Positions 1 to 64,000 of a stretch of DNA of 64,000 bases are shown in pieces. Within the stretch, counting starts at the first letter, position 1. The number at the start of each line of letters is the position of its first letter. The notes beneath the pieces are model-generated. The model was given only the letters and a program-made list of their open reading frames with translations. It was not told the DNA's origin and made no database searches. Source of the DNA: Clavelina lepadiformis (lineage: Eukaryota; Chordata; Ascidiacea; Aplousobranchia; Clavelinidae); NCBI RefSeq assembly GCF_947623445.1, contig NC_135247.1, positions 312,501 to 376,500 on the forward strand, in the 5' to 3' direction. The position numbers and the translations under genes were made by a program.

Positions 1-1413
1 AATTGTAAGTTTGCTCTTACTTTTATAACAACTATCCTGTTATTGCGCACTTGTTTACTTGTCAATACCGTGACAAACTTTATTGCACTAACTTCTTATT
101 TTGTGGTTGATGTGACTGCAAGATGTTTATAAAAAAATTCAAGTAAATTGTCTGTTTCATTTTGAAATGTCGCCTCTTCCTATTATATTTGAAAATAAAC
201 AGTTTGGGTGAATCTCGCTTCGTGGTGAGCGGAGCTTTTGCGAATACCCAGGTCATTATTATAACAGGTGTGAAAGCCAAACCTGGCTGCTCTTATGAGG
301 CACTTAGACCAGGAAAATCCTGAAGTCCGATGAACCAAAATTTGTAACGATCGCTGGTAGCAGCTTCGTCACGGGATCCTCGAATTGCTTTTCAGCCATT
401 TTGACGTCAGCTGTTGCCCAGGTAATGCAGACAATAGATCTGTTGATGGATTATTATCTCCCAGCAACGTTGCAAACAAAAAAAACTTCTAACAATGCTT
501 CGGTTCATCGATCCCCTGTGACGCGTTTAGACAAGTTCAGTCCACTGGCGTTGAAAAGAGCAATGACGGAGCATTATCCGAGTGTTTGGATACGAACAGG
601 CAGGGCCTCATATTTGTCCTGTTAAGCCCAGTCATGTGCTAAACAAACTTTTCCTTATACATTGCGTTATAAGAAATACCTTTAACCCGTATCATCCCGT
701 CGGCTTCTCAACAACGCAGCAAAGAGTAGGAATTTCGCAATAACAAGCCAGGCAGTTAGGGATTTACGGCGAGGACGATTATTCGGGTTCGTGCGAACCC
801 ATAACGACCATCATAGCGGTTGCTCCGAATCTATTCGTATCAGCATCAAGCGATAAAGTTTCATCAAAATCTTGTTTGTGACGTGTAGTAATTGCCAAAA
901 ATTGTTGACCAAAGGGCGATTTGAAAAGGAACATGCTCATTTGCAGCTCTACTCGCGGGACTTGACCGCGAGTCACACCTCATTATTACGACATAATCAA
1001 CATATGCCGAAGTCAATAGATTATGTGTGAAACCAAAAATATTACAGCCAAGGTCATTACATCTTTGACCTTGAATAACCAAAAGAAATTGCAAAACTCA
1101 TCTGATAGGAGCAGCTAGGTACAAGATATAGGCTATGTAATGAAATGGTTGTTTATAGTTCCTTATCCTGTAAGGGCGACCACTTCAATTACAATGTTTG
1201 TCTGTTGAATAGTTTAATGTCCTCGATATAAATGAGCCTCAAGGTCGTTGTTTCGCTTTTCTTAATCTTAGAATTAATTGTACACCTTGACAACTGTATA
1301 TTCTGATTATATTGAAGCTTCTTTGAACGAATACATCAAGATAAAACATTGTGACAGCAACAGCATAAAGACATGTTGCGGCGTTGAACGTCATAGCAAG
1401 AAGATACTGATAA
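1..1413. other. non-coding stretch, no gene seen
   Basis: The short ORFs here have no family resemblance and no splice support. One TGACGTCA word lies at 402-409. I see nothing else that can be called. Confidence 0.6.
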
Positions 1414-1421
1414 GTGATAAG

Positions 1422-2089
1422 TAGGGCAACCAAAAGTCAATATGGTCAATTTTTTTTTACCTGCTCAGAATGCTATGAAACAAGCACAAAACAAATTTCA
1501 GCTTTGTACGACGTGTGGTATAGAAGTTATTAGGTCAGATAAAGTCAAAATGTTACGTTAGGTCAAAATACGGTCAAATTGTTTCGTTAGGTCTTTTTTT
1601 TAGGTCAAAATCTATTAAACTTGTAATTTTGTAACCATTTTGTAATATTATTCTTCCGTTTTTCTCTTTTCTTGTACCGCAAACAATTCCAGTCCCGCAA
1701 ATTTTACTTAGAACCAAAGACACAAAGAGAGGGAAGGCTTTTCAGCGCGTTTGGTGACGTCACGATGTGACAGCATTGCATTTGAAACTGCAAGTTGTCA
1801 ATCTTAATACGCAGAAACGAAAAAAAGTCAACACTAGAAAAGTATTTTGTCATTTTTAAATGCAGCTTTAGATTAGAAAGTTGCTGTAGACAGTGTAGAG
1901 ACTATCAGTATAGCGTTTTTCAAAATGAGGTCAAAATTTAAACGTTTTAGGTCAAAATAAGGTCAAAATGTAAACTTTTTAGGTCAAAATAAGGTCAAAA
2001 TGTAAACTTTTTACGTCAAAATGAGGTCAAAATTTGCAAATTTTAAGGTCAAAATTTAAAATTTTTAGGTCAAAAAACTGGTTGCCCTA
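1422..2089. mobile_element. non-autonomous hAT-type DNA transposon (MITE-like)
   Basis: The element opens with TAGGGCAACCA (1422-1432) and closes with its exact reverse complement TGGTTGCCCTA (2079-2089). It is flanked on both sides by the same 8 bp, GTGATAAG (1414-1421 and 2090-2097), an intact target-site duplication. Eight-base duplications and a TAGGG/CAGGG terminus are typical of the hAT superfamily. No transposase ORF is present, so it depended on enzyme made elsewhere. Both ends of the interior (about 1530-1620 and 1920-2080) carry many copies of GGTCAAAAT spaced by T-rich runs, so the inside is partly a simple array. The perfect duplication suggests a fairly young insertion. Confidence 0.85.
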
Positions 2090-2097
2090 GTGATAAG

Positions 2098-5090
2098 TGA
2101 TAACTCGTAATGCACGCACAGTAACAGGGAAGCAATCGATTACGTCACGCAGTGTTATGCTTCGCTGATTCGATAGACGAGAATTCTATGTCGTACACAG
2201 TCTTATATTACATTAATTCATAATATTATCACAGCTATATATAAGCTCACTAGTCACGGAAGTCATTTTGGAATATCGATCATTTCAATAACAAATTTAT
2301 GTGCACAGCGTCAATCTACGGAGGGAAATTGAAAACAGGAAATGAGCGGTTAGAGATATTTTGTTTCAGGAAAATATTAAATTGTACATAGGCCCTATTT
2401 ACTATGACGTGTCTCGACTCTCGAGATCGATAGTTTGATTTTATTTAAAGCCTCATTTGCATCTGATGAAGATTATTAGAAAGCTTTTGTAGTCGGGCCA
2501 GCATAAACATTATGACAGCACAATAGCACCTACCTGATGTCCTATCGCGAACGTTCTGTCGGTCTGCCACCACAAATGCTGCGAAGTAGGCCTACATGAT
2601 ACCTGGCCTTGGTAGGTCAGATTTATTTCCCAGAAACCGCATCAAAAAATCAGTCATTTTATTTTTCGACAAACTCAAGTTAGCGGCCTTTTGCAAGTCA
2701 ACAAAAAGCTTTAACCAGTGCAACTGCCGTAGCTACTTTGCTGCCTTTCTAAACTGGCAGATACAGCTACAGCACCACCTTAGTTTGTTTCACACAACAG
2801 ATATATTTTGAAATTTAGTTCTATCTGTCACGACATACAAGTGATTAGCCAACCTTGTGACGTATTAATTGTGATTTTTAAACTGGGAGTAACATTTTTC
2901 TTATGATGTTGTATTCACTATTCAATTCAGCGAAGTTAACTGAGCTACCCCAGTGTAAAATGACGACAAATTGTTGGCACCAAACATGGTGTCGTAATGA
3001 GAGATTTTCTTCCATAAAGATGAATAAGTTACCGCTTCCTCACAGTCATAGGCTTCAACAAATTCATTTCGTGTTGTTTGATAAAGAAGGATACAGCGAC
3101 GTTATTTTAAGTGGTGTGTTGATTATTAACGTTTAGTAAATAACAGGCAAAGCGATCGGTTATCTGGCAAGAATTTGAAGGATGAATGGCCGGTGAGTTG
3201 TGATCATGCAAAAAGTGGGAAGTTGGCTTAGCTATGACTCATAACGACAACTTTATGTAACTGAGTAATCAAAGCGATGCCTGATATTTTAAGACTTGAA
3301 TAGAAGTTAAGTCAAGACCGACATGTAAGCTCTTTGAAGTCCAGGTCTTAGAAATTCTCGCTTACTTGAAATGCTTTTTATGATTTAGCATGCCTGCATT
3401 TATGCACATTTAATAGCAATTGATTGCATTCATCGCACGTAGAATGGATGAAGTTCAAGTTACGAAATGATTTGTCAAGTTACGAAACAAAATCGTCATC
3501 GCGGCGCAACACAGCTCGCGCAAAAACGTCACAGCAATATTTGATTTCTAACCTGAGTGAGTACAGCCGGCCTGTGGAAGTTTGATTTCTTGTCGTAACA
3601 AATTACATGACAAACCTTCGCATCGTGGTTATTCATTCAGCGATACATTGGTTGTAGCTCTTGATTAAAGACGATTCAACATCGAGTGTGCGCGTGATTA
3701 CGTTAACTGGATTGTGGAATATTTTCTTTTTAAATCCCGTGAAAATGTGGCACCTACGCACCGGACATTCTTCACTATTTGCTGATCCTGTCGTGGAAAG
3801 TTTCAAGCTTTCCTCCGCATAATTGCCTTGTGACTCCTTTGCGTCAAATCACGTGACACACTTTTAATTCTCTTTTTTCTCCTTCCTCCCCAGCGCGATG
3901 GCAACCAAAACCCAAGTCACGTGAACTGTGAACATGACAAAGTACGATTGTTTATCATTTACTGCGAAGGGTGCGGTAGTAGCGCGAATGCATCTGTGAG
4001 CGGTTTAATTGCAGCTTGAAACTGTGTCTAAGTGGAGGCATGTTGCATAACAAGGTGGCAGGGCGTGGCTCGGTATTTAAAACAATCGCTTTAATTTCAT
4101 ATCGCGGGTTAGTTTGCATTCATTGGGGGTGATAAACACTTCTGGATCGTCCAAGCAGATAATCTTATGCGGCAATGCTAGTCCCTTCTGCCAGTTGTTA
4201 GATTTAATGTGGCTGTTTATGGAAAAATTATGATTTGTTTTGGACTGTTGTTCGGACAGAGGTAAGATCTGTTTTAAACAAAGATTATGGAGATGGAAAG
4301 ATTGACCAAGGAAGGCGAAGGCCCTCCGTCGCAGGGTAAAAGTGTAAGAGCAAGCCAAGTCCATTTTTCAATAAACACATGTAAGTCCCAGTTTATCACA
4401 TACGCATGCTCGTGATACGGTGCTTGTAGCATGTCGTGCTCAATGGAACCATGTTGAAGTGTAGCAACGTTTCTTTTGCATATAATTGCACATGGAATGC
4501 GCCAATGGACAATTGCCATGGTGTGGTGCTGGTGGAATGGTTTTAGAATCATCATGTTTGGCCAATAATAATAAATATACAAAAACCTGTAATTGAATTT
4601 GTTTGCTACCTTGCTCTGCATAATTATATCTTGTAGGTGAGGCGATAGGTTATAAGACTAAAATGTTTCTCATAGCAAATGTTTATGGCAGGACCATAAA
4701 AGGTGTTATGTTAATGTTTATGTATTTAAGGTAAATTTTCATGCTTTATTATATTTGGTTTATGGTGAAGTTGTTGGTTGTAGTTGAATTATATCAATTG
4801 CGACTAAAATCAGCTCTTACTTAAAGCTCACATTCGCAGCGGTTGGATTTATTTAACATCTGCCTAGTATAGGTCAATGATAAAAACAATTTATATGATG
4901 ATGCTGCTTCTGCTTGGGCATGATAAAATAAATGATCTTATACAATTCACAAAACTTATTCAATTTGTGGTATTTCCCGGTGAATTATTGACCTGTGTGG
5001 TTTAATAAATTTTCTTAGTTTGCTTTTTGTCACCATAAAAGGTTTAAACAGGAGCGTAGGGTCGTTATAAGTTTACTTTAACTCTGCACT
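2098..5090. other. non-coding stretch upstream of the stomatin gene
   Basis: AT-rich sequence with only chance-length ORFs. Two overlapping minus-strand ORFs at 4077-4621 show no domain and no splice pattern and are not called. The last part presumably contains the promoter and 5' UTR of the stomatin gene. Confidence 0.5.
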
Positions 5091-8000
5091 ATGGAAAGTC
5101 AGAATTCAGGTCGTAATAAGAGAACTGGGCAAGCATCTTCTCCACAGCAGTACAACATCATGATCGACACCTGTAAGTGTTGAACACACAATCACGCCTT
5201 CGCATGCTAATCAATACTTGTATGAAAGTTTTATGAAATTTTACACACCTCCGTAGATGTTTTTTATTGACTGCATGGCAGGGGGTGTAACAACTAATGA
5301 GATGATCAGATTGTAGATATTGTTATAGATATTGTTATAGATATTGGTGTCTTACAATCTATTTACAGGGTGCTTGGTTTGTAACCAAAATGAAAGCAAT
5401 ATAAGTTGTGTAAGATTTTTCTTACATATTTTTCCACATTAAATAACTATGCGTTAAGCATTGTTGTGTTTGTTTGTTACTAATTGTGTTTGTTTGAGTT
5501 TCATTGATTTAGTTTGTTGGAAAATGAGCAATTTCTTGTAGCTTTCAGTTAACTAACTTGGTGCTATAACTTAAGATTCGAGTTTAACTAGATTTATGTT
5601 TATTTAATTTAGCTGGAGATGACATTGAGTATGGCTGTTGTGGATGGGCTCTTCTTATTCTTTCTATGATCATCATAGTCTTGACCTTCCCTGTTGCTAT
5701 TTGCATGTGTGTGAAAGTAAGTCACCAGCTATTTAACATAAACAGTGATATAAATATTTGTTCTGTGGTTATGCTTTGTCTAAGTTGTCATTTTCACTCT
5801 GTTCCAGGTTGTGCAAGAATATGAGCGAGCTGTCATCTTCAGACTTGGTCGTCTTGCCAAAGGTGGCGCCAAGGGACCTGGTAAGTGTCAATCATTCTCA
5901 TAATGATGAGAAAATATACGTCAAGTAATTATTGAATATGAGTTGATCTCACTTCTTGAATATGCAGGTATTTTCTTCGTCATCCCGTGCACTGATGAAT
6001 ATAGAAAAGTCGACCTTAGAACCGTGTCATTTGATGTTCCCCCACAAGAGGTGAACAAAAACTTCTAAATTATCTGAAAATGTCATCAATAAACCTCCTG
6101 TTCATACAAGTCCATGCTTGTACAGATTCTCACCAAGGACAGTGTGACAATAGCTGTGGACGCAGTGGTGTACTATCGTGTGCAGGACGCCACCATGAGC
6201 ATCGCAAATGTCGAAAATGCTGATGGAGCAACTCGCTTGCTGGCTCAGACCACTCTTCGTAACATGCTCGGAACAAAGAGTCTCTCCGAGGTTTTGACAG
6301 ATCGTGAGCACATCAGCTCTGGCATGCAGGTAAGCAAGAATTGATTGATAGTTTGTGCTGTGTGTTGGATATATTTACTCTCATCTAAACACAAAAACGT
6401 CAAAGTTGCCAAACAGCCCTTGCACAGAACAAATCAATATCAAATGCTTCTTCTAAACCAGCGGTGCATGTTGCATAATTTATGATGTGCCAGAAATCAT
6501 TAAACACAATGCACAGGGACCGACAGGGTGTAGCAATGCTTGCATGTGACAACTTGGATTGGGGAAGAAACACATAAATTTAGCAGCATATTTAGCGAAC
6601 CAATCATATTAACCAGGACCTTATAAATGAAGATGCCTGGTATACCAATGAGCTTGGTTATTAAGTGGCACAAACTTCAACTTAGTTAAGGTTTGTTGCT
6701 ACGTGGTCCTTAACTTCTTTATTTTATTTAGTCCACTTTGGATGAAGCCACAGATCCATGGGGAATTAAAGTTGAAAGAGTTGAAGTGTAAGTACTTGCA
6801 TTATGTACCTGTTAAATACCTGTTAATGTTGAACGACAAATCATCATAATCATTTAAATCACATTATTGTTTTCATCATTATATGATGTCTTTGACGTGC
6901 TAAAAGAAAAGTGTTTTCCTACTTTTGGTGACGCAAGGAATTTTTGATTTAATAAAACAAATGTTTCCTTGCGTATCATGGAGGGGCAGATCAGCGGCAC
7001 TGGGCAGATCTATTTGGAAACTGTTAATTTCAAGATTTTTTGTTTGTCACATTATAGGGCAGGCATGCCGGCTTCTTACTAGGCCTGCAGGTTCACAAAA
7101 TTTAAAAAAGCTGCTATTTTCTAGTTTTTGATTTTAAAAAGTTAGTGGTTTTGCAATCTTTTTTCTGTATAAACCAGACGTGGGCAAACTGCGGCTCGCG
7201 AGCCGCATGCGGCTCTCCGGCATGTTTTTTGTGGCTCTTCTAGTCGAATCGTAAAATTCCAAAAAATGTAAAGGCTACCAAGAGTACCGTTTATGAAAGT
7301 TTCTGTGTAATTTTTCTTTATTTAGGCCAGCATTTCGTTTATGACGTAACACTAGACATCGATTCCGACATTGTTTTCAGGTATAGATTCTATACTCTAT
7401 GGCAAAGGTTGTCAAAATGCACCTCACCAACATGTTTTTATGGGTCTTTTAGTTAAAAAGTAATATCCCAAAATGACTACTAATAGTATAATAACCAAAT
7501 TGACAATCATTACTGATTTTGCGGCTCGCTGGTGTTTATATTTTTCCGCAAGTGACTCTTTCATTGAACAAATTTGCCCACCCCTGGTATAAACTATGTC
7601 AGCTCATGATGCCAACTTCGTTTCATGTTTTTATAAAATGTTGCAAGTTATGAAGAAATGTTGAATTAAAAAAGTAGTAAAACCCATCTCGAGCATGTAA
7701 GTGGGCAAATACCCGGGTAAATACTGACAACAACCTTCTGCGTAAAGCTGCTGCTGCTACGAAATATATACAAGCGCTGACAATTTGAAAGATATTAGTA
7801 TATATACTGTAACAGGAAATTGCATTATGTCTATGTCACTTCCTGAGTTCTTGACATATCTGAGCTATTTCCATTTTGTTAACAGCAAGGACGTGAGGCT
7901 TCCAGTCCAACTGCAACGAGCTATGGCTGCTGAGGCTGAAGCTGCCCGGGACGCCCGGGCCAAGGTCTGTTGCTGACGAACAAATAACTTGTTTTCATGT

Positions 8001-8250
8001 CGAATATCATTTTATAAGATGTCGCTGAAGGCAAGTTCCAACCTTCCTCTTCATGTTGCAGGTGATTGCGGCCGAGGGCGAGATGAACGCTTCGAGGAAG
8101 TTGAAGGAGGCTGCTGATGTGATGAGCGAGTCTCCCAACTCGATGCAGCTCCGATATCTTCAAACTCTCACCTCGATCAGCTCCGAGAAGAACTCAACCA
8201 TCATCTTCCCGCTCCCCATCGACATGATCAGCAACATGCTCAAGAAGTAG
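5091..8250 (+). CDS. STOM: stomatin / stomatin-like protein (band 7, SPFH family)
   Basis: Integral membrane scaffold protein; family members oligomerise in cholesterol-rich membranes and regulate channels and transporters. Eight exons: 5091-5172, 5613-5716, 5808-5880, 5968-6050, 6126-6329, 6732-6787, 7886-7964 and 8062-8250. All introns are GT-AG with matching phases, giving 289 aa (human stomatin is 288). After a polar N-terminus comes DDIEYGCCGWALL, then the hydrophobic hairpin segment LILSMIIIVLTFPVAICMC, a juxtamembrane cysteine likely to be palmitoylated, and the SPFH domain with EYERAVIFRLGRL, IFFVIPCTDEYRKVDLRT, DSVTIAVDAVVYYRV and WGIKVERVEVKDVRLP. The C-terminal coiled part is AEGEMNASRKLKEAADVM and the end is IIFPLPIDMI. 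The start ATG is the first in frame and gives the usual length. Which vertebrate paralogue (STOM, STOML3) it matches best cannot be told by eye. A MITE sits in intron 6. Confidence 0.96.
7175..7586. mobile_element. non-autonomous hAT-type MITE in intron 6 of the stomatin gene
   Basis: Left end CAGACGTGGGCAAACTGCGG and right end TTTGCCCACCCCTG form imperfect terminal inverted repeats. The flanks are an exact 8-bp duplication, GTATAAAC (7167-7174 and 7587-7594). The GTGGGCAAACTGCGGC / GCCCACCCCTG termini are the style of widespread animal hAT MITEs. At 412 bp with no long ORF, it is non-autonomous. It lies wholly inside the intron 6788-7885 and leaves the splice sites intact. Confidence 0.88.
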
Positions 8251-9836
8251 TTTCCCCCATTGCGTCACTGATGACGTCATATATATATTTCATAGATTCT
8301 AACTCCCTCCCAGTGTATATTGCTAACGTGCTTGTTGGATCTCTTTCTAATCATGCTTTTGCATTGAAGCGCGGTAATTCATTATAACTTGTTGTTACGT
8401 TATCGCTTGCTTTCGGTCTTACTTGCACTACTATCACCCCCCCTAATTATTACGTCGTCTAATCTTAACTTGCACTTGTGTTATGACTTCATTGACCCTT
8501 ACCTCGATAATTACCCCCCAGGCAGTTTGCATTCAAATTGTGGAACGTGCGATCAAGTTCAGGCGCGTTTGTCGCCAAGTTCTCATGTCATCTATAGGTT
8601 TGCTTTATGTGACGTCATTACCGATCTAGCGGGAATGCGAAATAGTGACGTCATTTTTAGTGACGATGTGTTGATTCTCCTATCGTTTGTCTTAAAATAA
8701 AATTTAACCTCGTAAACGACGCGATGTCAGGAATTCTCGCAACAAACAGAAAGTAAGTTCGCCGAAAAGTGGGAATATAAATAAATGCTGATTTATTGCA
8801 CTTGGCAGAAACAACGACGCCGCTGCTTTGTTCCGTCACAGGCGCAGGATTGATGACGAAACACCTTCGGGCGTTTACACGAGCTCTATTGTGCGTTATG
8901 AGAAGAAAAACGCCTTTTTCTTGCAACTTCTTATTTCATGATTAATTGTTGTCCAGTGGATTAAGGCAGCTCTGTAATCTTTTGTTATTCTGCGCTCAGT
9001 TAAACTTGCTGAGGTTCAAGCTTAAAGCGAAGGCAAAAATGACTTGAAAGAATTTTTTTGAGGTAATTAATCTCATGCTTGCCAACAGAGTTGTAACTAA
9101 GTCGTTTTTCCTAACTCGAGTTATTCTCGTAAAGCTTGCTGACGTCACCTTACGCGGCGCCATAGTTCAAGGTTCAATCGCTAAAGCAGGTTGAATTTGA
9201 CCAAAGAAGATCTGTCAGTAGAGACAACTGATAAGGTTTCTCGATCCTATTTAGATCGGCCTCTCATTTAAGTTACAGACAACCATTGATCTGCGCTGTT
9301 TGAAATTCTGGTTGATGCTTCAGAGATACGAAGCTCGCTTAATTCATTCACTAAGTAGGATCCACGCAAGAAGTTTTCCGACTTCAACTTTTGCTTGAAC
9401 CCGAACAGGTTTGCGGAATATTTCTTGAATGGAAGTATTGGGAGAACCTGAATTAGAGCTTCCTCGGAATCGCACCCGTGTTAAATTAACAGTCAGGCTT
9501 GAGAAAATTCTGATGTTGATAAAAAATCATAATCAGCTTTTTATGATGATGTTTTCTTAAATTTATTGACAAATTTGTCGGCTTGTGCTTGAAACATTTT
9601 ACTCTGGGCGCTAATCTAGTCTTGAGTCAATTCGAATCATTCAATGCAGTGAATCGATTCGACCAGAGTCAATTCGATGACTCAAGTCATTGCAGCATCA
9701 TTGTGAGTGAGTTGATCACAAACCGTTGTGTGCAGGGAGGTAAGACTCATAATGTGACGTGACAATGTATAAAATGGAGGGAAAACTTCTGTTCATGGTT
9801 CTTGTGAGCTGCTTGGGAGGGCGGAAAGGTTTTGAG
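8251..9836. other. stomatin 3' UTR and spacer
   Basis: The stomatin 3' UTR starts here; its end is not clear. Exact TGACGTCA words lie at 8272, 8610, 8646 and 9140. The sequence GTCAATTCGA and relatives recur at about 9625-9685 in both orientations. No gene is seen. Confidence 0.5.
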
Positions 9837-10879
9837 ATGGGAGGAGGGTCGTGTGCTTGCTTCACCAACCATGTCCAGTATCATTTCTGCCGGGCGGAGA
9901 AAGGTTGGTGCTGTTTTTGAGCTTTGAAAGACAAGAAGAGCTAAACACCGCCACCTTGTGTTTCAGTTTTCTTGTTGGAGGCGACATCTTTCGATGGACT
10001 CGTGGTGAAGATAGATGGGGAGTATAAAGACCTCGAATTGCTCCAGAACGTCTCTGATTCACTTGCGGAGAAGCCAGAAGACGTCATTAATTACTTGGGA
10101 GAAGGAATCGCAGTTGATGACGAAAACTACTACCCAGCTGTCGCAAAATATTCAGCAACAATTGTGGAGGCGAGTCAGTAATAGAAGTCGTAGATTCAAA
10201 GAACTTTCAATGATAATAATCGCTCATAGACATTGTATAAACAATACCTAGCAACTTTCTATGTCCAGGTGTTTAAAGGGGAGCACGACATATTCGATGT
10301 AGATGCGAATAATGTGAAGGTTTATGCAAACCTGGATCGGCGTTGTGAAACGGCGCTGTTATTAAATCGGCCCTTTATCGCCACAGGTGTTCGATCTAAA
10401 ATACGCCACGCGATGCAAACGCCACTAAATTAAACTTAATTATAATATAGCAGAGAATGAAAAGAAAGCAGAGTTTTGCGGTGTAATTTCATAATTTTAT
10501 TTTAGGCTTAGAAACAGAGTTTGACGTGTGCACGTTTATGTGGTATGCTGATTATGGAAGCCAGCTGTTAAAAACATTGACGAACAACTTACTAAACCAT
10601 TTCCCAAGACTCTGCGGAAAATGCGATGTGGTTACGGAACCTCTTGCGTATTGGTGGGGTGATTATGTGAGTGGAATCTTTCTCTTGTTTGCTCACGAAA
10701 GATGCGTTTGCAGCTCTGCATCTTCTGCTGCATCTTCTGCATCTGTTTATCTTCTATTGTTCTAGGACGCAGACGACCCCGCGAGCTACTGTGTGTGCGA
10801 ATCCCTGGCAGACTTAACAAAAGTTTGCCAAAGACTTGATGATGGCGCGTGCGGTTGGGTGGATCACTCTGATGAGTGA
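9837..10879 (+). CDS. unrecognised five-exon gene, possibly N-myristoylated, with in-frame TGA before a CxxC tail
   Basis: Exons 9837-9903, 9967-10169, 10269-10386, 10506-10666 and 10766-10879 join with matching phases to give 220 aa. The intron after exon 2 uses a GC donor (GAG|GCGAGT); the other introns are GT-AG. The protein opens MGGGSCACFTNHVQYHFCR. Gly-2 with nearby cysteines suggests myristoylation plus palmitoylation, so membrane anchoring is possible (inference). The middle is hydrophilic and mixed; the last third is cysteine-rich (CGKCD, SYCVCESL, KVCQRL, GACGW). The stop TGA (10877-10879) is followed in the same frame by CPLCGAVELLNE and then TGA (10916-10918), a tail that looks coding. 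A poly(A) signal AATAAA lies at 10995-11000. I do not recognise the family. The phase-consistent structure makes a real gene very likely; the function is unknown. Confidence 0.8.
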
Positions 10880-10994
10880 TGTCCGCTGTGTGGCGCTGTG
10901 GAGCTACTAAACGAATGACTGGCAGTTTGAGTAACATGACGTCGACATATCTAAAATCAATAGATGAGCGTTCTTGGTATTTTTCCATTATTTC

Positions 10995-11000
10995 AATAAA
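10995..11000 (+). terminator. poly(A) signal of the unrecognised gene at 9.8-10.9 kb
   Basis: AATAAA about 115 bp after the first TGA and 77 bp after the second. It is the only canonical signal near the end of the gene. Confidence 0.6.
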
Positions 11001-11529
11001 ATTATTTCAGTTGTATCATTCATCATCAAGAACCTATCCCTGTTTCTTCAGCCACGCACGGTCTATCTGTTTATAGTTTTCTGTTGGTCTTGGTTAGTTA
11101 CGTTTTTGTTTTCTCAGTTTACATAGATCAATTCACAACAAGTGAATCAAATCAAATATTCTTTGTATACTTGTAGTAGGGCTTCATGTTCAACGGTATC
11201 GGCCGGTTTTGTTTTCGAGAAATCGCTGCTGGCTTATAGAACGCCAGCGAATAACGATGACAACAAATTTATCCCTTAAACATAGTTTATAATCCATACA
11301 CGCCATGCAGTACAAACTGCAAAGAACATATACCGTAGACACAGAGGCCAATGACGTGTAAAGAGAGTTCAGTAGGAAAGTTCAGACTTGATCAAAGGAA
11401 GTTGTTTCCTGAACAGATCTGAAACTTAGTAAGGATGTTACTTTACTAAATTTAGAAGATCATTTGATGCAGCTTGGATGTCAATTTATGCAGGATATAG
11501 GTGGATACATCATACAGGTGTATTGCAAT

Positions 11530-12139
11530 TCACCGATTATAATATACATATAATATAATATATACATTACATATACATAATATAATAATATACACAAGCT
11601 TGACCGTGACTTTTCTTCCTGGCGAGATCACCGTCACACTCGCCCATAAAACAAACTCCGACCGGAAGTTGTATGAGTTACCAACGTCATCGAGTATCTG
11701 GAATGACCAAAGCATAAAAATTTTCTTATTCGATCGATTGCTGTCCTGACGTCACTTACTGTGAGAACATCAGAGATGTCTGTGGTGAGGTCAGTTATGA
11801 TGACGAGGACTTGATTATTCTCACTCGCTGTGATCTTCCATTCGCATTGTAGCCTTAACCTGGGAGGTTCTGATGTTGTCGACCTAGGAAACTGAAGCGA
11901 CTCTTCCACATCGGTTGCACTCAGCTGACCCCCGCACCATAAAACAACATCAGTCTGTTTTCAAGGCAACTCGCGCTTCGGCATAGCTTGCGTCTTTGCG
12001 AAAATTATTTTGTTTTAAAATTATTCAAATAATTTAAACTTTTCCACCGCTGTGGAACAGAGTTACCTGCGTCACTTCCGGTGATCATGATGGAAAGAAG
12101 GACGAGGATTCCATGATAGACCAGCAGCGCACATTTCAT
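11530..12139 (-). CDS. secreted or membrane protein with a CUB domain, 3' end uncertain
   Basis: Exon 1 (12139-12067) encodes a signal peptide, MKCALLVYHGILVLLSIMI then TGSDA. Exon 2 (11954-11760) encodes WCGGQLSATDVEESLQFP followed by RLQCEWKI and VLVIITDLTTDISDVLT. This is the CUB pattern: CGG near the start, CxW, and an aliphatic-rich strand with an acidic DLTTD. Exon 3 (from 11697) continues with ILDDVGNSYNF and VTVISPGRKVTVKL, the last strands of the domain. Exons 2 and 3 join in phase 0. Exon 1 ends in phase 1, so its join to exon 2 does not fit and another donor or a small exon is missing. The reading frame then runs into an AT microsatellite at 11530-11600, where the real end is probably a splice donor. 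CUB domains mediate extracellular protein binding. Only one domain is visible, so the gene may be small or only partly found. Confidence 0.65.
11536..11597. repeat. AT-rich microsatellite (TATA/ACAT type)
   Basis: Sixty or so bases made of TATAATATA and ACATATA units. It overlaps the 3' end of the CUB-domain reading frame. Confidence 0.8.
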
Positions 12140-12729
12140 CTTTACTTTAACAAACGAAGCTCACTGTTTCAAACGATCAAGGTTAAACTGATGTGAAAAT
12201 ACTGTAGCTTAAACAATGGTCGCTTGTGATTCATAATGTCTTCTACAAATACCCCGTGGCAAATTCCTTGCTAATCTGCCCACTTATTTTTCAAAACATT
12301 ATTATTTGAATGCCAGGTAATCTTGGAACATGAGAAGAAATGCAGTAGAGCTTGCAATACATGTCTCAGGTATGAGGCAATATTACCACAACCATAACAC
12401 AAATTTCATAATCTGGACACAAAACATTTCAGTGAGGCGCTCGACTATTCCAGCTGGTTTTGTCAGAAACAAATATTTGTAACTTTCAAGTTCGTAATCA
12501 CGTGATTGCTAAACTAAATCTTCACAATCGTGGAAATGTGACGCAGTTGGTTCTGATTCGTTCCCGCTCAAAAATATGGAACATTTTGTAAATCTCTTCA
12601 TTCAACTGTTGTTAAATATAGTCGATTATAGATTAATAGAAAAGGTACGCAAAAAAGTTGGTTTAAGCTATTTTACAGTTTAACTGAAGTTACCGTTGGA
12701 TTTAAGTTAGGCTTAGCTTACTAGGCCTG

Positions 12730-12830
12730 CATGTTGTAAAATTTAAGTTAGGTTAAAAATGAACTGTCCAAATGAGATTTGAACGCACGACTTTCCTGGG
12801 AAATAACGATCATTATTTTCAAAAGACGCC
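12730..12830 (-). repeat. tRNA-related SINE-like repeat, copy 1
   Basis: Read on the minus strand it contains GTGCGTTCAAATCTC, which resembles a tRNA-type promoter B box, followed by TAACCTAACTTAAATTTTAC. The same order (GTGCGTTCGAAGC, then TTAACCTAACTTAAATG) recurs at 31837-31925. The two copies align over about 80 bp with clear divergence. The 5' limit and any target-site duplication could not be fixed. Confidence 0.55.
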
Positions 12831-13093
12831 TGAATGGCAAAAAGCGAAAGAACGAGGCGAATGACGCTTTTCTTTGACCTCAACTGTGCGGGCACGCTTG
12901 ACTAGTCACGCGTGAGATGTCGATTTTGTTTGGTTTAGATACGAGCAAGTATTTGCAGAACGTGTTGCCTGATGCGACGCAAATTTACCGTGAGTCATTG
13001 AAGCAAACTCTTCATAAAGTTGATATTGCTGCAGGTTTCTAGGCTTAAAAATAGCTCTAGGTTGTAGACTAAGAAATTTTCAAATATAAAATC

Positions 13094-15426
13094 ATGAGTG
13101 TTCTTCTCGGGCAAGAATTTCCAAACTTTGATGTCGACACTACAACCGGCAAATACAAGATCCATGAATTTATTGCAGGATCGTAAGTTAAACTCTTTTT
13201 CTTCTTTTATTCACATCTTTTAACAAAGTACAAGATAATAGGAGAACAAGTCACAGTCAATTGAGCTATAGTTTTATAACTAAACTTAGGCTAGGCTTAT
13301 ATTTCTGTATTTTCTCTGCGGTGTTTACCTGTTTATGTACGCTTTGCCATAATAACTGATATAGACCTACTACATGTGTTTATTTAATGAAAGAATTTTT
13401 AAAAACATAATAATTTGTGAACTCTTAAGACAGCTTGCAAACCGTTTTATGGGTTGTCAGATGCTTTACAACGTGCCCTATCTACACAATAGTGCGTTGC
13501 GTGGGCGCCATTGTTCTGAATAGAAATACTAACGAATCTGCTGGACTCAGCATGACACTGCAAATTTCAAAAAGTTTTTGTGTTTCATTTTTCTCCTGTT
13601 TTTGCTTGAATTGCTGCGGAAAAAGCAACTTTAAAATGATGTTACATGACATAGTGCATTTTTATCAGAAATATTGGATTTTAATGGGGAAAACTTAATG
13701 AAACAATGGACCCCTTTCTGTTGCTTTTGCCATGAATTCAATTTGTCCCAACTGGAAAGTAGAAGTTTTCAATGAGAAATTGTAGAAACCAAACTACAAA
13801 GATCCAAATTTTGGCGTTATGACGTGCACTGAAGCCATAATTCTTCGTTTATTTATTATAAACTGGCATGGAAATAAAAAAGTTTGGTGTGCACGTTGAT
13901 GAATTTTGTGTGTGCAGGTGTCACACTTTCCACTATGGCTATTTGTGTTCTTAGCATGAAGTAATTGTGTCCTGGCCAACTCAAACAGTTTGTAATTTAT
14001 GTGTGATACAGTACAAGGCAATATTAAGTCAAAACATTTGTTGAAGTTGAAGCCTGATATAAGCACAAGATTGCAAGGATCACATCAGGATGTTGATAAC
14101 TTTGCAGATGGGCGATCCTCTTCTCGCATCCGGCTGACTACACTCCAGTCTGCACGACAGAGCTCGGAAGAGCAGCAGAACTCGCTCCGGAGTTCAAGAA
14201 ACGTGGAGTTAAGATGATCGGTTTCTCCATAGATTCAGTCGAAGATCACAAGGGATGGATTAAGGTGAGGTTAAATTTTAAAGATTTGTTCATTGTTTTT
14301 GTCGTGATTCAGTGGAATTGTATCACCTGTTGCACTTGTGATCCACGAGTAGCACGCCGATGATGTTTGGCTTATCTCTGCAGGATTAGGTGATCAGGAT
14401 CAGGAATTAAAACTTGCCGTAGCATTGTATCATACTATCATTTTATGTCAGTTCACATTTTACAATAATCTACGCGCATTATGTTGTGTTTGCTCCAGGA
14501 CATCCAAGCGTACAGCAAAGTGAATGACTTTCCATATCCGTTGATTGCTGGCACTCGTCAAATGGCGAAGGATCTCGGAATGTTGGACCCTGACGAGCTC
14601 GACAAGAAGGGAATGCCACTGACAGCTCGCTGTGTGAGTGTTGAGTGCGAGAGTCCGAATCACTAAAGTTTTGTTGTCTCTTGATTTTATACCTTGCAGG
14701 TGTTTATTATTGGCCCCGACAAGAAACTCAAACTGTCCCTTCTCTATCCTGCCACGACTGGAAGGAATTTTGAGTGAGTTTTTCATGTTGACAGCGTTGG
14801 TGATAATTTATGCCAGTCAGTGTAAGAGATATTGTTTTGTGCAGCACACCAGCACAGGCATGAGCTAGATGGCTGCTTTTAGTTAAACAGGAAACGTTGC
14901 GTGAGTTTCCTGTAGACAATGTCGTGACAGAATTGGTGGCAATATTAGAACTGCCCTTTACACTATCGTGCCTGTAGGTCTAAGATTATCTGCTAAATAT
15001 TTGCTGGATCGAGGCCAATCCCATGTACTGTCCACCTGCATTTGCTGGTACCAGTCAGTCATATCGCTGTGTGTGGTCACTCTCTTTCATTTTGAATTTG
15101 TATTTTCTTTTTCAGTGAAATACTTCGAATCATTGACTCTTTGCAACTGACTGCCAATTACAAAGTTGCAACACCAGCCGATTGGAAGGTAAATAAAAAG
15201 TTTGCATTAACTGGTCATTGCATGGCTAGAAATCTTTTTATTTTAAAACAAACCCGCTTTAATTTTGCAACAACCAACTTTCACCTTGCAGAGCGGGGAC
15301 AGATGCATGGTCGTGCCTTCTCTCTCTGACGAAGAGGCAAAAGCAAGATTCCCGAAAGGATTTGATACTTCCCAAGTCCCATCCGGGAAGTCTTACATCC
15401 GTCTCACACCCGACCCGTCCAAGTAG
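13094..15426 (+). CDS. PRDX6: peroxiredoxin 6 (1-Cys peroxiredoxin)
   Basis: Thiol peroxidase that reduces hydrogen peroxide and phospholipid hydroperoxides; mammalian family members also have a phospholipase A2 activity. Six exons: 13094-13182, 14108-14264, 14499-14633, 14700-14773, 15116-15188 and 15292-15426, all GT-AG and phase-consistent, giving 220 aa (human 224). The start is [17 protein letters not shown]. The catalytic motif is [14 protein letters not shown] with the peroxidatic Cys. Family hallmarks follow: [67 protein letters not shown] and [17 protein letters not shown]. The end is [11 protein letters not shown]. The lipase motif GxSxG is not evident: the site reads GFSIDS, with no GxSxG around a serine near residue 32 (ILFSHP). 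Cytosolic location is expected. A poly(A) signal AATAAA lies at 15603-15608. Confidence 0.97.
14888..14912 (+). other. short perfect hairpin inside a PRDX6 intron
   Basis: CAGGAAAC (14888-14895) and GTTTCCTG (14905-14912) pair perfectly around a 9-nt loop, in the intron between exons 4 and 5. The trinucleotide ACA follows a few bases later. This is too small to call an H/ACA RNA. Confidence 0.3.
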
Positions 15427-15602
15427 AGACTATTCCCAGACCACATCCCCATCGAATATATCATGAACTTCATAATTAACCGCAACTTATAGCATCACCA
15501 GTTAATCGCGTAACACGTTTTTTCTACATATTATGATACTATTAATCATGTGTAACTTTATCGCAGTGTGCCTTGTTTAAGTGCAGTCGAGTTCATCCCA
15601 TC

Positions 15603-15608
15603 AATAAA
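15603..15608 (+). terminator. poly(A) signal of PRDX6
   Basis: AATAAA about 175 bp after the PRDX6 stop, with no other gene in between. Confidence 0.7.
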
Positions 15609-16062
15609 GCGCTAACCTTGGCCGCAATATGCCGGATTGTGTTTCACTGAAAGCCTCGGAATGCCTACGTGCAAATTTCTCAATCGCCGAACCACGTTGT
15701 CTTAGGTTTGTTCAAGTAGTCAGCACTTTACCGCCTGGAGCAAACAAACCCGTCCAATTAAAGTCGTGTTTACTCGATAAATATTTGAGCACTCACTTGA
15801 CTGTTGTAATCAGAAATGCGTTCGAGAACTCTCTGATGATATTTCTTCAAAATAAATTGAATGCTACTGGCAAAAAAACAAGGAAAAATTTTAATTGTTT
15901 GCTGCAAGTTTTTAAAAGATACTGCCCTTTTTAAAACCATTTGACAGCAATTATGACGTCATTACAGTTTGTTTCGTCATACTAATTTACTTGTAGCTAT
16001 TGACAACCGAAAAAGATGTTGCTTTGGCCATTTTTTGCTGCAAGATTTTTCTGCTGCTGGTT

Positions 16063-17217
16063 ATGATGAACTTCCAGTCGCAATCTGGCGAAGCTGAAAA
16101 CTGTTGGCTGACTTCGTCTGCAATGAACGTGCAGAGCACAAAGTGTCCATGTCCACCAATACTAGACTTGGTGAGCCAGCCTGGTACCGGCGACATTGTA
16201 AGAAACTTACCGACTGCTAGCACCAACAAACCTTCACTGCAATGGAACCATGGAAATACGCCATACGCAGATCACGGTTTCTCTTGGAATGGTGGACTTC
16301 AAGGCTACGGCATGCAGCATTACAGCTCTCCAGCCAACTGTATGTCGTCCCCTTTTCTTCGGTATTCCTTACCGCCATCTGCAGGAATAACCCAGTACGG
16401 CTGCTCCCCATTCAACCAGGTTAATTCAAGTTTCATTGAAGGTGGGATATCGTACGTTTCCAGCTCCGTGCGTCCTTTAGCGTTGGAAATATCAGCAAAT
16501 AATCACGTACTTGGCGGCAGTCTTGAGACTTACAAAGAAACAGAGTTCGAAGAAGACTTCGATTTGCAAGATTTAGGTTTCTGTCTCACTCCGATTGAAG
16601 CTGATTATGACAAGATTCAGGGAAATTACGAAGAACTGAAACACTTGTTGCGGCCAATCAGGAGAAAGAAGGGCCGAGCCAGCGTGCAAGGTTACATGAA
16701 ACAGAAAAACATCGTTGCGAAAACTTTGCGCTTTTTGAACGAAAAGTGGGATTGTGTCTCCGCAAGCAAGGATTATGGTCACGGCAGACCAACACGCCAC
16801 CTCACACCTGAACGCGTTGATCCATGCACAGTGACAGAAACCAGGTGTTTAGGTGCCAGCCTGCTCAACAAATGCGCGCAGAAAGGCGGAATGTCGTATC
16901 GAATGTCTGTGGCATTTCGTCATCAAAAATGGCGCCATCGTTGCGGATCCGGAAGCGCCACGTTTTCGGGCCACGAATGCCGACAAAAACCTTCAAATCT
17001 GACTTACTTGTGTGGCGTTGGGGGGGAGACGCCAAACAAGTGGCAGCTCTATCAGAAACACATCCTGGGAAAGAGTGCAGTAAAACACATGAGAGAAGAG
17101 AAACAAACGAAGAAGTTGATCAAGGTTCTATGCAGCAGCCCTCAGAGGACGCTGAGATACAACAATGCATTGAACGGTGAAAACGGAGATAATTGTGCTT
17201 CGCTAAAAGTTCAATGA
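16063..17217 (+). CDS. unrecognised intron-free protein, 384 aa
   Basis: One uninterrupted reading frame, far longer than chance in this sequence. It is open further upstream to 15997, where TTTACTTGTAG could be a splice acceptor, so an upstream exon is possible; the first ATG is at 16063 (MMNFQSQSGEAENCW). Residues about 20-150 are rich in Ser, Pro, Gly, Asn and Tyr and look disordered (YADHGFSWNGGLQGYGMQHY). Around 170-195 is an acidic patch, ETEFEEDFDLQDLGF. From about 215 on the protein is strongly basic: LRPIRRKKGRASVQGYMKQK, KTLRFLNEKWDC and FRHQKWRHRCGSGS, with scattered Cys and His. A nucleic-acid-binding role is imaginable but not supported by a known domain. A poly(A)-type AATAAA lies near 17350. 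It is probably a lineage-restricted gene. Confidence 0.7.
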   Translation: MMNFQSQSGEAENCWLTSSAMNVQSTKCPCPPILDLVSQPGTGDIVRNLPTASTNKPSLQWNHGNTPYADHGFSWNGGLQGYGMQHYSSPANCMSSPFLRYSLPPSAGITQYGCSPFNQVNSSFIEGGISYVSSSVRPLALEISANNHVLGGSLETYKETEFEEDFDLQDLGFCLTPIEADYDKIQGNYEELKHLLRPIRRKKGRASVQGYMKQKNIVAKTLRFLNEKWDCVSASKDYGHGRPTRHLTPERVDPCTVTETRCLGASLLNKCAQKGGMSYRMSVAFRHQKWRHRCGSGSATFSGHECRQKPSNLTYLCGVGGETPNKWQLYQKHILGKSAVKHMREEKQTKKLIKVLCSSPQRTLRYNNALNGENGDNCASLKVQ

Positions 17218-17359
17218 ATTGTCCGAGTTTCATCTTTTGCACAAACCATGAAAAACTTCTCCTTAGACCTGTCGCTTTGCACATTTCTTCCCGCAAAGCA
17301 TGTTTTCGACTGTTTTTTTTATTTTATTGATTACGCAATCATTTTTGACCAATAAAACA

Positions 17360-20300
17360 GTAGCAAGAACCATGGTTAAATAACTACAAATACTTGAGAA
17401 AAATGAAATAGAAAATTATCTCAAGAGGTAGCTTTAATTTATTGACAGAAAGTTGAGCTTGCTACTTCAGGTTTAGGTGGAGATATTTAAAGTTGCTTTG
17501 CTCAAGTTTGCCAGGGAACAACAAAAGCAATAGTGACTTAACATTCACGTGCATTCAAATATCTATAATGTACTTAGTGACGTAATAGAGTAGTAGACAG
17601 TGGTGTAATAACTATGAAATGAACTGCAGCCAAACTAAATAGGCCAAGATTGTTGTTGTTGTCGGCAATTTTTGTTTTGACTGGTGAAGAACTTCGAGCA
17701 AAAATCGCGACTTTCGCAACGACAACAACCAGCGAGTCCACGTGAAAGGATGATGCTGTGCTTAATAAAAGATAAATTATTAAAGACACCAAATTAGTTT
17801 AAGAAGATTGCGATGGAGCGAGCGAAATTGCCCACTTGATTGGTTAGCCCTGTTTAGCTCATGTGTGGGTAGCCACGTTAAGAAACATAGAAAAACTTGT
17901 GACGTGGCGCCTGATTCACCGCCAAGGAGATCCCAGACAATGAAAATAACTAAATTTGTTTAGTTAATGATTTACCGGTGACATCTCTGTCAGTGAATAG
18001 TAAGCAATTTTGTTCAAACCACTTTAAAACTTGGCGCGAAACAGAAGTGGAATGACCGATGCACTGGTGCCCGGGTCATCAAGGTTTTGTTTTTCACCAA
18101 ACACAAAACGAGTCGATGATTTGAAGCCCCGATAAAAGTTTTTAAACGAAACCCGAAGCCACTAAGCGATGTCCTGGAGATCGATGTCTTGTCAATCACC
18201 TCCGTCATCATCCTGTAATTCCCGCAACCATTGTTGGGTCATAATTGCATCTTTCGACGCAAAGAAGTGGAACGAATCTCGAAATAGTCTCATTGGTCCA
18301 CAAGCGTTCTTCAACTATAGTTATAACCTGACACGAAAGGAGAACTATTGAAGACGTCTTTCCTCTTGTTGTGAGTTGCTAAGCAACCGCGTCAGTGCTT
18401 TATTCGGTTTGTTCAAATCTTTCCACCTTGAGCGAGTTTATTTTTGGCGAAATTCTATTTTGAGAGGGGCCAGTTTAAATATATCTCAGGGCTGAAAGTC
18501 TAAATTCGAAATAATAAGTTGAACAACACAGCCGTGAATTAACGTCGATGTCACGTCGTCAAACAAGCCGTCTGTGATTGTGACATCACTACGTTTCCCG
18601 GCAGCGTTTTTTTACCTCATAATTTCCGTTTATCGCCGCATAATTGCTGGTTATTACCTGGTCATACGCTGTTAATCGCGTCTTGGTGAATGGATCCTGC
18701 TCAAATCTAAATAATCAGCGATTAAACTTAAACAGTCGATGACGATGACGTATGTGTCTTCCATACAAAGCTTGTAGGTAACAATCTAATTATGACTTCA
18801 CAATGATATAATTGACTTGAACTAGCTCAGCACCGATGTAGATATTTATATGAACCAGTCAGGGTGAAAATCGCTGGTTTTATATTTTTAAATTCAACCC
18901 TTTAGAACGGGTTCTTATTCATCGGTTGCTAAATATACCACAACAACTTTTGCATTTGGATGATCGTCACATTTCACTGCACGTTCAACTCAATCGTGAC
19001 GTCATAATACGTTATGTGACAGCACAACCATGGTTAAAATTGAAATATTGGTCGTGTGCAACATAATGGCGCTTCTGCTTGGTGATTGTATATTGGTCAT
19101 TGTTAAGAAATTCCTGTTTATAAAAATAGTCAAAATTTCCTGCGTTTATCAATTTTCTTATAATAACAGCGACGTAGTTTGGCGAGGACAATCTTAGAAT
19201 GTGTAAAAGTTTCGTTCTCCAAGAAAATTCTGCTGAATGGGCCGAGTTGCTTTGGCTTTGACAATTTCCTGTCTGTGCTTTGTTCAAATCAGAGCGATAG
19301 TTGTTCAAGTTTTATAAAAAAATTTGCTTTCGTTCTCATGTGGTGACCCCGAAACGACTTTCTCAGTTTTAAAATAAGAGTTAATCATGTCAACTTTGAC
19401 GTCATTACCTTGTTTGCAGTGAATGTTCGTTTATTACCGCATAATTAAGTTGCAAAGAAATAGAAGTTGGACGACTATTGAAGGGTTAACTTCCATATTT
19501 GGCTGCACACTTTCTTTCTGTCTTATTCACACAAAAACAAATATGGCATTCGATGACTTACACGTGAAGGCTTGTTACGTCATAATGGTGATGGCCCCTG
19601 ATAAGCTCACAGATGTTTTCTGTCGTGTTCTTGTTCGATAAGTTAAGTTAATAAACTGGTCAATTTGCAAGTCCATTGCTTGGAAGTAGATTTATGATTG
19701 AAGAAGTGTTCGTGTAAAAACCAGGAGAAGCTTAATTGCTCGCTGCACGCTCGGCTGCAGGTTGTGGCGCTGCAGGAACCGAAAATTTTCTTTGTTGAGC
19801 CATTTTGTTCTTTGTTTGTCATCAATGGAAGACGCGTGATTCATACAGTTTCACCGACGACGACTCTTGTTATAAAAATAACCTCAGCTGACTCACCCAC
19901 ATGTTCAACCATCCATCATGGGTCGATCCTAATTTCCCAAACCTTTTGTTTTTCAACAAATTCCCTTTTAGTTACATCAGTGACGTCATAAGTGAGTTTG
20001 TACAAAGCGCTTCTAATTCTCGTCAATCCATTCTTGTGACTCACGTGACTTAAAGAAAGCATTGTGATTAAATAAAGCCTTAAACAGACTTGTTGAGAGC
20101 GCTTCAATTCTTAAACTTCGTGTTAAAAAATTATTGGTCGAACTTTTGCTGAAGATCTGTTGCGCGATTGGATGATCTTTTGCTCAACATCATGTTCACT
20201 ATTCGGTAATAGCGCATGATTATGACGCCATAATGGAAAATTATCGCTTTAAGCAGCCACGTCAATTTCCCTTCGGTGTTTATTTTGCGATTTAATTTGC

Positions 20301-21260
20301 TTTCAACGAAACGTTAGAGGCGAGATTTTGTCAAACGACGTTGATTCATCAGATGAAGAAATTCTTTTCAAATTCGAGATTATGCTTTCGCGGTCGGCCG
20401 CCTACGTCGATTGTTACAAAATCCGCCTTTTTACATTTTTCACCGACGGCCTGGATTGTTTTCTATGGATCTTTTTAGAATTATTGTTCGTGATATTTTG
20501 CGAAGTAAAATTTTTCCATAAAGACCTCACAAGTCGTTCAACCACGCTCTGATAATCAACAACATTCACTTCGCCGCTGTATCAACTTTTCCATCTTACA
20601 ACACCAAGGAGGTCGCCTTATCACGTCACTAAGTCTGTTTATTTTGTCACAAAAAAGTTTTAAAAGTGGTCTTGCAAATAAAGTAATCGAAAAAGCTGAA
20701 TTTCTCGTATTTTTACCCTCGTCGATAAAATAAGGGAAGCCTGCTATGAAGGATTTACAAATACGCTCTTGCTGTTATTTATGTGCAGTTATTAAAGTGA
20801 GTTTCTAAATTTAACACAACTGGATCCCCATCCATGCTGCTGGTAACTGGAACTTAGCCGCGCTTAATATAAATCTTTCTCTTAACGACTTGGCTAGTTC
20901 TATGTTGAGTCGTTCATCGATGTTGCTGCTGTTGTGCCAGCTGCCGCATATCGAGTTAATTCACTCAAATAACAACTTGCAAGCCCACAGAGCTATTTTG
21001 GGATGTTTCTTCTCAAAATTGTTTTTGTTAGCTTGTAATCAAAACTTTGTTACGTCATAAACTGTGAAGTTAAAATTTGAAATCTGACTTCTGAAAGCTT
21101 TTCATGGAGCCCAGGTTGAAAATCACGGTTCCAGATTTTCAAATAACTGGCGACTTGATCAAAGAGAGTTTATTTTTTAAGCTTGAAGACAAGGCGCAAT
21201 ATCACAGAAATGTGCTGGGAAGAAGAAACAAAAAATAATTCTGAAAAAATTGTCACAACA
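17360..21260. other. spacer without recognisable genes
   Basis: Only chance-length ORFs on both strands. TGACGTCA words occur near 18996, 19400 and 19979, with many one-mismatch relatives. No transposon ends were recognised. Confidence 0.5.
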
Positions 21261-21346
21261 AGGTACAACCGAGAACAGCAGGGTACAACAAGGTACAGCA
21301 GGGTACAACAGGGTACAGCAGGGTACAGCAGGGTACAACAAGGTAC
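21261..21346. repeat. 10-bp tandem repeat (GGGTACARCA)
   Basis: Eight and a half units in a strict 10-bp register, alternating GGGTACAACA and GGGTACAGCA, with one diverged unit near the start. It lies about 300 bp beyond the 3' end of the RGS gene. Confidence 0.95.
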
Positions 21347-21660
21347 ACTTCACATCGATAAAATGTTCTTTAGAAACGATCGTATAAATATTGCACAGTG
21401 GCATTCGACCTGGCACAGCGCATCGCGTTCGCACGTTCCGTTACTACTCGAATAATAATTCCCCCTTAACCTGGGAGGTCGTTTAAGAGCGGAAAGATTT
21501 CTCCATTCTCTCCTTGCCTACGGCTACTTGGCTAAATTCTATTGTGACGTCATTGAGTCACATTTGTCTCGCCTAACTTAGCGTTGAAACTATTTCGAAG
21601 GTCGCCCGAATGAGGCTAGGAACGCTTCATGTCGGTTCTCCTTAGTGCACCGCCCAAGCA

Positions 21661-24239
21661 TTAAGCCACACTAACTTGGACCGGTATAAAAATGTTGGGG
21701 TCTATGTCGGGAATCGAACCCGAGGATTCTGACTTCGTGCTGTGGGTCTTCTTGAAGCCGAAGGAAAATCGCCTGACGACGACATTTTTTGACGAATGGT
21801 TGTCGCCAGTCGACTCCGTTGCGCTCGGTCCGGTGTTGTTGTTGCCGTTGCTGTTGCTTTTCAAGCTGCTGCCCGTCTTGTGGGGGGAGCCAACTCCCGT
21901 GCTCTTGCTTCCGGCCAAAATCCCCCCAAACATCGACTCGAACGCGTTCTTTTTACAAATCGCTTCTTTGTAGTAATTCGAGTTGATGAAGCGAGGGAAG
22001 GAGTCGTTCTCCATGATCGCGAAGACGTATCGCTGCGCGTTGTCGAAGATGTCGCTCGGAATCTTTTCATCGCTGGTGAACATCAGAGTCACTTGTCGAC
22101 GCGTGATGTAATCGATGTTGATCTGTGATGGATGAAAAAATTGTTTATGTCATAATCACACCAAACAATGAGCATTGTGCGCCAATATTCAAATGCATTG
22201 TTCACTTCGACTGACGTAATATAACCAGCCTAGGGAGGCTTCGACCTTCATTTATTTCAAACCAGGCTCGTGCATTGTCCTACGCGCCCAGCTTTAAACG
22301 TGCCGTGCATAGCTCCTGCCCGCGACACATTGTGACGCAGGGAAGTGATTGTGACGCGTTTTATCGCAGTAAAAGCAGCCAAGTAAACAATGCGAGACGT
22401 CAAAGGATCTATTTTTATCGCAGGATTTTAAACGTTTATCAGAAACAATAAATAATAAAAATCCGGTTGAACCAAAATTAACTCGTGAATTGAAACAAAA
22501 CGAGATCGTAAAACTCTATTTTGGGTTTTCCCCCTCCCAACGAGCCCAGTTTAATGAGGTTTCAGCTGCAGAGCAATGGCTAAATTGTGATGTCATAAAA
22601 TGTGCTATTTACCTGGTGAGGAGCGTTGGGTGAAATATATTGGGAGTAGATCCATCGACCTTCTCGCAGTCGCTGTTCCGCGCTCTTCATCTTCCGGAAT
22701 TTTTCACAAGAAGTCCAGAAGCGGAGATTCTCAGAGCTGTATTCCGACCCCAGAAAATCGTTGAACGCGGTTCGGAATTCTATATTCGAAGAAAATTACA
22801 GATTGAAGATCTATAATCAGATGTCTCATTGTTGAAAACGGAAGCAATCAATTGTATGTTTGTTACGTAATAATAGCACAATATAACGCTTGCCAAACGT
22901 GACAAAGATGGATTCGACAAAGAGCTATTCCAGAATTGTATCGGTTTAACGTCTATGGGTGTCGCTTTATATAGAGACGCTTCATATTCGATGATGTATT
23001 ATTAAACATCCGTTTAAGCGTTGTCGCTGTGTACAAAGAATTAACTCAGCTCCGAGGAACGTTTCGCGCATCGCGATTTTTTATAGCTCGGGTCGACAGA
23101 CGCCCCGGGCTTAATTGCCATTAGCGCGATATTTATAACTCGAAAGATAAAAGCAGCTCTTCGACTGTTTTGCCCAGAGCTTTGGCGACGTGTGTAATTT
23201 CTGATGAAACAAAGGGCTATTTATCACGTCATAATTAAGAGACCCATTGTTAAGGTGTGGAGCTAGACGGCGAATTCCTTTCGCGCACAATTATCGCCAT
23301 GACAACATTATCGACAATTGCCACGACATAATTATCATTGTTTTCAACAGGTCAGACTTTATTCAAAACGCGATTTACTCCAAAAAGATTTGCGGGTCGC
23401 TGGTTACACCTGATCTGCCTGGTCCCAGCAAGCTTCGTTTTACATGATATTGTCGTTACATTGTTACACAACAATGAATATTTTATAAACAAACCATAGC
23501 CCGGCAATTACAAAGGAATAACTCACTTTTATTTTCGAGGGTTTCGGTCAAACTCAGTGGGGAGCTGGACAAAGTGTTTCTTGGTCTGCAAGGAAATTTT
23601 TTTTATTAAGTTTGTTTCAGTTGGACCTCGCGCTGCTGCTGCATTGGTTAAGACTCACCTTCTCATGACTGATGATGAAAATATGCCGGTGCGGTGTCGG
23701 TTCTTCTTGCTCGAGACCAAACTGTCGCCGTAGACTGAGACCGATTTCTCTGATCGCTTTTGGAACTGAAAACAGAAAAGTTTTAGTCAAAATAACTCGC
23801 GAGTACTCTCTTGAACAAAGCGGCCGATGCGATCACTCACCGGCGACGACTTTTCGCGTAATCGGACGAATCCAAACTTTGTCGGACTTTCGTCGGATGA
23901 AAGTCTCGTTTGTTTTCGAAGTTCGGGACTTTCTTTGACGCGCGTCGAGAGCTGAGGATCGCTTTTTGCCAATTTCGATTCTAAAGTCTTTGGTCTTGAA
24001 CTTGACTCGACTTTGACACTGGCGGGTTGGCCACTTCTTCGCTTGAAACTGTCTATCTCTGCTATCTGGCTGGTGGAGCTGTTCTGTCCAGCGTACCAAG
24101 TGGTTCTTCTAGAACTGTCCAGGGCTTCTGTCGACAGCGATAATTTATCCAATGGTAGTTCAGAAGGATGATTTTTTAAAAATCTTTCTTCTTCTCGTTT
24201 AGTTGTCAGTTTTTTATATTTTCCAAATCTGAAAAACAT
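21661..24239 (-). CDS. regulator of G-protein signalling (single RGS domain)
   Basis: GTPase-activating protein for heterotrimeric G-alpha subunits. Exons 24239-23841, 23765-23659, 23585-23527, 22779-22613 and 22122-21661 join in phase to give 397 aa. The first about 180 residues are polar and Ser/Arg-rich (EKSSPFQKRSEKSVSVYGDS). The RGS domain follows: SLTETLENKKFRTAFNDFLG, SEYSSENLRFWTSCEKFRKM, YSQYISPNAPHQINIDYITR and FDNAQRYVFAIMENDSFPRF. These hold the conserved E-N-L-x-F-W contact, INID and the D-x-A-Q motif. The C-terminal tail is low complexity (SLKSNSNGNNNTGPSATEST) then basic (VVVRRFSFGFKK). The layout, with the domain near the C-terminus and no DEP or GGL domain, suggests the R4-like or a related small class. 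The start ATG could instead be part of an acceptor (ATGTTTTTCAG). A TATA-like box at 24326-24334 supports transcription starting just upstream. Confidence 0.93.
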
Positions 24240-24325
24240 CGAAGAAATAATTAATAAACCTGAAACCACTCCTTTCCCTCACACTGTTTGCAAACCAACT
24301 AACAGCGATTCCACCGATCACTCGG

Positions 24326-24366
24326 TTTTATATATCACGTCGGGAAAAAAGCGTTGCGTGACGTCA
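24326..24366 (-). promoter_or_regulatory. putative RGS gene promoter: TATA box plus CRE-type TGACGTCA
   Basis: On the minus strand TATATAAAA (24334-24326) lies about 90 bp upstream of the RGS start codon. A perfect TGACGTCA (24359-24366) lies 25 bp further upstream. CREB/ATF factors bind this palindrome. Because the word is so common in this window, its meaning here is uncertain. Confidence 0.45.
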
Positions 24367-26740
24367 CACTCTGGCCATCAAGTGGCTCAAGTTGTTTCTC
24401 CTTCGCGCTGGTGATTGCGAGTTCGATGAAGCAACAACCACAGGGCGATCAACCCGTCGTGTGGATTGGTGAGAATAATTTGCTTTGATAAATAACGCGA
24501 TTCATAGATAGAAGACTCATACACTCATAGATTCATAGATGAAGAAAATTAATTCACTGAAACTTTTGAAAGCTTCCTGCTTTATTTGACGACGCATGAG
24601 CCTTGTACAACACGTCAGATAATGTTAATTGTGACGTAGCATAGGGCGAGTTTGTGAGGTCACGTCAAAAAATGTTGACATACAGCTAAAAGCGTCGAAC
24701 ATTGTGACGTCAAAGCCACCAGACTTCCTATTCTGGTAGATCAAAGTGGCCACGAAGCTATATCTGAAGGGAAATATTTTTTCCACTTATCGAGGAAGTT
24801 GTTGTTGCGATTGTTTGTTTGATTTCTGTTGAACTAAAATAGATTCCTATGGCCTAGTTAAGATGTCGTTGGTGCAAGGGGCGCGCCCAATAGAAGGAAA
24901 TTTATTTGCGATCTCTTACCTCTAACTCGCTATAGCGAAGCGATCAGGCCCACAACGTGATCTCAAGTCCTTGTAACTTGCCCCATTAGTCTTTTACACA
25001 ATTCACAAATCTCCAACCGCAAGTCACGATTTACATCTCGACACCGTCACGATTCGTGGGTTTATTGAGTTGGAATTAATGTGTTTTGTTGCATCGCACA
25101 CCGCATCGACACTCGCGTATCAAGGCTCGAGCTGTGATTGGTCGAATCTGAACTGGTACTTGCGTAGGGGAAGCACCTACTACAAATCGGGTCTCCAAGG
25201 GGAATTGAACCTTTCCATGCTGTCAAAATGCTCAAATCCTGGCAACAGCGTTCAACTCTTTTTCTAGTTCAAAGCAATCCTGCATTTGTGTATCTCCCAT
25301 GCATTGTTACGTCACTTTATGATCTTTGTTCGTTTGTTTCTACTTCCGGGTCAGGTTGGGAGGAGATTTGGTTCATTATTTCCTCTGCGTTTATAAATAA
25401 ACGCTGAAACCAATTATGATGTCATAAACAATATCTGCACCTGAGCAAGTGGACATATTTGGTTCATTTCACTTCTACCTGTCATGACCTCATGACCTCT
25501 GTCTCTATACGACCGACCCGCTTCAGATTTCATGTGCGGAGGCTCTTCGTCATAATGACGACATCAATGACGTTTCCTTCTTTTAATCGGAAATTGAAAA
25601 TTCTTATTTCTCTTTCTGCAATATTGTGTCGTAATAATGAATTGTGATGTAGCTTCGTATCGCCAGTAAAATGTATTCAAATATTTCTATGTTATTGGAG
25701 ATTTCAGCATCGGGGTAAGACGTGCTCGCAAAACATGACGTCATTACTGCGTCATAAAAGGTAAACGTAGCGTCGAAAATAGTCAGAAATCATGAACTGA
25801 GCAATTTAAATCATGGGAGGAAACATAAGAAGCCCACTTTTTTAGCGGAAGCTGTCGTATTGACCATATATCCGGTTTATTTCGAATCTCATCAAACTTA
25901 CAGCACTTGCTTCGTTGCCAGGGCAACCTTTCCGGCCAGGATACGTAAAAATAGTTGCAAATTTCCCAAACATCCATTTTTACAAATAAACAATTTTTTG
26001 ACTTCAGAACCACAAAAATAGATTTACTTTGTCACTCTAATAATTTTACTTGTTTTACGTCATAGATAAAGCCCCCGCTTCAACTCCGAGCGAGTTCATG
26101 TTCAACGACAAAACACGTCCCAGAAAAACCACAACGTGCAAAAACATTATGACGTCATACGTCGCAACAATGCAGACTTCTTTCATTTGCGGTTTTGCGT
26201 CGCGCGTTTTTCTTATTTGTTGTTTGAGAAAACTGAGAAGCCCGGATTTAGCGCGGTCCTGTTTGTTTTCCGAGCACAAGAATTTTTGGATGAAATACTA
26301 TTACGTCATAAAGAAACTGGCATTGTTGAATATCCGGGAAGTTGGGGGTGGCATATTGCGCCAGGTCGCCTACTAACAAGCACGGAGCGAGCATATACGA
26401 GCGGGGGGTTGTATTTCATCACATTCTGAGGCTGGTGACACTCAAGCTCGTTTCAATCCATCTTTGTCATCTCAGCCAATCATGAATCAACAGGCCACCT
26501 CGTCTGTCGAAGATCCGTCCTGTTTGTGATGACGTAACAATCAGATAGCTTTTTTCTTTTTTATATTTCACCTAAAACTATTACGGCGTGAAAATTGTAA
26601 CGTTTTGTTGCAATTTTACTTTGCTGCTCACGTGAGCTGCGAGCATATTGTGACGTCACAGAGCTCGAGATTTTACTCAGACGTGAGACGTGATATATGG
26701 CAGATGTGCAGACGGGCATAGCCTGAATATATCTGCAGAA
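24367..26740. other. spacer
   Basis: No supported gene. TGACGTCA words occur near 24706, 25736, 26151 and 26651. The short ORFs have no splice or domain support. Confidence 0.45.
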
Positions 26741-27223
26741 ATGAGTAAGAACCGGAAGTATATTTTGAGGGTGCTGCTTTTATTTGTTGTCTGCGTCGCG
26801 ATTACGCGCGTGTCTGCCTCCACAGCCGAATATCTGTACATCCGGGCGATCTCGTTGACATCACATAACCGATTAATTATTCTTTCGTGGAAAGTTATTC
26901 ATCGATCTGTGCTCGTCGAAAACTTTTTGCTGAAACATACTTATCGTTGTCAATGGAATAGTACGTATTATGACGTAAGAAATCAAGCCGGTAACGTGAC
27001 CTGGTTTACCGCTTTCTCTGCTAAGTTGTGCGACGTGTTCTCAAAAAAAAATTTGAGCAAGAAATTGCGATCGATGTTTCCTGGCTCGGTCGACGTCGGT
27101 TCATGTCAAACGCGCGGCTATTTTGAGCGCAACCTTGTTTACAACCATCGATTGCTTTGGCCGCTGCTTGAAAACTTAATCGGCGAAGAGAGCGCCTCTC
27201 TACATCGCGTCGCTTCAATTTGA
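26741..27223 (+). CDS. possible small secreted protein, 160 aa, doubtful
   Basis: The ATG at 26741 gives MSKNRKYILRVLLLFVVCVA, a good signal-peptide shape. A polar body follows with three N-glycosylation sequons (NST, NVT, NLS) and four or five cysteines (YRCQWN, KLCDVF, GSCQTRG). No family is recognised and there is no intron. An overlapping minus-strand ORF exists, so part of the openness may be compositional. The gene may be real or chance. Confidence 0.25.
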   Translation: MSKNRKYILRVLLLFVVCVAITRVSASTAEYLYIRAISLTSHNRLIILSWKVIHRSVLVENFLLKHTYRCQWNSTYYDVRNQAGNVTWFTAFSAKLCDVFSKKNLSKKLRSMFPGSVDVGSCQTRGYFERNLVYNHRLLWPLLENLIGEESASLHRVASI

Positions 27224-29436
27224 AAGAAAACTTTGAGCGATTAAGAAAATTAAGTCGAGGTGAATCAGATCTTTTCAAAACACTTCAAAGTTCTTCACTG
27301 ATTCATAAAACTTTATTTTTGTTCCTTTTCACTCAACTCTGCAAACTCAACAATTCTGTTTGTTGCGAGATCAACGAAAACTTGAAGCTTCTCAATCAAA
27401 CAAAGCGATGAAGACGGGATGTTTCATCTGTTTTTACAAGTTGTTCGTTTCAACTCCTACGAAGAGGGCAGCGCTACCGATTGTCACATAATTTTAAACT
27501 CGGACAATTTGGGGCAAAAACATGAACACAATTGTCAACATGTTCGAATAAAGAACGCGACGTGCTGGGTTATTGCAAGTTATGACGTCACAATAAAATT
27601 ATCGTGTGACTTGCTCTGATCAACATGTGACGGAAATGAAGGCGGTAAAGTTCATTGTTGTTGTTGTACATGGCGAAAATTTCCGCGCTTTTATGAAGCT
27701 CAACAAAACTTTAAGTGGCAAAACTCCACAAGAGAAAATTGTTGCAAATCAGTGATTGTTTCGTCACAAACGTAGGTTTCCTTCCACTACGTTGTCATTA
27801 TTTTGTCGCAATATCATGTATCGAGGTGTTTTGTCATCGAAGCCTCACCAGCAATCAGTTTTAATTCAACGACTGTTTGTTCTGTGTCGAGTGTATTCTA
27901 GAACGACGCGGTAACAAAATCTCAACACGCTGGTTCTAGTAAACATTCTCATTAATAAACCACCGCCCCCCCCCCCAATAAACAGGTAATTTTAACGCCG
28001 TGGTAAGTTAGTGGAATCATCGCTTCTTTGTCTATTATGACGATTTCAACTATTTTTAGCCAATCAGCTGGTAATCTGAGAAGCGGATAAGCGAATGACT
28101 CACGGGGGTGTCTGCGCTGGTCTACATCTGCGCCGCGGAATCGACTCTTTCATTTGCCCTGACTTCACCCTGACACCCACCTGTAGATCGAGGGTCACCT
28201 TTGAACCGACGGAAGTCCAGTTGAAATAGGGGTTTCCCCCATTGAGAAAGAAGCGACTACAATTTACAAAGAGCTTTGTTTTTTCCTAAAAAGTGTTTTT
28301 AATGAAAACTCTCCAAAGTTTTACTGCGCAGAAGAAATCTTCAACGTTGATTTATTCGAATAATTTGATGTAATAAACAAAACCATTGTCACGTGATCAT
28401 TCACAAATACAACGACAGCCGCGATACGTAAGCATTGTCTATAACAGCAAAGATATAGTCACGTGATCTGCACAGCAAACCAGGCTGATGTAAACTGCGC
28501 ATAAAGTGACGTAATAGGGAGGAAGCTGTTTTATTAACTGAAAGCAGAATGCGCAGATGGAATAACTGCGCATGCGCGTAACTACCCTCTATTCTTTTGC
28601 TGAAATTCACGAAATGCTTTATTACGTCACAAGTGCATCAAAGCATCAATCTAACAGAGTTGGACATTGTCGGAGAGAAAAAGGTTAAAAAGAATTTCCC
28701 CCTAACCTAAACCTTATATATTACGAATATTGTTACATAACAGAACGCTTATTACGTCTGTGGAGCTGGAAGCGACCAACATAGATGTCGTTGCATAACA
28801 CTTTCATTGATACGTTGGGTGCATGAGCCGCCAACAACAGAGAAAAACTTTGGGACCTTTGCAATGCCTGCAACCTGTTAATGTCACCGACGCAGCCGCA
28901 TGGAAAGAAAACCTTCTTTAAACACGCCTGTGACGTAAAACCAGGTGAAGCAGATCTAACCCGCTCAAATATTTGCGCGGTTCGTAAAAATATTCCAAAA
29001 ATATCTTTAAAGTTTCAGCAAAATCGAAGGATGAGGTTTCTCGAAAATGTGGTTTTGGCTGAAAAAACATTTAAAATACGTCATAATAAGAGAGCTTAGC
29101 AACAATGAAATGGATAAAAATGGTCGTCAGTCAAATTGTTTAGGCGAGATTTTAAATGTTTTGATCAATTACTTGAATTTTCATACGTCATTAGTCGTAG
29201 GTGAGTGTGTTGCAACAATAGGTCGCTTGTTACGTCAAAAGACTTACAACTGATTCACGTAAAGGGCAAACCGTGCGCAGAGAACTTTGCAAATTTGTGC
29301 TGATGAATTTTAGAACCGGCAATTAGCGAACAATCTTGACTTCAAATTTTCAGCTAGTTTGCTTAATTCCAGCTCCATGCCCGGTTGCTTTCATTTTCGC
29401 ACTATGCCAAGAGTCACGTGGTTTATATGCTCTATA
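27224..29436. other. spacer
   Basis: No supported gene. A run of C lies near 27967 and a TGACGTCA near 27584. Several TACGTCA-type words are present. Confidence 0.45.
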
Positions 29437-29444
29437 GTCTATAC

Positions 29445-29620
29445 CAGGGATGTCCAACCTGCGGCCCGCCTGAGATTTTTGTGTGGCCCGCTAGTCATTT
29501 TCACTCCAAAAGTATGTACTTCATGTACCCATTTTTCTTGAAATTTAATAGGTTCTGCGGCCCATTCAATTATTTCAAGTGACAATGCGGCCCACTATGA
29601 TAAAAGGTTGGACATCCCAG
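29445..29620. mobile_element. short hAT-type MITE
   Basis: Ends CAGGGATGTCCAACCTGCGG and GGTTGGACATCCCAG form terminal inverted repeats. The 8-bp flanks GTCTATAC (29437-29444) and GTCTGTAC (29621-29628) differ at one base and are read as a decayed target-site duplication. At 176 bp with no coding capacity, it belongs to the same broad class as the element in the stomatin intron but has different end sequences. Confidence 0.8.
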
Positions 29621-30690
29621 GTCTGTACAATAGATAGGGACAGTGCGCATGCGCAGCACTTTAAATACAGACGCAACAAAAGAAAATTTTGTCACAAAAT
29701 CTAATAAATTACGTCGTCCACTTTGACCTCATAATGCATGTACCGTAGCATATTGTTACGTCATACACGAACACAAACAAGGCTTTCTGTGCGTCAAAGA
29801 TTTCCAAATAATCAACTGGTCATGCGGCGTTTATCAAAGGAAGGACCTTACTCAAACAGCGTAAGCGCAACGTTACCAGGATGTGACGTCACAATGCTTT
29901 CTAGTTATGTTTGTTGCGTCATCATAGCGACATGTGAATGAAGCAGAGTACCGAGCCGGAAACGTTAAAAATGAAAACGCGAAATTCTGATCATCGCATC
30001 TGTCCCTATTTTTAATGGAAAAAAGTCCTTAACTAAGAAATAGCCGCCATAGTAGTAAAATTGTCTGAACCAACCTCGCTACTTCGGCTGAAGGAATAAT
30101 GGCGGCAATAAGCAGCAATGTGTCATTTGAACCCGGCGTTGACCTCATGTTGGCTCAATTAAGATGAACTCGGGACAAAGTTCGTATTTCTTCATCTTTT
30201 AGGTTTTTTAACTCCTGACCTGACATATTTTGTGTTTGTTTATTTCATTGTGACGTACTTTACAAGAACCTGTGACTCGGGCAAGGCTCAGTGACTTCAC
30301 AATTGTACTAAAGAACTTTCATCCATTCTGTCATCTTGCTCACTTAGTTTCACATTCGGGGATCTCCCAACAAATGTGGTCGCCCTCACAGGAACATCGA
30401 GCTGTCTTTGCGTCATGCCACGTCGTATTGCATATGATTGATCAGCCGCGAGTACGTTTTCCTTGCGCCACCACAAGCGACGCAAAAACAACAATTGGAA
30501 GTTTGTTTCGTTCCATATTTATTTGCGTTTGTGTTTGACGCAATCAGTCAAACAAACTTGATCTTATTTTAAAAACCTTCCGGTCAAATTCGGCCGAAAA
30601 ATCTTTAGAAAAAAAACAAAAATTTGATCGTAGAAAGCCAGCAACGTGGCGTTTTTAGACAAAGCGGCGACTCGCTACGTCTGATGCAAC

Positions 30691-32280
30691 TCAGGAGGAA
30701 GTGGTTCCGTTCCAAATAACGATCCAGTACTTTGTGCAAGGGTCGGTGTCTGGCCAGCAATCAGCTTTGCATAGAAATCTTGAATATGAGCCACACCACA
30801 AACCGCACGTTCCCAACTGGATGATCCGCATGTTGTAAAACTTCACGATCCGTCTGCGCCTACACCATGACGCGGCTCCATCTTGATGCGGCGACACCTT
30901 CAGCTCGACGCAAACAAGACTTATACTGAGCAAGTTGAGTGTAACGAGTCGCAAACACAAAAAGTGCGTTACGTCATAAGCTGCATGAGTATAGCCACAA
31001 TGCAGCCATTGTTGGACTACTCAAAGCAAACGTGCAACCGGTGTAGACACAGAAAATTACCTTTTGCAGGTTTGATGCTTGTACCAGTTTCTTTCGTTAA
31101 GATTACAATTTTGTGTAAACATCTCCTGGAGTTGCTTCCCAGAAGTCTAATTAGGCAGGATGGTGAATTTAATTGTCATTGTCTCGTCTATTTTTACGTC
31201 ATAAAAGCGTGTTCATGCTTTGTATGTTATTGAGATAATTACCAAACAATGAACAATTTTGTCGTAATAATGGGCACCCTGTGATCAGGAAAACAAGCAT
31301 CGGTAGAAAGTGGACAAACCCAGGACAAGTTAATGACAACAACGACGACTATATTTACAGAGCAATTAGCTTGAATCGATGCCAGCATGAGCGAAGCGTG
31401 CTGACCCGCCTTGCACAAGCCTGGTCCTCACTTTATTAATAACGACGCCAGCTCTGAATTCATTAAAGTTCACCGCAAAAATATGCGGCGGCCTGCATCG
31501 CATCATCGTACAAAATAACTTTAATTGACACCTTGTCCACTAATTGCACGATGTGAGTAGCTAGATGCTTGCGTGTCGTCAACTTTTCTCGCTAATCCGA
31601 TCGACATAACGACGAGTTACCCCGCCCTCCCCTGATACCATCACTGGACGACGATATGTTCGTTGACTCGACTCGAATACACTATTTCACTGTATTTATT
31701 GGTCACGCAGCTTGTTGCTAAACATAGGCGGTTAGGTTGGGATGATGGGTATTTTCAAAAATTGAGTTGAGTTATTTAAGGTTTTATTGGAGTTAAATTT
31801 AGATTAGAAGGTTGATTTAGGTTACGTTTAGGGGACCATGTTATAACATTTAAGTTAGGTTAACAAGAAATTGTGAAAAATAGCTTCGAACGCACGATTT
31901 TCTCCGCCGAAATAGTGGCAGTCGCGTTGTAAGTCATGAAATTGTTTCTTTGCCACCACCGCGTGGCTTTAATAATACTTGAAACCTTGCCACTACAGGG
32001 CGCTATGTAATCCAACGAAATAAACTGTGGGCCATCAAATTGGAAAGAAGACTGGCATCCTACGCCTAAATCGGTCCACGCACGAACACAGTGTTATACC
32101 CGTGTGTCATGTTGTATAGGATTAGTTCTAACTCGTATTTACAATGAGCGCAGCTATAACTCGAAACTTCTCCCCGGCTAAAATGTTTGCCTCTACGCTC
32201 ACTGCTGTTTTTGCGTTGAAACCTTTCCAACATTTTGTTTCGAAATATTCGCGCATGTATTTCGTCTTCATGCAACTCAC
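30691..32280 (-). CDS. possible 3' exons of an unrecognised cysteine-containing protein (partial)
   Basis: Two exon-like segments can be joined in phase 0. 32280-32143 encodes VSCMKTKYMREYFETKCW up to LAGEKFRVIAALI, with a CTTTTAG acceptor and ATT|GTAAAT donor. 30903-30691 encodes LKVSPHQDGAASWCRRRR and LGTCGLWCGSYSRFLC, followed by a DCWPD and a stop. The second segment has six cysteines in about 70 residues. A shape like a netrin-type or PLAT-type extracellular domain crossed my mind, but neither is convincing. Upstream exons were not found, and the intron would hold a SINE-like repeat. Treat as a hypothesis. Confidence 0.25.
31837..31925 (-). repeat. tRNA-related SINE-like repeat, copy 2
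   Basis: Same order of motifs as the copy at 12730-12830: on the minus strand GTGCGTTCGAAGC, then TTAACCTAACTTAAATG and TTATAACATG. Further CTAACTTAAAT-like words continue to about 31770. Confidence 0.55.
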
Positions 32281-34318
32281 CTAAAAGGTTTCTCTTAAAT
32301 AGTTTGAACTTGAAAAACTTAAAATAATTAGTAAACGAGGTAAGATTGTGACGTGACAAAGTTTCATATCATCCAGTCAGCCTAGGCAAGTTATATCGAC
32401 GTTGCGTTGTCAGTTCTACTCAAATAAAATAAAAACATTTCACTCACGTCATCTGGTGTTGGTCGGTCGTCTCCATCATCAACGCGGGATAAATCTTGAC
32501 CGAGTCAGTGCAAGTCGTTGGCAAAATCCCCCAGATGTAAAATCTCCTCTTAATAAAAACTTTCAGTTATAAACAGGGGAAGTATCATAGTTTGTCTGTG
32601 AGGTCACAAAGAGCTTTCAGTAATCATAAAATACCATCTCATAAAAGTTATCATTGCCCTAAATAACTAGAATATCATCAAATCATCGTCACACGCTGAG
32701 GTCGATGGAAATACTTTCTTTGTATTTGTATGTATGACGTCACAATAGTCTAATTATTCTTTGTCATGTGTGCCTGTGAGAAGACAATGGGCTACTTGTG
32801 AAGTGCAATGCGTTGCCTGCCACAGCGGATTCGTTCACTTCCTCTAAACTGCGATCGGTTGCAACTCGATTGTTACGTCATAACACCCTTTGCTTTTCGC
32901 GTCGTCGTTACGTTGTGATGTCACAAAGCTTGGTTCGAACTGAGAGCGATTGGAAAACAGTCGCTGTTACCGCGGAAAATTATTCCTTTAATTGTGCGCC
33001 AGGTTGGAAGCTGTAATTGAAGCAGGTGGCCTCCTGTCATGCCCGGGGAATTATCTCACACTATGAAGGTCATTAACTCCGCTCGTGTCTTCATAAGATG
33101 ACCAACGATCAATGATTCTTTAAAACGTCGTTTGAGGGCGCGCAATTATGACAGAATAGCACCTGATTATCGACGTCATAAGCCGGATGCCAGCAAAGTG
33201 AAGCAGACCTTGTACATTTTGCTGCAACTTTGACCAGCTAAGAAGAGCTTCATAAAATCCCGGCCGCTTTCTACTTTCTTGTCCTTCTCTCAGTGCATCT
33301 ACGCTTTGTGAGGTCATAATGTTATGTAAGCTAATGACGCCGCGATACTTTTATGTTGTTGATATCTCAGTTTCAATGGGGTATTTACATCCTCCATTTT
33401 CATGAAATCTCCGAGATAGCGTGTTTCAAGAATGCTATTGTGACGTCATTAGCGCATTGTGTGCTCATCCGATGTCATGCAGCGCGTGAATGCGCGGTTT
33501 AATGTTTATTTAAATAACTTCGATAATCGAGAAAGCAAACTTCATCTCCGCGTAGCAACTCGACTTACTGGAGCATCTGAACCACTTTCTTTGTCACCCC
33601 CCGGACAGAGGATGTGTTTGAAACCCGACTCATTCCTGCTGTCTCTGACCTGCGTAATTCCTGCGAGTGACGTAATATCTGTTCATATCATGCCAACTCC
33701 GCTGCCTGCTTCGTCCCAGGTGCTCGCTTGAAGCTGACTTGCCTCTGACTTCAGTCATGAAATATTCTTCAACCCTTTCACTTGTTTCATCATAAACCAC
33801 ATCTGTCGCTCCCATTTTGATATCAGTCTACGTGACCTTGACCACGTGATTGCTATCCTAACAATTAGACAATTATTGACGTAATAATAGCTGTAGCTAC
33901 AAAGCAAAGAAATCACGTTTCGAAAGGAAACAGTCAAAAGCGAAAGCGAGCGGTGGAACAAGCTCAGCTGCTTAGCGGCGTCTGCCTGTGCATAGCTGCT
34001 GGTCTGGGCATTTCTATTGAAACTGATAGTTACGCTGGAACCACTTCCGATGCGCTCCCTCGTTTGCAGAGGAAATAACCTCATGACTAACTACGCACAG
34101 GCACTGTGACGTCACAAATCAACACATAGATGACGCGACGCGATTTAATGCAAACGAAGCAAAACACTTGCTTGCTTATTCTAGAACGAACCAGTCAATA
34201 AACTGAAAGTTGATTTCTAATATTGGAAACGTGTAGTGCTGATTTTGACGTCATAAGTGTAATTGTGCATTTCTACTGTTTGCTTCATTATGAGTCATGT
34301 CACGTGGCTTAGTTTATC
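32281..34318. other. spacer with exon-like fragments, nothing firm
   Basis: Minus-strand pieces near 33815-33740 (MGATDVVYDETSERVEEYF) and 33650-33560 with a GTAAGT donor look mildly exon-like but cannot be joined in phase. TGACGTCA words lie near 32737, 33441, 34108 and 34248. Confidence 0.35.
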
Positions 34319-34444
34319 TTAATACGGTTGTGGAGGCAAACGCGAAAGATTTCCGAAGTCATCCAGTCCTGCCAGCTTCGTCATCGCGAGGTTGAAGCGA
34401 ACCCTCTCACCCGGGTTATAAGACTTTTCAAGTTTCCACAAAAC
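34319..34444 (-). other. exon-like segment of unknown parentage
   Basis: An open segment of 41 codons then a stop, reading VLWKLEKSYNPGERVRFNLA, then MTKLAGLDDFGNLSRLPPQP. It is preceded by a weak acceptor (AATTAAAG). It could be an alternative last exon of the gene at 34598-35867 or a remnant; no phase-matched donor was found. Confidence 0.2.
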
Positions 34445-34597
34445 CTTTAATTTCTCTTTTTATTTCTTCTTTACTTGAGAAAACTTTTGCACAGATTTGA
34501 GTTGAGCAATGACGTCACTGGAGGACGGTGGATCGGCGCGTTCAAACGATATAGTCCTCCATTCTCCAAGCTTGTCTCTGGTGTTACGTCACCGTCA

Positions 34598-35867
34598 TCA
34601 GGTCATGACCTCGATCTGGAGTTGGTCTTGGCACGCTAGTTCGAAGATCGCCCTCTCGCGGTAGCGCAGGTCCTTCCCGCTCACGTGACGCCAGTCATTC
34701 ACCTGTATCAGTGACATCATCGTGACGTAATCGTTCTGTTGTCACTCATCTCGTTGCGTGGTAAAACGTTCATCTTGTAATTCACCGAGACCAAAGCTCA
34801 CCTTTGAAATTCGTCCATAGCTGTTGACCGTGAAGTAACCCGCCACCACCTTCGCGAATAAAAACACCTTCACCGGGTTCTTCCCCCATCTCAACTGATG
34901 AAACTTTTGTGACGTCATAAAATACTTTTTGTTCTCACAATCTTTTAGTGATGGAATGTGTTCCTTCTCTTGGAAGCTCTGCAGATATGAAAGGACTCGT
35001 GTTAAACATATTTTTACTTGTAACCTGGCGAACTGAGACCACCTTGGATTTAAAAATTCTTTCTTCGGTCGCTATCACGGTCAAATCCTCCCACAAGATC
35101 CTGGAAACGCTTCTTATGGGCTGGCTTTCTTCTAATCTAGTAACATAGATCATTGTAATGGTAATAATATTTTACTGGTAATTCGTTATGCTGTAACCTA
35201 GTGGTTTACCTCAAGCGCTTTTTATGCCTGGAAGGTGGCGACAAAGAGTTGTGGTAATAGTGCATTAAGTCGTCTCCACGTTGCTCTGCCTGTGAAGAAG
35301 GTTGCAGCTTTTTAAACGCGCGACGCTGACAGCGAATATTTCCATATAAAGCGTCTACTCTAACAACCACGCGATCGCTATTTCGCGATTCGTGCATCTA
35401 ATACCATCGTATGATCTCCCTCGTCATACGCGTAATGCTGGTCCCTTATCTGCTGCTGGTTGCTTTGTGACTCAACAGAAGTGGCGTTTGTGACGTTATC
35501 GTTTATCTCCATTTTCAGCATCATTGTGACGTTGTTAATGCGCTTTCTTCTCACGACATATTTCAAAAATGAGATTCTGCCAAGAACGATCAACATCAAG
35601 GTCAAGTTGATATTTTCCAAGATTTCTGACTCACCTTCCAGGCTTTATGACGTAGAGCAGCCTGCACACAATCAACGTTGCTATGACAACCATCACAATC
35701 AGAGCAGATCCAACCCCGATCCAAACCCACTCGCTCTCCTGCATTATGCGCTGACAAATGGCATTGTTACATAGTTTCTCGGTCAATATAAGCGATTGAG
35801 TTAATTCGTAAATTGAGGGTTTCCAGAATAATTTTCCAGCAATCTGATTGGGCACAAAGACCGCCAT
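34598..35867 (-). CDS. reconstructed six-exon single-pass membrane protein, unrecognised
   Basis: Exons 35867-35635, 35576-35405, 35289-35210, 35100-35025, 34894-34802 and 34702-34598 all have GT-AG borders and matching phases, totalling 252 aa. One clear membrane segment lies at about residues 47-70 (WVWIGVGSALIVMVVIATLI). It is followed by KPGR and RRKR, which by the positive-inside rule puts the C-terminus in the cytoplasm. The next part is polar (ATSVESQSNQQQIRDQHYAY), then a dibasic stretch SPPSRHKKRLR and a strand-rich end with KVFLFAKVVAGYFTVNSYGR and ERAIFELACQDQLQIEVMT. A type II, furin-processed ligand reading (RHKKR as cleavage site) was considered; the charge distribution argues against it. 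The first exon may really start at an internal acceptor, with more exons upstream. Consistent phases over five introns make a gene plausible; no family is named. Confidence 0.45.
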
Positions 35868-36279
35868 AGAACGAGAAGCCTCAAGCGCTATAATTGAAAA
35901 CGGGGCCTGGCAATCTTTCTTTTGTTTGCTCTGTTCAAATTTTTAGTTCGAGAAATATTTGTGCCTCAACTTTTAGCTTGTTCGCAAGTTGACGTCACAG
36001 AGAGAGGACGACGTTGACGTCACTTTCCTGGCATGGACATTCCGGCTGCGAACGCGTCTATTTTGCTTCGCGTAGTCTGATGAAGACTTTGGCCATTATT
36101 GTCAAACAGATATTTTGTAATTTTTAATACAAAATTGGCGAAAATACAGCGGCATAAATAAGATGAAATAAATAAATATGGAAGCGAATCTTGAAGTTGC
36201 TTTCATGCAAACGAAGGAAGATGTTGTCACTTATGTGCAAAGCTACGCATTTTGCAGTGGATTGTTTCGTCATAATCGT

Positions 36280-38922
36280 TTACTTAGTTTCAACTGGCAA
36301 GTGAAAATATTGTCTCGGTCTGTGCTGTGAACCACGTGGAGCGCTGTTGCACCTTCTGTGGCAGTGACAATTGCGAATGAGCATAAAGTTTTTTAGCAAG
36401 ATCTGTCCGTCCGGGCACTCAAACGATATCCGGGTCGTCCTGGTTGACCTTGGAGTGCAGCATCTGCATCAATAATACACGTTATTACATCACAATGTTT
36501 CGATAATACGAGTATTTTGTGTTTATTATCAGAACCTGATTTTAAATACAACAAAGAACGATGAAAGTGTCATGCGCTAGAATGGATGAGAGGAAGTACC
36601 TGTCGGCCTCATGACATGATCCACAATATTTCGGTTTGAAACTTTTCAGACTGACGCATCCGGCGTAAGTCAACTTGCTCTTGCGTCGAGCACGTCTCTG
36701 CTTCACGCATTTGCGTCCGAACTGGAACAAAAAAGTGAAAAAGTTCCAGTAAAATTTATCGACGTCGAGTCGTAAACCGCATGAGAGCGCGACTCATCGA
36801 GGTCAGAGTCATGTTTGAGCGGAGTTACCTTTGAAGTGACTCGCTGCGTGCAGGGTCGCACCAGGCAGAGTCGTGACTCTCTCTTTAACTCACACCCCCG
36901 GTTCATGTTCGTGACTCTGGTCGAGACTCCCAACCCGCATGACTTCGAGCACGGGCTCCACTCCGAAGCCTGACTCTCACATTCGACGTGACTCGACAAA
37001 TTTTCATCCCGGGTCACTGCAAAATCCAAAAGAAATAATTGACACTCTACATCACAATAAGTCGTTTGTGACGAAACAGATGGAGTCAGTTTCATGAACT
37101 TTCATGAAGTTTAAACTGACGTCGTGGGCGGACAACAGACTTAAAATAGTTTTCGAATCGTCGATAAAATCAACCGAACAACTCTCAATCGTGTTTGTGT
37201 CAAAAACCAATTAGAGAAAAATTTTCGGGATTCCGATAAAATCAGATTGTGCCGTCATAGTAGCCTATGCTGCGCCTTCTACGCGCTATATAAAGCCCAG
37301 ACCAACATTTCCTCGCTAATTAACATTTTTATGATTTCTTATCAGCTCCGGTTGATTGGCACCAACTCTGACGCGGAAACATCGAACGAACATTTGCAGA
37401 AAATCGGAATAAATTCAGAAAAAGCAAAAAGATTTTCAAGAATTTGTAAAATTTCACAGATTTTGACTCGGTTACGTTGGAAATATTTATCAATAACTTT
37501 GACGCTGATTCTTCTCGATACGAATCGCGTAAATTCTATCACGAACACAACTTCTACCGCGCCCGAACTATCACGAACCTTGACTTGTTTGCGATTCTCG
37601 TATCGCGCTTATGAGGTCATAGGTTGTTGTGTCATAATAAGCCGATGATTAGTGAGTCAGATCTACAAGGCACGAGTTATATTTGCTCTGAAAACGTTCA
37701 CGTTCGTGTCTATCGCGCCGGAACGAATTTCAACGCCCCGGCGATGAAGCAACACCGGAATACCCCCCCCCCCCCCTTCCAATACAAGAGGTATTTGGTT
37801 AAAAATAGAAACTTTTCGGTAAATCTTAAATATAACATAATTTTAAGAGTTTGAACAAAAGTATAAAATGAAATTTAAGAAATTGCCAAATAATTTAGTT
37901 GGGATTCTTTTTACCGAGAATTCCTTGGTGTTGGGGTTAAAATAGGTTTAAAATGGTTTTTTTTCTGCTCACCCTCGCCCGGAACTAAGTTGCTTCCGCT
38001 CCAACCCTGGTCGTAGGTGACGTAATCATATTCATCTCTTGCGTCATATCCGTTCTGATGATCAAATATTTCATCACCATCCGCTCCTCCATCCGAGTCG
38101 TATATGACGTCATCAATAGCGCTGTTCTTACCAATCGACACCAGACCAGCTGATGACGCAACAAGCGAATTTCCCTGTGAGTTCGACGTCATCACGTTTT
38201 CGCTGACATAATCACTCCAAAAATGTTCCAACGGAAGAGTTTGTCTTCCCGATGACGTGTCGCACGCCCATTGGTCGCAGCATTGTCCGGTTACAGGTTG
38301 TAGTCTTGCGTTGGGGCAGCGATCCGGCCTGGGGAGCTGGGTTTCGTGGGGGCACAGGGGGACGCACCCTATGGCCCCATCCATGCACCAACATCTGGTC
38401 TTGCACGACGGTTCGAACATTGAACCGCTTGAAATACGAACGTTGCCATGGTTACATGGTCTTCCGGTGCGCGCTGCAGAGAGAAAATGTTGTTGAAAAT
38501 TTTGAAGAAAATCTTCTCAAGTTAAATTTCGCAGAAATACACAACATCATATGTTATGACGTCACAAGGTCCACTCACCTCTACAAATTCCGATGTCGCC
38601 GCTTCTGGACGCGGAATGGTCGCAGAATAAGTTCCTGTGTACGTCACATATTGCGTCATCGCCGTTGCATTGTTGGGCGAGTTGTTTGGCGCAAACCTTG
38701 CAGCAGTTGCAGCCGTCCATGACTAGGCTGACCCCGGCTGGACAGCTGCTCGGCTCCTCCCTGCAATCGCACTGGTACGGACACAGCGAGATCGCCTAAA
38801 AGTGACGTCATAATTAAATCATTTCCAACCACGTCAATTGTAACAAACCGATAAGTTCATACTTGTTTGCTGAGTCCAAGTAATATCGCCCAAAAGAGAC
38901 AAAATAAACTTCGGCGAAACAT
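36280..38922 (-). CDS. CCN family matricellular protein A (IGFBP-VWC-TSP1-CT)
   Basis: Secreted extracellular-matrix regulator of the CYR61/CTGF/NOV family. Exons 38922-38863, 38795-38579, 38473-37973, 37016-36829, 36721-36600 and 36463-36280 join in phase to give 423 aa. Exon 1 is the signal peptide, MFRRSLFCLFWAILLGLSKQ. Exon 2 is the IGFBP domain, with [24 protein letters not shown] and GDIGIC. Exon 3 is the VWC domain ([31 protein letters not shown]) followed by an acidic linker of about 90 residues rich in Asp and Tyr. Exon 4 is TSP1 (ASEWSPCSKSCGLGVSTR, RLCLVRPC). Exons 5-6 are the C-terminal cystine knot (KLTYAGCVSLKSFKPKYCG, RCCTPRSTRTTRISFEC, IRNCHCHRRC). One exon per domain is the family's classical layout. 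Its exons 2-3 are almost identical to those of gene B. Confidence 0.95.
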
Positions 38923-39132
38923 TTTCTCGTTGCAAATAATTTCAGTAATTTTTACCTTAAAATCTACAAATTATTGAAAATTCATTCAGAGTAAAACAAA
39001 GCGAAATATTTTTTCGAAAATTCAAACTTGCAAACAACCTCGAATAATATCTCAAACAATGAGATGTCTCTGGAATGATCTAGATCTCACGACGACGCTT
39101 TCACTCTGACATCATCTCTGGGGGACCCTCCC

Positions 39133-39139
39133 TTATAAG
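39133..39139 (-). promoter_or_regulatory. TATA-like box upstream of CCN gene A
   Basis: CTTATAAGG on the minus strand about 210 bp upstream of the start codon. It is supported by position only. Confidence 0.35.
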
Positions 39140-40845
39140 CTGCAGCGCTCAACAATCGTTCTTCTGTGCGCAAAAAAATATTTACAGGTTGCCACTGACG
39201 TCATCACGCTAAAATCGGTGGGCGAGGATCGTCCACGGGGTGTCGTGGCAGAGAATGTGGTTGTTCTAAACCAGGCCATATCCGCGCGATGTTTCCGCTA
39301 TATACGAGTTAATCCGATTTAATTGATGTCATTAAATCTATGTCGGTGTTACGTCACGCACAAGAGGTGGTCTCGTGGGTTTGCGCTGTTCTAACAAGCA
39401 CGAGTTCCAGAACAAATTTAAATACAAGTTCAAGAACAAAGCAACTTTTATTCTGTTTGGTGAATCGCTCATATCTCGAAGTGTGATGACGTAATATCAA
39501 TACGCGATTCTCACATCGGTTGAGTAGAGGGGTTAATTAGCCGGTGTCGTTTAACCAATTAGGCTGGGGATAAGCGCCTTCAACAGCGTAACTTTATACG
39601 GATAATGCAATCCGCCTTGAAGCAGCGTCTCCTTGATGACGTTGCTGCACTCTTTGAGATCTCACAATGAAGGCGCATTGTTAGTTTGGAAAGCGGCAAA
39701 ATTGTGACAACTTAAGTCTGAGAGCTTTTTAAAAATCCTTTCATCGCATCTGGTCGAAAGCATTTCGGCTTCTAAAATTACAAAACTGCAACTCCGATGG
39801 TTTTAACAAGTGGCCTTTGTCATAATGACTTGTCTTATGACGTCATATTTGCTTCGAAGTGAGAAAAGAGCATTACCTTGTTTCCAGAAATAGAAAGCCG
39901 AACGAAGATGACTCCTGTTTGCAGCCCCCCCCCCCCTCCCCCTAATGGAGGGCTTGTCAACGCGCTTTTGCAACGAACCGTTGCCAGTTCACTACAATTC
40001 ATTTGTTGCGTCACTATTTTGACAATTATAACGTCATTGTTTTTATTTTCTTGACTTAAATCAAGAATTTTCTTTTCCAGTTGAAGGCTGTCAATCAAAT
40101 CTGTTATGATACGTAAAAAAGCGGTTCATTTTCTTGTCATAACTTCCCTTCCAAAACCACTACCCCACAAGCTTTTCTTTGTGACGACATAAGTGCGCGT
40201 TTATGGAACGAAATGTTCCATCTGACAGCGATGAAGGCGTCAAATTCAAGAAGCGCATAAATTTTTGTGTTACTTACAATCTCCGTCTTGTGCGTCCATG
40301 AGCAGGCAACGCCGACATTTCCATCGTAACAACTTAAACTTTGCTATGCCCGGCCGGATCCGAAGAAGCCCGGTCTGCCCCCGCTACGTCATTTTTGACA
40401 ACTGTGTGTTTTAAAACTTGTTTGGGCATGTGTCAAACAGAAGTGAGGTCGGGTCAGTATGGTGACGTAAGAACTTCGGTGGAATGCAAAATATAAAGTT
40501 TCACTGAAATTTCCGGCACATTACAGAAACATTGCAGCCATATTTGTTTAAAATGATGCGATGACTGCTTCAGGGTCTGAAGCGTTCACACGCATGAGTG
40601 CATCTGTAGTTGCGTCACCCGAGTCAGAGAAAACTTAAACACCAATGGTCTGTCTCTGGTACCAATGGCAACAAGATTGATGCGATGTTCTGCCTTAAAC
40701 CAACCCAGGTCTGGCGCAAGATACAACCTTGTGCGACACTTAGTGGATTCAATAAAACTTAAGACTGGCCACAAGTAGATCTCAAAACATTTTCTAATCA
40801 TTTGGTATACAATTGGAAAACTTTGCTTGTCAATTTTTTAAATAA
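39140..40845. other. spacer between CCN gene A and the sulfotransferase gene
   Basis: No gene is seen. TGACGTCA words lie near 39198 and 39839, and a C-run near 39926-39942. After 39839 the word disappears until about 50937. Confidence 0.5.
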
Positions 40846-42329
40846 TTAAAAATGATTACTTGATAAAGCATAATTTCTCATGGAGCGTTCATCGTCAAAC
40901 ATTATATAACCGAGGCTCTTCATGACGTAATCGCATTCGCGCTGCAACTGAGTGACGTATTTCCAAGGCAGTTGCTTCATCCAACGCGTTACGACATCTT
41001 TCGAATTCCTGGTCGTGGAGAAAGATTCAGAATTTGAATTTGTCTCTGACGTCGCCTTCTTCAACCACTGTACGATACTCTCATCCATTTTAATGTCAAC
41101 AAACTTGTAGATTTTTTCGGTCCATCTGATCGGGTCCACAGCAAATTCCTCAAACCTTACTCTCATATACATGCTAGAGTGGATGAGGTGTAGATCGCTG
41201 TACTTAACCAGATGAGTCATGTGCTGGCAGAGTCGGTTGATGCTGACGCTGTAAGTATACGACAGGTTGGACAGGTTGGTTGCGGCATCACTGTACTTCT
41301 GGTGGTATTGTAATTTAGAATTGAACATAGCTCGCGGGTCTCGGACCAAATGGACAATTTTCAAATCCAGCTCCGGGTTGTCCAGCAATGGTTGTATCCA
41401 CGAGATGTCGCACAAGTAAACAACCTGTACATTAAAATGCGGAGTTTTCTAGTTGAAGTTTTGGATTTTTCATTATGCAGGTTATTTAAACAAGTCTATA
41501 ATGTCAGCTGTTGGCAAGAACCTTAAACGCCATCAGTTCACTTTCCGCCACAATTTCCGATAATTTCTCCAGGTCAATTTCTTTTGGACACGCATGATTG
41601 CCCACGGGCGTGCGGCAAATGTCGCTGTCACGTGACAAAAACTGGCTGCATTTCAAACAATCCGGAAAGCAAATTTTCCTGCTGATGCATCTGCAACAAG
41701 GAATCACCCGGATCGAATGTCATTCTTTTACTGCTATGATGCTCGGAGCATTAACAGTGATGTAACAAAACCTGATTATGTCGTCACTTACCCCCCATCA
41801 TCGTGGCGTTTGGACAACTTCTCCCCACGGAGGTAGCTCTGCCAAGCCTGGGTGAAGTTAAGGCGAAGTACGCTTGGAAAATATTGCTCAGCTGAATTAC
41901 TTTCATTTCGGGGACAAATCCCGAAGGGGAACAGGGGTTCATAGAAATAGGAGATTCCGGGTTTGCGATTAAAAATTTCTCCGACGAAACTTGAACCCGA
42001 TCTTGTTTTAGCCAATAGAATCACGCCACCTGGTGAAGATTTATTGCCTTTGGATGACGTTGTCACATCCGGATGTGACGCAGTTGACGTGCCAATGCTT
42101 CCCTTTGCAAACCTGGAAATATAATCAGCATTTCGCTTTTTCTTTCAATGAAATAATGAGAAGTTGACCGAAATATAAAAGTTATTCTGTATAATAATCA
42201 CCGAACACAAACTTACCGGCTTTTGTAGGTTTTATGTCTCATGTAATTTGAACTGAAGCGCATTATAATCAAAATAAGAATTCCCAGGAACAATCTCAGA
42301 GCATACTTTAGTTTTAGTACATTAGACAT
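40846..42329 (-). CDS. Golgi carbohydrate 6-O-sulfotransferase (CHST family)
   Basis: Transfers sulfate from PAPS to sugar residues of glycoconjugates in the Golgi lumen. Exons 42329-42217, 42112-41792, 41690-41522 and 41424-40846 join in phase to give 393 aa. The N-terminus MSNVLKLKYALRLFLGILIL then IIMRF is a type II membrane anchor. The 5'-phosphosulfate-binding loop is LLAKTRSGSSFVGEIF, followed by the family signature FYEPLFPFG. The middle holds a cysteine-rich part (CISRKICFPDCLKC). The 3'-phosphate-binding motif is KIVHLVRDPRAMFNSK. The C-terminal helical part contains DPIRWTEKIYKFVDI and WMKQLPWKYVTQLQRECDYV, as in the Gal/GlcNAc/GalNAc 6-O-sulfotransferase group (CHST1-7). The exact acceptor sugar cannot be told by eye. 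Several NxS/T sites (NES, NFT, NLS) fit a lumenal domain. The donor of exon 3 (GTTCTT) is weak. Confidence 0.93.
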
Positions 42330-44661
42330 CTCTTAGCGTTGAATATGTCAGTACATGCCTGTCTAACTTCTTCATAGATAACTTGTTTTGTTTAAGATTT
42401 TGGTTAAAATAAATCTTGAAATCGTAAAATCTTGAAGATTTTTCAAGTCATGCTGACATTTTCAAGGTTTTTGAAACAAAAAATCTTGAAAGTAGTAAAT
42501 TCTATAAATCGGACAACCCCCTCAATTTCCCTCTTGAAACATGAACATTACCGCGATTCGTGACCAAAGCTGTGAGCTGCAATTGCTCTACAAGGCCCTC
42601 GGGCGATTACAACAAAGCTCGTTCCACATGAAATCCCACAAATATTTCTGCTTTATTGCTGTGGAAGCAATGAACTAAGAATGACCATTTTTGCCATTTT
42701 CATGTGAAGATTTGCTCTAATCAATGGTGACATATAAGTGCTAAAACGTTGTTTTGACGCAGCACTCGCTCAGTCATAGATATCACATTGCACGAAATGG
42801 CAATTTGGGCGAATTGCGTTAGCGCGTGTCCCTCCTAGTGGCAAATGTACAAACAAACCTACTTGTTGTTTGAAAAGTGTCAGATTGTTGTGACGTGACG
42901 TCTAACGTGGATTTTGATGACATTTCTTTTCCTAACTTGGTCTTTATTTTACAATATTGTCAGGTGGAAATCTGAACCTAAAAGTTGGCGCATTTTATTC
43001 AAGCAAAATAGTTTTGTAAAATCAACAAAGGCAAATGGTGTTAAGCATGACGTGGCTGAAACAACATGGTTGCAGATGTACTGTCATAAACCACTATCAT
43101 TGAAATACGCAGATTTATCTGTTGCTGTAAATCAGATAGTTTCCACATGATCGCGTTTTGCTGAATTAATTAATCACTTTACCCACAACTAAATACAAAT
43201 TTTAGTTTGGCCAAGGCCACATAAATTTCTATATCCCCGCACTAATTTAGTTCGCCACCCCTACATAAACTGCTATCTTGTGTAAAGTAGGTTATTTGCT
43301 ATGGTAAAATCAAACGACAATGCAGCAAGTATTGATAAATGAAAAATGAAAAATAAAATCGTTTTACATTAAATTGTGATTAAATCTCAACTTGCTCAAA
43401 CTGTTTCGTATAGGATCGTTTGTTTTTCGCCATTTACTGTGGGGAGCAAAAAGTAGCCTATGATGTCATACATACGTCATACTACAACAGAACAAGAAAT
43501 ATGCTCAAAAACACTCAAGCGTGCAATATGTAAACCGTGTAATAAGCAAACCGTGTAGTGGCGCTATTACGACGAAAGTTCACGGCTATCAAACGGCAAA
43601 GGTTGCGACGCGTCCTGAACTTCGTTGGTAAAATCTGCGTCCCGAAAAAAAGATTAAAAACTGATATAAATCCCGAATTTAGTTGTAGCTTGTTAATTTT
43701 TGTTTTTTTCCTGACGCAGTCGCCCCGGTTGGCGAGCCGAAGCCGAAGCTGAAGTTGAAGACCTTGCCGTCACTTAGCTGCGAATCCAGACACGTACTCT
43801 TGCTTTTATGTTTTTTTAACGTGTTTTATGTTTTACTTAATTACTATGTGTCATGAAAAATAAACTTGAAACTTCCTCATAAAAGTTATAGCTTCAGTTA
43901 CTGCGCATAATCAGTTTCAAAAGAGTAGCCCTAACATTCAGCATTTCAATTTTTGATTCATACCGAAATCGTAGTCGAAGTTCTTCCCAAATTTTACCTA
44001 CTCAGCAATGGTAACCCTAATTAAACCTAAAAACTATTTATCTAAATTACATTCTCGTTTTTAGTGGCTAGCACTAGTATGTAAGCATATAAGACAGTTG
44101 CTTGTATAAAATTGCTTATTTTTTATAACATTATTTTCATGAAAATATATTTTAAGTCAAACTTAATGGTTATTAAATGCATCGGCAACAAATGCAAACA
44201 AGGTAATTATTAAACTTCTCAGGATAAAAACATTATACGATCTTTATGAGAAATAAGTGTGATGAAGCAAATGTGCGCAGGGAACTTAACGACAAAGCCT
44301 GAAAGTTAAGCGAGCTGGTAAAATACTGAAATAGGTGCTGTAGCCAAATTTTGTACTCTATAAAAATGTATGTGGCTTTAACATGTGCTTATATAAATAG
44401 CGTTTGCCATTCTGACCGACCATTCTAGTCGATACCGTGGCAGCTTCACGCACTAGATTCAGCGTGCACGCCAAACTTTATCTTCACGCCGATTTATAAT
44501 AAATAAAGAAATAATTAAGGCTTCAATGCACGCAATCCGGCCAAAATTTGCATTTCTGCAGGCAAAATTTCTCCCCAAAAATGCCGTACTTTTCAGTCGG
44601 TTTGCCGGCTGCAAGCCTAGCTGCATGGTTAAGTGGTTAGCTAGCTGGCTTAATATGCATT
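42330..44661. other. spacer, repeat-derived character
   Basis: No gene is seen. AATCTTGAA recurs at about 42410-42500 in both orientations. It contains no TGACGTCA at all, unlike most other spacers of the window. Confidence 0.45.
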
Positions 44662-44797
44662 CACTGTAAAAAATCTTTTCTAATTATAAGTCAGTGAGAC
44701 AATTGAGACTAACTATAAGCCATACTTTTCGTTGGAAGACTAACTATTAGTCTCAATTGTCTCACTGACTTATAATTAGAAAAGATTTTTTACAGTG
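44662..44797. mobile_element. near-perfect palindromic MITE with 51-bp arms
   Basis: The left arm 44662-44712 begins CACTGTAAAAAATCTTTTCT. The right arm 44747-44797 is its exact reverse complement over 51 bp. A 34-bp loop separates them. There is no coding capacity. Long-armed fold-back elements with CACTGTAAAAAA ends are common non-autonomous DNA transposons. The superfamily and target duplication are unclear. Perfect arms suggest a recent origin. Confidence 0.85.
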
Positions 44798-45083
44798 TTG
44801 TCATTGTGGTAAACACAGTTTTTAACACACTATGCGTCATTTAACCAAAACATTTTCAAGTAATTGTAACTTTTTAGTGGTGTACTGAGTTTGCCGTTTT
44901 GTGATTAGTGGGTTTTGTAAACATAGATAGCTGATGTTTTTAATGTTACATTTTTGACCGATTTTATATTAATAAATTCAGCTTTATTTTGCAAAGCTTT
45001 TCTTGAAACATCACTGGAAAATGTCAGGTAAACTAAACGAAGTGTTTCTGCCACTGTTTTTGTTTATTGAAGACTCGGTCTAT

Positions 45084-45174
45084 GAGAGAGAGAATTTATT
45101 TCACCCTTCAAAGTAAAAATTAAAGTACAATACAATTTAACACAATTGATTGGTGTGGGGCAGCGAAAAGACCT
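45084..45174. repeat. dispersed repeat, copy 1
   Basis: Begins GAGAGAGAGAATTTATTT and ends GGTGTGGGGCAGCGAAAAGA. It matches the copy at 45425-45520 at both ends, with a diverged AT-rich middle. Confidence 0.7.
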
Positions 45175-45424
45175 CACGGACATCCAGGTCAGAACGATGC
45201 GCAAACTTGAAAACGATCGGTATGACGGGAAGTTGTGGGATACTTTAAATAAACCAAACAAAGAATCACGTCCAAACCAAATTCGACATAATTAAAAACC
45301 AATGGTACGTGCAAGCTGACTAAAGGAGCATGTTTTCCCTACCTGTTTCCATACTAACAGCTAAGATTCATTCTAAATAGAAAAGATTGCCATCACCACA
45401 TGGGCATATCGTCTCAAATATTTC

Positions 45425-45520
45425 GGAGAGAGAGAATTTATTTTGTCAATCGAAAATTGAATAAATTACAGAAATTATTAAAAAAGTACAATTGCTTGGC
45501 GTGGGGCAGCGAAAGAACCT
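45425..45520. repeat. dispersed repeat, copy 2
   Basis: Begins GGAGAGAGAGAATTTATTTT and ends GGCGTGGGGCAGCGAAAGAA. Same orientation as the copy 250 bp upstream. Two copies so close suggest either a local duplication or a family with a GAGAGA-type target preference. Confidence 0.7.
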
Positions 45521-46556
45521 GCAATGCAGACTTGAATGCAATGGTTAATAATAGCAGGGAGGAAATTTGCTTGTTAAACATTTTATTTTAATAAATATGT
45601 GCTTTAAATCGATATTGAAATATTTTTTAACATACCCTGTATTGTAGTGTAGCGGCCGTTGGGTGCTTCGTTGGTTGACGCCCTCAGAATACTCCCCGCA
45701 CATGGTAATTTCCACACTGCGCGTCCGTTTTTCCATCCCATTCTTTTCTACGCTGCTTCCGCACAGGACAGCAGTTCGATAAAAGCGTTGAACTAAGAAG
45801 GTCGTGTTTTTTTCTTTCAATATATGAGCGAAGCTAACAGACAACTGAAGCAGCAGCCTTCTGAGACAGGAGTCAGCAACTGAACAACGTAACATAACAG
45901 CGCCAACCTTCGCCATAATAGCCTACTTTTCCATAGACAACGAGTAATGTTAATTTGCTATCGAGAACAATGCATTTTGCCACAGTTCATCTTTTTTCAT
46001 TCACTGGTTCTGGCACAAAATTCAGGCCCAAGCCAAGGAAAGTAGTTAAAAAAGAAACTTACAGAAAAGGTAGCTCCGCGAAATTTTAAAGAAACATATT
46101 AATGTAGGAGGAATTAATGCGCAAGTGTGCAAAAAATATCGCTCTGACTTGTTCCTTTCGTGAGATATTATTGTTTTTGCGCTGGACATCGAAATTTTGT
46201 TTTAGGTTTGAAAACACGATGGAACTTACAAAGTATTGTTCATAGAGACTTGAAATTTGGTTTACAGATTGAAAGGGAATCTCGCTTACTATCTGCAAAA
46301 ACTTAATAAAACTGGATCAAAATTCAATATTAAAATAGTGATTTTTGGTAAAATTTGGACACTGGGTACTTTTGTAGACTGGCTACCCGACCCTATATAT
46401 AGGTTTGAGGCTCTAAGCTGAACCGCTGTGCAAAATATACAAAAATAAATGCAATACTGCGTAGTAACGGATCGGTATTAATTGAAACAAAATCTTTAGA
46501 TTTTTGAAAATAGGAATTAATTTTGATTAAAAGAAGCACTCACTTGATTGGTCAAA

Positions 46557-46760
46557 ATGAGCGGACAGAAGGAGAGTGAACCAAAGAAAGGAAGTGATCT
46601 CGGCTTGTTGGAGGAAGACGACGAGTTTGAGGAGTTCCCTGCGGAGGAGTGGAGCGGGGGCGATAAAGAGCCAGAGATCTTCTGGGAAGAGAAATGGGAC
46701 GACGACAACATTGAGGACGATTTCTCAAATCAGCTGAAAGCAGTTTTAGAAAAAAATTAA
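46557..46760 (+). CDS. SEM1: SEM1 / DSS1, 26S proteasome lid and BRCA2-associated small acidic protein
   Basis: Tiny acidic protein that is a subunit of the proteasome 19S lid and also binds BRCA2 and the TREX-2 complex. The single exon encodes 67 aa (human 70). Hallmarks: [37 protein letters not shown] and KAVLEKN at the end. The ATG at 46557 gives MSGQKESEP; an upstream TTG in the same frame is not needed. No intron is seen in the coding region. A poly(A) signal AATAAA lies at 46799-46804. ZNHIT6 follows on the same strand 460 bp downstream; the functions are unrelated and the gap is too long for a tight operon. Confidence 0.95.
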
Positions 46761-46798
46761 GAACAAGAGTTGTAAAAAACTGATAAACACTAAACAGT

Positions 46799-46804
46799 AA
46801 ATAA
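46799..46804 (+). terminator. poly(A) signal of SEM1
   Basis: AATAAA 38 bp after the SEM1 stop codon. Confidence 0.7.
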
Positions 46805-47220
46805 ACTGGTAATCTTCTCTTGAACTCGGAAACCATCAGGGGGCTGATTTTAATTGTACACAAACTTCAGCTATGAGTTGTGCTTAATGGGAAAGTTTCA
46901 AGACATTTTTAAGCTAAGAACAATGATTGATTATTACAATTGAATGACCTTAAAGTTAACTATAGCCATTCGTGTTTCAAATGATGTTTGTGTGAGATCT
47001 TCTTACTGTGTGTTTAGCTGTTTGTGATGTTTGGAACTTTCATATTTGGCTTGCTGGGTGTGGTTTTAAAAGCTTTTCATCGCAAGTTTTGTGAAACTCG
47101 GACAACTTTTCATATCTCACTTTCTGAACCTTCTTTATTGATATTACTTAGTGTATGATTTCTATGTTAGGGGAGTCTTTCGTTTTAATATTTGAATAAA
47201 AATTTGAGCCTGCTTCGGAT

Positions 47221-48997
47221 ATGGACAAAACTTCAATTTACGAAAAGAGTTGTGGGATGAACTTGAACTTGGAGGAAACTTCAGCTGTCGTGAGAAGCCA
47301 AGCAGCACCAGACATGAAGAAAGAGTCGATCTCTGGATGTTGCGAACACCATTCCACTGTGAGTGTGGAGCCCCAGGATGAAAATGAAGATTGCTTAAAA
47401 TCAATTGAAACTGAAAAGTGTCAGTTTCCTGACTCAGCCACTTCTGGAGATCGGAGTCCGATGAAAGAAAACGATGTCTCAGAGCAAACCAACATGTTAG
47501 TCTCATTGTCAAGGTTGAAGAAATATTTCAAATTGATAAAGTTATCACCTTTCCTATTCACAGGTGTTGGAGCTGCAGGAAAAATGTTGCCAAATATAAA
47601 TGTCCTAAATGCTCCACTCAGACCTGCAGGTAATTTTTTGCGTTAATGAGCTCATCAATTTCCTTGTCATCATAAGACAATATACTAACTTCAGTGTTGC
47701 TTGCGTCAAACATCACAAAACTGCTATGAACTGCGATGGAATTCGATGTAAGACGTCTTTTGTCGGAAAGGAGCATTACAATGAAAACAATCTTTTAAGT
47801 GGTAAGTGCATTTTAATATTTATTAGATATCTATTTTACCTCGCAGTAGTGTTATGTTGTGTTCATAATAAGGTGTTTGTGGCCAGATTATAGGTTCTTG
47901 GAAGAAGTGAATCGTTGTGCTTGCAAAAATGATCGTGGCCCGCACCCATACAATGGAAGATCAAAGAGCGTGGGTTGAAAGTTCTTATTTCTTTTGTCTT
48001 GTTATAGTTCTAGGCTACATAGTATTTACAGTTCCGCATGCTGTAGATGCCGTGCTTGCATGAAAAATGCTATGGTGGTTGTTTCGCAAATGCAGGTTAT
48101 AATTAAAGAGATTTTTGTTGAATTCAGATGAAGCTGCAAATTGGCAAAGCGGCGTCCATGAACATTTCTTTGAAACTTCTGCCACCGTCGTTCAGCATGC
48201 GAAAGCAAAACAGCACCTTTTATTGTTACCGGTGCGTGGCTGTAAATTTCACTCTGTAAATTTTTAATTAGTAAATGTAGGTGCCAGTGTTACAACCTCC
48301 ACAACTTGATTTAAGTTTATTACCTGGTGTTCTTATCTAATTACTGGCAATGGCTGTGTTTCTCAGAGTGGTGCTAAACGATGCAATTTTATTTCAGGCG
48401 CAAGGGATTTCTATGGCACACAGAGTGGATATTTTTCAACTCAAACGTAACAAAATGCACAAAACGGTCGGTCTGCTGCAAATAGATGCTCAATTTTCAA
48501 CCTGAGGTTTTTGTGAGAACGGGTTTGTGTTGAGTACCACCCACTAACCACTGTCCCTTCATGACACAGGTTTCCTGATGATGTCGCGTTGAACGAAGGA
48601 ATAAAGAAATTCACCTCCCCACAACTGGAAGACTGTTCCTTTGATCCCAGGTTAATTTTATTTTGCTTGTTTATCTGTCAGATCTGACTTTGCTTGCTTA
48701 ACACCGTCTATTTTGACAGATTAACCTCATATTCTGGAGATAGATATTTCTTCATGAAGATGGAAGGCCTCCCCGCCAACACAGAACAGTAAGTTACCAC
48801 TCTTTGTTATCATCATTTTTCCATCCACACTTACCAGCCTGGCACACGTTTTCTTTTTAACCAGGTATTATAAACTTGATGGAACTAAGGGCTTTCGTCA
48901 CTTACTGCCCGGTAAAACAGTTATCGAATTTCCGCGGATATTTGTTGTCCTTCCCGATGCTCGGGATAAATTTGAGAATAGCCCGGTGTCGGGCTGA
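47221..48997 (+). CDS. ZNHIT6: box C/D snoRNA protein 1 / zinc finger HIT domain protein 6
   Basis: Assembly factor for box C/D snoRNPs (Bcd1 in yeast), acting in the nucleus. Nine exons: 47221-47495, 47564-47629, 47695-47801, 47887-47969, 48128-48231, 48398-48466, 48570-48650, 48720-48788 and 48865-48997, phase-consistent, giving 328 aa. Exon 1 is an acidic, unstructured N-terminus. Exons 2-3 encode the HIT zinc finger: CWSCRKNVAKYKCPKCSTQT, CSVACVKHHKTAMNC and GIRCKTSF. Later exons carry the Bcd1 core: DYRFLEEVNRCACKN, LKLLPPSFSMRKQNSTF, RKGFLWHTEWIFFNSN and GKTVIEFPRIFVVLPDARDK. The protein is shorter than human ZNHIT6 (about 470), mainly through a short N-terminus. A poly(A) signal AATAAA lies at 49018-49023. 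Confidence 0.92.
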
Positions 48998-49017
48998 CGC
49001 ACTTTATTTTTTCATTC

Positions 49018-49023
49018 AATAAA
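49018..49023 (+). terminator. poly(A) signal of ZNHIT6
   Basis: AATAAA 20 bp after the ZNHIT6 stop codon. Confidence 0.75.
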
Positions 49024-52000
49024 ACAAATCTCTCGTTCCGTTGTGTGGCGCTGTTCAGAAGACGAGGTCGTAAAGTTCAAAGCTGAATTTCTTGCAAAGA
49101 TGCCCGTTTATGAACCATCACTATGAGGCGTTGATCTCCTGCTACAGTGAGGGTTTGCGAAGTCACATTTGATGAGTTGCAATATTTTTCCATGTAAATT
49201 GCCAAAGTGAGGAGTTGAACCCCACAAAATGTTCCCCCTCGTACGCGGATGATTTGAGTGAAAGTTGATTGTGATTTGGCAAATTTGTCTGTGCTGTGAA
49301 TAGAAGTTAAGCATCAGATTTACAAACAGGAGCCAGTAGTGGTCGGGCTCTGAGGCTCACATCGCTGCCGCTGTGATATCTCTGAGCAAGGTTCGGGCAA
49401 AGCTTGCTCCTGGCGAACAGTTTCAAATTCGAGAAATATGAAAAAAGTCATCAGAACTTGCGCAAATACCAGTTCGGCAACTGGGGTTCGAGCGATGACT
49501 GATGAGTGAACGCCGGCCAGAGGAGAGACGAAGCCGACAGTTGAGAATTGAGTTGACTAAGAGCCAGTGTCGGCCATCTTGCTTGCGCGCATCCATCATC
49601 GAGCCCTAACTTCCACATTTATAAAAGTTAATTTCTTGGACCTAGTTAACCACATATGCTGCGGGCTTATCGACTGACTACATATTCATTAAAGCTACAT
49701 TCTTGTTTTCAGCACGCCTTGGAAGTGTAGGCCATGCCACGTGTTACAGAGTGCAGGTATGTTCACGTTTATTTTAACCAGAGACATCTAGTTAGAAATA
49801 TTTGTTCAATTTCATTCTTAAGCGATTCAATGAAAATTGTATCCGCTAGGTGGTACAGCTGAGCCAACTTTTTGCTCAATTAAAACCGAAATAAAAATTT
49901 GTCTCGGCTCCATTATTGCGTAATGAATCGGCACAAATTTAAGCAATGAGTTCTAAAATTAACTTCTACCGATCCCGTCAATATTGTTGTTCATTTATGA
50001 CTTCGCCGGGATCTTCTGTTGTTCTAATCGTCGCGGAATGTGGCGATGTCAGCCAATCACAACATTTGTCGCGAGGACAATTATGACAAAATAAACGCTC
50101 GTTTGTTTGCTCGAAGCCATGTAATGAATTTCTTGTAATTGTTTGGCTCGATCACAAACCGACCAGTGTTGCGACTCATTCGATGGACCGAGATTAATCT
50201 TTTATTCTTCAGTCAACGTCACAGATCAATGATTTCCACATTATGACGTAATGTACGAAGGAGCGGTGAGAAAAATTCGAAGAAGTCAAATATTCGTCCA
50301 TCGTCGCTGTCTTGTCATAATATTATCTCTGTCGCTATTTTTGTCGCTTTGTTTATGATTGTCACTAGTTTTGGAATACACACAACTTATTGTGATGTCA
50401 CACTCGATCATGACAAATGTATTCTATATCTGATTGGTTGCCATGGTTACGGGTTTGTTTGTGCGAGCAAGCGCCGATAAACTTTGAGGAAACATTTCAC
50501 TCCGTTAATAGGGTCATGACCTTTCCACTCCCGGAAGTTTCCACGTGCGATTGCATTTATGACGTAATAATCCAAATAGGAATAGAAATTGAACAACCCG
50601 TTTGTGGGTAAAAAGTTTTCGCTGTATCCTGGCGTTGTCGTCATAATCAAGTCAAACGTCATCAATACTTTGAAGAATCCCGATGAAGCTCGCTGCCCCA
50701 ATCTCCCGCCACCAACTCATTTTTGATGCTGTGTATGCTTGGGGAATCACCCACGTAGCTACTTACGTCACAATGGTACGCATTAGATAGAAAAACTTAC
50801 CTTTCTTCGCGTTTTTCTAAAGAAATTGTTTCAGCTTGCGAGTTAAAATTGTTAGTCGTGAAAAAAATTTTGTTCGGTTTAGTCAAATTTTTCTTAAACT
50901 GCCTTTAGCTTTGTCCCTACCCCCTTATGACATTTTGACGTCATAAACCTCAATGGTGGACAGAATTTAATCCATCGTTCCACGATGGGCCCAACATGAA
51001 TCTCGAGTGCTGTGTTGGAAGCTGACAGCGCATTTATACCGCAGCCGCCATGTTTGGTCCCCCTGCTTCCACGACCGACTCCAAATATTTTCCTATGCTG
51101 ATGCAGTGCGTGCCTCACGACCTTAGTTTTGCATTATGACGTAAGAAAGATTAGATATTGAATAAAACCAGCATTTGACGATCATCTCCAATCCATTACA
51201 CTTACGTCACTACAATGTTCGACAACGTAATAATAGAGAAGTTCGATTTTGAGGGTCTTCAATAATTCGAAATCAAAAATCGTCGCACAATTTTATTGAC
51301 ACTTTTACTCCGTTGAAAAAATTCCCAAAAAATGTGATTATTCCAAATAAGCGCAAGTTGTCTGGTCCGCTTCCTAATGTAGCATTGTTCGCTCATAATG
51401 GGCTGATTGTTATGGATTGATCTGGTTAAGCCTCTGTGTAATAAAGCGTAACGTACACAAACACTGGCCAACATGACGAAACAATAGAAGCAGCAGTTTT
51501 TATTTTCACTGAGTCTGAGCCCGTGTTTATGCTTCCCTTGCACCAAGCATTATGACGTCACAAGTTGAGTGTATAGCTCATAAAGCACGTTTTGTTGCTA
51601 ATTTTTATCAAAGAATCGTTAAAGGTTGGCGAACGGTCAAATGAGAACAGATTGTTGGTATGACGTAGAATTTGGTTTGAGGAATTTTGTCTTCGGTGAA
51701 ATTGGATTAATTAATATTTTCCGATCGTCGCAGCTGCTTGCATTGATGTTCGCAAGTGACGAAACAATAAGTATATTATGACACATAATAACAGCATATA
51801 TGGCGTGTAGGAAAATGGTTGCTTTGGCAAATGCCTGATCCGCAAAAATTGCGAAAAGTGATTCTTGTGTTTTTAGTGGCGTTACAATTGATGTAAGGGT
51901 GGGGACGTTGGCCAGTGTTAGGTCACAATTGTTGGCCAGTCGCCAACGGTCATTAACATCTGTGTAAAGTCAATAAACTGGAATTAGCGTTGGAATGCGG

Positions 52001-53875
52001 AAATGACCGTTTGTGAGTCACCATCCTAGTTTGTTTATCATAAAATCATTTCTCGTATTTTTATTCGCTTCCACATTTGCCAAACTACTTTAGTCGTTCT
52101 ATTTCGTCACAATGAAAGCGCCGGTGAAATAATTTGAGAGAAAAATTATCTAACAATCGTTTAAAAATCTGATTTGAATTACCAGCAGTGCTTTGATGTT
52201 AATGGTTAGACACTTTTTATGTCAACTTTGAGTCGCTTATTTGGAACAAAAATTGTCGTCTGTCGAGGAAATCTCTTTATTGTGATGAATGAAGTCTCGA
52301 GCGTCCTAACACGTCTGTCGCACCGCGATGGTTTCATTTTGAAAGTGATTTATCTTCAGACAGCTTCAAATTTTTCCACAAAACCTGTTTGTTACGCTTG
52401 AATAGGTTTTAATAACTCGTCACAGTTGAGCGATTATGGACCTCTCAGCGATATCATTGTGCACGGCTCGATCCTTCTCACAAATAATCGCGCGTTTTGC
52501 TTCGAAAGTTTATTTTTAAACAACTTAAGCGAGTTGTTAAAGTTCTTGCCTCGCGCTTTCTTCTATTTTATTGTATTCATTTCAATTTTAATCCTTGTAC
52601 CGGGAATTAAGAAATATCTGAAATTGGTTGTGGCACGTCCGGTCGCGAAGTCGCATATTTCCGCAATTTTTCGCCTTGAAACTGCTGTTTGTGCTCAGCT
52701 CACAAGATCTGGTTCTGCTTCGTTTCTTTCGTCACAATTTAGTTTCTCAAACCGAGGAAATGACTCGTCACGCTCCGGTTGTTCCCGCATCGTAATTTGA
52801 CTTAAAACGTCCAGGTTTGAAATAATTGTTTCGTTGAAAACGTTTTTAACCTTCCCTTCAATGTCAGGAAATCTCCCTGTAGCTTGTCCTCTACCGTCCC
52901 TTGTTCCAGTCCCTGGCTCGACCAGAGCATCACGTCGCAGACAATTTTATCATTTTATGTTCGAAAGGTGAACAAGGACGCACAAAAATACAAAATAAAT
53001 AAAACAAATTAAGAACTTTCCAAACCGCTACATCTAAACTCATGTGCATATGCAGAGAGATGAAAAAATTGGAAAAATAATTGCAAGTGGCGACATAATT
53101 GTGACGTAATAATGCGCTTTTCTGTCGCTCTCGCAGACTATTAGAGATGAAATTTTTATGGGAGTGAATAATTGAGAAATCTTTCAAGGAAATATTTTAT
53201 CGGGAAATTCGATGTAAATTCCTCCGCGGGTCGTTTCGTGCAATTTAAACTTTATATTTTGGTCGGAGGCCAAGCCCTTTAATGACATCACAATGATCAA
53301 GTCGAAACTTGAAATTCTTCTCATTCCAACAACTGATGAAATGTGAGCCAGCGATTTGGAGTGAATAACGACTTCATTTGGTCTCCTGATTCAATTATCT
53401 CCGAGTTGAAGGTGAGATCCCGTCATTAAAACTCTCAAGTGTCAAGGTCACGTGCCATTTCGTCATCATCTCTATGATGGGGTCGTTATGGCAACGTTAG
53501 TGTCGAGTAAATAGGTTGACCTCACTTGACCCTGCTTTTCATTGCGTAACTTTGTTGCGAAATTAAAGAAGACGACAAAATAATTTGATCTCGAGGGCGC
53601 GCGCGTTCAAACCGCAGTGATGAGTTAATTATCTTGTTGTTGCATTGTCACGTAACAATCACAGCTGCTTCTTGCAAGATTAATCTGTGGCCTGGACAGG
53701 AGGATGATTCTGTTGACTGCAAACGTCGGTGCGAATGAATGGGTGGGGCCGCCTTGGGTAGCTCGGAATGTTTTAGCGTCAGCCGATGTCTGGCTTCGTC
53801 ATTTTATGAAGGTGATTGATGAGGTCACTCAAGGTCATGGTGAAGGTCACTCGAGTAAGGTTTTATGACGTCACG
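49024..53875. other. spacer without supported genes
   Basis: Several chance-length ORFs (for example 52426-52800) have no family or splice support. TGACGTCA reappears at about 50937 and 51552, and again at 53867 at the 3' edge of CCN gene C. Confidence 0.45.
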
Positions 53876-55795
53876 TTATTCGACGTTATTGTCGTTTTCG
53901 CGATATTTCCTCGCGCCATCGTCCCGGTAGGTGTCAGCATAGAGTGGAAAGGTGAAGACGCCTCGGTCACTGCGACCGGAACAGTTGCTATGACAGCGAC
54001 ATTTCCTGATGAACATCATCCGCTTTGAGAATCGCGTCCCATCGCGCTTCCGGAACCAGATCTTCCTCGTCTTTGTCTTACTTGGGGTGCAGCACCTAGA
54101 CAAGAGGATTAAGCACTCTTCTTAATTGCAATCACCTGACAATATTTAGTTTTCTTACTTTGTGACGTCACTGCATCCTCCGCAAAACTTCATTTTGAAT
54201 TTCTTTTCACTTTTTGCGCCAACATACGTCACTTCCTGTCGCTTGCTGGACTTCATATGACGTACACATCGGTGTTTCCCCTGAAACGTAAATTTCATTA
54301 CAATTTTGTGACAAAATATTTTATTTTGCTTCGGTTCTAATCGCTACGTCATTCGCAGATGATCAGACTTTGGGCGGAAACCTTTTTCTGTTCAAGATCT
54401 AATTTCGACGCCGTTAATTGTGACACAATAAGCTGCACTTGTGACGCTTCAATGCTTGCCTGGAGCTCAATGCGTTGTTCTATTTCTGGCCGATTGGTCT
54501 CAAATTAACTCGTCATATTTAATTGAATTGAGTGCAATCGCGGTTTTAATCGATTCTTCGCAACAATTCTGAAATCGCGCGAAATCGTTCCCACATCTGA
54601 CAACTTTGTCAAAGGCTACGTCATAACTATTCTGCAAGAATCCAAAATACCAACAAAGTTTATCTGGAAACATGTCATCATCATTATTTCGGAATAAGTT
54701 GGTTTACTCGCTATGACGTCACGTTATATGCTCGACATTGAAACAGCTCCTGCCAATCATTGACGGTTTAAGTGCAGCCCCTGCGCAAATTGTTACATAA
54801 CAATGCCTGTATTGTGCTTGAACTCTTTAAATTATCGATTAACGAAATTCGATTGTTTGCTGTCGATTGTTTTTGTTCAACGCTTGTCCTACACCGTCCA
54901 ATGTTTTCCTTCGATTATGATTCAACAAACAAACATTATGAGGTCACGCAAACATGACTTGTGAATAGAATTGTGACGATTTTCGCACCCGCCCGATATG
55001 ACGAGGTGATTATGACCGAACAATGCTCCCTTTCATTTTATTTTGTTGACAATCAGTTTGCTGGAATGCTGATCACGTGACATGAATGTGGTGTCAATCA
55101 GTCTGTGATTGTTTGCGAAACTACTTACTTAATTATGACGCAATAACACTGTTTTGCAGCTTTGAAATGTATAAATTTGAAGACATTGCTCATTGGACAG
55201 CTCACATTTTCATCTGGCTTTTCGATTTAATATGACGTCATAATGAAAACAAACAATTAGAATAAAACCTGTTTCCTGAGAAATTTATTATTTGAAAAAC
55301 TTCGGGTTCTGAATCGTGAGTCAGCGTGAGTCAGCGGGATTGAATCGAAATTTTCTTTTAATTTCCCACTTTTTCGACGACCCCGCGATTTTTCGCCGTG
55401 TTGTAGCTATTTATGACTTAGCCAGAATTCTCGAGCAAAGATGAACCAGAAGTCGAAAAAAAACTCACCGAGGTCGCTACAGCCTCGTCACAAGGCCTCA
55501 CCGCGCATAACCGCGCTTCGTTCTTCAACTTGCATCGCCCCTTCGTCTTCACCCTGGTCGACACCCCCACCCCGCAAGACTTGGTGCAGGCGCTCCAACT
55601 CGACGTCTGTCGCTTGCACGGAACTTTCGCGCGGTCTGACTTCCTGCGCGACTTCGCCCAGCACGGATGTGACGTCGACATCAAAATGATAAAGACAAAA
55701 AAAGTCAATAGCAGGGAGGTCCTCCCCGGCCGCCGCCATTTCCAATTCTTTGTTCTTTTACCGCAACCTCCCACGTCATGCTCAGAGTTCTTCAT
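53876..55795 (-). CDS. CCN-like protein C, short form (signal segment-TSP1-CT)
   Basis: Exons 55795-55469, 54280-54159 and 54095-53876 join in phase to give 222 aa. The first exon has its own ATG and a hydrophobic signal or anchor segment (TSLLLTFFVFIILMSTSHPC) after about 26 polar residues. TSP1 follows: TSSWSACTKSCGVGVSTR and RLCAVRPCDE. Exon 2 has the exact 122-bp length of the fifth exon of genes A and B and begins the cystine knot (GKHRCVRHMKSSKRQEVTYV, FKMKFCGGCS). Exon 3 ends it (KCCTPSKTKTRKIWF, FIRKCRCHSNC). No IGFBP or VWC exon is present upstream as far as gene B. The usual Gly-Cys after the first knot strand is Gly-Ala (YVGAKS), so one knot cysteine is lost. It may be secreted if the signal is cleaved, and is likely derived from a full CCN by loss of the front half. 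Confidence 0.85.
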
Positions 55796-58393
55796 TATGA
55801 CGTCAAAGGAGAGTCTGCAGCTTGTATTATTATGATTATGACGTAAATAACAAAAATTATAACTTTACAAAATTCTAGAGGAGCAGAACCTGAAAGTTCA
55901 CAGAGATATTAACTGCTTTGTTGAGACCAAGTCGCTCTGTGCTCATATTTGATTATGATGTCATCCTCGGTTTCACCCGCCGGTTGCCATGACACCCACT
56001 GAGTGGAAAGTCTCTTGTTGATTGAAAATAAATTTAACTTCTGCCAAAACTGCCACTGACACTAATAACTTGACACCTCGACTATACCACGGAATATGTT
56101 GCTGTCCTCTGCGGGAACTGAGCTTGTTTATTGCGGCACATATCGCATCAAACGACCGATGTCGGGTTCTGGCTAGGTGTAACCCTTCGTTCGAGAGCGA
56201 AGAAAATGGAAAAGCGGTCGTGAGTTTTTCGCTTTTGTACCTTCCAAGTGCGTGGGAGTTCATCATCTGTTTATCGACCGCACTTCCCTGGAAAAGCAGC
56301 TCACGATCGTGGCCTGGTTGCTCACGATCGTGGCCTGGCTGCGCTCTTTTAGTTCGATTCTGGCGCACTTCAACATTTTTCTGCCAAGAAAGTGAACATT
56401 TGTCACAATCGCTCTTAATCGCGGCTTAAGTCGCCCCTAATTCGATTAAAAAAACACTTTCCGGATTTAAAAAGGGAAACGGAGCATTGTTGCTTCGAAT
56501 CACGTTAAATTGGCGGAAACCGATGCAATGTTGCGGGACGAGATAACAGCAAATTAGGACCTGATCTAGAAATCGCGCCAACTCGCAGTTAATTAGTCAT
56601 AGATCTTGTTTACTTCAAATTCTTTACTTCTTGTCGGGCTTTTTAACGCACTTCTCGCTTTTCCCTTTTCGAAAAATCTGATCGTTGTTGGAATAATTTC
56701 CGCGATTTTTTAACCAAGCCACCGCACTTTTAAGTACCAGTAGTCGCCCATGACGTGATGGTGAGCTATTTGCATGAAATTTGGCAGAATTTGAAAATAT
56801 TTGTTGCCAATTTCTGTCACGGCTGGTACCTGCCGCCACACGCCATCAATTACAAGATGTTTGTGCGGGGGAGCCGCATTCCTGGTCTGCCGACTGCTCG
56901 GATGTCGCTGATGCCCGAAACGAGATTTTTGCGCGAATAGATTATTACGACATAATAGATTGTTTGTGTCGTTACAAAAGAAAACCCACCTGTAACGATT
57001 TGTTCGAATATTTAGCTGAAACATTTCGAGTTTTCTCCAACGAGGTTGTCTTTCTACTTCTGGCGGCCGCTAACGAAACAAATATTCGAGGAATGCGGCT
57101 TCGGCGCTACATCGAGCGATTACCGAGTTGTTTGCAGAGTCAGACCAAATTGGCCCCGAACGCCAAACACAAAACGAGCTTGTTTGTTGTGAAATGCAAT
57201 TTAAGCGCCCCACCACTCCATTAGCGTATCGAGGAACTGAAATTATGACATCACAGTCACAATCGAGGAGGCAATTTGCGAATTTTCTCTGATTAGTCGA
57301 CGAAGCGCTTCCGAGATAACTTTCAACAAAAATAAAGAAGCGACCACGGAACGTCGACCTCATCATTATTATCACGTCATCACAGACTTTATCCAATTGC
57401 ATTTGATTATGCAATGCGACGTTCATGAATGATTATTACGTCACGATGGTGTGCGGCAGTTTTTATTTCTCGCTGATTATTCTCCTGGTTTTTACCAATT
57501 CGAGTCAGAAATTGAATCGTTTCCTTGCGAAGCATCGTTTCGCAAACTTGTTTGTTCATAAGCTGGCTGCGTTTCCTTTCTTCACGCAACAATCGTGTTT
57601 TGTTACGTCGAGACCACGTCACAATTACAGTTCACGCACCATTTATAGAAGGTTGGTCGTGGATGGTTTGATTTGTTTATAAGAAAGTGTCGAGTTTGAT
57701 CGCGGGCTCATCGCTCAAGCAGCGATGAATGGGCAGGGTGCTTATACTTGACCCCAACCCCGACCCCCTTATTTCAACACAATCCGTACTTTCGCGTCTG
57801 CAGCGCCTTTCAATTATGATATCACAATAGATACATTTTTACGGTTTGCGTGACTGGGTAAAATGAATCTATTTCTGGAATAATTCAATTCTAATATTCT
57901 TGAGTTTCTTGTTCGCTCGGAATAAATCGAAGCTCGCTATTTTTCAATTATCCAACCAGCCTGGCCGGTTATTTACAGACAATGCGGTGAGCCAGGACTA
58001 TGCTTGCCTACATACTAACTTATTATTTTGGGATTACAGAGTAATAATAGAGCGCGTGCTGCGATCATTGCTTATTGTGATTGTTTATTTCATTTGAAAA
58101 GCTTTGGTATGTGGCCAGATGACGGAAAACACCAGTTGACAATTTTGTTCCAAAAATCCTGCTCCACAGCGTCAAGTAGCGGATTAATTTTGTCGTCAAT
58201 AAACTTGACCAGACGCATTAAAATGCGACTAAAATGCTTCATTTCCCTCGCTCATTATGTTGTTTATTTGTGAACCCTGGGATTCAGTCAACAGGAATTA
58301 ATTCTGATAATGTGATTGTAATTCAACAGAAAATCATTTGTTGATTAACTTTGCTCTAGTTATTACGATATAGTCACGTTTATAACGTCATAA
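55796..58393. other. spacer between CCN gene C and the following plus-strand gene
   Basis: No supported gene. A 19-bp unit (GCTCACGATCGTGGCCTGG) is tandemly doubled at about 56301-56339. Searching the minus strand by eye showed no IGFBP or VWC exon for gene C. Confidence 0.45.
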
Positions 58394-58992
58394 ATGCTAA
58401 AAGTTTACGGGGAATTACTCAGTGAAATCTGCTTCGTCTCAAGTGAAATTGTGAGCAATGAAATAGTTCCAGGAGCGAGCATGATGGGAGACGCTCTCAC
58501 GTGCTGCCGCGTCGCAAGGGACCCCTCCGGTGATAGTGACGTCAGACAGGTAGCAGAAAAGGAAGTTGAACTTTTGGTTATTAAGGAGCATCCGCAAAGA
58601 GTGAGGCGGCGATCATCCGTGGCTCCGTCCACCGCACCGATCAGGGAAGATAAGGTTCTGGAGGAGTTGTGCCAGTCATCAAACATCGAACCCGAGGTAC
58701 CGGCCAACGAGATGAAGTCGAAAGATGTCAAGAAGTTGGTCAAGAGGATCTCACTCTCGGGGAAGTTCGCTTCCATCGGCCGGGAAGTGGTTCTAGAGCG
58801 GATGCAAGACTCCGACTCGATTGAGTCCACATCGACCTCAACTCTCAAGAGGAACAGGTAGATACGTCATACACTATCACGTCTGGTGCAGTCGCGCGAG
58901 TTGTCAGCCCGACTTCTTGTCTTTTCTGCAGCGCTCTACTTCCGGACGACGAATCATTAGATAAAATTCTCCGCTCATTGGAAAACCTCTAG
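58394..58992 (+). CDS. two-exon gene of unknown function lying between CCN genes C and B
   Basis: Exon 1 (58394-58857) and exon 2 (58932-58992) join through a GT-AG intron of 74 bp in phase 2 to give 174 aa. If the second ATG at 58481 (MMGDALTCCRVARD) is the start, the length is 145 aa. The protein is hydrophilic with no membrane segment. It contains a basic phosphorylation-like site (VRRRSSVAPSTAP), a Lys-rich stretch (MKSKDVKKLVKRISLSGKFA), a Ser-rich stretch (DSDSIESTSTSTL) and an acidic-hydrophobic end (LLPDDESLDKILRSLENL). No family is recognised. The GC-rich, codon-like texture and the clean splice make it believable as a real gene, transcribed opposite to its CCN neighbours. Confidence 0.65.
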
Positions 58993-59948
58993 TCTCATCC
59001 AATTTACTGTGAACCTGGTTCGATCTATGCTACGTCCAATGTTTGTAGAAATTCGAGAAATTGAAATTCTTTTTCTCCACAATGAGCATTTTTATTGAAA
59101 ATGAAACAATTTCCGGCTCCCGTTTATATATATCTATGACGTAATAGTTACAGTTGCGCGCTTCGAACATAAAGTTTAGGTTTACCTGAACTATTCCGTG
59201 TTAACGATTGATGATGTATGTGGGTTTCAATTAGCCATGTCAGAAGGTATGACGAAATAATGTAAAGCCAGAAGCTTGGAACAGAGGCTTGTTGTTAAAA
59301 GGTCACGCTTCATTGGTTCAGCTGTCATTGGTCGAGCATGCAGCGACGCGAGAAGTTCTGGAAGCTCATTGTTCGCTTTGTCTTTGGAGTTTCTAATTAA
59401 GGGATAATCTTGACAAGCGGATGCCGCCCTGACAGCTTCTGGCACATCCGAGCACTCGTTTCAACTGGACGGCGCGTTGTCGTCGTTGTCGGGCTCGCTT
59501 TGAAAAACTCGTTTGTTCTGGGAATCACGTGACCGAGAAAGCGATTTTTACGCGCGATATTTTATTCCTTAAATAAGTTCGACGTCACAATCAAGTGTGA
59601 AACTTCATCAACGACGTCATAGGTAATTACTCCACTGACAATCGGTTTGCGTTTTGTACAACTTTACATAGACATCACATAAATACGAATAAGAACTTTT
59701 GTGGCTTGCTAATGGGGAAGCCCCACGAGAAAACTCATTAGAGTCAATTACGTTCGAATGAATCTTAAAAGTGAAATGTGAAAACAATTTAAAATAATTT
59801 TTTCGTGTGACGTCATTATGCTTGCAGCTGAACGTCATCAGTCGTTGCCACGACGATTCCATTTTCGTTTATGACGTATTCTCCTTCTGATGATACTTCC
59901 GGCCGCTGCCAACTTTTTTATTTTTATAAGCTGCCTCTGATTGGCTAG
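58993..59948. other. spacer
   Basis: No gene is seen. One TGACGTCA lies at about 59809. Confidence 0.5.
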
Positions 59949-62900
59949 TTACCGGTCACGTGCTACATGCATGTCATCAAACAAGGAATATCGAACAACC
60001 GTTGGCGTTGGCGTCGGTGCCACGCAGTTCTTGTGGCAGTGGCAGCTGCGGATGACCATGATTTTCTTGGAGAAGATTGCGCCATCCTCACATCGAAATC
60101 TTATGTGAGCGGTGCGCGTCGTCTTTGGAGTGCAACATCTGTATAAGATAATGCCGCTTGGTTACATCATTAGTATGACGTCAAAGGAAATAGCTTTATG
60201 TCATAAATGCATTAGTTTATTGTTCGCTCACCTTCCGTCTCCATGGCAACTTCCACAGAATCTTGGTCTTATCTTTTTTAAGCTCATGCACCCGGCATAC
60301 TTAACGCTCATCCGTTTCTTTGCCCGCTTCTGACGTAAGCAATGACGTCCTTTCTGTAAAATGAGATGTTGATTGTTGGGTTAAGCAGCGAGTGAGGTTG
60401 AAATGATATCCTTAATGTCCAACCCCGCACACCACTGAGGAGATGTGCAGATGATAACTAGCGCCTTGTGCCCGCAATTTTTTCTCGATCGGTCGCGTGT
60501 CGACCAACTGTGACGTCATTCGCGGATTAGTATGTTGAAGGTCACGTTCATCGTGTTAAGGTCAAGTTTCTCGGAAAGTTCAAGTTGCGCTCTAGCGTTT
60601 TACCACTCACCTTGGGCAGGTAGCGAAGGTCGTTGCAGGGTTTGAACTCGCATAACCTCGTCTCCCTGGCGAGTTCGCATCTTCCGTTGTTGTTGCTGAC
60701 CCTGGCCGACACCCCCAGCCCACAGTTCTTCGAACAGGGACTCCATTGTGACGACTTCGCTTGGCAGTTTCTCCGTCTCTCTAGCGCCACTTTTGCTGCG
60801 TGGCGGTGAACTGAAATACATGTCGCCAGGTCACGTGATGTTTAAATGAACTCATTTAACCAGGCTTAATGTGCCATTTGTTACGTCACGCCTCGGTTGT
60901 TTGCAAACAAAAGGGTAATTGCTTTTTAAAGTGCCGGTTTGTTGTCGGCGGTTGTAATTCAATTTAATTTCGAAATTCGAGCGTCATTTTCAGCTGATCT
61001 GCAATTTCTTGTCCTCATTCTAAATCACCTTTTCCCCTGTCACGTGACTGTCTGTAACAGGCGGCGAAAGATCGAAATTCGCGGAAGAAATCGCGAAAAT
61101 ATTTCATCTGCACCGACCCGCGCCACCCTGCGAGGTGGACAAATGGTCACAACATTCTATAATTATTAATTTCATATATTCATTCGAAATTTGTCTCGCG
61201 ATGCGGTTGCCAAGATTCCTCTGGAACGTCGACAGATCGCGATTAAACGCGACGCAATTCATCTCATAATCATCTACTCTAGCGGATCGACGCGAAATAT
61301 TCAACTTTTAAGTTTCCTGACTCCCCGATAATTATCTACGATAATTGCGGGGTCACCAGGTGATAAGTCCTGCCGATATTTTACTTTTTCAACAAAAATA
61401 GCAACAAGGTGGTAATAAAATAATAAATCCTCGATGTTGTAACGACGCGGTGTACGTTTTGACGCTATGAATTCGTATCGAGCATCGAGCGCGGGATTGT
61501 TCTGTGTGTTTTGGTTTTCTGCATTTCTGTTGCAACGTACCGAGTCATTTTGATCGACGAGTTAAATTATTTCTTCGGACCATATGACCCACTTAACCCC
61601 GCGCGGTTTCGATGTTATCGCCGAGCTTCTTTCATTTGGAGAAGTATCTACTCTACACGCTCATTTTTAGGCTCAACATAAAATCAACACAACAGAAGAT
61701 TCTTTCTACGTGGAACGAGGAACCATTTCTCGCGCAAAACTCGCGCATTCCCTCTGTGCATAGATTTAAACGCGATGTCCGCGCAATTACGAGATTTGTT
61801 CAAAACAATCTATACTGTCGTTCTATTGGCTGAGCTGAACTTATTTTATCAACCGCACAGGAGGCTTCGTCTTCATGAACTTTCGTGGAAATCAAAATGT
61901 TTTTGAGAAAATTACGAAACTCGGAAAAGAACTTTTGCTAAAAAATTTTCGCCCAAATCCAAATCCAAATTGCTACAAGCTCCAATCACGAGCTTCTTAT
62001 GAAACTAAACGAGCACGCTATGATTATGACGCAACAATGTAAACGAGAACTCACCAAAGATATCGCCGGGGAGAAGGTTGTTTTGGTGCCAACTCTCTTC
62101 CAAGTTCAGCTCAGGGTTAAAGTTCATGGTCTGTGTCATTTGATAGCCGAGAAGGTCGTCCGCATTTTCGCCGACGTCATCCTCGTAGATGACCCCGTCC
62201 CTGACCCCGTTGCCTACTTCCGGCAACAGATTTTCAGACGGGGCATCCCCTGATTTGACATCAACGTACTCATCCCAAAAGTTATTCAGCGAAAGTATGG
62301 TGATATCACCCGATGACGTGTCGCACGCCCATTGGTCGCAGCATTGTCCGGTTACAGGTTGTAATCTTGCGTTGGGGCAGCGATCCGGCCTGGGGAGTTG
62401 GGTTTCGTGGGGGCACAGGGGGACGCACCCTATGGCCCCATCCATGCACCAACATCTGGTCTTGCACGACGGTTCGAACATTGAACCGCTTGAAATACGA
62501 ACGTTGCCATGCCAACATGGTCTTCCGGTGCGCGCTGCAGAGAGAAAAACAACATTATAATGTTACATTGGGCAAAAGTTTTTGTATATATTGAAGGCCT
62601 TGACAGCTTTACTTAAATGACGTGATATTTTTTTGATGTCATCAGTTGCGCAATCCATCGTCACAATGATATAATGGACGTGTCAATGTTTTATTGGGTA
62701 CCAGGTACATCCATTGCTTATCTCTGGACATCGACCAATTCTCACGTCTTGCGCCTAATTTGAGAGTCAGTTACCTGGTGCGGATGCGTTTTTCGTCAGG
62801 AAGTTTGTTGCTACTGTGACGTCACCACTAGTCATCACTTATACATTATTTAATCACTTTAGTCGAAAGGGGTGCTATTTTATGACATCACAAGATCCAC

Positions 62901-63250
62901 TCACCTCTACAAATTCCGATGTCGCCGCTTCTGGACGCGGAATGGTCGCAGAATAAGTTCCTGTGTACGTCACATATTGCGTCATCGCCGTTGCACTGTT
63001 GGGCGAGTTGTTTGGCGCAGACCTTGCAGCAGTTGCAGCCGTCCATGACTAGGCTGACCCCGGCTGGACAACTGCTCGGTTCCTCCCTGCAATCGCACTG
63101 GTACGGACACAGCGAGATCGCCTGAAAGTGACGTCATATTTTATCACAAACACGCTGCAGTGTGTTTTCAAGTCATCGTTACGTGCTACTTACGTGATGA
63201 AATAAACAAAGAAACAAACAGAATGAGACGATATTGATTCTTGCTGCCAT
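59949..63250 (-). CDS. CCN family matricellular protein B (IGFBP-VWC-TSP1-CT)
   Basis: Exons 63250-63194, 63121-62905, 62534-62055, 60810-60611, 60353-60232 and 60138-59949 join in phase to give 421 aa. Exon 1 is the signal peptide [19 protein letters not shown]. Exon 2 (IGFBP, 217 bp) has the same length as in gene A and about 98% DNA identity. Exon 3 holds VWC ([20 protein letters not shown]) and an acidic linker different from that of A. Exon 4 is TSP1 ([26 protein letters not shown]). Exons 5-6 are the cystine knot ([51 protein letters not shown]), then a short Thr-Pro tail. The intron between exons 3 and 4 is long for this window (1,244 bp). It is a secreted matrix or growth-factor-modulating protein by family. 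Confidence 0.95.
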
Positions 63251-64000
63251 CTTGTGTGCGGTTTCTTTAACTGCACAGCTTTATTACGTAATAATCAGCA
63301 CCTAAAACAGTCTGTTCTGCAAAACTGACTGGAATGAGTTCTAGAATTCAAACGAAAGCCGCCTGCAATTGCATTATGCATTATGATGTCACGATCATTA
63401 TTATTTTGTCACATACCGAGACACATCAAAGCATTTGAAAAACCGATCCTGCAGAGCGCTAGTAGGTAGAACCCGATGTTTTTAAAGTGGCCGCGTATAA
63501 TGGTTTCCTTCCATAAATAATCCGCGTTAATCGCGATCAACCCGCCGCCATCTGTGGAAGCGGTCGCCTTCTAACTGACTACGACGTTTATTTTGCCTTT
63601 CGACGTCGCTTCAGCCAAATTACCACTTTTGGATAAAAAAGTTTGTCCAAGGTGAGAATTCTGAAATATCCTCGCTTTATAGAATGCGCTCATTTTAACT
63701 CTCGACGAAAAGTCGCGAAAAACGCCGCTTATTTTGCAGCCAAACTACTAATTTTTTTCCAGACGTCGCCTCGGTTTTTACTGCAAAGATCTAAAATAAG
63801 AAGATTGCTTCTTAACTGCGATTACGTCATAATCTACCTTCCTAAATCTCGCAAATTTCCAACGACCTTCTGTTTCCAGCACCACCGCCATCTTTCAATT
63901 TTGAGTAAAAATTTCTCTCAAACTTTCAAGTGATTTCATGACAAGCTACTTGTAGTTCAACTTCCTTAAATGACCTCATAATCGATCCAAAACCTTTATT
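63251..64000. other. spacer upstream of CCN gene B
   Basis: The presumed promoter of CCN gene B lies here. No clear TATA box or gene. A plus-strand ORF at 63643-63933 is Lys/Ser-rich without domain support. Confidence 0.45.

Follow-up and report, generated by a model that had tools for sequence, protein, structure and literature searches.

Excess, setting and possible binding of a CRE-type palindrome in the genome of the ascidian Clavelina lepadiformis

Genes and palindrome copies in the window

The stretch of DNA analysed here, which we call the window, comprises 64 kb of chromosome 8 of the ascidian Clavelina lepadiformis (C8:312501-376500). The C8 contig begins with N followed by a CCCTAA telomere array of about 6 kb (L009:2501-8645), which is a real telomere, and the window therefore lies 0.31-0.38 Mb from the chromosome end. 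Our genome counts covered 209.06 Mb in 95 contigs, the nine large contigs being the nine chromosomes; Table 2 of the source for the published assembly gives 210.1 Mb, 102 scaffolds and nine chromosomes (PMC10884593). Exons in the window belonged to CCN-type genes (VWC and TSP1_CCN matches), with one RGS exon and one sulfotransferase exon besides. Pfam matches at E 0.01 were obtained for 7 of the 20 open frames scanned, one VWC match in the window fell slightly below the Pfam cut-off, and no RNA families or tRNAs were found there at default thresholds.

The window contains 45 exact copies of TGACGTCA, an 8-bp palindrome that forms the CRE core. The initial annotation of this DNA had claimed more than 40 such copies, which our count bears out, and all 16 of the coordinates that it listed were off by no more than one base. 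The copies, all exact and unstranded matches, are as follows:

402..409, TGACGTCA copy
1755..1762, TGACGTCA copy, the sole one within a detected repeat
8272..8279, TGACGTCA copy
8610..8617, TGACGTCA copy
8646..8653, TGACGTCA copy
9140..9147, TGACGTCA copy
11747..11754, TGACGTCA copy
15954..15961, TGACGTCA copy
18997..19004, TGACGTCA copy
19397..19404, TGACGTCA copy
19981..19988, TGACGTCA copy
21545..21552, TGACGTCA copy
24359..24366, TGACGTCA copy
24705..24712, TGACGTCA copy
25736..25743, TGACGTCA copy
26150..26157, TGACGTCA copy
26651..26658, TGACGTCA copy
27583..27590, TGACGTCA copy
29884..29891, TGACGTCA copy
32735..32742, TGACGTCA copy
33441..33448, TGACGTCA copy
34107..34114, TGACGTCA copy, opening a group of six in 1.9 kb (34107-36022)
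34246..34253, TGACGTCA copy
34510..34517, TGACGTCA copy
34910..34917, TGACGTCA copy
35990..35997, TGACGTCA copy
36015..36022, TGACGTCA copy
38105..38112, TGACGTCA copy within the ORF of a VWC exon of a CCN-type gene, absent from the paralogue
38557..38564, TGACGTCA copy adjoining the splice donor of a CCN exon; the paralogous place, 62883, reads TGACATCA
38803..38810, TGACGTCA copy adjoining the splice acceptor of a CCN exon; the paralogous place, 63129, is also TGACGTCA
39196..39203, TGACGTCA copy
39838..39845, TGACGTCA copy, followed by 11 kb without exact copies
50936..50943, TGACGTCA copy
51553..51560, TGACGTCA copy
53866..53873, TGACGTCA copy
54163..54170, TGACGTCA copy
54714..54721, TGACGTCA copy
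55233..55240, TGACGTCA copy
55798..55805, TGACGTCA copy, 2 bp upstream of a probable start codon (minus strand) of a CCN-type frame
58537..58544, TGACGTCA copy in an open frame to which no Pfam family matched
59808..59815, TGACGTCA copy
60176..60183, TGACGTCA copy
60511..60518, TGACGTCA copy
62817..62824, TGACGTCA copy
63129..63136, TGACGTCA copy, paralogue of 38803

The 11-kb gap without exact copies (39,846-50,935) consists mostly of bins of lower GC or CpG, and no preferred spacing stood out among pair distances up to 300 bp. We also noted in the window a 10-bp minisatellite, ACAACAGGGT, of about nine copies (21255-21347), and three runs of 11-14 C (27966, 37763 and 39925).

The CCN-type genes lie in tandem, and two of their stretches, 38248-38487 and 38550-38815, match 62309-62548 and 62876-63141 at 97-98% identity while the introns are unalignable, a pattern that looks like recent gene conversion limited to exons. 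Paralogous sites in the duplicated exons differ by in-place substitution: the palindrome was kept at 38803/63129, stood against TGACATCA at 38557/62883 and was not kept at the paralogue of 38105. We dropped the last site as a case of single substitution because its paralogue deviates at several core positions, yet its position in a VWC-exon ORF confirms that the word also falls in an exon of a CCN gene, as had been claimed. The 266-bp CCN match has a site at each of its ends; since these also adjoin splice borders, we do not claim that conversion tracts end at the word.

Excess of the word and anatomy of its copies

In 200 dinucleotide-preserving shuffles of the window, TGACGTCA occurred 1.15 times on average and 4 times at most, and Markov models gave expectations of 1.2 (order 1), 1.7 (order 2) and 8.0 (order 3). 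An order-6 model expected 40.8 copies, a figure of little weight, as sub-words of the word itself go into such a model. Markov models cover the window only, and the genome-wide comparison was made with reversed and neighbour words: the whole genome held 19,339 sites, a total that includes a tandem array on C1, vs 4,891 for the reversed word. Counts near expectation, the outcome that the initial annotation had set against its own claim, were found at neither scale. Density in the window was 0.70 per kb, about 7.6-fold the genome mean of 0.093 per kb.

Ranked by z, TGACGTCA tops all 8-bp palindromes of the window, the runners-up being TCACGTGA (13 copies vs 1.2 expected) and AAATATTT (22 vs 4.2). 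Among all window 8-mers it is outranked by CCCCCCCC (16 vs 0.08), owing to three runs. Oligo-C was considered as a second fission yeast hotspot word and rejected, as the CCCCCCCC excess comes down to these runs and the yeast word is given as CCCCGCAC (PMC6827382). Stretches chosen by motif density (the window, L014 and L016) had the TGACGTCA family as the most enriched, followed by oligo-C, again with three runs, and TCACGTGA (15 vs 1.6); the AP-1 word TGAGTCA was hardly raised in them (19 vs 12.8). The cold set was made up of 12 C8 stretches and eight loci of other chromosomes, with L009, L012, L015, L019, L020 and L022 left out, and two of its members, L031 and L033, turned out to be dense. 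As a separate observation, TCACGTGA is a second palindrome with an ACGT centre, found at 3849, 3917, 12498, 20041, 26628, 28389, 28459, 34681, 41628, 55073, 59525, 60831 and 61040 of the window; a related bZIP and a bHLH protein are candidate binders.

The copies share a short symmetric consensus. On both sides of the core, the 45 window copies prefer a pyrimidine (C or T) followed by two A and, less strongly, T, which yields TTRTGACGTCAYAA, and a set of 104 copies showed the same flank. This anatomy bears on the idea, raised in the initial annotation, that the copies are debris of a tiny repeat family. The copy number, the symmetric A/T flank and the copies carried by the tandem array on C1 would suit such debris. 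Past about 4 bp, however, the flanks of the 45 copies are no more alike than those of random sites (mean identity 0.279 vs 0.281), and the most alike pair, at 0.56, fits the CCN gene duplication. Just 1 of the 45 copies lies in a detected repeat, the screen being partial and marking 2,398 bp as repeat. In this comparison with random sites the copies did not align to one longer consensus, and information stopped at about +4, so that no consensus longer than the word, as for a short interspersed repeat or MITE, was found. We therefore give descent from a short repeat family next to no probability.

Distribution along chromosomes

HIP1 is the highly iterated palindrome of cyanobacteria, 8 bp long and far above expectation genome-wide, in coding DNA as well. 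Like it, TGACGTCA is an 8-bp palindrome found far above expectation through a genome; HIP1 differs in being bacterial and of another sequence, and we know of no regional gradient in HIP1 like the one described here. The genome-wide excess of the Clavelina word is strongly regional. The initial description of a genome-wide iterated motif thus stood as to the excess over the reversed word, and has to be qualified as to its evenness, since the density of the word is greatest where GC and CpG are high and near chromosome ends.

The gradient was seen with four 16-mer forms of the word, which had 43, 22, 99 and 62 places genome-wide vs 0, 0, 1 and 1 for their reversed controls (tandem duplicates, such as a trio on C4 at 18-kb spacing, counted as they stand). 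Sixty-three of the 226 places lay less than 1 Mb from a chromosome end, a zone that makes up 8.7% of the sequence (binomial p=5e-17), and the ratio of observed to expected places fell from the end inward through 3.67 (0-0.5 Mb), 2.75, 1.58, 1.38, 0.64 and 0.54 to 0.46 (beyond 8 Mb). Neither control word was enriched at the ends: the first had 8 of 100 places within 1 Mb among the matches listed (103 places in total), and the second, a CpG-containing word with tandem clusters on C7 and C9, had 1 of 37. The gradient is a statistical one. The four 16-mers differed in it (21 of 43, 4 of 22, 18 of 99 and 20 of 62 places within 1 Mb), of eight 3-kb samples from other chromosomes, each 300 kb in from the contig start, four had no TGACGTCA, and on C8 the stretches at 50, 100 and 200 kb, which are closer to the end than the window is, had 1, 0 and 0 copies in 10 kb.

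Short words mark the pairing centres of nematodes, and the end gradient could likewise point to a structural mark of chromosome ends, in which a bZIP or other protein would bind arrays of TGACGTCA and organise subtelomeric domains. We consider this very unlikely, given that 163 of the 226 16-mer places lie more than 1 Mb from the ends, that some end samples have no copies, and that the copies form no array and keep no preferred spacing.

The density of the word also followed base composition. Across 110 bins of 2.5 kb, TGACGTCA density correlated with CpG observed/expected (o/e; rho 0.51) and with GC (rho 0.52), and in a joint Poisson fit both predicted it, GC more strongly. The bins came from the window and L009-L036, three L009 bins having been dropped (N, or telomere repeat without G); L001-L008, which had been retrieved via TGACGTCA itself, were excluded from these counts and from the flank counts (104-copy set and YAA flank). 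Methylation decay was rejected as the sole cause of the clumping: TGATGTCA was raised in six of seven CpG bins and GC was the stronger predictor, so that such decay would explain at most part of it.

GC often tracks recombination, and its lead over CpG is one of several points that favour recombination-linked biased transmission. Here, a meiotic bZIP complex would bind TGACGTCA and gene conversion would favour the alleles that carry it, possibly because breaks avoid the bound chromatid, which then acts as donor, with copies building up where recombination is high, that is, at chromosome ends. The fall of the observed/expected ratio towards the interior and the presence of copies in coding frames are in line with this, and the same core is a fission yeast meiotic hotspot word bound by Atf1-Pcr1 (PMC6827382). 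On the other hand, conversion is expected to erode any word that attracts breaks, and drive on TGACGTCA would therefore need a sign opposite to the yeast case; the unequal gradients of the four 16-mers and the samples without a copy near contig starts also speak against it. We regard biased transmission as the chief alternative to the reading favoured below and give it a small but real probability. A further reading, a eukaryotic highly iterated palindrome kept by motif-biased gene conversion and piled up at recombination-rich ends largely regardless of gene function, strikes us as decidedly unlikely. The question has wider interest, as the word bears on the possibility that a protein recognising a specific sequence spreads its own site by way of recombination.

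Neighbour words, flanks and putative binding

Under neutral decay, single transitions are expected to be the commonest neighbours of a word. Measured against this rough model, transition neighbours were not raised in the window (TAACGTCA, 3 vs a background of 2.4; TGGCGTCA, 2 vs 1.7), and transversion neighbours were strongly raised (TTACGTCA, 41 vs 2.4; TGAGGTCA, 15 vs 1.7); the counts of CGACGTCA (9 vs 1.7) and TGATGTCA (17 vs 3.5) are compatible with neutral decay. Near relatives of the word are thus as frequent as the initial annotation had held, TTACGTCA/TGACGTAA foremost. Genome-wide counts per strand were 10,675 and 10,725 for TTACGTCA, 3,992 and 3,903 for TAACGTCA, and 8,871 and 9,240 for TGATGTCA vs 4,880 and 4,956 for the reversed word of the last.

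The flanks differed with the core. A YAA flank accompanied 40 of 102 halves of the weaker core TGATGTCA vs 45 of 208 halves of the full core TGACGTCA (Fisher p=0.0017, in a post hoc test picked after the flank data of the 104-copy set had been inspected). Four control palindromes had it at 0 of 8, 0 of 8, 5% of 22 and 4% of 28 halves. At 5 of 16 halves, TAACGTCA, which is presumed to be poorly bound, speaks against a clean split. A strong flank on a weak core is the pattern expected if sites are retained according to binding strength.

These data tell against a plain mutational word, one of the options in the initial annotation, since the one-mismatch spectrum and the TGATGTCA flanks look like binding specificity. 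A mutational or compositional word without any binder would fit a density that tracks GC and CpG. The word nonetheless stood at about 10 times the local Markov expectation, CpG included, where CpG o/e was 0.5-0.85 (5 copies vs 0.5 at 0.5-0.7, and 6 vs 0.6 at 0.7-0.85), and at 30 to 50 times where it was 1.0-1.3; reversed and CpG-containing control words behaved otherwise, and the commonest neighbours were not transitions. A binder-free word is, in our judgement, most improbable. For one transcription-factor word to combine a 30- to 50-fold local excess with a gradient along chromosomes is unusual in an animal.

The core, variants and flanks of TGACGTCA resemble the specificity of ATF/CREB-type bZIP proteins. 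The word has the CRE core together with a bZIP-like tolerance of variants, seen in both the neighbour spectrum and the flanks, and the spectrum matches what we take to be bZIP preferences. It shares with the CRE, the site of ATF/CREB-type bZIPs, both the core and the tolerated TGACGTAA form. We found bZIP domains at 20 distinct, scattered places in the genome and rejected an expanded bZIP family on that account.

With modest confidence we favour a reading in which thousands of independently arisen bZIP sites have been kept through putative binding, probably as general accessibility or regulatory elements. It comes close to the chromatin mark among the options of the initial annotation. The reading draws on the excess, the shortness and symmetry of the flank, the neighbour spectrum, the YAA flanks of TGATGTCA, the in-place substitutions between paralogues, the link with GC and CpG, the fit of core, variants and flanks to bZIP specificity, the 20 bZIP places, and ascidian literature that agrees with it in part. 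Each copy would be an independent recognition site for an ascidian ATF/CREB-type bZIP dimer, with TTRTGACGTCAYAA as the full site and TGACGTAA/TTACGTCA as the chief tolerated variant. Copies would originate by point mutation, in exons as elsewhere, and those that are bound would be over-retained. They would accumulate in GC-rich stretches with undepleted, probably unmethylated CpG, more commonly towards chromosome ends, and would most likely act in open chromatin as general elements of accessibility or regulation rather than as classical promoter CREs. From sequence and literature we thus infer the bZIP identity of the binder, its binding in vivo, the methylation state and the accessibility role. 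Accessibility alone leaves the end gradient unexplained, and the reading is further weakened by the lead of GC over CpG as a predictor, by the decay-compatible counts of CGACGTCA and TGATGTCA, by the YAA flanks of TAACGTCA and by the placement of the Ciona word mostly outside minimal enhancers.

In vertebrates, promoter CREs concentrate in the last 150 bp before the transcription start. The Clavelina word differs from them in that it exceeds expectation about 36-fold across 64 kb, is graded along chromosomes and is probably not tied to promoters. That the copies might be classical promoter CREs of many genes is suggested by the canonical CRE core and by the copy that sits 2 bp away from what is probably a start codon. 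The six copies in 1.9 kb (34107-36022) are too many for one per promoter, and in the plots of PMC1796609 the CRE shows no start-site bias in Ciona, fly or worm, and shows one in the six vertebrates plotted. We regard the promoter explanation as extremely doubtful.

Retention through binding finds partial agreement in published ascidian work. Where notochord enhancer regions of Ciona were compared, TRTGACGTCA was the sole significant motif. A single 1.8-kb region had ten copies, and most copies fell outside the minimal enhancers; in the Cnot11 minimal enhancer, however, the motif overlies an AP-1 core that is needed, and in another notochord enhancer a CREB-like site was dispensable (PMC11001920). 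This is the same extended word in another ascidian, described in those enhancer passages for a few regions and not as a genome-wide word (PMC11001920). CREB sites are also reported in constitutively accessible elements of Ebf in Ciona (PMC6952182), and a YACGTMAY motif, labelled Atf1, is given as common to the gastrula open chromatin of deuterostomes, Ciona included (PMC11240583). In fission yeast, the M26/CRE site has the same core (ATGACGT), is bound by an ATF/CREB dimer, opens chromatin and raises recombination at single sites (PMC6827382). Build-up of TGACGTCA in Clavelina would need the opposite bias. Among titles and abstract beginnings, with few subscription papers covered, we found no description of TGACGTCA as a genome-wide iterated or end-enriched ascidian word.

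CRE-type words thus occur in ascidian enhancer regions and are not always needed there. TGACGTCA offers a sequence-only handle on how general open chromatin is marked in ascidians, and motif studies in these animals may need a background that includes it, or else risk calling it an enhancer motif. Finally, TGACGTCA recurs exactly every 62,675 bp at about 0.32-0.47 Mb of chromosome 1 (L007 and L008), revealing a large tandem array close to where this chromosome starts.
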